From: Lepraria neglecta
Taxonomy: Eukaryota > Ascomycota > Lecanoromycetes > Lecanorales > Stereocaulaceae
Direction of reading: 5' to 3'
Length of the DNA stretch: 64,000 bases
NCBI GenBank assembly: GCA_033220425.1
Contig: CM065648.1
Span: 1,612,001 to 1,676,000, forward strand
Shown in pieces: positions 1 through 64,000 of the stretch. The notes beneath the pieces are model-generated. The model ran no database searches and had not been told where the DNA came from. It saw nothing but the letters and a program-made list of their open reading frames with translations. The number at the start of each line of letters is the position of its first letter. Position 1 is the first letter of the stretch. The position numbers and the translations under genes are program-made.

Positions 1-94
1 TAGATAGCTCTAGGATACAGAAATAATCTTTGAAGCTTTGCATAGTTTGGATGGTTCCAGGATACTTTTCGCCCCCGGAAGCCATTGGAATGCC

Positions 95-485
95 CCCGGA
101 ACGAATAGGCAGCATACCGCCATATCGCTATATACGAATGAGCAATCCGGTGCCATATCTCCATATGCGAATAGGCAATCTACCGCCATATCGCCATGTG
201 CGAATAGAGCAATCCGGTGCCATATCTCCATATACGAATAGCCAACCTGCCGCCATATCGCCATGTGCGAATAGCCAATCCGGTGCCATATCGCCAACTG
301 TGCGAATAGGCAATCTACCGCCATATCGCCATGTGCCGAATGGGCAATCCTATGCCATATCGCCATGTGCGAATAGGCAATCCGTCGCCATATCGCCATG
401 TGCGAATGAGCCATCCGGTGCCATGATCGCTATATCGCCATGTGCGAATAGGCAATCCGGCGCCATATCGCTATGTGCGAATATT
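95..485. repeat. 33-bp tandem repeat array in Helitron Ha
   Basis: There are about eleven imperfect units of 33 bp, each built around CGAATAGGCAATC followed by CGCCATATCGCCATGTG. One unit is 42 bp long because of a 9-bp internal duplication near 421-437. Since 33 is a multiple of three, several frames stay open across the array on both strands; the longest is an open frame at 30-644 (+) with 11-residue repeats such as GAISPCANRQS. I read these frames as by-products of the period and not as genes. The array keeps many CA and TG dinucleotides, unlike the surrounding DNA. Confidence 0.9.
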
Positions 486-490
486 GCTTA

Positions 491-1330
491 TAAGTTTTGC
501 GTAAATAGACCGATTTTGAAAATTTCGACGGTATTGGAAAGCGTATGCTTGGTTCCAAAACTGATAAGATTATCTCGATATCATATGACATATGTGGCGC
601 GGGGCATTACTGCGAAGAAGTTGCGGTGCGTATTCAACTTTTGATGTTCCAGGGTCCGGAGGCGCCAAGCTCAATGCTTGGCATTTACTACTGAGCTCGC
701 ACTGCCTGTAAAACATAGTGAAAACGCTTCTTTTGCTCATAACTATTGCGTAAGTAGACCGATTTTGAAAATTTTGACGGTATTGGAAAGCGTATACTTG
801 GTTCCAAAACTTATGAAATCATCTCGATATTATATAATGTATATGGCGCGGGGAAGTCCTGCGAAGAAGTTACGGTACGCAAGTAAAACATAGCGAAAAT
901 GCTTCTTTTGCTCATAACTATTGCGTAAATAGGCCGATTCTAAAAATTCTTGATACGCAAGCAAGCTAATGATTAACTCCAAAACTTATGAAATTATCTT
1001 GATATTATATAATATATATAGCGCGGGGAAGTAGTGCGAAGAAATTTTGACGGTGTTAGAAAGCGTATACTTGGTTCTAAAACTTATGAAATCATCTCGA
1101 TATTATATAATATATATAGCGCGGGGAAGTCCTGCGAAGAAGTTACGGTACGCAAGCAAAACATAGCGAAAACGCTTCTTTTACTCATAACTATTGCGTA
1201 AATAGGCCGATTCTAAAAATTCTTGATGCGTAAGCAAGCTAATGATTGACTCCAAAACTTATGAAATCATCTTGATATTATATAATGTATATAGCGCGGG
1301 GAAATAGTGCGAAGAAGTTGCGGTGCGAAT
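491..1330 (-). repeat. Reiterated Helitron subterminal modules in Ha
   Basis: Modules of roughly 150-200 bp follow each other here. Each contains a GCGAAGAAGTTGCGGTGCG-like box, a CGCGGGG box, a TTATGAAATCATCTCGATAT box and AAAACGCTTCTTTTGCTCAT. Two variants occur: one with AAAATTTCGACGGTATTGGA and one with AAAATTCTTGATGCG. The same modules recur near the 5' ends of every Helitron copy in the window, including the autonomous-type Hb, so they belong to the element and not to the host. Confidence 0.8.
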
Positions 1331-1461
1331 TCAAGTTTTGGTAGTTGAAGGCGCTAGGCCGAAAAGCGTACTATCAGGGGGGAGAAGTATAGGGCCGATC
1401 TTATTGGCTATAAGTGCGGAATACCCTCCGAAAGTCGCGATAATCTATTATTATAAGAAGA

Positions 1462-4152
1462 TCTCCTACCCTCGAAATTAAAGGTATAGAGCGGTAATAA
1501 TATATATCCCTCTGCTAATGAATAGGATATTAGTTATCCGTATATCGAGAAAAGTGCCGCCTATTTAACTAGCGTACCGAAGTAAGGTATTATTCTTATT
1601 ATTATACTAGCGAAAGTAATAGGTAACTAGTTACAAGAGTAGACGAAGATAATTAATACTTAATATCCAATATTGAAGCTATAGTACTTCTATACCTATA
1701 TAGGCAAAATATACAATAATATTAATACTACCCTACTTATATTAGAAAATACTAAACTACTTCGATATAAAAAGGATAGAAAACCCAAACCTAGATAGGA
1801 GCGTATTCTACTCCTTATAACTAAGGGCTTATATAATAGATATATTAAGGAAGTACTATAGGACTCTAAGTCTCTATTCGTCTATAACTTTCGTATCGGC
1901 TAGATCTTTATTAACAAGTTCTATAAGATAAGGACAGTAAAGGGTAAATATCCCAAGATAGTCCTTGGTATCAAGGATAAGATTAGTGCCTGAGTCCTAG
2001 TAAAAATACTAGAGGATAATAAGAACGAGTAGAATACTATAGATAATCGGCGTATGAAAATATACCGATTATCTTTACCCTAGGTGTAGGGTTTCTCCGC
2101 TACACCGTAGATATACGACCTAACTAACTACTCAGCTATAATCTATATAATCGAGTAGCCTTAGTAGTACGCCGTTAAAGAGTATTAATATATAACTTAC
2201 AACGAAATCAAGGTTATTAGGAAACTAACTACTAGCTACCGAAAGTAAAAGAATCCGGTTAATAAGAGCGAGAATAATAAGAATATCGTAGATATAAAGG
2301 CTATCTTAAACTCTATCGAAATCAAGTAGACACCTATAACTATAGATATTAATAGGACTACCGAGCTTGTTAAGCTACCTCCGCACGAGACTCGTTATAT
2401 TATATACTTACTTAATCTAGAGTAAAAGGCAGCTCTTCGCGCTGAGGATTAGAGGATCTAAGACGTAGTAAAAGCTGAATATACTAGAGAATACGCAATT
2501 ACTCGCAAGGCTGGCAAGGAGATACCTACGCTAGCGATTAATAACTACTTCAAATACGCCTATAAGCTACGCGCTGCTACTATTGTCCTAAGCCTTCTAG
2601 AATTCTCTTAGCGTAACTACCTTACTCTTATTTAGGACGAGCTTAAAGGGGGGCCTTTATATAACGGCGGAAAGGGTCGTATAGATTTTACAGAGTTAGC
2701 TGGCCTGATATAGAATTGGGCCAAGATACCGCTGGATAGTATTTATGCTAAACATATCGATGAACTTACTAGTAATATACCGAAGTTAGTAAAACTCAAA
2801 GAGTTAATCGGCTTGCTAGGGGAAGATATCTACAGGCGACTAGAGAAACTGGTCATATTCACCAGTTCTCCTATTATCGTATACATTCTAGCGGTAGTAA
2901 GTCTATATCTCTTCCGCTATTCCACCTTGACCTTGTACTAACCTTACTCTAGTGGTTTAAAAGGCATTTTCCTAGTAAATAGCTATAGTATAGCTCGACT
3001 ATATCTTCCGAGAAGCGAGATAAGTTATATATATAGCTATTCTAAAAAGAGGATGATAAGCGCTTCCTTATCTCTACGAAATATATCCTTAGAACTAGTA
3101 TTACCCTGACCCGTATATTCAGAAGTATAAATATAGATATAGACTAGATATAATTCTATAATATTTAGTATAATAGATAGGTAGTTCGATTATCTCAGCG
3201 AAATCCAAAGACGTATAACTACTACTTTATTACGAATAATGAATATAGAGTAGATTAGAAGGTATTATTTAAATAGAGCAGAGATAATATAACGAGGTAA
3301 TAGGCGTATAAATAAGCTAGATATTTCTAGCTAAGCAATAGCGCGCTTTTGCGGGTTTCTTTTCTTCTACTTAGTAGTACTTTAACTTCGTATAAGATAG
3401 ATATAAGACTCTTATTACCCTTCTATAGTAATATTAAATCTAATCTATACTAGTTCGGGAAGACTTGAAAGTACTTAGATTACTAGCTATTCCCCTTTGC
3501 TTTCTCCTATCTTTAGTAGATATTTCGCGCTATAGTCTTCCTTGAATATCCGCTACCAAAATCTAGATATACTATATACTTATATACTAAATACAAGCTA
3601 TAGGTAAAAGGGAATATAATTTATAGCCCTAACTTGCTAGATTGTAATCGTATTTGATACGAACTATATACGCTACTATACTCCTTTATAATATATTATC
3701 TTAAGTTATAATCTTCCTTATAATACCCTTCTATTAATATAGACTCTTTTAACTAAGACTATTATTAAATAAAGGGAGAAACCTACTCGAAAGTCAAGTA
3801 GTTATACCTGTACTCAATATAGATACTATATAGGAAACAGCCTACACGTCGAATAATATCGAGTATTAGATAGTATTCGAGTCGGATAACTCTTGATATC
3901 CGAGTCGAACAGCGCTTGATATACTTGGTGTTTAAGTCGGATATCACTTATTACACGCTAATTACTATAGACTTAGTACGGAATTATTCTTTATATATTA
4001 TATATCGACCTTTTAATCCTTTCCTATACTCCTTTCTCTTACTACTAATATATTGATTAATACTCTATATATTATATATATACCCGCTATAGAATACCGG
4101 TACGAGCCCGTAGCCGTCGCCGCCGATATTTTCCCCTCCTCTCTAGCCTCTT
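1462..4152. other. Unclassified RIP-eroded repeat U1, left part
   Basis: This is AT-rich, stop-rich DNA without any family motif I recognise. Parts of it have a diverged direct copy downstream: 1523-1660 and about 2340-3100 match about 19570-19735 and 19740-20560. About 680 bp (roughly 1665-2335) is missing from the second copy. The plus strand between about 2390 and 3000 reads like eroded coding sequence, with stops mainly where glutamine or tryptophan codons would stand, but I cannot name a product. The repeat continues at 10697, because B1 was inserted at 4152/4153 and duplicated CTCTT. GAGTCGGA-type motifs occur at about 3878-3950. Confidence 0.5.
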
Positions 4153-4563
4153 TGTTACGACCTACATCCGATCGTTAACCTAACGGTACGATAACCGGGT
4201 ATAGGTTTCGTGTATCTTATACTTCTATAGGAGAGGAGTTACTCAGGTAGAATAGTAGTCTTCGTATATATAGGTAGTCAATACGTTCTATATTAATAAC
4301 TAGTAAAGTATAGTACAAGGAGTACTAGGAAGATTAACTAAGTTAAATACGCTATTCCAAATAGTAGGCAAAGCCCCGTATATATAGATATATGAAATCC
4401 TGCCAAGTACTCTATAAGCGTTATGAGCGCTAGCGCTTATTGCGCTTATTATTCCTAAGCGCTATAAGCGCTAGCGCTCGTCGCGCTTATCGCTTCAGCT
4501 ACTAGTCCTATCTATAGTACCATATCCTATAGGATAGTCCTATTAGAACCAATAGTTCTAATA
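4153..4563 (-). repeat. LTR of B1 (3' LTR)
   Basis: It is 411 bp long, beginning TGTTACGACC on the plus strand and ending CTAATA. It matches the LTR at 10281-10691 and those of B2 and B3. It contains copies of the palindrome GCGCTAGCGC (about 4428-4475) and a TATATCTATATATACGGGG-like block read on the minus strand (about 4376-4396). Confidence 0.93.
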
Positions 4564-4869
4564 CTAGCCCCCTCCTCTAGATTTCTTGTCCTGAGAAACT
4601 ATCTATCCTTTATACCTCCTTGTCGAACTATCTATTCTAAAGATCCCCTTATCCGTTATAAAGAACTCTCTAGCGAATTATCTAGGTTCGTAATATATCC
4701 TTATACTCTTTGTACGAAGGGTAATAAGTAATACTTAGTAGGCGTCTATTTAGATTATTATTCTAACTATATAGCTACGGGCAAGAAGTATAACCTTATT
4801 ATATCCGTTAATAAGATACGTTATATTAAGAAAGTCCGCGATAATACTTAGTCTAAAATAAAGGAAACG

Positions 4870-7800
4870 CAGGCGAAACTTATACGCCTTTAATTAGAAT
4901 TCGATTATATCTAAGATAAAGAGAAAAGGCTAGTCGAGCGCGAGTTATAGAATATTAAGGAACTGGAGAAGGATAAGGGTCTTCCTTCCGACACCCCCGA
5001 CGGTCTAATATTTAACGTTGGCTCCGAGCAGTTCGACCTCCCCCCGGCCTCGAGGGCCCCGAGAGTTTCGACTAGTCTTCTCTTGTCTCTAATAAAACTC
5101 TTATAGATATTCCCTGTAAATCCCCGCAAGGTTCCTAAGAGGTTCCCAGGTACTTTCCGTTTCGTTATACCCTTTCTATTTAACTAGATAGAACTAATTT
5201 CTTCTATCTAGGATCCTCTTAACCTCGTACTCTATTTCTTCCTTAATATTATAATAAAACGTCTCTTAGAGTAGTATATTAGAGTCTACTAGCTCTAGAA
5301 GTAAGACGTAGAATACCGGATATACCTTAGCGTCAGGTAGAAGCTCGAGTTTATAGTTAATAGCCCCCTTTACCTTCTTAATTAAGAATAGTCTAACCTT
5401 AATATAATCTAGTTTCTTACTTAGTCTCGTTATCTTTATATTCTTTATTAGGAGGTAGACTTTATCCCCCTCTTTAAGCTAAGGAATATTCTTTCTTCTT
5501 TTATCGACCTATTCCTTTAATTTATTATTAGAGCTTTTAATAGACCTTTATATATCCTTATATAAATTCTTTAGCTCTTCTACTTTTACTAAAGCTTTTT
5601 CTATATTAGGTCCTTCCCTAGGTTATAGAAATATATTCATATTCTTTCTATAGTTAGTAAAGAATAGTATAAGGCCTATTATATCTAACCTCTTGTCGTT
5701 ATACGCTAGTTATACTATTAGAAGTAGTAAAACCTAATTATCTTGTTTCTAGTTTATATAATATCTTAAATATACTTCTATTATTTAATTCGTATATTCT
5801 ATTTATCTATTAGTTTATAGGTAATATACTATTAATATCCGAAGTTTTGTTCCTATTGCTGCGATTAGTATCCTCTAGTAGTTAGAAGTAAATAATTTAT
5901 CTCTATTAGATATTATCGACTTAGGTATACTATAATCTCTTATTAGTTTATCTAAGAGTATAAAAGCTAATTGATCTACTTTATATATTTCCTTAAAAGG
6001 TATTATAACTATATACTTCGTAAGTTTATCTATAATAACTATAATTAAATCGAAGATATCCTATATAGCTAGGTCCTTCGAAGGTAGTAGTTTAACTATA
6101 AAGTCTATTATAATATTATCCTATAGTGATTCTAGTATAGATATAAACTGAATTTGCCTATACTTGGCGTATCGTGCCGCCTTGTTCTGTTAGCACTGAA
6201 TATATTCCTTGATATATTATTTAACGCGTGCCCGAAGTTTCGGTACTGCGTATCCTCGTCCTAGGAGTTCTATAGTCTTAGATACTCTAGGGTGACCTTA
6301 TAATAGGTCATCGTGGTAATCCCTGATTACTTCTTTAATATATATATCAGGTAAGTAAGTTTTATCCTGATATCTAAGTAATACTAAATCCTGTTAATCC
6401 TATCTTAGCTTTGTTGCGAATATATCGTCGTTATAGGCCTTTACGATCCTATTAGTCGTATCGGGTCCTAATATACGAAGGGTTATTGCCAATACCTAAT
6501 ATGGTACTAATGATCTATCGGCTTCTCGTTTTAGGATTAGTCGTTCCGTAACGTTCTTTTCTTCTATATAGTCCGATCGCCTACTAAGCGTATCTACTCG
6601 ACTATTATCTTTTCCTAGGGTATAGGTTATCTTGAACTTATACTGTCTAAGTAGTTCTAACTATCTAACTTATCTTCTATTTAACTCTTTCGTTATTATA
6701 AAGTTAAGAAGATTCTTATAATCCATAAAGATAGTTAGGTCTAAGTAGCTTTCTGCGTATACTCTCTAATTCTAAAGTATATATACTACGGCAAGTAGTT
6801 CTTTATCGTGTATATTATAGTTTTATTCTACTACTAATATCTTTCGTGAAAAGTAGGTAACTAGATACTACTTTTAGTCCTTTATCTAATAAAGGTATAC
6901 TCCTATTATAAGATCCGAGGTATCTATTTTAATACGAGCCGGTTCGTTAGCTTAAAAGGTATAGAGTACTAGAGGATCTGTATATACTTTCTTTAATATA
7001 TTAAACGACTTTTATTATTCTTATCCCTATATAAATCCGATATCCTTCTTAGTAATATCTATAAGTAGAAGTACTTTCTTGGAGTAGCCCTTAATAAACT
7101 TCCTGTTAAAGTTAGCAAATCCTAAGAAACTTTGTACTACTTTAACGTCCTATAGTATAGGCTATTCTACTATAGCTTTAATCTTTTCTAGGCTTATACT
7201 AATACCTTTTATACTAACTATAAATCCTAGGAACTCAATAGAGTCCCTATAAAATTCGCACTTTTCCGGTTTAAGGAGTAGTCCCGCTTGTGATAGGTAT
7301 TCGATAATATCCTATATATACTTAATATATTCTTCCTTGTTCTCAGAGTAAATCAAGATATTATCGAGGTACGCTATCGCTGTTCGATCTAAGTATGCTT
7401 ATACGACGTTATTAACAAGTGCTTAGCAGGTTACTGGTACGTTGGTAAGTCCAAACGGTATTACTAAATACTCGTAGTGGCTATATCTGGTTTAGAAGGT
7501 AGTTTTCTATTCTTCGCCTTCTTTTATCCGAATTAGGTTATATACGCCCCTAAGATCTAGTTTAGTAAATATCTTTGCCTTGCTAAGCCGATCCTATAGC
7601 TCGCTGATATTAAGTAAAGGGTATCTATTCTTAATAGTAATGTCGTTTAACTTTCGATAGTCGACGTATAGTCTTAAGCTTCCGTCCTTCTTCGGCGCGA
7701 AGAGGATTGGATAACCTACTAGTAATTTGGATTCCCGAATAAATCCCTTCTTAAGGTTCTCCTTAATATACCCGCGAAGTATAGTAAGTTCCCTTTCTAA

Positions 7801-8530
7801 TAATATATAGATAGGTCCAAATATTAGCGCCTTACTAGGTTCGAGTTCGATCTTATAATCCTATAGTTAGTACTTAGGTAACGCTTTTACGCTCGTCTCT
7901 TCCTTGAATAGGTATACCTACCGTTTATATTCCCAAGGGATTATAGAAGGTTCGTCTTTTCCTTTAGTAGCTCTCTCTTTAGTATCCTACTAACCCTTAC
8001 TAGTAACTAAGGAGTTAAGCCTTCTCTCTTAGAAGTCGCTCTTATCGTTTAAGAATAAAGTAATATATACTTTAACCAGTCTTCGGTTCTTTCTCTTATC
8101 TATTATCGTCTACTATCGACTAATAGGTCTAATACTAGTAACGTCTCTAGATTATCCGAATTTAAGTATTTTTATCTTCTAGTTGATTTCTAGGTTATAT
8201 TTATTTAACCAAGGTATTCCTAAAATAATATTATAAGTAGCTATCCCAACTATATCGAATGTAATCTCCTTATAGTATTACTAAATTATTACTAGTAGGG
8301 AGTAAGTTTCCTCCTCTACTTTTCCTGTTAAAAATACTAACCTATCGGCTAGGCGTAGCTTATAGGACAATTTCTTCCTTCGAGTTAGTAGATTACTTGA
8401 GTCTACTAAGTTCCTTGAGATGAAATTTCCTATAGCCCCGCTATCTATTATCGCTACGGTCCGCTATCTATCGATATTCACTAGTATAATAATATAAGTG
8501 TGATATTAGGCGGAATATAATTGTTGTTTA
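4870..8530 (-). pseudogene. pol region fossil of B1
   Basis: Read on the minus strand, protease-like sequence lies at about 8170-8480, reverse transcriptase at about 7100-7770, RNase H at about 6700-6960, integrase at about 5480-6480 and a chromodomain-like end at about 5150-5270. The reverse transcriptase block is recognised from its fingers and palm sequence and from its alignment with the same block in B2, A1 and A4. The frame is broken many times, so no product is expected. A short stretch around 4911-5129 stays open by chance. Confidence 0.85.
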
Positions 8531-10280
8531 GGGAATAACGTATTAATCTCCTTATGCTTCCCCGTAGTATAAGAGATTATTCTTTTCCCTGTAATAGTAG
8601 GAATCTATATACTTCCTTTATTCCCTTATACGGAATATATTCGTCGTATAAGTAGCTATACTATAGTACTTAGTTACAAGCTTCTCTCTTGAAGACTTTA
8701 AGTAAGTTATTTCTTTCCTTCTCCTACTTTTCTATAAAGTATAGGAAGTAATAGTACTTCCTCTTGCTTGCAAGATACTATTAATATCTATCTTCTTTAT
8801 ACTTATACTACTATATCTCTCTATAAGAGCTTCTTTTTAGTAGAGGTACCGTATATTCTTTTACTAAACGGCCCCTTTCTTCTCTATATATTGAATAATC
8901 GGGTAATATATATTTAGTATATAGAATCTCGCTATATTACTAATATTCCCTATTATATCGATAGTCTCGTATAGGTTCGTCCCATTTAGGTTTTGCAGAT
9001 AATTGCTCGTTTAGAATACCTCGTATTTTGCTTTCAATTTCGTCGAAGAGTTTATATTTATCTTCGTCCGATTAAGGTTCTTTAATTTCTAGTAATTTTC
9101 CTTCTACTTAGGATATAGTAGATCCAGGTTCGGGTATTAACGCTAGTCTCTCTAGACTAGCTTTCCGTTGTTCCTAATCCGTCTTATATTATTAAGATCT
9201 ATTACTATCCCTATAGTAATACCTCTATACTTCTTTATTGAATTCTAATTCGAAGGTATTATCTTCCGAATCCTAACTGAATTTCTCTTTATTATAGGGT
9301 TACTATATTTCTTCGGAGTCTTCCTCGTTATCTAGAGGTCCTCCTTCTATTATATTAATCTACGGTCGGTATACTATATTCTTCGACCTGTAGTCTCTAG
9401 CTATATAACCTAGTTTACTATAGCTATAGTAAGTAATTACTTTCTTTCCCCCGTACTACTTTTTCCCTTTAAAGTTTCCTTTCTTCTTTCCTATCTATAT
9501 AAAGTTAATCTCTATTAGTACTATACTACGGTAAGTATTATATTCCCTGTAGTCTTATCTATAATTCTTCGTCTTTAAGAAGAATCCTTTATTTCGGGTT
9601 CCGCTAACTCCTCTATTATACTATTTCTCTATAGACTATTTAAATAGCTTATTATCGATTTCGATCGTATTTTTAATAAGTCCGTCTAGAGTATTAATTA
9701 CTCCTCTAAATCTTATAAGCTCGTCTTTAATATTATCTTTAAGGCCTTAATAATATATTATTATTAGCGTATTATTATCCTAACCTATCTTAGTAGTATA
9801 TATTTAAAACTAAGTTAAAAACTCTAATACTAACTTCTTCTACTTTATATATTAGATAATATATATTACTATATTTACCTTGTTAGAAGGTCCGAATATA
9901 TAGCGGATTTCGACTATAAACTTTGGTATACTCTCTATCCAAGATTTAATGTCGCTATCTTCGTCGTCATCTTCTATATACTTCTTTAGGAAAGGTTCGA
10001 CCTACTTTTAGGCTCGTCCTTATAGGTAGGATATAGCGAAGGTAGTATATCTAGTTACTAGGAGCAAGTCTCCCTGGAATAGAAGGTATAGTTATACTTG
10101 CGTAAGCTATAGCTCAAGCTTATCCCTATCTCCGTAGTATAGGTCTGGTACTATAACCTTAATCCTTTTTCTAGATCCTTCGTCTATAGTTTGGCGTCTC
10201 TAGCTAGTAACTATTAAGGTACTTAGGGTAGGGTTTCTACCTGAAGTTGTTAAAGAACTTATCCCTTAGGGTGTTCAAAG
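8531..10280 (-). pseudogene. gag region fossil of B1
   Basis: This minus-strand tract between the protease block and the 5' LTR matches the gag regions of B2 and A2. A region resembling a CCHC zinc-knuckle zone lies at about 9390-9480. It is multiply broken and highly TpA-rich. Confidence 0.7.
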
Positions 10281-10691
10281 TATTACGACCTATATCCGAT
10301 CATTAACCTAACGGTATGATAACCGGGTATAGGTTTCGTATATCTTATACTTCTATAGGAGAGGAGTCACTTAGGTAGAATAGTAGTCTTCGTATATATA
10401 GGTAGTTAATACGTTCTATATTAATAACTAGTAAAGTATAGTACAAGGAGTACTAGGAAGATTAACCAAGTTAAATACGCTGTTCCAAATAGTAGGCAAA
10501 GCCCCGTATATATAGATATATGAAATCCTGCCAAGTACTCTATAAGCGTTATGAGCGCTAGCGCTCATTGCGCTTATTATTCCTAAGCGCCATGAGCGCT
10601 AGCGCTCGTCGCGCTCATCGCTTCAGCTACTAGTCCTATCTATAGTACCGTGTCCTATAGGATAGTCCTGTCAGAACCAATAGTTCTAATA
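10281..10691 (-). repeat. LTR of B1 (5' LTR)
   Basis: It is 411 bp long, the partner of 4153-4563, with the right-hand target duplication CTCTT immediately after it. The GCGCTAGCGC palindromes are at about 10557-10605. Confidence 0.93.
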
Positions 10692-10696
10692 CTCTT

Positions 10697-12482
10697 CACC
10701 TTCTACCGAATTCTACGAAAATACTAACCCTAGGAATTAGATAGTCTCGGTTATTTCGCGTAGCCTTATAGTCGAATAGGCCTACTATAAGGAGATTCGA
10801 GTAGTATTAAAGAAAGAGATAGAAAGGAGATATATCGTTAGCACGTCTCTAGGGACACCGGAGAACTAGGCCAAACTTAGCGAGGCCTTATAGTAGTTAG
10901 AAATAGTATTTCCCTCCGTTTTCATATCTAGAATCCCCTAACCCTAGCTAGAGAGTTATAAATTAGATATAGCTAGAAAGATTAATAATACCTATAATCA
11001 CTATCGCAATCGCAGAAGGCGTACTATACCGTCTCTCTCTATAGATAGTACTCTATATATAGCGCGTCCGCTTACCTTCGATAAAATAGGATTCTATATC
11101 CGGTTAATAGAGACGATAGCGAATATACTTTTCTTCGCCTCCGATATTATTAAGGAGAAAAAACCTCTAGCTAGTATTATATTAGACGAGATCGAATTTA
11201 GAATATTTAAAGAGGTTTTACGCGAGGACGGTATCTATAATAGCTTGACCGACCGAATTCTTTATTATATTAGCAAAAACGATATCGAAGTTAATTACGC
11301 CCGTAAATTCAAGGCGGCTACCTTATAGATATATAATATAGGCGAGAATCCTATCTCGTTTTATATTAAGACGCGCCTATAAGGTATATATCTTATACTT
11401 TACTTCGATCGTACTCCTACTAACTATACTCTAGTAAAACGGCGGGCCTACGTGAAATATTAAACAATAGGCACACCTTACGTCCGTTTCCGCGGTATAT
11501 TAGTAAACCTAGTTAATTACGGTATACTGATACTACTAAATCACGTACTCTAGTATTCTTCTTCGTTCTAACTTAGTAAAGAGCCTCTACTTCTTCGTAT
11601 TTCATTCTTTCTATTATTACTATCCCTATTATACCTCTATATAACCTTACCGGGCTAGTTATTCTTCTCTTACGATACGACCTAAGAATATAACCTATAA
11701 TATACAGAATCCTCTACGCGAAGACTCTACTACCTCTCCCGCTAAATTCCCCGCCCTAAAGCCTTATAAATTCTCCCCCTTAATTAAGCAAGCCTACTAG
11801 TATTTCCTACCCGGCCTCTAAACGATCCTATACTTATCCGTTCCGATACAAATAATAGTAGCTATACTAGTAATTAGGAAGAGAAGGAGTAAGAGGAGGA
11901 AGGGGATACTATAGAAGAGGACGAGGAGAAGGCGTTAAAGGTTAGTAAGGCCTATAATAGTAGGGTTCCGAAGTTATATAATATCGAGATAGGTAGGGTA
12001 GTAGTAGCTAGAGTAGCTACGAAAGATCTAGAGGTATTAGAACAGGAGGATCGCGACAGGATATAAGTACTTCAACCTCTACCTTACTATTTACTTACTA
12101 CTAAATACTACCCTAGTATTAATATAACTAAGGTAGAGGACTATCCGCAATAGTCTTAGAAAACGTAGTAGTATATAGAGTTATTATTTCAGCTATAGAA
12201 GGGAAACTAGTCTATATAGAATACACGAAACCTCCGTAGGTTATTATCTATTATAGCCCCCAACGGCAAAATAAAGAAGATCGTACCGTTTATTTATTAG
12301 CTATACTACGTAGCTTAGATAAGACAGCAGGCTTTCTAATAGGGGGGAGCTATCTATAGGCGAGATTCTGGTTTAGGGATATCTAAACTAAATTATTACT
12401 TCTATCAAGGACTCTAGTTAACTCGGACGATATAGATATTCGACTCGGGCAATACTAATATCCGACTCTATCTGGATCGAAA
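10697..12482. other. Unclassified repeat U1, right part
   Basis: This continues the DNA interrupted by B1. On the plus strand, about 11080-11560 reads as eroded coding sequence with long stop-poor runs (for example IETIANILFFASDIIKEK), which I do not recognise; a gag-like protein of another retroelement is one possibility. Downstream (11860-12060) the sequence is rich in acidic and arginine-like codons. At 12418-12470 there are GACTCGG-type motifs. The tract ends where Helitron Hb inserted, between A 12482 and T 19465. Confidence 0.45.
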
Positions 12483-12850
12483 TCTTTCTTCTAATAACAG
12501 ATTATCGCGATATTCGGAGCAATTCCGCACTTATAGCCAATTAGAACATCCCTTTAGAGCTGTATTTCCTCTCTCGGCTAGCGCCTTTAACCACCAAAAG
12601 TTGAATACGCTGCGCACTTCTTCGCAGTACTTCCCCGCGCTATATACATTATATAATATCGAGATAATTTCATAAGTTTTAGAGTCAATCATTAGCTTGC
12701 TTACGCATCAAGAATTTTTAGAATCGCCCTATTTACGCAAAAGTTATAAGCAAAAGAAGCGTTTTCGCCATGTTTTACAGGCAGCGCAAGCTCGGTAGTA
12801 AATGCCAAGTATTAAGCTTAGTATTTGCCTTCTTATTCAAATAAACTAGG
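12483..12850 (+). repeat. 5' terminal and subterminal region of Hb
   Basis: The 5' terminus is followed by TTCGGAGCAATTCCGCAC and one subterminal module (12590-12830: CTTCTTCGCAGTACTTCCCC, then AAAAGAAGCGTTTTCGCC). The same blocks in the same order open all the non-autonomous copies, where the module is repeated two to four times. Confidence 0.85.
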
Positions 12851-13379
12851 TAACTTATATCTATTCGGCGCTGTTACCTCTTATCCTAATTCAATAGCTC
12901 TAGAGACGTAAAGTATCTTTAGTCTTTATAATAGTATTTATAATTAGCGTACTATTACGCGTCAGCGGCGTTAGACGCCTGCTTTTACAGTATATATTAA
13001 TAATAGCGCTCCTGCCTCTACCTCGCGTCTAAAGCGTTAGAATTCGTCTACGGCCCTTATAGACGTTATAGAGAACGTAATCAACTGAGGGACAACTAAT
13101 TAGGGAAGGAAGAAACGTTCTAGGAATACTATAAGAGCTAGGGAGTTTAATATTACTACTATAAGTTAGTAGGCAGAAATACAAAATACGCAGAGGAGGT
13201 AGATTATTCGACCGCAGCAGCAGAATACCTATCTACGGCCTCGCTCTGCCTAATCAGGTATCTAATAAGTTATCCAAGTAGTCGTACCGCCCCGCAATCT
13301 AGAGGATTCGAGCCTACCTAAGTACCGAGATTCTTCCTCTAAAGAAGAAGCACCCTCGGCAGAACCGCAATATAACCTC

Positions 13380-15240
13380 CGCTAGAGATAGAGACACGCG
13401 CGGCAGGCACGAGAGAATAGCGAAGAACGTGCCCTACGTCAGCGGCGTCGCCGTCGACCGTATCAGCGCCGTAATACTATAGATAAGGGTAGCAGAACTT
13501 TACCTAGTACATATCTAAGTACTCGGCTACCGTAAGTATATATCGATCTTCTAGAATACGTTATACTACCGTAGTTCTTTGATCTAACTAATGAATATCC
13601 TTATTACTATACCTTCTCTTTCGAGGGTGAGCGTCTTTCTACTAAACGGTAGTAGTACTATTAGAACGGCATAATTAATATCTAGGCACCTGACTTACCT
13701 AACTTCGAATTCCTTAAACTACTACCCGAAGGTAATCCTAAGCGTTAAGTTCTTGCGCTGAACAAGCTATTTTATAAGGTAGAATATATATTAGATAGTT
13801 AGGACCGTATCCGGGACCCTTATTAGCCAGGGCAGTATAAGATAAAACGGACTACCCGCAGTGCTATGTTTATTAAGAGAGCCTTAAACTATAATAACCT
13901 ACTTTCTTTTACTAGTAAGGGCGTAGATAAGATAGATTACCGGGTTAGGCGGACTATATACAAGATCCAAGGGGGGATATATTACGCTATTAGTCCACTT
14001 TTGCCTGAGGAAGGCGTTACTAAGAGATACGCCTAGTACTACTTTATTAATACTAGCCAGGATTAAGTAGATACCTATATAACGTATACTAGGCAGGTCG
14101 AAAGATCTATTGATACGGATATAGTACTTCTTCTTCAGCGACTTCTTCGAGATATTAACCCCTATATATAGAGCTTTAAGACTTGCCGGGAACGCTTATT
14201 AGATAATAAGGTAAGATACCCTCTACAGACTATAAACGTCTATATTATACAACACAACCCTAGGCGTACTAATCGCGGTATATATAACCGCCCTATATCC
14301 AGTAAGGTGGCCTGTATTATAATTACTCCTCCCGACGGCGTAAAGGGACGTATCGCACGAGATATTCGTATTAAAGTCAAGGGTAGAGGCCTTATAAGGG
14401 TACCTGAATGGTACTTATCCTATATAGCCCTGCGGTATATCCTACCTTTCCCTTATAGGGAACAGAGCTAGTATAATAGTCTGCCGCTGCAGGGATATAA
14501 TAGGCTCCTAGAAGGATATCTCTTCGCTACCCGTAGGTTAAATATAAGGCAGGGAACTACTTAGCACCACGGCATATATTAGGACCCCGACCGGCCTAAG
14601 TACAGCGACAACGAGGAAGAGCCGGAAAGAGATAGAGCTACTCCGAGAGGTCGTAGAGGGTCTATACGGGTTACAAGGAGTTAGATCTATCGCTATTAGC
14701 TACAGGTGAGCCTATTCTATAGCTTTCAAACGTCTGCCCTTATATTAGTGAAATTACGTTTTCTAGTACTTTATATCTTTATATAGGATATTACGATCTT
14801 CTATTATTTTTCTTTTAAGAAGCGCCGCCCCCCTTCTATACTATATTAGTAATACCCCTATAAGCGCTAGAAATATAGCGCTTGATAGTAGTAGCTATAG
14901 ATATCGCCGTTGATAGTTATAGAAGATATATATTAGCCGATACAAGTAAGCTAGATATAGAGAAGAGTTTCGTTCTAAATGTAATTTATATAGAACTATT
15001 AATATATTACTTAAAATAGTACCAAAATAATCGACGACTAGCAAATTCACATTATATTTTTAAGTTTTCAAAACAAAATTTCTCTACGGGGTAGACCTCG
15101 CAAAATTTAATATTTTAAAGAATTCTTCTACTAATACCACAATAGTACCGTAAGGGTAGATTCTCTCGATTACTCTGTTCCGGGTATCTCCTTAGTCACT
15201 TCGTTACTAACGCTTACGCTACTATCGAATAGAACAACCT
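13380..15240 (+). pseudogene. Helitron protein, N-terminal region (decayed)
   Basis: This tract lies upstream of the Rep domain. An arginine-rich stretch is at about 13380-13480. At about 14170-14470 the plus strand reads VKGRGLIRVPEWYLSY and then ALRYILPFPYREQ, which resembles the 'LQYPLLFPYGEDG' part that precedes the Rep domain in Helitron proteins. Several in-frame stops are present (for example in the codons read as former glutamine or tryptophan). The assignment rests on that motif and on its position before Rep. Confidence 0.65.
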
Positions 15241-15249
15241 GAATTAGTA

Positions 15250-16878
15250 TATCAAGTATTAGTATAAAATTCGGGTGCTTAGCTATAAAGGCTTAGTCGA
15301 TCGACTATACGAGGATCTAGATCTAGGGCTCAGCGATATCGGCAGTAAGGTTACCATTCTGCCATCTAGTATGGCCGGTAGCCCTAGAGTTATAAAGGCA
15401 GATATAGAGGACGCTTTAATAGTAGTACGGTATCGAGGCAATCCTGCCTTCTTTATAACTTTTATATATAACCCGAACTAGGCTAATATCCGCTGTTTAA
15501 TTCGACCCGGTTTATCGACGACGGAGGTTTATAATATATAGGTACGGGTTTTTAATATAAAGCTCAGGGAGCTTCTTAAGGATCTTTTCGAGAGATATAT
15601 CTTAGGTATCTATATTAGTTATTACTATATAGTTGAATTTCAAAAGCGAGGTCTGCCGTATACCTATATCCTTCTTATCATTCGTGAGGAGGATAAAATC
15701 AGATATATCTCCTAGATCGATAACGCTGTATAGGCCGTTATTCCTGATAAGACGAAGGACCTAGTACTCTATAAGTTAGTAACTACTTATATAATCCATC
15801 GCTATTACTTAGCCTCTAATATCTACTAGGATAAAGAGAAGAATTAGTACTCCAAGTTCTTCCCTAAGGATGTTTACAATAAGTTATCGTTCGATCCTGA
15901 GGGAGTATACCTGTATTATCGACGCCCGTATATAGAGCCTACTCCGGAGGGCTATACTAACCAATAGGTCGTTCCCTATAACCCCTGGCTTCTAAAGAAG
16001 TACCGTACTCATCTAAATATTAAGATCTGCGCCTCCATTAAGTCTGTATTTTACTTATTCAAGTACGTCCACAAGGGTCCAGACCAGGCAAATATTTCGG
16101 TCACTCGATCAACAACGGTGCCTCAGGGGAACCCTGTACCGCCGGGGTAGCAATAGCTAGAGCCTCTATTAGTTAATAAGGTTACTGAATTCTACAAAAG
16201 TCGCTGGATAGGAAGCTCCGAGGCTTACTAGAAGATCTTTGGGTTTAGTATAGAGGGGATTAAGCCTTATATTAAACGGCTACAGATTCATTTACCTAAG
16301 GAGTAGCAGATTGGCGTCGATCTAGATAGGGAGACTACCGAGACTATTCTCGATAAGGACTTATTGCGCAAGATATAGTTAACGGAGTTCTTTAAGATGA
16401 ATTATCTTGCTAAGGAAGCCTTAGAGAACGATTAGCCTCTGCCGTTTAGAAGAAAAAACGGGTAACTATACCTTCTAGATATAAACCCCCTTGACTACCT
16501 ATATAACGAATTTCCTATATATTTCATATAGGATAAGAGGAAACGGATATAGTTTATTCGCGAGAAGGGGGAGGTAATTAGACATATATATATAATCAGT
16601 CCTAAGTAGGGTGATTTATACTATTACCGACTCCTTCTTACCTACTATCGGGGGGTAATATCATTCGATAATCTACGGACTATTAACGACGAGCTTCTAA
16701 TATATAAAGTAGCCTGCGTTCAACTTAGATTAGTAGAGAATAATAAGTACTGCGTTAAGGTACTAGAGGAAGTAAAGACTCTTTACTTACTAGTAGTACT
16801 ACGAGGTCTTTTCGTAACTATTCTATTAGAACTATACCCGGAGGACCCTTTAGCGCTTTGGGAGAAATTTAAAGCAAG
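15250..16878 (+). pseudogene. Helitron Rep (HUH endonuclease) domain, decayed
   Basis: The Rep domain nicks and rejoins single-stranded DNA during rolling-circle transposition. The stretch 15275-15481 reads SKVTILPSSMAGSPR and then FFITFIYNPN, the conserved start of the Helitron Rep-like region. The HUH motif should read H-x-H; here the plus strand reads EFQKRGLPYTYILL, with tyrosine codons at 15659-15661 and 15665-15667 where the two histidines belong. That is the change expected from CpA to TpA mutation. The two-tyrosine motif survives as YLFKYVHKGPD at 16052-16084. All three landmarks lie in one frame, interrupted by stops (for example TAG just after 15478). The product would be inactive. 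Confidence 0.88.
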
Positions 16879-17054
16879 GTATATATCTATTTTCATTACT
16901 ATAATCGTTGTTTTTCTATCCGAGTCAGACTATATTCTATATCCGGGTCGGACTATATTCAGCCGAGTCGAACTATATTCTCTATCCGAGTCGGACTATA
17001 TATTCTAACTATTAAAATAGTATATCGAACGACTATACCCGTATATTAAATAAG
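16879..17054 (+). repeat. CCGAGTCGGACTATATTC direct repeats between the Rep and helicase regions
   Basis: Four imperfect units of about 20 bp (about 16915-17005) carry CCGAGTCGGACTATATTC. The reading frame differs on the two sides: Rep and the WEKFKA end at about 16876 are in one frame, and the sequence from 17055 through the helicase is in another. The segment begins GTATATATC and ends TAAATAAG, so it could be a former intron, but a plain inserted repeat with a frameshift fits as well. Confidence 0.55.
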
Positions 17055-18790
17055 TGTTTTGCCTACCGTATAGATATCCTCCAGGACTATATAGATAAAC
17101 GCGTACAAGACCCAGTATTTCAAGCTGAGCAATATACTCTATATTTGATTTCTAGCCAGTTAGACTACTAGTCTACCGCCGAAAGTAGCCTCAGCCTCAA
17201 GCTATTTAACCTTCCGCCGGTTATTATTCCATTTAATCTTCTATATAAATCGCGAATTCGGAACTATCTACTTCGCGAAGAGATATCTTATAATATTATA
17301 CTAGAAGATATAGAAGTTGAATAGTAGAAGCTTAATACCGACCAACGCCTAGTAGCCGAAAAGATTATAGCGGCGGTAGATAAGAATAAGAATGATAAAT
17401 TTGGCACGGGCGTACTATTCTTTTTGAACGGCGCTGGCGGTACTAGGAAGACTATAGTCTAGAATACTATTCTGAAGAAGCTCCGGTCTTAGAAGCGTAT
17501 TGCTTTAGCGGTAGTATCTTCAGGTATCGCTATAACCCTATTAGACGATAGACGTACTACCTATTCGCGATTCAAGATCCTATTGGACGCTAAGAGTTTA
17601 TCCAGTTGCGGTATTCAGAAAGGGACTAACCTCGTAGAGTTAATTAAGCGGGCTTGCGTTATTTTCTAGGACGAAGTACCTATATAGAGTCATTTCGCCG
17701 TTGAATACGTTAGCCGTTCTTTACAGGATCTTTATGGTAATAACGGTACTTACTTTGGTAGTAAGGTCGTTTGCTTTGGCGGCGATTTCCGTTAGACCTT
17801 GCTAGTAGTCCCGGGGGGTACCGCAGGCGTTATTATTAATGCCTGTATCTAGAAGGCGGCGTTCTGGGACGAGGTGACTATTCTTCGCCTTACCACCAAT
17901 ATATATCTAAGTAATCGAGGTCTTACCGAAGAAGGCAGGCGGCGAATAGTAGAATTTACTAAAGCTCTCCTATATATTAGTAATAGTAAAGGTAATATAG
18001 TCGACCTAGTTACTAAGGATAAGAAGACTCCCTAGAAATATAGATACGTGCCTAAGAATACTATAGATATACTGATCGATAAAATTTATCCTACTATTGG
18101 TAGAGATCTTCCGGACCGGCGCTATCTAACTAAACAAGTAATTCTAGCTATTGTAAACAAGGATGTCCAGAGAGTAAACAACTATATTCTCGACCGTATA
18201 CGGGGCGACTACTATAAATACTAGAGTTTCGATCAGGCGGTGAACCCTGAGGAAAACGAGATGTTCCCTAACGAGTACTGGAATAAATTCTATAAGCCCT
18301 TACTACTACCGTATAAGCTACGGTTAAAGGTAGGGACGCCAGTAATGTTAATAAGGAACCTAGATACACCTCGTCTCTGTAATAGAACCCGTATTCTACT
18401 TACCGAATACGGGAGACACGTCCTCAAGGGTAATATTATAGGTAGGAGTTTCGACGGCAGCGAGGTAGTCTTATACAAGATCCCTTTGCAGTCCAAGGAT
18501 AGTAATAAGTATATCCCTACCTAGTTCACCCGCAAGCAGTTCCCTATACGCCCTACCTTCGCAATAACTATTAATAAGTCGCAGGGGCAATCGATAAAGT
18601 ATATAGGACTCAACCTACGGTCCCGTCCAGCGTTCACCTATAGGCAATTCTATATTAGTAACTCGCGTGTTACTATAGAGTCGAACCTATATATAATTAG
18701 TCTAGATTCGGATAACTATATTAGGTATAAGCTCATGAATAACCCGATCTACAAGTAGGTACTGCTGTAGGTCTAGTACTCGCACAACGG
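17055..18790 (+). pseudogene. Helitron PIF1-like helicase domain, decayed
   Basis: This superfamily 1 helicase unwinds DNA during rolling-circle transposition. The Walker A motif reads FFLNGAGGTRKT (17418-17453), where the usual GGTGKT has arginine. Motif II reads as a DEVP core at about 17671. The stretch 18240-18524 stays open and contains KVGTPVMLIRNLDTPRLCNR, the conserved C-terminal PIF1 block. [17 protein letters not shown] follows at about 18574-18624, the last helicase motif. Stops interrupt the domain in several places. The order Rep then helicase is diagnostic for Helitrons. Confidence 0.88.
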
Positions 18791-19152
18791 TTATAGCTAA
18801 TAGGAGTTTCTCGAAACGACGCTAAGCCTCTTTTAGAATATATATCAAACTCGTAGATTACGGCAATCGACTTTTCAGTAAGATTCGGGGTTAGATTTTA
18901 CTCGGTATAGCTATTACTTAGACTTATGAATAGCGGCGACTATATCTTAACGCTTAAAGATATCAGCCAATAAGCTTGCAGGCGTATAGATATGGGTTAT
19001 ATTATCGTCCCGGTATGGTTTCTTTATAAATAATCGCGATATTACTATTATATAACCTCACCGTCGATAGATACAAAAATAGGCATTTCGCGGACAAGGT
19101 CTCAGCCCTATACCAAGCCCGACTTTATGGCGCGCGTGTTCAGCCAATTAGA

Positions 19153-19189
19153 ATTTCACAGGCCTAGTACTAGCGTAGGCCTGTGAAAT
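19153..19189. repeat. Perfect 14-bp inverted repeat in Hb
   Basis: ATTTCACAGGCCTA (19153-19166) and TAGGCCTGTGAAAT (19176-19189) are separated by nine bases, GTACTAGCG. The stem extends outward through TAGA/TCTA with a small bulge. It lies about 275 bp before the 3' end, in a stretch (about 19070-19265) that is richer in GC and CA/TG than its surroundings. It is distinct from the terminal hairpin. Its role is unknown. Confidence 0.85.
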
Positions 19190-19430
19190 ATCTAGCCAAC
19201 TGGCGCTGATTCCGGACCCGAGAAATAGCTGAGCGCGCGCGTATTTTCAAATCCTGGACCTTTAGGCCCGCTCCTTAGTATTAAAATCTTACTATTTTAA
19301 TAACTTTAGAAGTATTAGAGTTAGAGCTTAACTTTATATATATAAAATATACTATAAATAGCGTGCTTTCTAACGCCGCTTAAATTTTCTAAATCAAGTA
19401 TAAAATAAGCGAGATATAGCCGGTTTTACA

Positions 19431-19464
19431 GTAATCTTCTGTGAAGATTACGGGCACTAACTTG
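19431..19464 (+). promoter_or_regulatory. 3' terminal hairpin and CTTG end of the Helitron
   Basis: The stem GTAATCTTC / GAAGATTAC with a TGT loop (19431-19451) is followed by GGGCACTAA and the terminal CTTG. Helitrons end with a short hairpin about ten bases from a CTRR terminus and stop transposition there; this family has CTTG in place of CTRR. The same structure ends Hc (26667-26700), He (29920-29949), Hf (30494-30525), Hg (59030-59059) and Hh (59619-59652). Confidence 0.9.
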
Positions 19465-21470
19465 TCTATATATATAAAATTATCTAATAATTCGAAACGT
19501 CGCCTTATTATAATAAGTATCTCTCGCTAGAGAGATTGAAGCCACGGAGTTATTACGATATATATCTATCGGCTTATAAATAGAATATTAGTTATCCGTA
19601 TATCAAGAATAGCGCCGCCCGGAATATTAGCGTAGCGAAGTTAGGTATTATTCTTACTATCGTACCAGCGAAAGTAGTAGGCAATTAGTTACAATAGTAG
19701 ACGAAGATAATCGATATAAAGCGGACGCTATATACTCAAGATATCTCTAGGACTACTAATCTAGTATAACTACCTCCCTACGAGATTCGTTATATTATAT
19801 ACCCGCCTTCGCCAGTATAAAATATAGCTCTTTACACCGAGGATTAAAGGATCTAAGACGAAGCGAAAGTAAAATATACTAGATAATACGCAATTACTTG
19901 TAAGGCTGGCAAGGAGATACCTGCGCCAACGACTACTAACCACTTCAAACGTGTATATAAACTACGCGCCGCTACTATAGTCCCAAGCCTTCTAGGATTC
20001 GCTCGGCTCGATAACCTATCTCTATATACGGATAAGCTCGAAGAGGGGGATTTATATAACGGCGGCGAGGGTTATATAAACTTTGTAGAGTTAGCTAATC
20101 TAAGAGAAGACTAGACTAAATACCCGCTAGCTAGTATCTATATCTATTATATCGAATATTTTATTGATAATAGTCCGAAGTTAGTTGTATTGAAGGATTT
20201 AATCGTTAAACTAAGGGAGGATATCGTCGGAAGACCGTAATAACTGTCTATAATTACTAAGCCATCTACTACTATATATATTCTGGCGATAGTAGGTCTA
20301 TAGCTCTTCCGCTATTTCGCCTTAGCTTTATACTAACCTTACTCTAGTAGTTTGAAAGGTATTATCCTGATAAATAACTATAGCGTAGCTCAGCCTTATC
20401 TTCCGGGAAACGAGATGAATTATTCGTATAGATATGCCAAGGAGACAACTATCATTACTTTGTTCCCCCTACGAACTGCGTTCTTAAAACCGGTATTACT
20501 CTTACCTATACCTCTAGAAGTGTAAATATAGATACGGACTAGATAAAGTACTATAGGATTTAATACTATAGGCGGGTTGTTCGGTAGTAATAGTAAAGAT
20601 AGAAGGTATACAAGTACGGTATATTTCTGGATAAGGTAAAGGGATCTTGATTTAATTATTATCTAGATAGGCGGATAGAAAGCTCTTAGCAAGAGTAGAT
20701 ATAATATAATAGAATTAACCTATAGGTATTGCCAGTAGTAAATTTAAGGACTAGTTTAAATATTATAAATAGTAGACCCCGTTATTCGAATTAGAGACTA
20801 GAGAAACTATACTATTTAACTCAATATTATCGATATAATATTTATATCCCAGAATCCCGCTATAAAGACCTAGCCAACACTACCCGCCGCTTTTCTCAAC
20901 CTAGATTCGTCTTCTCTAACAAATCTAAACGCCGTCACCGCTATAGAGGATATAGTTCCGCTAACTTAATATATATCCGCTAGTAGAGATTCTCTTTATA
21001 GGACGTGTTATAAATAGAAGAAGATATCTAATTATTATTAACCAAGTCGAAGAACTAATTCAATCGGTTAAGCTGATAACGTAACTCTATATCCTACCTA
21101 TACAACTCAAGAGCCGGCGGCAAAGTATATATTATTAATACAAATCTAGTAAGTCCGGCTCCGTATATATTCATCGATAGATACTCGAGTAGGTAGTATC
21201 TAAGGTCTTGAGGTCCCGGGCCAATAGGGCGGAGGCGGCGTATACTCGTCAAGGATATAGAAGAAACGGCGATGTTCGTTATACGTAGGAGAACTATAGC
21301 TAGAGATATAGTCCTAGTAGCAACCTATTCGAAAAGGTAGGAAAATTTCGTTCGACTCGGATAGACTTTTGTCCGACTCGGCTAAGTTTCTATCTAACTC
21401 AGTTAATAGTCTTTAAGCTAACTCGATTTTATATTAATATTATATTAATTAAAATAATACGATAATAATA
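19465..21470. other. Unclassified eroded repeat U2
   Basis: This is a second, diverged direct copy of U1: 19573-19735 resembles 1523-1665 (TTAGTTATCCGTATATC is shared), and 19740-20560 resembles 2340-3100. The plus strand around 20040-20560 reads like eroded coding sequence (for example YHYFVPPTNCVLKTGITLTY) without a family I recognise. GACTCGG-type motifs occur at about 21350-21420, at the end of the copy. No LTR or terminal inverted repeat was seen. Confidence 0.45.
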
Positions 21471-24400
21471 CGCTAAAGAAGCCTGTCCCTTTCTGAAAAC
21501 CTTCGCCTTCTTCCCCTAAGAACCTCGCCTATCTAGCTACCTATAACTAGCTATATCGTCGTGGATTATACTCCTTAATACCTTATACTACCTTATTACT
21601 AGTAAAGACCTATATATATATTAGATAGATTATAGAGATCTTCTAATAATAGCTAAGATAAAGGGAGAATAACTAGTAGCTACTAGAAAAGCCTAGGAGA
21701 CTAAAGTAAACAAGCGAAAGGTACGATTCGAACCGAGTAACTTATTCTATATATTAATATATTAGTAGATTAAGGCTATTAAAGAAAAGTAGCTAGAACC
21801 TAAGAGAAGTACCGAAGGGGACGACGGAGTAGTAGAGTCTAGGAAACGTCGAAGACGTGATAGTAACCTTAGCGAGGATATCTCTAAAAAAATACGTAAA
21901 GAAGAGGTCTCTTTAAAGATAACCAGCGTTGAGGATATCGAAATATCTTCTAATAACCCTATAACCAGCCCTGCGAAGAGACTAGTATCTACTATTATTA
22001 TAGGGGTATAACTTCCCTATACTCCTATATTCGGTCTGTTAGATAACTCTATATTTAGGAGACGGAAAAGATGGGCTTCTCCGTTATAAGTACGATTAGT
22101 ATATAATAATAGATATAACCTATTAACCGTATAGCGTAAATAGACGCGGCCGTCGACGTCTAGAATCGATACCGTATTACAAAGCGATACGAGTATTACC
22201 CAAAAGAAGACTGTAAGTTACCTATTAACGTCACGCGTATATTTAATACGCTAATATAGAAAGAAGGAAACAATATAGAACTATATAATAAAACGAGGTC
22301 CTTAAGGGAATATAGATACTAGGAACCATCTACGCAGCTCGGTAAATAATGAATTAGAGACGCGTATTCATCAAATATAGCTGAAATAGCCGATGGTGCA
22401 GGAATAACAAAACCGAATATCTTTATATATAGAGCAGAATGGCTAGCGTGCCGGACGACCTACCTAGACACCCTAATAGATAATAACTAATAAGTTCAAA
22501 TCTACTAGTAAGAAATATTGAAAATCGAGAGAGAATCTAATTAGCAGACGGAAGGATGAATCAATAGTATATTTACCTTAGTATATAGGTCTTATAATAA
22601 CTAATCGTTATAGTCGGTATAATATAAGCAGCGATAGCCAACCTGTACCGCACTACCTACACGGCGTAAGCGGCCGAATTCTAGTACCGCGACCACGGGA
22701 CGATTATCTAATCCTAACGATCGGGTTCTATTATCTAAAAAGACAAGGCCTAGACTATTATCGACTTCGTTGCCTATATCTATATATATATCGGATATTG
22801 AATCTAAAGATAACTATAAGGAGGTAACCGCGGAGGAGGCGGCGGGACCTATCGCTTGGGGTAGTTCTAGGCGTCGCCAAGCGCAAAGATACTAATCCTT
22901 ACGGGAATATCAACATATTTTCTACGCAACGAAGCCTATATTCCTCTCTAAGATTATAGGCGGCAACGATACTAATAGCCTATTACCGTAGCTAGAATAT
23001 AACCCGGTAGCTCTAAGTAACCTTATAATAAGAATATAGAGAGAATAGAAGGCTAAGCTCTAAAGAACGAAGGGGCCTCAAGTTATCGGCGATCTAGATA
23101 CCTTAGGTAATATACTAACTCCTGAAGAAGCTCGCAAGGTTATTACTCCTAAACCCCTACCTATTTATATAACGCCGCGTAATAGCTAATATCTTCGTAG
23201 CTTATAGATAGCCTAAGCGAATTTAGAAGTTTTATAATAAGGAAAATAAGATTAACTATTAAAATAGTAGTAGAATAGCTATACCTAATAGTCGAGGACC
23301 GGAAGAATAATATATCGAACCTACTATTTAATATGCGATTTACTTTCGCGGATCTAGAGAAAGGTATAAATATTCTTCTTTCCTAAATAAGAACGAAATA
23401 TATAGCTAATAGGTCTAAGATAAGGGTTATTTTCTAGTACTGATAATTATAATAAGTCTATATCGCGTTTTTTTTCTAATAGAATAAGCGCTATTAGACT
23501 TAGGTATAAGAGTGCGGATCTATAGAAACCTTTACCCGCTAGTACTATTATTTTCGTTATAATAGCGCTTTATTATATATTCGAAGAATATGAATATAGC
23601 TCCCGTAGGATTAAGAGATAGGATAGTATATTAGTTAGTAGTAAGTTAACCTGATACTCGAAGAATAACCTATATACTAATAATACTTTAAGCTATATTC
23701 GAATATATAATAGAGATATAGTACGATATAGGTGAAATCAAAACGCGAATAGTTACGGGACTACTTTATCGTTGAATAATAGACTACTACTATACAAATA
23801 GGTATAGTAAGAACCGTTGACTACTAGTTACTAATACGTTCAAGGATTCTCTAGAAGATCTAAAAAATCAACCGGACCTTCAGAGCGTTCTAGAGGAGAT
23901 AGGAATGAATAATACTAGTATAATAGGCTAAGAAGAAGAGCATAGAAATAATAAAGAATATATAGTATATATAAAAAGCGATTATAGGTATATATTATCG
24001 GCTAATACTAAAATCAAGGCTAAAGAACTATCTCCCGAGGAGGGTCTCGACGAGACTAATTTAGAGTTTAGAAACTAGGATAGTTTTTTCGCTTCCCTTA
24101 CCTTCGGTAATAATTCAGCGGAGATAATAGATATCTAGGTATTTTTAATATAGGACTTCGAGCGTATATAGAAGGAGGCCGGCCTACGAGTAGATAAGAG
24201 TCTTTAGGAAGAGGATCGTATTATAGACGTCGAAGAGTAGAGTAGGTTAGTAGAGAGGTGGATCATAGAGGATAAAATAGTATATCTAAATATTATTCTA
24301 ATAGGAGAAGAACCTAAGGACTAGGCTGCTAAGGATACTGCGGAGGGGATAGAGAATGGATCGATAGAGTATAAAGCTTAGGCGGGAGGAAGCCTGACGG

Positions 24401-24640
24401 AATCAAGCTGTTAGCAATCGAATATATAGCTATTAAACGTATAATATAAAAATAATTATCGTATTATCTTTTAAAATCGCCTAGCTCGGATAATACTACC
24501 TACAGGTTAATTCTGGATAAAAGGTCTAACTCGAATATACCTACTATAGCGGAGGATATATCCGAACTATCCGACTCGGATGACTTCTTATCTACTAATA
24601 TTGTCGATATACTACCTAAGCGTATATATTTCGTATTCCG
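21471..24640 (+). pseudogene. Unrecognised eroded coding-like tract
   Basis: Long plus-strand stretches have few stops, and those they have are mostly TAG or TAA. A basic patch (RKRRRRDSNLSED, about 21840-21880) resembles a nuclear localisation signal. An acidic stretch follows at about 23830-24300 (for example KSDYRYILSANTKIKAKELS). I do not recognise the product and no second copy is present in the window. It could be the gag-side of an old retroelement, part of the U repeat or a decayed host gene. GACTCGGA motifs are at about 24560-24575. Confidence 0.35.
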
Positions 24641-24649
24641 GAACAAATG

Positions 24650-24880
24650 CGCAATAGTGGCGTTGGTCTACGAAAGCAACTTTTGATGCTGATATTGTAG
24701 GCGCCTAGCGCAGCAATTTGAGGTTATAGATGCTACTGTCGGCAACCTCGAGTTACTAATTTGGCTAATTTCTCGGTCCGCAATCGATATGGGATGTAGA
24801 CCCTAATCGCTATACGGCCTGCTAATAGCGCAAAACTAGCTGTAACGCTAATAACATAATCTTTTGGGAAAGCGCGATGT
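24650..24880. other. Short insert without the RIP signature
   Basis: About 230 bp here is markedly richer in CA, TG and GC than both neighbours (for example CAAATGCGCAATAGTGGCGT at its left end). It separates the tract at 21471-24640 from the C1 fossil. A 7-bp inverted pair GGTCTAC/GTAGACC lies inside it. No coding frame, terminal repeats or similarity to other sequence in the window was found. Confidence 0.4.
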
Positions 24881-24881
24881 A

Positions 24882-26666
24882 TCTATACGAGGAGTAATTA
24901 TAACGACTCCTCCCGTCGATGAATCCGAGCTAATAGATATCTTATCAGGCAACGCTAGTCTGAGTTAGAATATTAAGTCGAACATCGAGTCGAATATTGA
25001 GTCGAATATTGAGTTGAATACTGAGTCGAATACTAAGTTAAATATCGAGTCGAATACTAAGTCGAACGTCGAATCGAATACCTCGCTAGCTACTAAGGTA
25101 GAACCTATTATTAATATAAGGGTATAGGCGGTAAAGGTTCACGCTATAACCTAGCGAATCAAGGAACTATTAAAGATAGATAGTATCTTTATTAGTAATA
25201 CTCTAGTACTAAATATAAAGGGTAAGACCAAGACTTTTAGTATACTAGTAGATAGTAGTACTAAAGTAAATATTATTAACCGTATAAGCGCCTAGAAGAT
25301 AGGCTTACTAGTACTTAATACTAATATTAGGCTAAGTACGATCTATAGAGAGGCAGTAAAGACCTACGGGATATACTATATTAAATTCCAGCAAGAGGAT
25401 AAACAAGGCTAAGTCCGCTACTTTTAGGATACCTTTCTCGCTATAGATATTAATACCTAAATGATTCTTAGTATACTATAGCTAACTATAGCGAATCCAG
25501 ATATTAATTAGGTTAAGAAGTTATTCCGGTAGAGGATCTATACTGCGGTAGTAGCTCTTATAACTACGTATCGAGTAGATATTATAGATCCGAAGGAGTT
25601 TACTCAGCTTGCTATTAGTAAGGAAGTATACTATTTTATTATATATATACGTCAAGTAGTAAATGCTAATAAGCCTCCGGTCTATAGAGATCGTTATATA
25701 TATATTAGTTAGGTAAATACTACTACTACTAAGATAGTACAAATACCGCCGGAGTATAGCGAGTACTCTGACGTCTTTTCGGATAGTAGTACTATAGGGT
25801 TACTAGAGCACGGACCTATAGATTACGCTATCAACCTTATAGACGAGCGATAGCCGCCCTATAGTTATATCTATAACCTAAACGAGGTAGAGCTCGAGAC
25901 CTTACGGGGCTATATTAAGAGTAACCTTGCTAACGGCTTTATACGGCTATCTATATCGCTAGCGGGGTTACTAATCCTCTTCGTATAAAAGCCCGGTAGA
26001 GGTCTACGCCTCTATATAGACTATTAAGGACTGAATATAATTATAATTAAGAATTAGTACCCTCTTCCCCTCGTCGGAGAATCTATTAATTACCTAGCTA
26101 TAGCTAAGAGGTATACTTAATTAGATCTAACTACTATATATTACTACCTTTATATTAAGAAGGGTAATAAGTAGAAGACTACGTTTAGAACACGTTATAG
26201 TTACTTCGAGTACTAAGTCTTACTATTTAGGCTTATAAATACCCCTATAACGTTCTAAGCGTATATTAATCAAGTATTAGCCGAAAAGCTAGATATCTTC
26301 TATATTATTTACCTTAATAATATTCTTATTTATACGCAAGATATTAGTACTAAGTATATCGAGGCTATAAAGTAGGTTCTAGATAAATTGAGATAGTATA
26401 GCCTATTTATTAATCTTTAGAAGTATCGTTTCGATATAGATAAGGTATACTTCCTAGGCTATATTATTACCCCTATAGGGGTAAGTATAGAGGAAGACTA
26501 TATCTAGTTAGTTAAGAACTAGCTAGAACTGAAATCTATTTAAGAGATTCAGGTCTTCGTAGGCTTTGCGAATTTCTATCGCAGGTTTATTAAGGGGTTT
26601 AGTTATATTATAGCTCCTCTAATAGAGTTAATAAAGATATTACTAGCTAAAAGAGATATAGACTTA
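24882..26666 (+). mobile_element. Ty3/gypsy retrotransposon fossil C1 (fragment)
   Basis: It is homologous to C2 in the opposite orientation. It has a 12-bp tandem repeat zone (about 24974-25085), a protease-like region around 25225-25300 and a reverse transcriptase block at about 25770-26560 (for example EHGPIDYAINL). The fragment stops at 26666, where the 3' end of Helitron Hc abuts it. No LTR is visible and the coding region is broken many times. Confidence 0.85.
24974..25085 (+). repeat. 12-bp tandem repeat in C1
   Basis: There are about nine imperfect units of GAGTCGAATATT in the gag-protease zone of C1. The orthologous array in C2 (41648-41726) has about six. Twelve is a multiple of three, so the array would have encoded a four-residue peptide repeat. 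Confidence 0.85.
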
Positions 26667-27637
26667 CAAGTTAGTGCCCGTAATCTTCATAGAAGATTAC
26701 CGTAAAAACTACTATATCTCGCTTATTTTATACTCTATTTAGAAAATTTAAGCGGTATTAGAGAGCACTCTATTTATAGTATATTATATATATATAAAGT
26801 TAAGCCCTAACCCTAATATATCGAAAGTTATTAAGGGTTCAATATTTGAGTACTCCGGAGGCACTTCGGGGGTGACTACGGGGGTAGCTTCAGGGAACTC
26901 CGCAGGCAAAAACATGTTTTTTGAGCTTTCCTTAGCCAAATCTTAACCAAATTTCAAAAGTCGAACGGCGTTAGAAAGCGCATGCTTGGTTCCAAAACTC
27001 ATGAAATTATTTCGATATCATATGATCTATGTGGCGCGGGGCATTGCTGCGAAGAAGTTGCGGTGCGCATGATATTCTAGGGTCCGGGGGCGCCAAGCTT
27101 AGTGCTTAGTATCTGGTACCGCTAGAAAAATATGGCGAAAACGCTTCTTTTACTTATAACTTTTGCGTAAACAGACCGATTTTGAAAATTTCGACGGTGT
27201 TAGAAAGCGTATACTTGGTTCCAAAACCTATGAAATCATCTCGATATTATATAACGTATATAGCGCGGGGAAGTACTATAAAGAAGTTACGGTGCGTATT
27301 CAGCTCAATACTTGGCATTTACTACCGAGCTCGCGGTATATATAAAATATAGCGAAAACGCTTCTTTTACTTATAACTATTACGTAAATAGGCCGATTCT
27401 AAAAATTCTTGATACGCAAGTAAGCTAATGATTGACTCCAAAATATATGAAATCATCTCGATATTATATAACGTATATAGCGCGAGGAAGTAGTGCGAAG
27501 AAGTTGCGATACGAATTCAACTTTTGGTAGTTAAAGGCGCTAGCCGAGAGAGGGAATACAGAATATAGGGCTAATCTTATTGGCTATAAGTGCGGAATTA
27601 CTCCGAAAGTCCTTATAATCTATTATTAGAAGAAAGA
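26667..27637 (-). mobile_element. Non-autonomous Helitron Hc (971 bp) with mismatched flanks
   Basis: The 3' end is at 26667 (CAAG, the reverse complement of CTTG, with the hairpin just inside) and the 5' end at 27637 (reverse complement TCTTTCTTCTAATAATAG). The flanking bases are A and T. It holds several subterminal modules but no 33-bp array and no coding region. Its right flank is family A sequence identical to the flank of Hd (61137), so Hc and Hd derive from one insertion. Its left flank is family C (C1), so the two flanks come from different elements. Confidence 0.87.
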
Positions 27638-28578
27638 TTCTACTACTAATATCTTCCTCGAATAGTAGATAACTAGGTACTATCTTTAGTCCTTTATCTA
27701 GTATAAATATACTTCTATTACAAGATCCGACGTATCTATTTTAATATAAGCTAGCTTATTTACTTAAAAAGTATAGAGTACTAGTAGATCTATATATATC
27801 TTCTTTAGTATATTAAATACCTTTTATTAGTCTTTTCCCTATATAAACCTAATATCTTTCTTAGTAATATCTATTAGTAGAAGTACCTTCTTAGAGTAGC
27901 CCTCTATAAACTTCCTATTAAAGTTAGTAAATCCTAAGAAGCTTTATACTACTTTAATATTCTATAGTATAGGCTATTTAGCTATAGCCTTAATCTTTTT
28001 AGGGCTTATACTAATACCTTTTATACTAGCTATAAATCCTAGAAATTCTACTAATTCTTTATAGAACTTATACTTTTCTAGTTTAAGAAGAAGTTTCGCC
28101 TATAATAGATATCTAAGGATATTATATATATATATAATATATTCTTTCTTATTCTTAGAATAAATTAGTATATCGTTAAGGTACGCTATCGCTATTCGAT
28201 CTAAATATATTTATATAATATTATTAATAAGTACTTAGTAGGTTACTAGTACGTTGGTAAGTCTAAACGGTATTACTAGATATTTATAGTAGCTATATCT
28301 TATTTAGAAGGTAGTTTTCTATTCCTCGCCTCCTTTTATTCGAATTAGGTTATATATACCTCTAAAATCTAGTTTAGTAAATATCTTTGCTTTCCTAAGC
28401 TAATCCTATAGCTCGCTAATATTAGGTAAAGGATATCTATTCTTGATTATAATATTATTTAACTTTTAATAGTTAATATATAGCTATAAGCTTCTATCCT
28501 TTTTTAGTACAAAGAGAATTAGATAATCTACTAGTAATTTAGATTCTCGAATAAATCCCTTTTTAAGGTTCTTATTAA
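27638..28578 (-). mobile_element. Family A Ty3/gypsy fossil fragment A4', first part
   Basis: Minus-strand RNase H and reverse transcriptase region of a family A element, with many stops. It is the near-identical reverse copy of about 60200-61136. It continues at 29950 after Helitron He, which is inserted between A 28578 and T 29950. Confidence 0.88.
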
Positions 28579-29949
28579 TCTTCTTATAATAATAGATTAT
28601 CGCGACTTTCGGAGGGTATTCCGCACTTATAGCCAATGAGATCGGCCCTATACTTCTCCCCCCTAATAGTACGCTTTTCGGCCTAGCGCCTTCAACTACC
28701 AAAACTTGAATTCGCACCGCAACTTCTTCGCACTACTTCCCCGCGCCATATACATTATATGATATCGAGATGATTTCATAAGTTTTGGAGTCAATCATTA
28801 GCTTGCTTGCGCATCAAGAATTTTTAGAATCGGCCTATTTACGCAATAGTTATGAGCAAAAGAAGCGTTTTCGCTATGTTTTACTTGCGCACCGTAACTT
28901 CTTCGCAGGACTTCCCCGCGCCACATACATCATATAATATCGAGATGATTTCATAAGTTTTGGAACCAAGCATGCGCTTTCTAACACCGTCAAAATTTTC
29001 AAAATCGGTCCACTTGCGCAATAGTTATAAGCAAAAGAAGCGTTTTCACTATGTTTTACAGGCAGTGCAAGCTCAGTAGCAAATGCCAAGCATTAAGCTT
29101 GGCGCCTCCGGACCCTGGAACATCAAAAGTTGAATACGCACCGCAACTTCTTCGCAGTAATGCCCCGCGCCATATATATTATATGATATCGAGATAATCT
29201 TATCAGTTTTGGAACCAAGCATACGCTTTCCAATACCGTCGAAATTTTCAAAATCGGTCTATTTACGCAAAACTTATAAGCAATATTCGCACATGGCGAT
29301 ATGGCGCCGGATTGCCTATTCGCACATGGCGATATAGCGATCATGGCACCGGATGGCTCATTCGCACATGGCGATATGGCGACGGATTGCCTATTCGCAC
29401 ATGGCGATATGGTATAGGATTGCCCATTCGGCACATGGCGATATGGCGGTAGATTGCCTATTCGCACAGTTGGCGATATGGCACCGGATTGGCTATTCGC
29501 ACATGGCGATATGGCGGCAGGTTGGCTATTCGCATATGGAGATATGGCACCGGATTGCTCTATTCGCACATGGCGATATGGCGGTAGATTGCCTATTCGC
29601 ACATGGAGATATGGCACCGGATTGCTCATTCGCATATGGCGATATGGCGGTATGCTGCCTATTCGTTCCGGGGGCATTCCAATGGCTTCCGGGGGCGAAA
29701 AGTATCCTGGAACCATCCAAACCATGCAAAGCTTCAAAGATTATTTCTGTATCCTAGAGCTATCTAAATAGCCAGCTCTTATATATACCAAAACCGTTGC
29801 TATTATATAAAGTTATAGGTAAGCTTATAATTTAATACTATAGATAGATTACTTTCTAATTTCGCTTAAATTTTCTAAATAGAATATAAAATAAGCGAGA
29901 TATATCCGTTTTACGATAATCTTCTGTGAAGATTACGGGCACTCACTTG
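28579..29949 (+). mobile_element. Non-autonomous Helitron He (1,371 bp, both ends intact)
   Basis: It begins TCTTCTTATAATAATAG and ends in the hairpin, then CACTCACTTG. The left flank ends TTATTAA and the right flank begins TATATCTATAAAG. The uninterrupted sequence is present at 54813-54830 in A2 and, reversed, at about 60190-60205 in the other arm of the inverted duplication. The insertion is therefore exactly between A and T, with no target duplication. Internally it has subterminal modules (about 28690-29260), the 33-bp array and a 3' region of 180 bp shared with Hb. Open frames such as 29123-29737 (-) follow the array and are not supported as genes. Confidence 0.93.
29286..29672. repeat. 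33-bp tandem repeat array in Helitron He
   Basis: This is the same array as in Ha, reversed, with about eleven units and the same 42-bp variant unit. The units appear in the same order in Ha, He and Hg, so the array was fixed before these copies spread. Confidence 0.9.
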
Positions 29950-30237
29950 TATATCTATAAAGTACTTTAAATTCCTTTTCTAATAATATATAAATAGGTC
30001 TAAATATTAGTTACTTACTAGGTTCGAGTTTAATCTTATAATCCTATAGCTAATACTTATATAATACTTCTATATTTATCTCTTCCTCGAATAAGTATAC
30101 CTACTTACTATATTCCTAAGGGATAGAGAGTATATCGGTTCCCCTTATAACTCTTACTTTATTATCCTACTAACCTCTACTAGTAACTATAGAGTTAGAC
30201 TACCCTTTAGTACTATCCTTATATAAAGCTAAGGTAA
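29950..30237 (-). mobile_element. Family A fossil fragment A4', second part
   Basis: Continuation of 27638-28578 beyond Helitron He, in the protease to reverse transcriptase region. It ends where an A3-type LTR begins (30238). Confidence 0.85.
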
Positions 30238-30493
30238 TATTATTAAGAGCTAAGAATATACTAATAAGAACGTATTAGGGGTATATAAACTAGTATAGGC
30301 TTAGTAGGGTCTAGTTTAGACGGATCGATATTCGATTTATTTAACTCGGATATAGTTTAGACAAATCGATATTCAACTCGTATAAACAAAATGCTTAGTA
30401 TAGATTTTCTATTGCTATATATATAGAGTACTACTTACTACTTAGAGTATCGTACTTAACTTTCTATTTATATCTAGTATCTACTATATATAA
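30238..30493 (+). repeat. A3-type LTR fragment (left arm of the inverted duplication)
   Basis: It begins TATTATTAAGAGC and is the near-identical reverse copy of 59653-59928. It is a variant of the family A LTR: the promoter-like TATATATAGAGTACTAC block and the GTATCGTACTTAACTT block are shared, but the 5' part differs. It is cut at 30493 by a Helitron 3' end. Confidence 0.85.
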
Positions 30494-30693
30494 TAAGTTA
30501 GTACTCGTAATCTTTACAGAAGATTATCGTAAAAATAACTATATATTAGTTATTTTATACTCTATTAAAAAAGATTAATCGGCGTTAGAAATTTCTATAT
30601 TTATAGTATATATTATATATATAAAGCTAAGCCCTAATCCTAATAGGGTAAAAGTTATTAAGGATTTAGTATATTAGTACTTTAGAGGCGGCT
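30494..30693 (-). mobile_element. Helitron 3'-end fragment Hf
   Basis: The 3' end, TAAG (mutated CAAG), and the terminal hairpin are at 30494-30525. The other side is cut at 30693 by the LTR of A1, with CGGCT as the last five bases (30689-30693). It is the reverse copy of 59453-59652, the 3' part of Hh. Confidence 0.87.
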
Positions 30694-31203
30694 TGTTACG
30701 ATTAGGAAACATGATTAGGGATACGCTTAAGGAGCGTAGCGCCCGTTATGGTTCGAGTCGACGAATTAGTATCCGACTTAGATAGACCCTGAAGGCTTAG
30801 TATATTAAGCGATAAGCGTATTAGTCGCAATGAGCGCAGATACGATTAGTACAATTAGTACGATTAGAGATACTTAGTATATTAAGCGATAAGCGCAGTA
30901 GTCGCAATAAGCGCAGGTGCGATCAGTGCGATTAGTACGATCAAGAATGCTTGGTATAGATTTCGTATATCTATATATACGGAGTACTATTTACTACTTA
31001 GAGTATCGTGCTTAACTTTCTATTCATTGTTTACTATATACGATAGATCTCTTAGGCTAGGCACTAAATATATATTATCTAATTATATACTAGACCCGCT
31101 TAGTATTACTTGAAGCCTACTTTATACTCTTATCTAGTTATACCTCCATCCCTATTGAGAGTCAATCTATATACGATATATAGTACGTAACGTATTTGTA
31201 ATA
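30694..31203 (+). repeat. 5' LTR of A1
   Basis: It is 510 bp long and begins TGTTACGATTAGG. It contains two tandem units of about 75 bp around TTAAGCGATAAGCG (about 30807-30950). These are followed by a TATATCTATATATACGGAG block (about 30967-30984), which is conserved in the family B LTRs and is a candidate core promoter. Confidence 0.92.
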
Positions 31204-34200
31204 CTTTGAGTACCCTCAAGGATAAATACTATACTAAGAGACTCTAGGGTACCTACCCTAAGCTCCTTAGGAGGAGGAAGCGGATAATAATACCTAACTA
31301 TTAACGAAGAACTTAGTAGATATATTAAAATAGCCTAGCCCGACTTATACTACGGAGAGAGAGATAAGCTTAAGGGATAGCTATCCTAGGTATTACTTTA
31401 CTTAAAGTTCCAAGGAGACCTTATACCTATATAATAATATCCTATCTTCGCTATTACTTACTTACGTAGAAGAGCCTAAAAGTAGGTTAATTCGTTCCTA
31501 AAGAAGTATATAGAAGATGATAATAAAGACGGCGAAATCAAATAATAGATAGAGAGTATAGCTATATTTAGACTCGAAATCCGCCGTATATTCGGTCCGT
31601 TAAACGAAGTTAATATAGTAATACAAACTATCTAGTATATAACCTAGAAGAAATCTGTATTAGAGTACTCGACTTAATTTTAGTAATATATAGTAAAGAC
31701 TAACTAGAATAATAACGTATTAATAACTATATATCGGAGAGGTCTTAAGGATAATATTAAAGACGAGCTTATAAGGTTAGGGATTATTATTAATACTCTT
31801 AATAAACTAATCGAAGAAGCGATTAAAATTAACGATAAGCTATTTGAAAGAACTATAGAGAAGAGGTATAATAGAGGAGTCGGCGGAATAGAACGCTTAA
31901 GCTTTTTCGCTAAATCAAGGAGCTATTACCTAGGATATAAAGAACGTGACCCCTACGGGTATATATCTATAGAACTAGACTTTACGGAGAAGAAAGGTAA
32001 ATAGGCCTTTAGGGGGCTAGCTAGGGGCAAGAAGTAGTAAGAGGGTAATAAGAAAATACTAAAGTATTATAGCTATAGTAAACCGGGCTACTTCGTTAGA
32101 GACTACAAGTTGAAAAATATAGTATATCAACCGTAGCTAAATATACTAGAGAAAGTATATACCTAGAACGATATAGACGGCACGCTAAAGGAGATTCTAC
32201 TAGTATAGGATAAAGTCGAAGAAGACGTTAGTTCCTAGTATAATAGGATAATATAAGAAGAACTTGATAAAGAATCTAAAAATAGTGATAATAACTTTAT
32301 AAGGAAGTTTAACGCGCGTATTAGAGAATAATATAGGAATAACCTAAATACTAAAGATAGTAGTAAGGCTCGAGAAGAAAAGTCTAAGTAGGATTAGAAA
32401 GAAAGCGAAATAGATCTAGAGTAGGAAGAAGCCCTTAGTATATTAGAAGCTAAGTAGGAAGAAATACGACTACTAAGAAGGATAATACCTGAAACTACTA
32501 TATCTAAGGAAGAAGAAGAAAGCTCTAAGGAATACGTATAGCTAGACTATCGGATAGATCGGAATTACCGAGGTCACAAGAGTATACTATAGGAAGAATA
32601 TATATCGCTTTACTACGTATAGTATAGTACGCTAAGGAATATAGCCAAGGGGCCAGTAAGAATACTACGCTATAGATATAGCTATTACTACGAATATAAG
32701 GAAAACGGATATCTATAGTACCTCGCGACGAAAAGAATATACTAATACTTTCTAGGATATAATAAGGAATAGTTAAAGAGAGTTATTTACGAATTAAATA
32801 ATAACCTAAGCGCTAGAGAATACTATTTGACAGAATAGTACGCCTATCTATATAATAACTACGAGAAGTATATATAGTCGAAGTTAAAGGTAGGGTTCCT
32901 ACTCCTACAAGCGGGAAAAGAGTAATCCCTTATAGTAGGGGTAGCTATAAGGAGATTAATATATTAACCTCTAAATAATATCTATATTCTATATAATACG
33001 ATATATATATAAAGATACCGGTAATTGTTAATAGACAGCGGACCGTTACGATAATAGACTCTAGAGCTACTAGAAACTTTATCTCACGAGATCTAGTACG
33101 GATAACTAGAATACTAACTTAAAAGAAGTCGTAGTAGTATAACCTCTAGATAGCTAACGGGTTAATACTATTAATAGGAAAGGTAAACGAAGAGATACTT
33201 TCGTTATCTATTATAATTCAGCGCTACTATAAGGAGATTACCTTTAACGTTATTAGGATAGCTACCTATTATATAATTTTAGGAATACCTTAGTTAAAGA
33301 AGTATAACCTAATAATCGATCAGGCTCGAGGAGTACTCAAGATAGATTAATCCGGCAATATCACTAGGATTATACCTACGTATTAGCGGCGTTTAATAGT
33401 AGATAAGAAGTTAAACCGAAGACCGGTCAAGGTATATATTACCTTAGCTTCGCATAAGGACGGTACTAAACGGTAGTCCGACTCTATAGTTACTAGTAAA
33501 GGTTAGTAGGATAAGGAAGTAAGAGTTAAGGGAGGAACTAATATACTCTCCGTCCCTTAAGAGTATAGTAGGTAGGCGTACTTATTTAAGGAAGAGATAA
33601 ATATAGAAGTATTACCTAGGTACTAGCTATAGGATTATAAGATCGAACTCGAACCTAGTAAATAGCCGATATTTAGACCTATTTACGTATTATTAGAAAA
33701 GGAACTTAAGGTACTTCGCGGGTATATTAATAAGAACCTTAAAAAGGGATTTATTCGAGAATCTAAATTACTAGTAGATTACTCTATCCTCTTTGCACTA
33801 AAGAAGGACGGAAGCTTAAGACTATATATCGACTATCGAAAGTTAAACGATATTACTATTAAAAATAGATATCTATTACCGAATATAGAAGAGCTATAGG
33901 ATCGGCTTAGCAAAGCAAAGATATTTACTAAACTAGATCTTAGAGGCGTATATAACTTAATTCGGATAAAAGAAGACGAAGAATAGAAAACTGCCTTCCG
34001 AACGAGATATAGCTATTACGAGTATTTAGTAATACCGTTTAGACTTACTAACGCACTAGTAACCTACTAAGCATTTATTAATAATATTATACGAGTATAC
34101 TTAGATCGAATAGCGATAGCGTACCTCGATAATATACTAATTTATTCTAAGAATAAGAAAGAGTATATCGAGTATATATAGGATATCCTCGAATATCTAT

Positions 34201-36350
34201 CGCAAGTAAAACTTCTTCTTAAACTAGAAAAGTATAAATTTTATCGAGAATTAGTAGAATTTCTAGGATTTATAGTTAGTATAAAAGGTATTAGTTTAAG
34301 CCTAGAAAAGATCAAGGCTATTACTAAATAGCCTATACTATAGGACGTTAAAGTAGTATAAAGTTTCTTAGAATTTGCTAACTTTAATAGGAAGTTTATA
34401 GAGGGCTACTTAAAGAAAGTACTACCTCTAACGGATATTATAAAAAAGGATATTAGATTTATATAGGGAAAAGACTAATAGAAATCATTTAATATATTAA
34501 AGAAAGTATATATAGATCTACTAGTACTCTATACCTTTCAGGCTAACGAACCAGCCCGTATCGAAATAGATACCTTAGATCTCGTAATTAGAGTATACCT
34601 ATATTAAATGAAAGACTAAAAGTAGTATCTAGTTACCTACTATTCAAGGAAGATATTAGTAGTAGAATAGAACTATAATATATACGATAAGGAACTACTT
34701 GCCGTAGTTTATATACTTTAGAACTAGTAAATATATACGAAGAGCTACTCGGATCTAACTATCTTTACGGATTATAAGAATCTTCTTAACTTTATAATAA
34801 TAAAGGAGCTAAATAGAAGACAAGTTCGATAGTTAGAACTATTAGGTCAATATAAATTCAAGATAATCTATACCCTAGGAAAGGATAATAGTCGAGTAGA
34901 TACCCTTAGTAGACGATTAGACTATATAGAAGAGAAGAACGTTATAGAGCGACTAATCCTAAAGAAAGAAGCGGACGGATTATTAGTACTATACTAGGTA
35001 TTAGCTATAACCCTTCGTATAACGGGACCTAATACGACTAATAGGATTATAAAGGCCTACGAAGATAATATATTCGTAATAACCCTAAGAAAGGATTAGC
35101 TAGATACTATATTACTTAAATACTAGGAGAGGACTTATCTACCTGAATAATATACTAAAGAAGTAATTAGGGATTACTATAACGACCCTTTATAAGGTTA
35201 CCTAGGAGTATCTAAAATAGTAGAACTCCTAGGACGAGGATACGCGGCGCCAAAGCTTCGAGCGCGCGTTAAATAATATATTAAAGAATATATCGAGTGC
35301 TAGTAGAATAAGGCTATACGACACGCTAAGTACGGACAAATATAGTTTACTTCTATACTAGAGTTACTATAGAATAATATTATAATAGACTTCGTAGTTA
35401 AACTACTACCTTCGAAAGATCCAGCTACGTAGGATACCTTCGACTCGATTATAGTTATTATAGATAAACTTACTAAGTATACGATTATAATACTATTCAA
35501 AGAAACCTATAAAGTAGATTAGCTAGCTTTCGTACTACTCGACAAGCTGGTAAGGGATTATAGTATATCTAAATCAATAATATCCGATAGAGATAAATTG
35601 TTTACGTCCAACTACTAGAGAACGCTAATAGTAGCGATTAGAACGAAACTCCGGATATCGATAGTATATTATCTATAGACTAATAGATAAATAGAGTATA
35701 CCAATTAAATAATAGAAGTATACTTAAGGTATTATATAAACTAGAAGCAAGATAACTAGGTTTCGCTGCTTCTAATAGTATAGCTAGTATATAATAACAA
35801 GAAGTTAGATATAACGGGCCTAATACTATTCTTTACCAATCACGGAAAGAATATAAATATATTTCTATAACCTAGGGAAGGACCTAATATAGAAAAGGCT
35901 TTAGTTTAGATAGAAGAGCTAAAAGATTTATATAAGGATATATAAAGATCTATTAAGAGCTTAAATAGTAAGTTAAAGGAATAAGTTAATAAGAAAAGAA
36001 AGAATATTCCTTAGCTAAAAGAGAGGGATAAAGTATACCTCCTAATAAAAAATATAAGAACGACGAGGCCGAGTAAGAAACTAGATTATATTAAGGTTAG
36101 ACTATTCTTAATTAAACGAGTAAAAGGATCGGTTAACTATAAACTTTAATTACTACCTGACGCCAAGGTATATCTAGTATTCTATATCTTACTCTTAGAG
36201 CTAGTAGACCCTAATATACCCTTATAGGAAATATTTTATTATAATATTAAGGAAGAAATAGAGTTCGAGGTTAAGAGGATTCTAAATTAGGTTAATTAGA
36301 AATATCTAGTTAAATAGAAAGGGTACGACGATACCGAAAATATCTAGGAA
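31204..36350 (+). pseudogene. gag-pol fossil of A1
   Basis: In order: gag (about 31260-32990, with a zinc-knuckle-like zone near 32070-32110), protease (about 33020-33330), reverse transcriptase (about 33690-34230), RNase H (about 34540-34760), integrase (about 35090-36060) and a chromodomain-like end (about 36230-36340). The order is that of Ty3/gypsy chromoviruses. It is broken dozens of times. Between 36350 and the 3' LTR lies about 600 bp of AT-rich sequence similar to the same zone in B1 and A2, partly open by chance at 36803-36991. Confidence 0.87.
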
Positions 36351-36966
36351 CCCCTTAAGAACCTCCGGAACTGCCAGGACCTTCTATAGGAGTTCCGGGA
36401 ACGATCGGGAAGGAGGACTAATCGGTTCCGGCTAGGAAGCCAAATTATTCAGACGAGACGTTGAATATCTAATTATTAGGAATACTTGGGATAGACCGCT
36501 AGTCTTCTTCTAACTCCTTAATATTCTATATCTCTTAGTCTATAATCTTCCGCTTTTTATTTTCAAGATATTTATACTATATCTAAAGGCGCGTTAGCGT
36601 AGTCTAAAGATATATAGATTCCTCTATTAATTTTCGTATATAATCCTTAAGCTCTTCGCGCGTGTTTTTTAACTATAACTACGCTTCCTTTCGTTCCGTC
36701 TTAATACGATATATTTTAAGGGGCGATACTACAAGGTCGTATTTCCTACCGCTGCCTATATAGTTAGAATACCTGTCGGACCCTATACCTATCAGGCACT
36801 ATTTGCCGCTAGTAATATATCGGGAGTACGGCCGTATAACAACTTCGTTTAGCTTACTAGCCAATACCGTTCGGCGGACGGTCGGTTTATCTAAATATTT
36901 AGTATATCGGGGTAGTATAAAGGATAGATGGTTTCTCGGGACGAGAAATCTAGGAGAGAGAGCTAA

Positions 36967-37481
36967 TATTATAATCAGGAAACATGATTAGGGATGCGCT
37001 TATAGAGCGTAGCGCCCGTTATAGTTCGAGTCGACGAGTCGGTATCCGACTCGGACAGACCCTGAAGGCTTGGCATGTTAAGCGATAAGCGTAGTGGTTG
37101 CAATAAGCGCAGATACGATTAGTACGATCAGTGCGATTAGAAAGGCTTGGTATATTAAGCGATAAGCGTAGTAGTCGTAATAAGCGCAGATGCGATTAGT
37201 ACGATCAGTGCGATCAAGAATGCTTGGTATAGATTTCGTATATCTATATATACGGAGCACTACTTACTACTTAGAGTATCGTGCTTAACTTCTATTTTCA
37301 TCTAGTATCTACTATATACGATAGATCTCTTAGGCTAGGCACTAAACATATATCATCTAATTATATACTAGACCCGCTTAGTATCACTTGAAGCCTACTT
37401 TATACTCTTGTCTAGTTATACCTCCATCCCTATTGAGAATCAATCTATATACGATATATAGCACGCAACGTGTTCGTAATA
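36967..37481 (+). repeat. 3' LTR of A1
   Basis: It is 515 bp long and the partner of 30694-31203. It differs mainly by transitions and is the less mutated of the two (for example it keeps GAGTCGGTATCCGACTCGGA). The following sequence is family C and not a target duplication. Confidence 0.9.
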
Positions 37482-39751
37482 TAGGTCTCTTTAAAATATA
37501 TTATTATAGCTTCCTTCTAGTTACTACTAATTCGGTTATAAGGTTCCTATATATCCTCTAAGTTAGGATATCCTTCCTAGTAAACTTAATAGTATAGACC
37601 TCCTACCTTGCCATCCTCGCCTAGTTCAAAAACTATACTATCTATAACGCTAGCGACTATATAGTTATATATATCGCCTTCGTCGAAATCTATATTCTCT
37701 AGGCTTTAGCTTATCTCCCCCTATTTTGAAGAGTCCTTTTCTAGTAAGGATATATAAAAGACGTTATAAATTCGCTAGCTACTCGGTAACTCTAGTTAAT
37801 AGGACTACGATCTGATAATATCTATAATTAGGAATGGACCGAAGTGTTTGAACTCTAGCTTCCTGTTCCGCTTGATTTTAATATACTTAGTATTTAACTA
37901 GACGCGGTCGCCTATCTTATAGTCTCGAGACTTTCGGTCTATTGGCGTATTCTTCCTATAACTACTATATAGCTAGGATAGTATCCTTATATATACCTAT
38001 AAATGTAAATAGATAGTTAGCGTTGTTAACTATAGCGCGAGAGTAAGACTTCGGATTAATATCCTTATCCTAAGATATCCTTAGGTTATAGCCAAGATTT
38101 GCCTCGAATAGCGATATACTAGTAGTAGAGTTCTTAGTATTATTATAAATAAACTCCGCTATAGGTAACCAGCGAACCTAGTTATCCTACTCCTAGTAGA
38201 TAAATACTCTTAAGTATTATTCTATAGTACTATTTTGTTACTTAGTCTAGCTATTAGTCTAAGGGTGAAAAGCTGTCGAGAGGCGACGTCTTACCCCTAG
38301 GAAGTATACTAGGCTAGACTAGAACTAAGAGGTGAATAGTAAACTACGGTCTATTACTATCGAGTCTAGTAATCTATAATAGCGAACTAGGTTCTTAATT
38401 AGTATCTATACGAACTACTTAGCGTCGAGTATCTTATCTACCGCTATATAATATAATATCTTTATGAGATAGTCCACAATTATAAGGATCGAATCGTATA
38501 TATACCTACGCTAATCCTTAGATAGGGGTAGCCCCGTTATAAAGTCTAGTAAAAGGTCTTTCTATTTATAACTAGAGACTAGTAAAGGTATTAACTTACT
38601 ATACGGTTTGTATCTTAATAACTTAGTTATCGTATATACGGAGTAAGAAGTAATATACTCGTTAATATCCTTGGCAAGCTTCGGCTAGAAGTACTTGCGC
38701 TTAATAAGTACTTAAGTCTTTTTAGTACCGAAATGGCCAGCTAATAGACTATTATAATAGTATTCTATAATAACGTCTCGTAATACCTCAGGAATATATA
38801 TTCGTCTCTTATAGTATAGTCTGCCTCTAGCGAGACTATAGGGTTAGCTACTTAGGCCGCTTAGAGAGTTGATTATAGATTTCTTTAATTATTCTATAAT
38901 ACTCCTCGCGTAATCATCCTTAAGAGTTAACTCTTCGAGTTAATTATTAAAAGACTAATCCTTAATAGAGTTACCTATAGGGTCTTCGATTATAATAGTA
39001 GCTTATATTTAGGCCTACTATCCGTATATACTAGGTACCCTATTAGTACCAGTAATAAGTATCTAAAAGTAGCCTGCTATAAAAGTAGACCGCTCTATAG
39101 TATAGAACCCTTATAGGGTGTACTTTAGCTTATTAAGTAGATAATAGTTCTCTTATTCGGTAATACTATTATTCTACTTATAGTCAGGGATCCGACTTAG
39201 TAGGTCTGCGGGATTGTATTTCCCCTGACGATATTCGATAGCAAAGTCGTAGCGACTTAGTTCTTGCGCCTAACGAATCTGATAACTATTTAGTTATATA
39301 GTATTTATAAATCTCTTAAGATTATAATAATCTGTTAAGACCTAAGTCTTATACCTACTACCCTCGTAGTAGTAGCGCTAGTATTTGAATGACTCGATAA
39401 TAGCTAATAGTTCTTTATCGTGCGTGTTATACCGGGTCTCTACCGGAATTTATTTGTGTAAGTAGTATACTACTAGGTGCCAAACTTCGCTATGTAACTG
39501 ACTCAGGATTCCGCTAATGGTATAGCCCGATATATTAGTCTCTATATATATTGGTAGTTCCGGAGTAAAGTATTTAAGTACCGGTGCGGTAGTAAAAGCT
39601 ATCTTTAGTTCCTTAAAGATATTCTTCGCCTCGGGTATAAGAATAAACGAACTCTTAGAGTCATTCTTGTTCGTCTTGGTACCTCTAGATGTAATAGCTA
39701 TATCTCTCTGCACTATACCTCTAGATAGTATAACCCCATCTCTCTGCACGT

Positions 39752-40080
39752 TAGAGACTACTTAGGCGTGCGAGCCTGTGTCTTGAATTAATGATATACT
39801 TCTAGATAGTGCGACTGCATCTCTCTGCACGTTGGAGACTACTCGGGTATACGAGTCTGTATCTTTATTTGTGGCTACTCGGGCGTGCGAGTCTATATCT
39901 TTAGTAACTACTCGGGCGTATAAGTCTATACCTTTAAAGACTACTCGGGCGTGCGAGTCTATATCTAGGGTGCCTTTAGATGCAATATTTGTATCTCTCT
40001 ATACTATACCTCTAAATATAATATCTGCACTTCTCTGTATATTGGAGACTACTCGGGCGTACGAGTCTATATCTCTTTTA
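39752..40080 (-). repeat. Minisatellite between reverse transcriptase and RNase H of C2
   Basis: There are about six or seven degenerate units built on GACTACTCGGGCGTGCGAG followed by TCTATATCTTTA (plus strand), mixed with longer units carrying ATCTCTCTGCAC. The array lies exactly between the reverse transcriptase block (from 40090) and the RNase H block (to 39750). It stays open on both strands for about 100 codons. C1 is cut just at the start of this zone, so it cannot show whether the array is ancestral. Confidence 0.8.
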
Positions 40081-41647
40081 GGTAGTAATATCTTTGTTAA
40101 CTCCGTTAGAGGAGCTATAATATAACTAAATCCCTTAATAAACCTGCGATAGAAATTCGCAAAGCCTACGAAGACCTGAATCTCTCGAATAGATTTCAGT
40201 TCTAGCCAGTTCTTAACTAACTAGATATAGTCTTCCTCTATACTTACCCCTATAGAGGCGATAATATAGCCTAGGAAGTATACCTTATCTATACTAAAAC
40301 GATACTTCTAAAGATTAATAAATAGGCTATACTATCTTAATTTGTCTAGAACCTACTTTATAGCCTCGATATACTTAGTACTAATATCTTACGGGTAAAT
40401 AAGAATGTTATTAAGGTAAATAATATAGAAGATATCTAGCTTTTCGGCTAATACTTGATTAATATACGCTTAGAACGTTATAGGGGTATTTGTGAGTCTA
40501 AATAGCAAGACTTGGTATTCGAAGTAGCCGTAGCGTGTCCGAAACGTAGTCTTCTATTTATCCCCCGCCTTGATACAAAGATAGTAGTATACTATAGTAA
40601 GATCTAATTAAGTATATCTCTTGGCTGTGGCTAGGCGATTAATTAATTCCCTGACGAGAGGGAGAGGGTACTAATTCTTGATCATGATTAGGTTCAGTCC
40701 TTAATAGTCTATATAGAGGTGTAAGCCCCTACCGGATTTTCGTACGAAGAGGATTGGTAACCCCGCCGGTGAAGTGGATGGCTGTATAAAGCCATTAGTA
40801 AGGTTACTTTCGATGTACCCTCGTAGGGTCTCGAGCTCTACCTCTTTTAGGTTATAGATTGGACTATAGGGCGGCTATTACTTATCCATAAGGTCGATGG
40901 CGTAGTCTATAGATCTATACTCTAGTAGCTCGGTAGTACTACTATCCGAAAAGATATTAGAGTACTCGCTATACTCCGACGGTAGCTCTATAGCCTTAGT
41001 AATAACATTATTTATCTAAGCGATATATTACTAATAATCCCTATAAATAGGAGGCTTATTCGCAATAGTTACTTGACGTGTATATATAATAAAATAGTAT
41101 ACTTCTTTGTCAAGGGCTATCTTAGTAAACTCCTTTGGATCGATAATATCTACTCGGCAAGTGGTCGTAAGAGCTACTGCTATAGTATATATCCTCTACT
41201 AGAATAATCTCTTAGACTAATCGATATTGGGGTTCGCTATAGTTAGCTATAGTATGCCAAGAATCATCCGAGTATCGATGTCTATAGCGAGGAAGATGTC
41301 CTAAAAGTAGCGAACTCGACCTTATTGGTCCTCCTACTGGAATTCGATATAATATATCCTATAGGTCTTAACTGCCTCGCTATAGATAGTACTAAGTCCG
41401 ATGTTTGTATTGAGGATCGGCAAGCCCATCTTCTAAGTAGTTGCACGATCGATAATATTTACTTTAGTACTACTATTAGCCAGCGTACTAAAGGATTTAG
41501 TCTTACCCCTAGCGTTTAGTACTAGGGTATTCTTAATAAAGATACTATCTATTTTCGATAGTTCTTTGATCCGCTAAGTCACAGCGTGAACCTTGGCCGC
41601 CTATACCCTTGCATCGATAATAGGCTCTACTTTGACAGCTAGCGGTA

Positions 41648-41726
41648 GGTTCGACTCGATATTCGATTCGATATTCGACTCGGTATTCGACTCGATGTTC
41701 GACTCGATATTCGACTCGATGTTCCG
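41648..41726 (-). repeat. 12-bp tandem repeat in C2
   Basis: About six units of CGACTCGATATT (plus strand), the counterpart of the array at 24974-25085 in C1. The frames on both strands stay open through it. Confidence 0.85.
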
Positions 41727-42880
41727 AGTCGGACTAGCGTTGCCCGATAAGATATCTATTAGCTCGGATTTATCGACGAAATAGATAGTAATAGTTACCC
41801 CTCGTAGTGGCACAGCGGTCGGAGCCATTACTATACCTACTTGTTTTTTGCCGCTTCGAGTATTACTTGTAAGTTATGCAATTTTTGATCCTTAGCTATA
41901 TAGTTACAAGTCTTATATCTAGGTAAACTATATTTGAAACACGCCTAATCTTTCCAGCGGCGGTCTCGAACGTCGTTAGACAATTTATCTTTCTATATAA
42001 TAAAGGGAGCTTTATTACTAGAGTCCTTATTATTATTATAAGACTTCTTTTAATTATAACTTACTACTTAACTAGACTTATTATCCTTCTTCGAGTCTTA
42101 GGATTTTATAGACCCTTTAGAACGAGACTTGTCTCTATATCTATCCTTCTATATATAAATTCTTACTATCTTCTTATAACGGTAAACTTAGTATAATAAT
42201 TTATATATAGTCTTTGGCCTAGGAATTAGCTTGTCTAGCTTTATCCTATATTCCTAAAGTAGTTATACTCGGAAGTAGTCGAAGAACTATTAATCGGTAA
42301 ATAATTATTCCTTATCTAGGGCCCCTTTCGCTATCTAGTATTTATTAATTTCTAACTACCTTCTATATATACTTCTTCTTTGTATCTTCCTTCTAATATA
42401 CTTAGTCCGCTAGTATCTCGCCTTCGCGGTCTTCTTTAGTTATAAAGCCCTTAGTATTAAACTATCGCTTATATTTATATAGAAAGTTATCTAGTTCCTT
42501 AGGAGTCTCGCCCTTATATAATTTAGGGTCTTTCGTCTTTAAGCTAGAAGTAGGCCGCTTTGCTATCCCTTAGGTCTCGAAGCTTAAGGAGGCCTATCGA
42601 CGGTGTATCTAGTAGGCCTAGAATACCGCGAATTCTTCTGCGCTGACTTGTATTATATCTATACTAGGTCCTACTCCTTAGTTATTACCGGAGCCGGATA
42701 GGGTATCCCCTATAGGAGTACCTCCGCTAGAGTTTATTTAATTTCTTCTTATACCTACTAAGGAAGCTATAGCGACCTCTAATTAGCTATTCGATTCGAG
42801 ACTTAGTTCGTTTCGATTCGAGGTTCGTTTCGATTAACTGGCCCGATACTAGTATCAATTAGTAGATAGGTAGTAACGAG

Positions 42881-43291
42881 TATTAGAACCATTGGTTCTA
42901 ACAGGACTATCCTATAGGACAAGGTACTATAGATAGGACTAGTAGCTGAAGCGATGAGCGCGACGAGCGCGAGCGCTTATAGCGCTCAAGAATAATGAGC
43001 GTAATGAGCGCGGGCGCTCATAACGCTTATGGAGTGCTTGGCAGGATTTCATATATCTATATATACGGGGCTCTGCCTACTGTTTGGAATAGCGTGTTTA
43101 ACTTAGTTAATCTTCCTGGTACTCCTTGTACTATACTTTACTAGTTATTAATATAGAATATATTAACTACCTATACCTAAAAAGACTACTATTCTACCTG
43201 AGTGACTCCTCTCCTATAGAAGCATAAGATATATAATACCTATACCTAGTTATCGCACCGTTAGGTAAACGATTAGACGTAGGTCGTAACA
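42881..43291 (+). repeat. 5' LTR of B2
   Basis: It is 411 bp long, beginning TATTAGAACC and ending GGTCGTAACA. It includes the GAGCGCGAGCGC-rich stretch (about 42960-43020) and a TATATCTATATATACGGGG block (about 43050-43070). Confidence 0.93.
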
Positions 43292-46200
43292 CTTTGAATA
43301 CCCTAAGGGATAAGTTCTTTAATAACTTCAGGCAGAAACCCTACCCTAAGTACCTTAACGGTTACTAGCTAGAGACGCTAAACTATAGACGAAGGATCTA
43401 GAAAAAGGATTAAGGTTATAGTACTAGATCTATACTACGGAGATAGAGATAAGCTTAAGCTATAGCTTATACAAGTATAACTATACCTTTTATTCCAGGG
43501 GGACTTGCTCCCGGTAACTAGATATACTACCTTCGCTATATTATATCTATAAGGACAGGCCCAAAATTAGGTTAAACCTTTCCTAAAGAAGTATATAGAA
43601 GATAATAACGAGGATAGCAATATTAAATCTTGGATAGAGAGTATACTAAAGTTTATAGTCGAAATCCGCTATATATTTAGACCTTCTAATAAGGTAAACG
43701 TAGTAATATATATTATCTAATATATAAAGTAGAAGAAGTTAGCGTTAGAGTTTTTAACTTAGTTTTAAATATATACTACTAAGATAGGTTAGGATAATAA
43801 TACGCTAATAATAATATATTATTAGGGCCTTAAAGATAATATTAAAGACGAACTTATAAGATTCGGAGAAGTAATCAATACTCTAGATAGACTTATTAAG
43901 AATACGATCGAGATCGACGATAAATTATTCAAATAATCTATAGAGAAGTAGTATAACGGAGGAGTTAGCGGAACCCGATAGAAGGGATTCTTTTTAAAAA
44001 TAAGGAATTACTAGTAAGACTATAGGGAATATAATATTTACTATAGTATAGTACTAATAGAGATTAACTTTATATAAATAGAAAAGAAGAAAGGAAACTT
44101 TAAAGGGAAAAAGTAGTACGGGGGAAAGAAAGTAATTACTTACTATAGCTATAGTAAACTAGGCTATATAGCTAGAGACTATAGGTCGAAGAATATAGTA
44201 TACCGACTATAGATTAATATAATAGAAGGAGGACCTCTAGATAATAAGGAAGACTCTAAAGAAATATAGTAACCCTATAATAAAGAAGGATTTAATTAGG
44301 ATTTAGAAGATAATACCTTCGAATTAGAATTTAATAAAGAAGTATAGAGGTATTACTATAGGGATAGTAATAGATCTTAATAATATAAGACGGATTAGGA
44401 ATAGCGGAAATCTAGTCTAGAGAGACTAGCGTTAATACCCGAACCTAGATCTACTATATCCTAAGTAGAAGGAAAATTACTAGAAATTAAAGAACCTTAA
44501 TCGGACGAAGATAAATATAAACTCTTCGACGAAATTAAAGGTAAAGTATAAGGTATACTAAAAGAGTAATTATCTATAAAGCCCGGATAGGAAGAACCTA
44601 TACGAGACTATTAATACGATAGAGAATATTAGTAATATAGCGAGATTCTATATACTAAGTATATATTACCCGATTACTCGGTATATAGGGAGGAAAGGGG
44701 CTGTCTAGCGAAAGAATATATAGTACCCCTACTAAAGAGGACCCCTTATAGAGAGATATAGTAGTATAAGTATAAGGAAGATAGGTACTAATAGTATCTT
44801 ATAAGTAAGAGGAAGTATTATTACTTCCTATACTTTATAGAGAAGTAGGAAAAAGAAAGAAATAACTTACTTAAAGTCTTTAAGAGAGGAGCTTATAACT
44901 AAGTACTATAGTATAGCTACTTATATAACGAATATATTCCGTATAAAGGTATAAAGGAAGTATATAGATTCCTACTATCACAGGGAAAAGAGTAATCCCT
45001 TATACTACGGGGAAGTATAAGGAGATTAATACGTTATTCCCTAAACAATAATTATATTCCGCTTAGTATTACACTTATATTATTATACTAGTAAATATTA
45101 ATAGATAGCGGACCGTAGCGATAATAGATAGCGGAGCTACAGGAAATTTTATCTTAAGGGACTTAGTAGACTCAAGCGGCCTACTAACTAGAAGGAAGAA
45201 ATTATCCTACGAGCTACGCCTAGCTAACGGGTTAGTATTCTTAATAGGAAAAGTAGAGGAGGAGACTCGCTCCCTACTAGTAATAATTTAGTAATACTAT
45301 AAGGAGATTATATTTAATATAGTTAGGATAGCTACTTATAATATTATTTTAGGAATACCTTAGTTAAATAAATATAACCTAGAAATTAACTAGAAGATAA
45401 AAGTACTAAAATTCGGATAATCTAGAGATATTACTAGTATTAGACCTATTAGTTAATAGTAGATAATAATAGATAAGAGAAAGAACTGAAGACCGGTTAA
45501 AGTATATATTACTTTATTCTTAAATAATAAGAGTGACTTCTAAGAGAGAAGGCTCGACTCCTTAGTTACTAGTAAAGGTTAGTAGGATACTAAAGAGAGA
45601 GCTATTAAAGGGAAAGACGAACCTTCTACTATCCCTCGGGAATATAAACGGTAGGTATACCTATTCAAGGAAGAGACGAGCGTAAAAGCGTTACCTAAGT
45701 ACTAACTATAGGATTATAAGATCGAACTCGAACCTAGTAAGGCGCCGATATTTAGACCTATCTATATATTATCGGAAAAGGAACTTACTATACTTCGCGG
45801 GTATATTAATAAGAACCTTAAGAAAGGATTTATTCGGGAATCCAAATTACTAGTAGGTTATCTAATCCTCTTCGCGCTAAAGAAGGACGGAAGTCTAAGG
45901 CTATATATCGACTATTAAAAGTTGAACGATATTATAATTAAGAATAGGTATCCTTTACTAAATATCAGCGAGCTATAGGATCGGCTTAGTAAGGTAAAGA
46001 TATTTACTAAACTAGATCTTAGAGGTATATATAATCTAATCTGGATAAAAGAAGGCGAAGAATAGAAAACTGCCTTCCGGACTAGATATAGCTACTACGA
46101 GTATCTAGTAATACCGTTTAGACTTACCAACGTACTAGTAACCTACTAAGTACTTATTAATAACGTTATATAAGTACACTTAGATCGGATAGCGATAGCG

Positions 46201-48430
46201 TACCTCGATAATATCTTGATTTACTCTGAGAACAAGGAAGAATATATTAAGTATATATAGGATATTATCGAATGCCTATTATAGGTAGGACTACTCCTTA
46301 AACTAGAAAAGTGCGAATTCTATAGGGACTCTATCGAGTTCCTAGGATTTATAGTTAGTACGAAAGGTATTAGTATAAGCCTAGAAAAGATCAAAGCTAT
46401 AGCGGAATAGCCTATACTATAGGACGTTAAAGTAGTGCAAAGTTTCTTAGGATTTGCCAACTTTAATAGGAAGTTTATTAAGGGCTACTCTAAGAAAGTA
46501 CTTCTACTTACGGATATTACTAAGAAAGATATTAGATTTATATAGGGATAAGAATAATAAAAGTCGTTTAACACGTTAAAAAAAGCATATATAGATCTAC
46601 TAGTACTCTATACCTTTCAAGCTAACGAACCGGCTTATATTAAAATAGATACCTCGGATCTTATAATAGGAGTATACCTTTATTAAATAAAGGACTAAAA
46701 GTAGTATCTAGTTACCTACTTTTTACGAAAGATATTAGTAGTAGAATAAAACTATAATATATATAATAAGGAACTACTTACCGTAGTATATACACTTCAA
46801 AATTAGAGAGTATACGTAGAAAGCTACTCGGACTTAACTATCTTTACAGATTATAAGAATCTTTTTAACTTTATAATAACGAAAGAGTTAAATAGAAGAT
46901 AGGTTAGATAGTTAGAACTACTCGGATAATATAAGTTTAAGATAACCTATACCCTAGGGAAAGATAATAGTCGAGTAGATACGCTAAGTAGGCGATTAGA
47001 CTATATAGAAGAAAAGAACGTTATAGAACGACTAATCCTAAAACGACAAGCCGATAGATCATTGGTACTATATCAGGTATTAGCAATGACCCTTCGTATA
47101 TTAGGACCTGACACGACCGATAGGATTATAAGGGCCTACGATAACGATATATTCGCAATAAAGCTACGGCAGGATTAACTGGATTTAGTATTACTTAGAT
47201 ATTAGGATAAAACTTACTTACCTGATATATACGTTAAAGAAGTAATTAGGGATTACCACGATAACCTATTATAAGGCTACCCTGGAGTATCCAAGACTAT
47301 AGGACTCCTAGGACGAGGATACGCAGCGCCGAGGCTTCGGATACGCGTTGAGCAGTATATTAAAGAATATATCCAATACTAGTAGAATAAGTCTACAAGA
47401 CACGCTAAGTACGAGCAAACTCAATTTGCGCCTATACTAGAGTTACTATAGGATAATATCACGATAGACTTTATAGTTAAACTACTACCTTCGAAGGACC
47501 TAGCTACGTAGGATACCTTTAATTCAATTATAGTCATTATAGATAAACTTATAAAGTATACGATTATAATACCCTTCAAAGAAATATATAAGGCGGACTA
47601 GTTAGCCTTTATACTACTTGATAGGCTAATAAGGGATCACGGTATATCTAAATCGATAATATCTGATAGAGATAAGTTATTCACTTCTAATTATTGGAGA
47701 ATACTAATTATAGTAATTGGAACTAAACTTCGGATATTAACTATATACTATCTATAGACTAATAGATAAATAGAACGTATAAACTAGATAATAGAAGCGT
47801 ATCTAAGATACTATATAAACTAGAAACAAGATAACTAGGTTTTACTACTTCTAATAGTATAACTAGCGTATAACGACAAGAGGTTAGATATAACAGGCCT
47901 GACACTATTCTTTACCAACCACGGGAAGAATATAAATATATTTCTATAACCTAGGGAAGGACCTAATATAGAAAAAGCTTTAGTAAAAGTAGAAGAGCTA
48001 AAGAATTTGTATAAGGATATATAAAGGTCTATCGAAAGCTCTAACGATAAGTTAAAGGAATAGGTTAATAAGAAAAGAAAGAATATTCCTTAGCTTAAAG
48101 AGGGGGATAAAGTATACCTTCTAATAAAAAATATAAAGATAATAAGACTAAGCAAGAAACTAGATTATATTAAGGTTAGACTATTCTTAATTAAGAAGGT
48201 AAAGGGGGCTATTAACTATAAACTTAAGCTTCTACCTGACGTAAAGGTATATCCGGTATTCTATATCTTACTTCTGGAGCTAGTAGACTCTAATATACTA
48301 CTCTAAGAAACGTTTTATTATAATATTAAGGAAGAAATAGAGTATAAGGTTAAGAGGATCCTAGATAGAAGAAATTAGTTCTATCTAGTTAAATAGAAAG
48401 GGTATAACGAAACGGAAAATACCTAGGAAC
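43292..48430 (+). pseudogene. gag-pol fossil of B2
   Basis: Gag lies at about 43300-44990, protease at 45090-45370, reverse transcriptase at 45740-46280, RNase H at 46620-46850, integrase at 47140-48120 (the zinc-binding region near 47250-47385, then the catalytic core from about 47460) and a chromodomain-like end at 48320-48420. It is broken many times. It aligns block by block with B1 read in reverse and, more distantly, with A1. Confidence 0.87.
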
Positions 48431-49006
48431 CTCTTAGGAACCTTGCGGGGAATTGCGGGGAATACCTATAAGAGTTTCATCAGAGACAAGAGAAGACTAG
48501 TCGAAGCTCTCAGGGCCGTCTAGGCCGGGGGGAGGTCGAACTACTCAGAGCCGATATTGAATATTAAACCGTTAGGAGTATTAGAAGGAAGATCTTTGTC
48601 CTTCTCTAACTCCTTGATATTCTATAACTCGCGCTCGACTAACTTTTTCTCTTTATCCTAGATATAATCAAATTATAATTAAAGGCGTATAAATTTCGCC
48701 TACGTTTCCTTTATTTCTAACTAAGTATTATTACGTACTTTCTTAATACGACGTATCTCGTTAATAGATGCGACTAGGTTATACTTCTTGCCCGCAGTAA
48801 TATAGTTAGAATAACGATCTAAACGGACGCCTACTAAGTATTACTTATTACCCTTTATATAGAGAGTATAAGGACGTATTATAAATCTGGATAATTCGCT
48901 AGAAAGTTCTTTACGACAGATGATAGGGTCTTTAGAATAGATATTTCAACGAGGAGGTATAAAGGATAGATAGTTTCTCGGGATAAGAAATCTGGAGAGG
49001 GGGCTA

Positions 49007-49418
49007 GTATTAGAACTATTGGTTCTAATAGGACTATCCTGTAGGACAAGGTACTATAGATAGGACTAGTAGCTGAAGCGATAAGCGCGACGAGCGCGAG
49101 CGCTTATAGCGCTTAAGAATAATAAACGTAATGAGTGCGGGCGCTTATAACGCTTATAGAGTGCTTGGCAGGATTTCATATATCTATATATACAGGGCTC
49201 TGCCTACTATTTGGAATAGCGTGTTCAACTTGGTTGATCTTCCTGGTACTCCTTGCACTATACTTTACTAGTTATCAATATAGAACGTATTAACTACCTA
49301 CACCTAAGAAGACTGCCATTCTACCTGAGTAACTCCTCTCCTATAGAAGCATAAGATATACAATACCTATACCTAGTTATCGCACCGTTAGGTAAACGAT
49401 TAGACGTGGGTCGTAACA
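49007..49418 (+). repeat. 3' LTR of B2
   Basis: It is 412 bp long, the partner of 42881-43291, with the target duplication ACGAG directly after it. Confidence 0.93.
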
Positions 49419-49423
49419 ACGAG

Positions 49424-49739
49424 GAGAGTTATAGAGTAATAGTTTATTATTAGACGGGTACGCCCCCCTTACTATCGTATCGATAATAGCGAGAGTTAAA
49501 GGATTTAGAAATGTAACGGGGTCTAGGCATGCGTGACTAAGTAACTCGTATATTGGTTACTAGATAGACTAAATCCTAAGGAACCTAAATAGGAGTCCTT
49601 AGAGACAATATATTTATCGAGGGAGATTGTACCCTCGTATCAAACCGATCCACTCTGCGACTTGCGCTATCGTATAGCCGTACTAGAGGGATAGTCTCCC
49701 GAACCTAGTCTAGTATCTCTATAATCGGCCCTTACAACT
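49424..49739. other. Unassigned segment, possibly the LTR of C2
   Basis: This is the right-hand continuation of the DNA interrupted by B2. Together with about 42839-42880 it would give a piece of roughly 355 bp with TG...CA ends (TGGCCCGATAC on the left and GGCCCTTACA on the right). That is the size and end pattern of an LTR for C2, but no second copy is in the window to confirm it. It joins family A (A3) sequence abruptly at 49740. Confidence 0.35.
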
Positions 49740-50251
49740 CTCTATCTACTATCTAATCTCTCTATCTTTATTATTATCTTCTATATATTTCTTTAGGAAC
49801 GGATTAACCTATTTCTAGACTCTTCTATATAAGTAAGTAATAGCGAAGATAGAATATTATTAAATAGGTATAAGGTCCCCTTAGAACTTTAGATATAGTA
49901 ATACCTATAATAGCTATCCCTCGAGCTTATCTCTTTCTCTATAGTATAAGTTAGGCTAGGCTATCTTAATATATCTACTAAGTCCTTTATTAACGATAGA
50001 GTACCTTTATTATTATCTACTCCCTCCTAAGGAGCTTAGGGTAGATACCCTAGGGTCTTTTGGTAGTATACTTATCCTTAAGGGTACTCAAAGTATTACA
50101 AACTATATTACGTACCGTATCGTATAGGGATTGATTCTTAATAGGGATAGAGGTATAGATATATAAGAGGTAAAGTAGGCTTCGAGTGATACTAAGCGGG
50201 TCTAGTATATAATTAGATAATATATATTTAGTATCTAGCCTAAGAGATCTA
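49740..50251 (-). mobile_element. Family A fossil A3, left piece (internal end and part of the LTR)
   Basis: 49740-50093 is the gag-side internal sequence, matching the same zone of A1 and A2. 50094-50251 is the inner part of its 5' LTR. Helitron Hh is inserted at 50251/50252. The LTR resumes at 59653, about 9.4 kb away, once Hh and its nested insertions are skipped. The rest of A3 to the left is missing where it meets 49739. Confidence 0.82.
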
Positions 50252-51061
50252 TCTTTCTTCTAATAATAGATTATAAGGACTTTCGGAGGTATTCCGTACT
50301 TATAGCTAGTCAAAGTACTCCTATACTTTAGTAGTCGATTCCCTCTTTTAGCTAGCGCCGCCAAGCAAGAATATCAAAATCGAAATACGTATCGTAACTA
50401 CTTCGTAGTATTGCCCCGCGCCACATATGAAATATGATATCGAGATGATTTCATAAGTTTTGGAACCAAGTATACGCTTTCCAATACCGTCGAAATTTTC
50501 AAAATCGGTCCATTTGCGCAAAAGTTATGACCAAAAGAAGCGTTTTCGCCATGTTTTTCTAGCGGCGCAAGCTCGGTGGCAAATGCCAAGTATTAAGCTT
50601 GGCGCCCCCGAACATCAAAAGTTGAATACGCACCGCAACTCCTTCGCATTATATCCCCGCGCCATATACGTTATATAATATCGAGATTATTTCATAAGTT
50701 TTGGAACCAAGTATACGCTTTCTAATACCGTCGAAATTTTCAAAATCGGTCCATTGACGCAAAAGTTATGACTAAAAGAAGCGTTTTCACCATGTTTTTC
50801 TAGCGGCGCAAGCTCGGTAGCAAATGCCAAGCATTGAGCTTGGCGCCCCCGGACAAAAGTTGAATACGCACCGTAACTTCTTCGCAGCAATGCCCCGCGC
50901 CATATACGTCATATAATATCGAGATAATTTCGTGAGTTTTGGAACCAAGCATATACTTTCTAATACCGTTCGAATTTTAAAATTTGGGCAAGATTTAGCT
51001 AAGGAAAGCTTAAAAAACATGTTTTTGCCTACGGAGTTCCCTAAAGCTACCCCCGCAGCCG
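50252..51061 (+). mobile_element. Helitron Hh, 5' part
   Basis: It begins TCTTTCTTCTAATAATAG after GAGATCTA. The uninterrupted LTR sequence GATCTATTATATATAG is at 51214-51229, so the insertion was between A and T. It carries two or three subterminal modules that keep much of their CA and TG content. At 51061 it is interrupted by the LTR of A2, whose target duplication AGCCG is at 51057-51061 and 59453-59457. The 3' part resumes at 59453. Confidence 0.88.
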
Positions 51062-51574
51062 TGTTACGAACAGGTTGCGTGCTGGTATCGTATATAGATT
51101 AATTCTCAATAGGGATGGAGGTACAACCTAACAAGAGTATAAAGTAGGCTTCAAGTGATACTAAGCGGGTCTAGTATATAATTAGATAATATATATTTAG
51201 TATCTAGCCTAAGAGATCTATTATATATAGTAAACTATAAATAGGAAGTAAGTTGAGCACGATACTCTAAATAGTAAGTAGTGCTCCGTATATATAGATA
51301 TACGAAATCTATACCAAGTATTCTTGATCGCACTAATCGTACTAATTATACCTACGCTCATTATAACTACTACGCTTATCGCTTAATATACCAAGTATCC
51401 CTAATCGCACTAATCGCACTAATTGTACCTGCGCTCATTGCGACTACTACGCTTATCGCTTAATATACTAAGCCTTTAGGGTCTATCTAAGTCGGATACT
51501 AATTCGTCGACTCGAACTATAACGGGCACTATACTCCTTAAGTATATCCCTGATTATATTTCCTAATCGTAATA
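51062..51574 (-). repeat. 3' LTR of A2
   Basis: It is 513 bp long, beginning TGTTACGAACAGG on the plus strand. It has the two tandem units of about 75 bp (about 51330-51470) and the promoter-like block CTCCGTATATATAGATATAC (about 51286-51305). Confidence 0.92.
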
Positions 51575-54500
51575 TTAGCTCCCCCTCCTAGATTTCTCGT
51601 CCTAAGAAACTATCTATCCTTTATACTATCCTAATATATAAAGTATTTAGATAAATCGACTATCTACCGAACGGTGCTGGCTAGTAAGCTAACCGAAGTC
51701 GTAATACGGCTATATTCCCGATATGTTACCAGCGGCAAATAGTACTTAATAGGTATAGGATCCGATAGATATTCTAACTATATAGGTAGCGGTAGAAAAT
51801 ATAACCTTATAGTATTACTACTTAAGATATATTATATTAAGATAGAATAAAAGGAAGTATAGTTATAGTTAAAAACTATATATAAAGAGTTAGAGGAATA
51901 TATATAAAACTTAATAGAGGAGTCTATATATCTCTAAAATAAATCTATCTCTAAATATAGTATAAGTATACTAAAGACGAGAAGCGGAAAATCGTAGACG
52001 ATAAGATATAGAATATTAGGGAGTTAGAAGAAGACTAGCGGTCTACCCTAAACGTCCCTAGTAACTAGATATTTAACGTCTCGTCTAAACAGTTTGGCTT
52101 CCTAGATAGAACCAATTAGTCCTCCTTCTCGATTATTCCCGGAACTCCTATAGAAGGTCCTAGTAGTTCCGGAGGTTCCTAAGAGATTCCTAGATATTTT
52201 TAGTATTATTATATCCTTTCTATCTAACTAGATATTTCTAATTAATCTAATTTAGAATCCTTTTAACCTCGAACTCCGTTTCTTCTTTAATATTATAATA
52301 AAATATTTTCTATAAGGGTATATTAGAGTCTACTAGCTCTAAGAGTAAGATATAGAATACTAGATATACCTTAGCGTTAGGTAGAAGCTTAAGTTTATAG
52401 TTAATAGGTCCTTTTATCTATTTAATTAAGAATAGTCTAACATTAATATAATCTAGTTTCTTACTTAGTCTTATTATTCTTATATTTTTTATTAAGAGGT
52501 ATACTTTATCCCCCTTCTTTAGCTAAGGAATATTCTTTCTTTTCTTATTAATTCGTTCCTTTAGTTTAGAATTTAAGCTTTTAATAGATCTTTATATATC
52601 CTTATATAAATTCTTTAGCTTATCTACCTTTACTAAAGCTTTTTCTATATTAGGTCCCTCCCTAGATTATAGAAAAGTATTTATATTCTTTCTATAATTA
52701 GTAAAGAATAGTATTAGCTTTATTATATCTAATATCTTATTATTATATACTAGTTATACTATTAGAAGTAGTAATACCTAGTTATTCTATTTCTAGTTAA
52801 TATAGTACCTAAGATATACTTCTATTATCTGATTTATATATTCTATTTATCTATCTATCTATCTATAGATAGTATACTATTAATATTCTTAGTTTTATTC
52901 TAATTACTCTAATAAGTATCTTCTAGTAATTAGATATAAAGAGCTTATCTCTATCTAATATAATTAACTTTAGTATACTATAGTCCCTTATTAGCCTATC
53001 TAATAATATAAATACTAGCTAATCTACTTTATAGGTTTCCTTAAAAGGTACTATAATAGTATACTTTATTAGTTTATCTATAATAACTATAATTAAATTA
53101 AAGATATCCTAAGTAGCTAGATCCTTAGATAGTAGTAACTTAACTATAAAGTCTATTATAATATTATCCTATAGTAATTCTAGAACTAGTATAAATTATA
53201 TTTATCTATATTTAGTATATTATATAGACTTATTCTACTAGTATTAAATATATTCTTTAATATATTATTTAACGTGTACTCGAAGCTTTAGTACCGCGTA
53301 TTCCCTTTCTAGAAGCTCTATTATTTTAGTAACTCCCGAATAACCTTATAATAGGTTATTATAGTAATCCCTAACTACTTCTTCTATATATTACTTAGGT
53401 AGATAAGTCTTCTCCCGGTATTTAAGTAATACTATATCCAGCTAATCCTTTCTTAGGATTATTATGAATATATTATCTTTATAGGCCTTTACGATCCTAT
53501 TAGTTATATTAGATCCTATTATATAAAGGGTTATAGCTAATACCTAGTATAGTACTAATAATCTATTAGCTTCTTTCTTTAGGATTAGTTATTCTATAAT
53601 ATTCTTTTCTTCTATATAGTCTAATTACCTACTAAGGGTATCTACTTAACTATTATCCTTCTCTAGGGTATAGGTTATCTTAAACTTATATTAACCTAGT
53701 AGTTCTAACTATTAGACCTATTATCTATTTAACTCCTTTATTATTATAAATTTAAGAAGGTTCTTATAGTCTATAAAGATAGTTAAGTCTAAGTAGCTTT
53801 CTATATATACTCGCTAGTTCTAAAGTATATATACTATAGTAAGTAACTCCTTGTTATATATATTATAGTTCTATTCTACTACTAATATCTTCCTTAAATA
53901 GTAGGTAACTAGATACTATTTTTAGTCCTTTATCTAGTATAAGTATACTTCTATTATAAGATCTAATATATCTATTTTAATATAAGCTAGCTCGTTTATT
54001 TAAAAGGTATAGAGTACTAGTAGATCTATATATACTTTCTTTAATATATTAAATGATTTCTATTAGTCTTTTCCCTATATAAACCTAATATCTTTCTTTA
54101 TAATATCTATTAGTAGTAGTACCTTTTTAGAGTAGCCCTCGATAAACTTCCTATTAAAGTTAGCAAATCCTAAGAAGCTTTATACTACTTTAATATCCTA
54201 TAGTATAGGCTATTTAGCTATAGCCTTAATCTTCTCTAGGCTTATACTAATACCTTTTATACTAACTATAAATCCTAGAAACTCTACTAATTCTCTATAG
54301 AATTCGTACTTTTCTAGTTTAAGAAGAAGTTTTATTTATAATAGATATCTAAGGATATCCTATATATACGTAATATATTCTTTCTTATTCTTAGAATAAA
54401 TTAGTATATTATTAAGGTACGCTATCGCTATTTAATCTAAGTATATTTATATAATATTATTAATAAGTACTTAGTAGGTTACTAGTGCGTTAGTAAGTCT

Positions 54501-57295
54501 AAATAGTATTACTAGATACTTATAGTAGCTATATCTAGTTCGGAAGGTAGTTTTCTATTCCTCGCCTTCTTTTATCTAAATTAGGTTATATATACCTCTA
54601 AGATCTAGTTTAGTAAATATCTTTACTTTCCTAAGCCGGTCCTATAACTCGCCGATATTAGGTAAAGGGTATCTATTCTTAATTATAATATCGTTTAACT
54701 TTTAATAGTTAATATATAGCTATAAACTTCTATTCTTTTTTAGTATAAAGAGAATTAGATAATCTACTAGTAATTTAGATTCTCGAATAAATCCCTTTTT
54801 AAGGTTCTTATTAATATATCTATAAAGTACTTTAAATTCCTTTTCTAATAATATATAAATAGGTCTAAATATTAGTTACTTACTAGGTTCGAGTTTAATC
54901 TTATAATCCTATAGCTAATACTTATATAATACTTCTATATTTATCTCTTCCTCGAATAAGTATACCTACTTACTATATTCCTAAGGGATAGAGAGTATAT
55001 TAGTTCCTCTCTTAACTCTTACTTTATTATCCCGCTAACCTTTACTAGTAACTATAGAGTTAGACTACCCTTTAGTATAGTCCTTATATAAAGCTAAGGT
55101 AGTATATACCTTAACTAGTCTTCGGTTCGACTTCTTATCTACTATTAGACGCTATTAATATATAGGTATAATTCTAGTAATATTACTAGATCGATTAATC
55201 CTAAGTACTCCTCGAGCCTAATTAATTATTAGGTTATACTTCTTTAACTAAGGTATTCCTAAAATTATATAATAGATAGCTATCCTAATAATATTAAAGG
55301 TAATCTCATTATAGTAGCGCTGAATTATAATAGATAATAAAAGTATCTCTTCGTCTACCTTTCCTATTAATAGTATTAATCTATTAGCTATCTAGAGGTT
55401 ATACTACTATAACTTCTTTTGAGTTAGTATTCTAGTTATTTATACTAGATCTCGTAAGATAAAGTTTCTAGTAGCTCTAGAGTCTATTATTATAATGGTC
55501 CGCTGTCTATTAATAATCACTAGTATTTTTATATATATATCGTATTACGCGGAATATAGATATTATTTAGGGGTTAATATATTAATCTCTTTATAGCTAC
55601 CCCTACTATAAGGAATTACTCTTTTCCCTATATAGAGAGGAATCCTATAAGCTACTTCTCGAACTTGTATTTCTTATAGTTATTATATAAATATATATAC
55701 TACTATTATAGATGGTACTAGTTTACTTCTAGACTCTAACGTCTTATTTAGTTTCGATAGTATACTTTTTCCTTATCTTTCTTACGTAGGAAGTAGCTTA
55801 GTTATTACTTTCTTACTAAGTACTAAGAGTATCTATTATCCTTATACTTATAGTACTAGTAATTACTATAGGATGATTTTATTAGAACTCCTAGTTCTTT
55901 TCTATAATTAATTCTATAATAGTCGTAACTATTTTCTATATACTATCTCTAGTAGACTTCCTTGTATTTAGAGTAATAGTAGTTATATCTAAAGTCTAAG
56001 ATACTAAAATCGTTCTAGAATTCTCTTAGTCTTTCTTCCTCTAAGTACTCCTATCTCTCTTTAGATATAGTAGATCTAGGTTTAGATATTATCGGTAGTC
56101 CTTTTCTTTTGATTATAACTTCCTACTCTAATTCTTCCTTATCCTAATCCTATTTAGGTTACTTTCCCTAGGTATTACTACTATCTCTAATATATAGCTT
56201 CCCTATCTAAGTATTAGCTTTATTGTAAAGCTATTATTAGAGAACTCCTTATCTCCTAAGTTAGATTCCTCTTCTTATTACTAACTATAGACTTCGTTCT
56301 ATATTAGTAAGATTCTACTAGAATTACTATCCTAGTCCTATACTTTTTCTAGTACATTTAGCTACTATCGATATACTATATTTTTTAACTTATAGTCTCT
56401 AGTAAAGTAGCCTAGTTTACTATAGCTATAATATATAGATATTTTCTTTCTACCCCCTTACTACTTCTTACCCCTAGCTAGCCCTCTAAAGGCCTATTTA
56501 CCTTTTTTTCTCCGTAAAATCTAGTTCTATTAGCACTAGTCTATAAGGGTTATATTCTTTATAATCTAGGTAGTAGCTCTTCGATTTAGTAAAAAAGCTT
56601 AAGTATCCTATCCCGCTAACTCCTCTATTGTATCTTTTTTCTATAGTCCTTTTAAAAAACTTATTATTAATTTTAATTACTTCTTTAATTAGCTTATTAA
56701 GGGTATTAAGAATAATCTCTAACCTTATAAGTTTATCCTTAACGTTATCCTTTAGACCTCTTCGGTATATAGTTATTAATATATTATTATCCTAGTTAGT
56801 CTTTACTATATACTACTAAAACTAAGTTAAATACTCTAATATAGACTTCTTCTAAGTTAAGTACTAGATAGTTTATATTACTACGTTGACTTTATTAGAT
56901 AGTCCGAATATACGGCGGATTTCAAGCCTAAATATTACTATACTTTCTATATACTATTTAATCTTACCGTCCTTATTATTATCTTCTATATACTTCTTTA
57001 GGAATAGATTAACCTACTTTTAGGCTCTTCTATATAAGTAAGTAATAGTAAAGATAGAATATCTCTATATAGATATAAGGTCCCCTTAGAACTTTAGATA
57101 TAATAATATCTAGAATAGCTATCCCTCGAGCTTATCCCTCTCTCTATAGTATAAGTTAGGCTAGGCTATCTTAATATACCTACTAAGTCCTTTATTAATA
57201 GTAGGGCGTCTCTATCTACTTCCTCCTCCTAAGGAGCTTAGGGTAGGTACCCTAGGGTCTCTTAGTATAGTATTTATCCTTAAGGGTACTCAAAG
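51575..57295 (-). pseudogene. gag-pol fossil of A2
   Basis: On the minus strand: gag about 55600-57295, protease 55200-55500, reverse transcriptase 54130-54800, RNase H 53760-54000, integrase 52500-53500 and a chromodomain-like end 52200-52300. It shares its RIP-mutated state closely with A4 and much less with A1. It is broken dozens of times. Confidence 0.85.
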
Positions 57296-57415
57296 TATTA
57301 TAAATAGATTACGTACTAGTATCGTATATAGATTAATTCTTAATAGGGATGGAGATACAATCTAATAAGAGTATAAAGTAGGCTTTAAGTAATACTAAAC
57401 GGGTCTAGTATATAA

Positions 57416-59059
57416 TTAGATAATAATAATAGATTATCGCGACTTTCGGAGGGTATTCCGCACTTATAGCCAATAAGATCGGCCCTATACTTCTCCCCCC
57501 TGATAGTACGCTTTTCGGCCTAGCGCCTTCAACTACCAAAACTTGAATTCGTACCGCAACTTCTTCGCACTACTTCCCCGCACTATATATATTATATAAT
57601 ATCGAGATGATTTCATAAGTTTTAGAGTTAATTATTAGCTTGCTTGCGTATCAAGAATTTTTAGAATCGGCCTATTTACGCAATAGTTATGAGCAAAAGA
57701 AGCGTTTTCGCTATGTTTTGCTTGCGTACCGTAACTTCTTCGCAGGACTTCCCCGCGCCACATATATTATATAATATCAAGATGATTTCATAAGTTTTAG
57801 AACCAAGCATACGCTTTCTAACACCGTCAAAATTTCTTCGCACTACTTCCCCGCGCTATATATATTATATGATATCGAGATGATTTCATAAGTTTTGGAG
57901 TTAATCATTAGCTTGCTTACGCATCAAGAATTTTTAGAATCGGCCTATTTACGTAATAGTTATAAGCAAAAGAAGCGTTTTCGCTATGTTTTGCTTGCGT
58001 ACCGTAACTTCTTCGCAGGACTTCCCCGCGCTATATACATCATATAATATCGAGATGATTTCATAAGTTTTGGAACCAAGCATGCGCTTTCTAACACCGT
58101 CAAAATTTTCAAAATCAGTCCACTTGCGCAATAGTTATAAGCAAAAGAAGCGTTTTCACTATGTTTTACAGGCAGTGCGAGCTCAGTAGCAAATGCCAAG
58201 CATTGAGCTTGGCGCCTCCGGACCCTGGAACATCAAAAGTTGAATACGCACCGCAACTTCTTCGCAGTAATGCCCCGCGCCACATATGTTATATGATATC
58301 GAGATAATCTTATCAGTTTTGGAACCAAGCATACGCTTTCCAATACCGTCGAAATTTTCAAAATCGGTCTATTTACGCAAAACTTATAAGCAATATTCGC
58401 ACATGGCGATATGGCGCCGGATTGCCTATTCGCACATGGCGATATAGCGATCATGGCACCGGATGGCTCATTCGCACATGGCGATATGGCGACGGATTGC
58501 CTATTCGCACATGGCGATATGGCATAGGATTGCCCATTCGGCACATGGCGATATGGCGGTAGATTGCCTATTCGCACAGTTGGCGATATGGCACCGGATT
58601 GGCTATTCGCACATGGCGATATGGCGGCAGGTTGGCTATTCGCATATGGAGATATGGCACCGGATTGCTCTATTCGCACATGGCGATATGGCGGTAGATT
58701 GCCTATTCGCACATGGAGATATGGCACCGGATTGCTTATTCGCATATGGCGATATGGCGGTATGCTGCCTATTCGTTCCGGGGGCATTCTAATAGCTTCC
58801 GGGGGCGAAAAGTATCCTGGAACCATCCAAACCATGCAAAGCTTCAAAGATTATTTCTGTATCCTAGAGCTATCTAAATAGCCAGCTCTTATATATACCA
58901 AAACCGTTGCTATTATATAAAGTTATAGGTAAGCTTATAATTTAATACTATAGATAGATTACTTTCTAATTTCGCTTAAATTTTCTAAATAGAATATAAA
59001 ATAAGCGAGATATATCCGTTTTACGATAATCTTCTGTGAAGATTACGGGCACTTACTTG
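57416..59059 (+). mobile_element. Non-autonomous Helitron Hg (about 1.64 kb)
   Basis: It is inserted in the 5' LTR of A2. The 3' end is the normal hairpin plus CTTG (59056-59059), followed by TTAGATAATATATATTTAG of the LTR. At the 5' end the usual TCTTTCT is absent: the sequence runs TATAATTAGATAATAATAAT, so the LTR bases TTAGATA appear on both sides. It has subterminal modules (about 57540-58380) with one more module set than He, and then the 33-bp array. It is very similar to He and Ha. Confidence 0.88.
58396..58782. repeat. 33-bp tandem repeat array in Helitron Hg
   Basis: Same unit order and same 42-bp variant as in He and Ha. Open frames over the array (58233-58847 minus, 58463-58792 plus) differ from those of He only by scattered transitions. 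Confidence 0.9.
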
Positions 59060-59452
59060 TTAGATAATATATATTTAGTGCCTAGCCTAAGAGATCTATT
59101 ATATATAGTAAACTATAAATAGAAAGTAAGTTAAGTACGATACTCTAAGTAGTAAATAGTACTCCGTATATATAGATATACGAAATCTATACTAAGTATT
59201 CTTGATCGTACTAATCGCACTAATCGCACCTGCGCTCATTGCGACTACTGCGCTTATCGCTTAATATACCAAGTATCCCTAATCGTACTAATCGTACTAA
59301 TCGCACCTGCGCTTATTATAACTACTACGCTTATCGCTTAATATACTAAGCCTTTAGGGTCTATTTAAGTCGGATACTAATTCGTTAACTCGAACTATAA
59401 CGGGCGCTACGCTCCTTAAGTATATCCCTAATTATATTTCCTAATCGTAACA
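59060..59452 (-). repeat. 5' LTR of A2, outer part
   Basis: Continuation of the LTR from 57296-57415 beyond Hg. It ends CGTAACA and is followed by the target duplication AGCCG. It closely matches the 5' LTR of A1 (30694-31203) reversed. Confidence 0.9.
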
Positions 59453-59652
59453 AGCCGTCCCTAAAGTACTAATATACTAAATCCTTAATAACTTTTACCC
59501 TATTAGGATTAGGGCTTAGCTTTATATATATAATATATACTATAAATATAGAAATTTCTAACGCCGATTAATCTTTTTTAATAGAGTATAAAATAACTAA
59601 TATATAGTTATTTTTACGATAATCTTCTGTAAAGATTACGGGTACTAACTTA
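59453..59652 (+). mobile_element. Helitron Hh, 3' part
   Basis: It begins with the A2 target duplication AGCCG and ends with the hairpin and CTTA (mutated CTTG) at 59649-59652. The next bases, TTATATATAG, continue the A3 LTR cut at 50251. Its reverse near-copy is Hf (30494-30693). Confidence 0.88.
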
Positions 59653-59928
59653 TTATATATAGTAGATACTAGATATAAATAGAAAGTTAAGCACGATACT
59701 CTAAGTAGTAAGTAGTACTCTATATATATAGTAATAGAAAATCTATACCAAGCATTTTGTTTATACGAGTCGAATATTGATTTATCTAAACTATATCCGA
59801 GTTAAATAAATCGAATATCGATTCGTCTAAACTAGACCCTACTAAGCCTATACTAGTTTATATACCCCTAATACGTTCTTATTAGTATATTCTTAGCTCT
59901 TAATAATATTACCTTAGCTTTATATAAG
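59653..59928 (-). repeat. A3 5' LTR, outer part
   Basis: Continuation of the LTR at 50094-50251, giving about 434 bp in total. It ends GCTCTTAATAATA at 59928 and borders A4. Its reverse near-copy is 30238-30493. Confidence 0.82.
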
Positions 59929-61136
59929 GATAGTACTAAAGGGTAGTCTAACTCTATAGTTACTAGTAGAGGTTAGTAGGATAATAAAGTAAGAGTTATA
60001 AAGAGAACCGATATACTCTCTATCCCTTAGGATATAGTAAGTAGGTATACTTATTCGAGGAAGAGATAAATATAGAAGTATTATATAAGTATTAGCTATA
60101 GGATTATAAGATTAAACTCGAACCTAGTAAGTAACTAATATTTAGACCTATTTATATATTATTAGAAAAGGAATTTAAAGTACTTTATAGATATATTAAT
60201 AAGAACCTTAAAAAGGGATTTATTCGAGAATCTAAATTACTAGTAGATTATCTAATTCTCTTTATACTAAAAAAGAATAGAAGTTTATAGCTATATATTA
60301 ACTATTAAAAGTTAAATAATATTATAATCAAGAATAGATATCCTTTACCTAATATTAGCGAGCTATAGAATTAGCTTAGGAAAGCAAAGATATTTACTAA
60401 ACTAGATTTTAGAGATATATATAACCTAATTTAAATAAAAGGAGGCGAGGAAAAGAAAACTACTTTCTAAATAAGATATAGCTACTATAAATATCTAGTA
60501 ATACCGTTTAGACTTACCAACGTACTAGTAATCTACTAAGTACTTATTAATAATATTATATAAATATACTTAGATCGAATAGCGATAGCGTACCTTAACG
60601 ATATACTAATTTATTCTAAAAATAAAAAAGAATATATTATATATATATATAATATCCTTAGATATCTATTATAGGCGAAACTTCTTCTTAAACTAGAAAA
60701 GTATAAGTTCTATAAAGAATTAGTAGAATTTCTAGGATTTATAGTTAGTATAAAAGGTATTAGTATAAGCCCTAAAAAGATTAAGGCTATAGCTAAATAG
60801 TCTATACTATAGAATATCAAAGTAGTATAAAGCTTCTTAGGATTTACTAACTTTAATAGGAAGTTTATAGAGGGCTACTCTAAGAAGGTACTTCTACTAA
60901 TAGATATTACTAAGAAAGATATTAGGTTTATATAGGGAAAAGACTAATAAAAGGTATTTAATATACTAAAGAAGATATATATAGATCTACTAGTACTCTA
61001 TACTTTTTAAGTAAATAAGCTAGCTTATATTAAAATAGATACGTCGGATCTTGTAATAGAAGTATATTTATACTAGATAAAGGACTAAAGATAGTATCTA
61101 GTTACCTACTATTCGAGGAAGATATTAGTAGTAGAA
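59929..61136 (+). mobile_element. Family A Ty3/gypsy fossil fragment A4
   Basis: Plus-strand protease to RNase H region (reverse transcriptase at about 60130-60700). It is heavily broken. It is the outermost layer of the nest, with A3 inserted at 59928/59929 and Helitron Hd at 61136/61137. It holds the empty site for He at about 60190-60205. Confidence 0.88.
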
Positions 61137-61885
61137 TCTTTCTTCTAATAATAGATTATAAGGACTTTCGGAGTAATTCCGCACTTGTAGCCAATAAGAT
61201 TAGCCCTATATTCTGTATTCCCTCTCTCGGCTAGCGCCTTTAACTACTAAAAGTTGAATTCGCATCGCAACTTCTTCGCACTACTTCCCCGCGCTATATA
61301 CGTTATATAATATCAAGATGATTTCATATGTTTTGGAGTTAATTATTAGCTTGCTTGCGCATCAAGAATTTTTAGAATCGGCCTATTTGCGCAATAGTTA
61401 TGACCAAAAGAAGCGTTTTCGCCATGTTTTGCTGGCAGCGCGAGCTCGGTGGCAAATGCCAAGCATTGAGCTTGGCGCCCCCGGACCTAGAACATCAAAA
61501 GTTGAATACGCACCGCAACTTCTTCGCAGCGATACCCCGCGCCACATATGTCATATGATGTCGAGATGATTTCATAAGTTTTAGAACCAAGCATGCGCTT
61601 TCTAATACCGTCAAAATTTTCAAAATCGATCTATTTGCGCAAAACTTATAAGTAAAAGAAGCTTTTTGCGGGCAGCGCGAGCTCGGTGGCAAATGCCAAG
61701 CATTGAGCTTGGCGCCCCCGGACCCTAGAACACCAAAAGTTGAATTCGCATCGCAACTTCTTTGCAGCGATACCCCGCGCCACATACATCATATGATATC
61801 GAGATAATTTCATGAGTTTTGGACCAAGCATGCGCTTTCTAACGCCGTTCGAATTTTGAAATTTGGCTAAGACTTGGCTGAGGAG
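61137..61885 (+). mobile_element. Helitron Hd, 5' part
   Basis: It begins TCTTTCTTCTAATAATAG after GTAGTAGAA. The uninterrupted sequence GTAGTAGAATAAAACTATAA is at 46738-46757 in B2. It has two or more subterminal modules with little RIP (many CA and TG retained). It is cut at 61885 by the LTR of B3, so its 3' end is outside the window. It is the same insertion as Hc in the other arm. Confidence 0.88.
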
Positions 61886-62297
61886 TGTTACGACCCACGG
61901 CGGTTGTATACCTAATGGTGCGATAGCCGCCTAGGGTTGCGTGTGTCTTATGCTTCTGTGGGAGAGGAGTCACTCAGGTAGAATGGCAGTCTTCGTTAGT
62001 GTAGGTAGTTAATACGTTCTATATTAATAACTAGTAAAGTATAGTGCAAAGGAGTACCAGGAAGATTAACCAAGTTGAACACGCTATTCCAAATAGTAGG
62101 CAGAGCCCCGTATATATAGATATAGGAAATCCTACCAAGTAATCTATAAGCGTTATAAGCGCACGGCGCTTATTATACTCATTATTCTTGAGTACTATAA
62201 GCGCACGTCGCTTGTCGCGCTCATCGCTTTAGCTACTAGTCCTATCTATAGTACCTTGTCCTATAGAATAGTCCTATTAGAACTAATAGTTCTAATA
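61886..62297 (-). repeat. 3' LTR of B3
   Basis: It begins TGTTACGACCCACGG on the plus strand and ends CTAATA. The promoter-like block and the GCGC-rich repeats are at about 62107-62225. The flanking bases AGGAG (61881-61885) would be the target duplication; the partner is outside the window. Confidence 0.88.
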
Positions 62298-64000
62298 CTA
62301 GCCCCCTCCTCTAGATTTCTTGTCCTAAGAAACTATCCATTCTTTATACCTCCTCGTCGAAATATCTATTCTAAAGACCCTCTCGTCTATTATAAAGAAC
62401 TCTCCGGTAAATTATCTAGATTTATAATATATCCTTATACTCTCTATATAAAGGGTAATAAGTAGTACTTAGTAGGCGTCCGTTTAGACTATTATTCTAA
62501 CTATATTATAGTAGGTAAGAAGTATAACCTAGTTATATCTATCGATGAGATATATTATATTAAGAAAGTTTATAATAATACTTAGTCGGAGATAAAGGAA
62601 ACGTAGGCGAAACTTATACGCCTTTAATTATAATTTAATTATATCTAGGATAAAGAGAAAAAGTTAGTTAAGTACGAGTTATAGAATATTAAGGAGTTAG
62701 AGAAGGATAAGGACCTTCCTTCTAATACTCCTAACGGTCTAATATTTAATATCGGCTCCGAGTAGTTTAACCTCCCTCCCGGCCTAGAGGGCCCTAAGAG
62801 CTTCGACTAGTCTTCTCTTATCTCCGATAAAACTCTTATAGGTATTCCCTATAATTCCCCGCAAGGTTCCTAAGAGGTTCCTAGGTACTTTCCGTTTTAT
62901 TATACCCTTTCTATTTAACTAGATAGAACTAATTTCTTCTATCTAGGATCCTCTCGACCTTATACTCTGTTTCTTCTTTAATATTATAGTAAAATATTTC
63001 TTAAAGTAGTATATTAGAGTCTACTAGCTCCAGAAGTAAGATATAGAATACCGGATATACTTTAGCGTCAGGTAGGAGCTCGAGTTTATAATTAATAGCT
63101 CCTTTTACCTTCTTAATCAAGAATAGTCTAACCTTAATATAATCTAGTTTCTTACTTAGTCTCTTTATCTTTATATTTTTTATTAGGAGATATACTTTAT
63201 CCCTCTCTTTAAGCTAAGGAATATTCTTTCTTTTATCGTTAACTTATTCCTTTAACCTATTATTTAAGCTCTTAATTATCTTTTATATATCCTTATATAA
63301 ACTCTTTAGCTCTTCTACCTTAACTAAGGCTTTTTCTATATTAGGTCCTTCCCTAGGTTATAGAAATATATTTATATTCTTTCCGTAGTTAGTAAAGAAT
63401 AGTATTAGACCTATCGTGTCCGACCTTTTATCGTTATACGCTAGTTATACTATTAGAAGTAGTAAACCCTAGTTATCTTATTTTAGATTCATATAGTATC
63501 TTAGGTATACTTCTATTATTTGGTTTATACGTTCCGTTTATCTATTAGTCTATAGATAGTACGCGGTTAATATCCGAAGTTTGGTTCTAATTACTATAAT
63601 TAGCGTTCTCTAATAGTTGGAAGTAAATAATTTATCTCTATTAGATATTATCGACTTAGGTATACTATAATCCCTTATTAACTTATTAAGTAAAATAAAG
63701 GCTAATTAATCCGCTTTATATATTTCTTTAAAAGGTATTATAATTATATACTTCGTGAGTTTATCTATAATGACTATAATTGAATTAAAGGTATCCTATA
63801 TAGCTGGATCCTTTAAAGGTAGTAGTTTAACTATAAACTCTATTATAATATCATCCTATAGTGATTCTAGTATAGGCGCAAACTGAATTTACCCGTACTT
63901 AGTATATCGTATAGACTTATTCTACTAGTATTAGATATATTCCTTAATATATTATTCAATACGTGCCCGAAGTTTCGGTACTGCGTATCCCCGTCCTAGG
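61886..64000 (-). mobile_element. Ty3/gypsy LTR retrotransposon fossil B3 (cut by the window end)
   Basis: The LTR is at 61886-62297 (3' LTR, 412 bp), followed by the minus-strand chromodomain-like end (about 62890-62990) and integrase (about 63200 onward). The first 100 bp of the LTR differs from B1 and B2 by more than transitions and keeps many CA/TG, so it may be a separate, less mutated subfamily. The rest is broken many times. Confidence 0.88.

Follow-up and report, generated by a model that had tools for sequence, protein, structure and literature searches.

The question raised by this locus is whether the repeats scattered through the window, that is, the whole stretch of 64,000 nucleotides that was analysed, form a Helitron family whose ends and target site can be fixed by comparison with uninterrupted copies of the same host repeats. 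The family has two defined ends, an A/T target, no target duplication at its empty sites (one anomalous copy is described below) and a coding copy that shares the ends, and it is held with very high confidence that elements of the type at 12483–19464 are Helitron rolling-circle transposons whose start, hairpin and target are of the canonical, Helitron1-like type. The first-pass annotation had proposed that they are Helitrons which insert between A and T, start with TC and end with CTTG, and all of this holds in a genome-wide sample; the number of independent proofs inside the window was overstated, but the observation itself is real.

First of all, the Helitron identity is backed by a RepHel-coding copy in the window, which carries the same ends as the short copies and consists of the following features:

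12483–19464, plus strand: full-length Helitron of 6,982 bp, TC...CTTG, preceded by A and followed by T
15149–16885, plus strand: decayed Rep (HUH nuclease) region, PF14214 at 3.7e-25
17304–18680, plus strand: decayed helicase region of PIF1 type, PF05970 at 6.5e-48 and PF21530 (Pif1_2B) at 4.4e-9
19432–19464, plus strand: 3′ hairpin TAATCTTC-TGT-GAAGATTA and terminal CTTG

Both enzymatic parts of a Helitron, Rep (HUH) and a PIF1-type helicase, are thus found in this copy, though broken by stops. The Rep region, itself containing stops, matches Helraiser 7lcc_A at 2.1e-68; Tyr stands at each of the two positions that align with the HUH histidines, both tyrosines of the Y2 motif are retained (YLFKY), and the Walker A motif of the helicase reads GAGGTRKT. 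An empty site for the element lies in the C1 segment 3237282–3241445 (91.7% identity over 120 bp), and the composition of the copy is RIP-like, with a TpA/ApT ratio of 1.53. Its first and last 120 bases resemble those of the other copies as closely as all copies resemble one another (medians 84% and 90%). The element was probably once autonomous and is likely the parent of the short copies.

The genome-wide abundance of the family ends is far above chance: with at most 3 mismatches allowed, the 22 bases of the 3′ end match 273 places; the 5′ end matches 238, and the reversed controls yield 0 in either case. The two-ended sample comprises 40 copies in 313,221 bases, less than 1% of the genome, with lengths of 524–6,982 bp. 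In this sample the preceding base was A in 40/40 copies and the following base T in 39/40, the 3′ flank of the copy at C1:1207148 beginning with A; a TC start was found in 39/40, the exception being the copy at 57416, in a scan that sought TC with mismatches allowed. A gapless empty site was present within the 313,221 bases for 17 of the 40 copies, 39 of which were testable, and a qualifying one was absent there for 23 (one of these had too little flank), several of which have one-sided or gapped matches. In two of the 17 cases the majority of the matching places show gaps close to the junction (7/11 for C1:27558 and 10/11 for C3:207392), and the empty site at C2:5562589 reads G/T. Target duplication is absent at 16 of the 17 empty sites; at the copy at 57416 there is a 9-bp repeat resembling one. 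That is to say, neither target duplications nor other termini are the rule in this sample. A target preference longer than A/T was considered and found unsupported, TA/TA occurring in 17/40 copies against about 12 expected (an estimate from control frequencies).

The 3′ ends read CTTG in 50/56 cases and CTTA in 5/56, and the terminus is lost in 1/56. Since 30 of the 56 entered through a pattern containing CTTG, the 26 ends found independently of the terminus are to be considered separately, and these give CTTG 20/26, CTTA 5/26 and lost 1/26. A first scan for the hairpin followed by CTTGT gave zero matches, its pattern being judged too strict; among the matches listed for the terminus-free pattern, 89 of 100 perfect hairpins were followed by AACTTG, CACTTG or TACTTG. 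The hairpin has a core stem of 8–9 bp and a TGT loop, with 13–14 bases remaining to the 3′ end; the position claimed for CTTG, nine bases past the hairpin, is correct when the 9-bp stem GTAATCTTC/GAAGATTAC is used; the minimum-energy fold leaves 11 bases, and the folding z-score is −2.75 (one copy).

The insertions claimed inside the window were paired with elements through the coordinates of their empty sites. The one clean case is as follows:

28579–29949, plus strand: short Helitron of 1,371 bp, the only insertion in the window with clean proof on both sides
54813–54830, plus strand: its empty site in an uninterrupted host repeat

Its junctions read TTCTTATTAA / TCTTCTTATAATAATAG...GGGCACTCACTTG / TATATCTATAAAG, and its core stem is 8 bp. 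Over 120 bp the uninterrupted host copy at 54755–54874 matches the joined flanks without a difference (100%), and a second host copy at about 60195 reads identically across the empty site. The remaining copies and fragments in the window are:

1–1461, minus strand: short Helitron, 5′ TC at 1461 after A
26667–27637, minus strand: short Helitron of 971 bp, TC at 27637 and CTTG at 26667
30494–30526, minus strand: old copy, 3′ end only, reading CTTA not CTTG
50252–51060, plus strand: short Helitron, 5′ end intact, 3′ end lost, empty copy at 51214–51229
57416–59059, plus strand: short Helitron with intact CTTG end and a two-sided empty site
59620–59652, plus strand: old copy, 3′ end only, reading CTTA, within a duplicate of the segment containing 30494–30526
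61137–61885, plus strand: short Helitron, 5′ end intact, cut by LTR-type sequence at 61886

Five in-window empty-site comparisons had been announced, of which that of 28579–29949 is clean on both sides and the rest are one-sided, anomalous or redundant. Because the junctions at 27637, 61137 and 50252 are seen on the 5′ side only and the copy at 57416 shows a 9-bp anomaly, the clean two-sided cases number one, and not the four that were said to lie exactly between A and T. The sites at 46738–46757 and 53871–53890 are both empty, but they represent one host position rather than two, the position filled by the copies at 27637 and 61137. For the copy at 50252 the 5′ junction, AGAGATCTA / TCTTTC against AGAGATCTATTATATAT in the empty copy, agrees, but the 3′ part is gone near 51060. 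The copy at 57416–59059 does allow a two-sided comparison, but in place of the family start TCTTCTTAT it begins with TTAGATAAT, a repeat of the 9 bases past its 3′ end. The copy at 1–1461 has its CTTG end about 180 bases beyond the window (C3:1611818) and is 96.9% identical to 57423–58876; for the old copy at 30494–30526, the scans used did not locate a 5′ end.

At 26667–27637 the 5′ junction agrees with empty host copies, and the 3′ flank does not extend that host repeat. The copies at 27637 (minus) and 61137 (plus) sit at one and the same position in a host repeat that has been duplicated, each with a 5′ junction only, and since their host flanks are 98% identical over 941 bases, they would most simply be one insertion event copied along with the host. 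This pair is what would be expected if the short copies owed their spread mainly to duplication of the AT-rich repeats around them and not to transposition, but the 40 two-ended copies differ in flanks and length and the junction sequences differ among the 17 empty sites, making such a mode of spread very unlikely. A further alternative is that the copies are miniature DNA transposons of a different type (e.g., cut-and-paste elements served by an unrelated transposase) and that the hairpin is a coincidence; in its favour are the shortness of 39 of the 40 two-ended copies (<1.7 kb) and the 9-bp repeat on both sides of the 57416 copy. However, the other 16 empty sites lack a target duplication and there are no terminal inverted repeats, and the coding copy with the same ends, together with its empty site, largely refutes this explanation, whose probability is practically negligible.

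Within the Helitrons, a family of Helitron2/Helentron type, the type reported for the majority of Helitrons in filamentous ascomycetes, would differ in its target sites and have asymmetric terminal inverted repeats. The host genome looks fungal, and Helitron2 is the group of most fungal Helitrons examined in PMC5148889; but the insertion observed here is between A and T, no inverted repeat was detected between the first 40 and last 90 bases (mean longest exact match 6.1 against 6.03 after shuffling, 40 copies), and the Rep region matches Helraiser, whose ends are described in PMC4778049 as TC...CTAG at A/T. Assignment to Helitron2 is therefore most improbable. As far as sequence features go, A/T insertion, the 5′ TC and a hairpin close to the 10–12 bases from the 3′ end that are typical of the group liken the family to Helitron1, while the strict 3′ CTRR is lacking.

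According to the preferred reading, that of canonical Helitrons, the RepHel enzyme, of which 12483–19464 holds a mutated copy, would nick at the 5′ TC end, one strand would then be peeled off, and transfer would terminate at the 3′ hairpin and CTTG; the peeled strand would be joined into a new site, between its A and its T, the target remaining without duplication. Both the rolling-circle transfer and any circle intermediate are inferred. Most two-ended copies appear to be short derivatives that keep both ends and were presumably moved in trans; trans-mobilisation stays a presumption, since no stop-free RepHel of the family is present among the Rep loci found. Stop codons and RIP-like composition occur in 25/25 of the Rep loci found for this family, and repeat-induced point mutation (RIP) is the probable cause of their inactivation. 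Of 26 Rep loci, 8 are followed at 1.5–7 kb by a perfect 3′ end on the same strand, against 1/26 on the opposite strand; such same-strand ends also lie upstream of 5/26, so that nearness alone is a weak link between Rep and end. An intact RepHel locus at C6:351480 (L009) was provisionally set aside as live partner: its protein is 28% identical to the window copy, it is missing from the DNA matches to the Rep region of that copy, the stretch 1.5–12 kb downstream contains no perfect 3′ end of the family on the same strand, and a Cys is aligned to the first tyrosine of its Y2 motif.

Among the short copies, 31/39 look clean, 26 of these 31 in RIP-like flanks; many of them would thus sit, themselves largely clean, in repeats mutated earlier. 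It may tentatively be proposed that RIP has split the family, ruining all RepHel copies found (25/25) and leaving most of the short, mutually divergent ones clean (31/39), as its only, non-coding survivors, many of which moved after the host repeats had been mutated. If so, the pair at 27637 and 61137 is a natural clock, in which the host had little RIP target left and one of the two Helitron copies was still hit after the duplication. With its coding copies ruined and its short ones clean, the family allows the effect of RIP on transposon families to be put to the test.

The family thus provides, in a fungal genome, a Helitron whose canonical target and start are established by 17 empty sites, and a further case of CTTG as a working end, which is useful for annotation with tools that require CTRR. 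The departure from CTRR noted by the first-pass annotation is correct for the strict motif, but the ending is already in print (PMC4289320, PMC4778049), for HELPO2 of Pleurotus and for altered Helraiser donors, and is not new. Since CTTG is reported for HELPO2, strict CTRR is no boundary of the Helitron1 group in print. Among the matches listed for literature on Helitron ends, HELIANO, RIP and canonical Helitrons of Pezizomycotina, the present family was not recognised, which says little.

As described in PMC4289320, HELPO2 of Pleurotus ostreatus inserts between A and T, has a subterminal hairpin and a 3′ CTTG, includes a RepHel protein in the family and is frequent in retrotransposon-rich regions, in all of which it resembles the present family, although its host is a basidiomycete. 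Helraiser/Helibat1 of bats shares the TC start, the A/T target and a homologous Rep domain (PMC4778049; PDB 7lcc), and its palindrome lies 11 bases before the end, like the hairpin here; its normal end is CTAG, but some insertions from donors with the palindrome or end deleted ended in CTTG (PMC4778049). Moreover, Helraiser is a reconstructed active element, whereas stops occur in all 25 Rep loci found for the present family. FoHeli of Fusarium oxysporum likewise represents Helitrons of a filamentous fungus with a RepHel protein, its ends were fixed through empty sites, and RIP marks are reported in F. solani copies; unlike the present family, it is a Helitron2 with asymmetric inverted repeats, other targets and ends such as ATTTT or CTCCTGT (PMC5148889). 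In addition, the Helitron1 families of Pezizales that carry a TET/JBP dioxygenase gene place Helitron1 on record in Pezizomycotina (PMC12730594).

The boundaries and target of this Helitron family are demonstrated, within the window most clearly by the short copy at 28579-29949, whose junctions were read directly as A/TC...CTTG/T, and whose joined flanks are 100% identical over 120 bp to an uninterrupted host copy. For this insertion the claim of the first-pass annotation is borne out, while the number of in-window proofs (five insertions, four of them exactly between A and T) was overcounted, and the others are weaker than that at 28579-29949. That is to say, 46738-46757 and 53871-53890 are indeed empty sites, but they represent one host position, not two, and this position is filled at 27637(-) (26667-27637) and 61137(+) (61137-61885), the host flanks of which are 98% identical over 941 bases. 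At 27637(-) and 61137(+) the 5′ junction alone is demonstrated and the 3′ side is not; the same applies to the insertion at 50252-51060, which falls short of two-sided proof. At 57416-59059 both sides can be compared, but the family start TCTTCTTAT is replaced by TTAGATAAT, the 9 bases that also follow the copy's own CTTG. This 9-base anomaly, present in 1 of the 40 two-ended copies, is the sole evidence against the rule in the window; it resembles a trimmed start plus a duplicated 9-bp piece of target. The repeats concerned and their neighbors are as follows:

57416-57424 (5′ end) and 59060-59068 (directly after CTTG): 9-base repeat TTAGATAAT of the 57416 Helitron copy
26929-31082 and 59060-61884: duplicated segment, inverted, host parts 96-98% identical
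101-483, 29284-29665 and 58394-58775: minisatellite-like array (ATTCGCACATGGCGATATGGC...), units of ~33/67/135 bp, within three short Helitron copies
4153-10694, 42878-49424 and 61886-64000: related LTR-type retroelements

Both halves of the duplicated segment hold a Helitron at the matching position, the 28579 insertion is found in one half only, and the 57416 insertion borders the other half, which gives a relative order of events. The minisatellite-like arrays adjoin 175/273-bp repeats. The retroelement at 4153-10694 has direct repeats of ~411 bases (95.9% identical) and a strongly RIP-like composition, and that at 61886-64000 breaks a Helitron copy at 61886.

The genome comprises 42.0 Mb in 11 contigs, and the window, positions 1612001-1676000 of contig C3, is AT-rich (34.6% GC) and filled with repeats. 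The genome-wide end search proposed earlier was carried out: the 3′ end (22 bases, at most 3 mismatches) was found at 273 places and the 5′ end at 238, and both reversed patterns gave 0. Junctions were then read in a sample made up of the window and 94 loci, which together cover 313,221 bases without overlap (<1% of the genome), the loci being chosen for perfect ends, Rep, or one host repeat. In all 40 two-ended copies the preceding base is A, and in 39 the following base is T. For empty sites, up to 60 bases from each flank were joined and searched against the sampled bases, requiring identity of at least 75%, a span of at least 30 bases and at least 11/15 matches per side, and an alignment free of gaps over the 15 bases to the left and right of the junction. 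A qualifying site was obtained for 17/40 copies; 16 of these sites show plain insertion, the 17th belongs to the 57416 copy with its 9-base repeat, and one of the 17 reads G/T. The other 23 have no qualifying site in the sampled DNA, where some gave one-sided or gapped matches; one of them could not qualify, its left flank having only 27 bases. For two of the 17 copies with a site, the matching places are mostly gapped near the junction (7/11 and 10/11).

The scan that yielded the 56 sampled 3′ ends did not use terminal bases; they read CTTG in 50 and CTTA in 5, one continues into other sequence, and T directly follows in 54. Thirty of the 56 were fetched by a CTTG-containing pattern and so provide no test of CTTG. 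Among the 26 from loci fetched without it, CTTG is still the rule (20, with CTTA in 5 and the end lost in 1). CTTA would be the product expected from a TG-to-TA change. A terminus-free hairpin pattern gave 275 matches (at most 3 mismatches); of the 100 perfect hairpins listed, 89 then carry AACTTG, CACTTG or TACTTG, and three of the remaining 11 were read, all ending CTTA. Searches with C, A or T at the variable base gave 170 perfect 23-base ends (66, 63 and 41, respectively).

Composition, dinucleotides and the size of the genome lead us to infer a filamentous fungus, with RIP as the mutation pattern. Among 39 short copies, the composite RIP index has a median of -0.44 in the copies and 1.39 in the flanks; it is below 0 (clean) in 31 copies and above 0.5 in the flanks of 32, with both in 26. 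The contrast is strong, yet not universal, because 8/39 copies are not clean and 7/39 flanks are not RIP-like. Where 27637 has T/A and 61137 has C/G there are 48 differences, 33 in CpA/TpG context, versus 16 (7 in context) in the opposite direction. The host flank of this pair shows 18 differences in 941 bases, 2 in that context; farther along, the duplicated host shows 40 in 1,132 bases, 18 in context, so that the host was poor in RIP targets but still had some. Some stretches in which the two Helitrons differ do not look like RIP, and therefore exchange between repeats may have contributed.

For the coding copy (12483-19464, +; 6,982 bp between its ends) there is likewise an empty site (91.7% over 120 bp), and the outermost 120 bases at either end resemble the other copies as closely as all copies resemble one another. 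Its Rep region matches PF14214, with six TAG stops in the match, and the bat Helitron Helraiser (2.1e-68); a PIF1-type helicase region is also contained. Aligned to Helraiser, the Rep region has tyrosine at both HUH histidines and retains both Y2-motif tyrosines. Stops occur in 25 of the 26 Rep loci found in the genome; these 25 belong to a single family, with 87-94% DNA identity to the window copy across the main matches, and all are RIP-like in composition. A perfect same-strand 3′ end lies 1.5-7 kb downstream in 8/26 Rep loci (four at 4,245-4,400 bases), compared with 1/26 on the opposite strand and 5/26 upstream on the same strand. The sole locus without a stop in its matched stretch (L009, near C6:351480) has normal composition and a protein 28% identical to the window copy. 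The RepHel gene that it holds, at 1459-3537, belongs to a different Helitron family, is open from 1459 to the locus end, is not RIP-like, and has Cys opposite the first tyrosine of the Helraiser Y2 motif; in Helraiser itself, mutation of either tyrosine of this motif abolished transposition (PMC4778049).

The anatomy fits the canonical Helitron model, in which RepHel would nick at TC, transfer would halt at the hairpin and CTTG end, and the strand would be joined between A and T without target duplication. By analogy with the family, we infer rolling-circle transfer, a circle intermediate, if there is one, and mobilization in trans. A strict CTRR does not describe the 3′ ends; therefore, the elements are not classed as a textbook CTRR family but as a Helitron whose start, hairpin and target are Helitron1-like. 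In PMC5148889, the majority of the fungal Helitrons examined are of Helitron2 type, but Helitron1 is on record in Pezizales (PMC12730594). The family is new and its kind is already known: like the window family, HELPO2 has CTTG ends with A/T insertion in print (PMC4289320), altered Helraiser donors gave CTTG in some insertions (PMC4778049), and CTTG is reported for maize Helitrons by citation within the latter paper.
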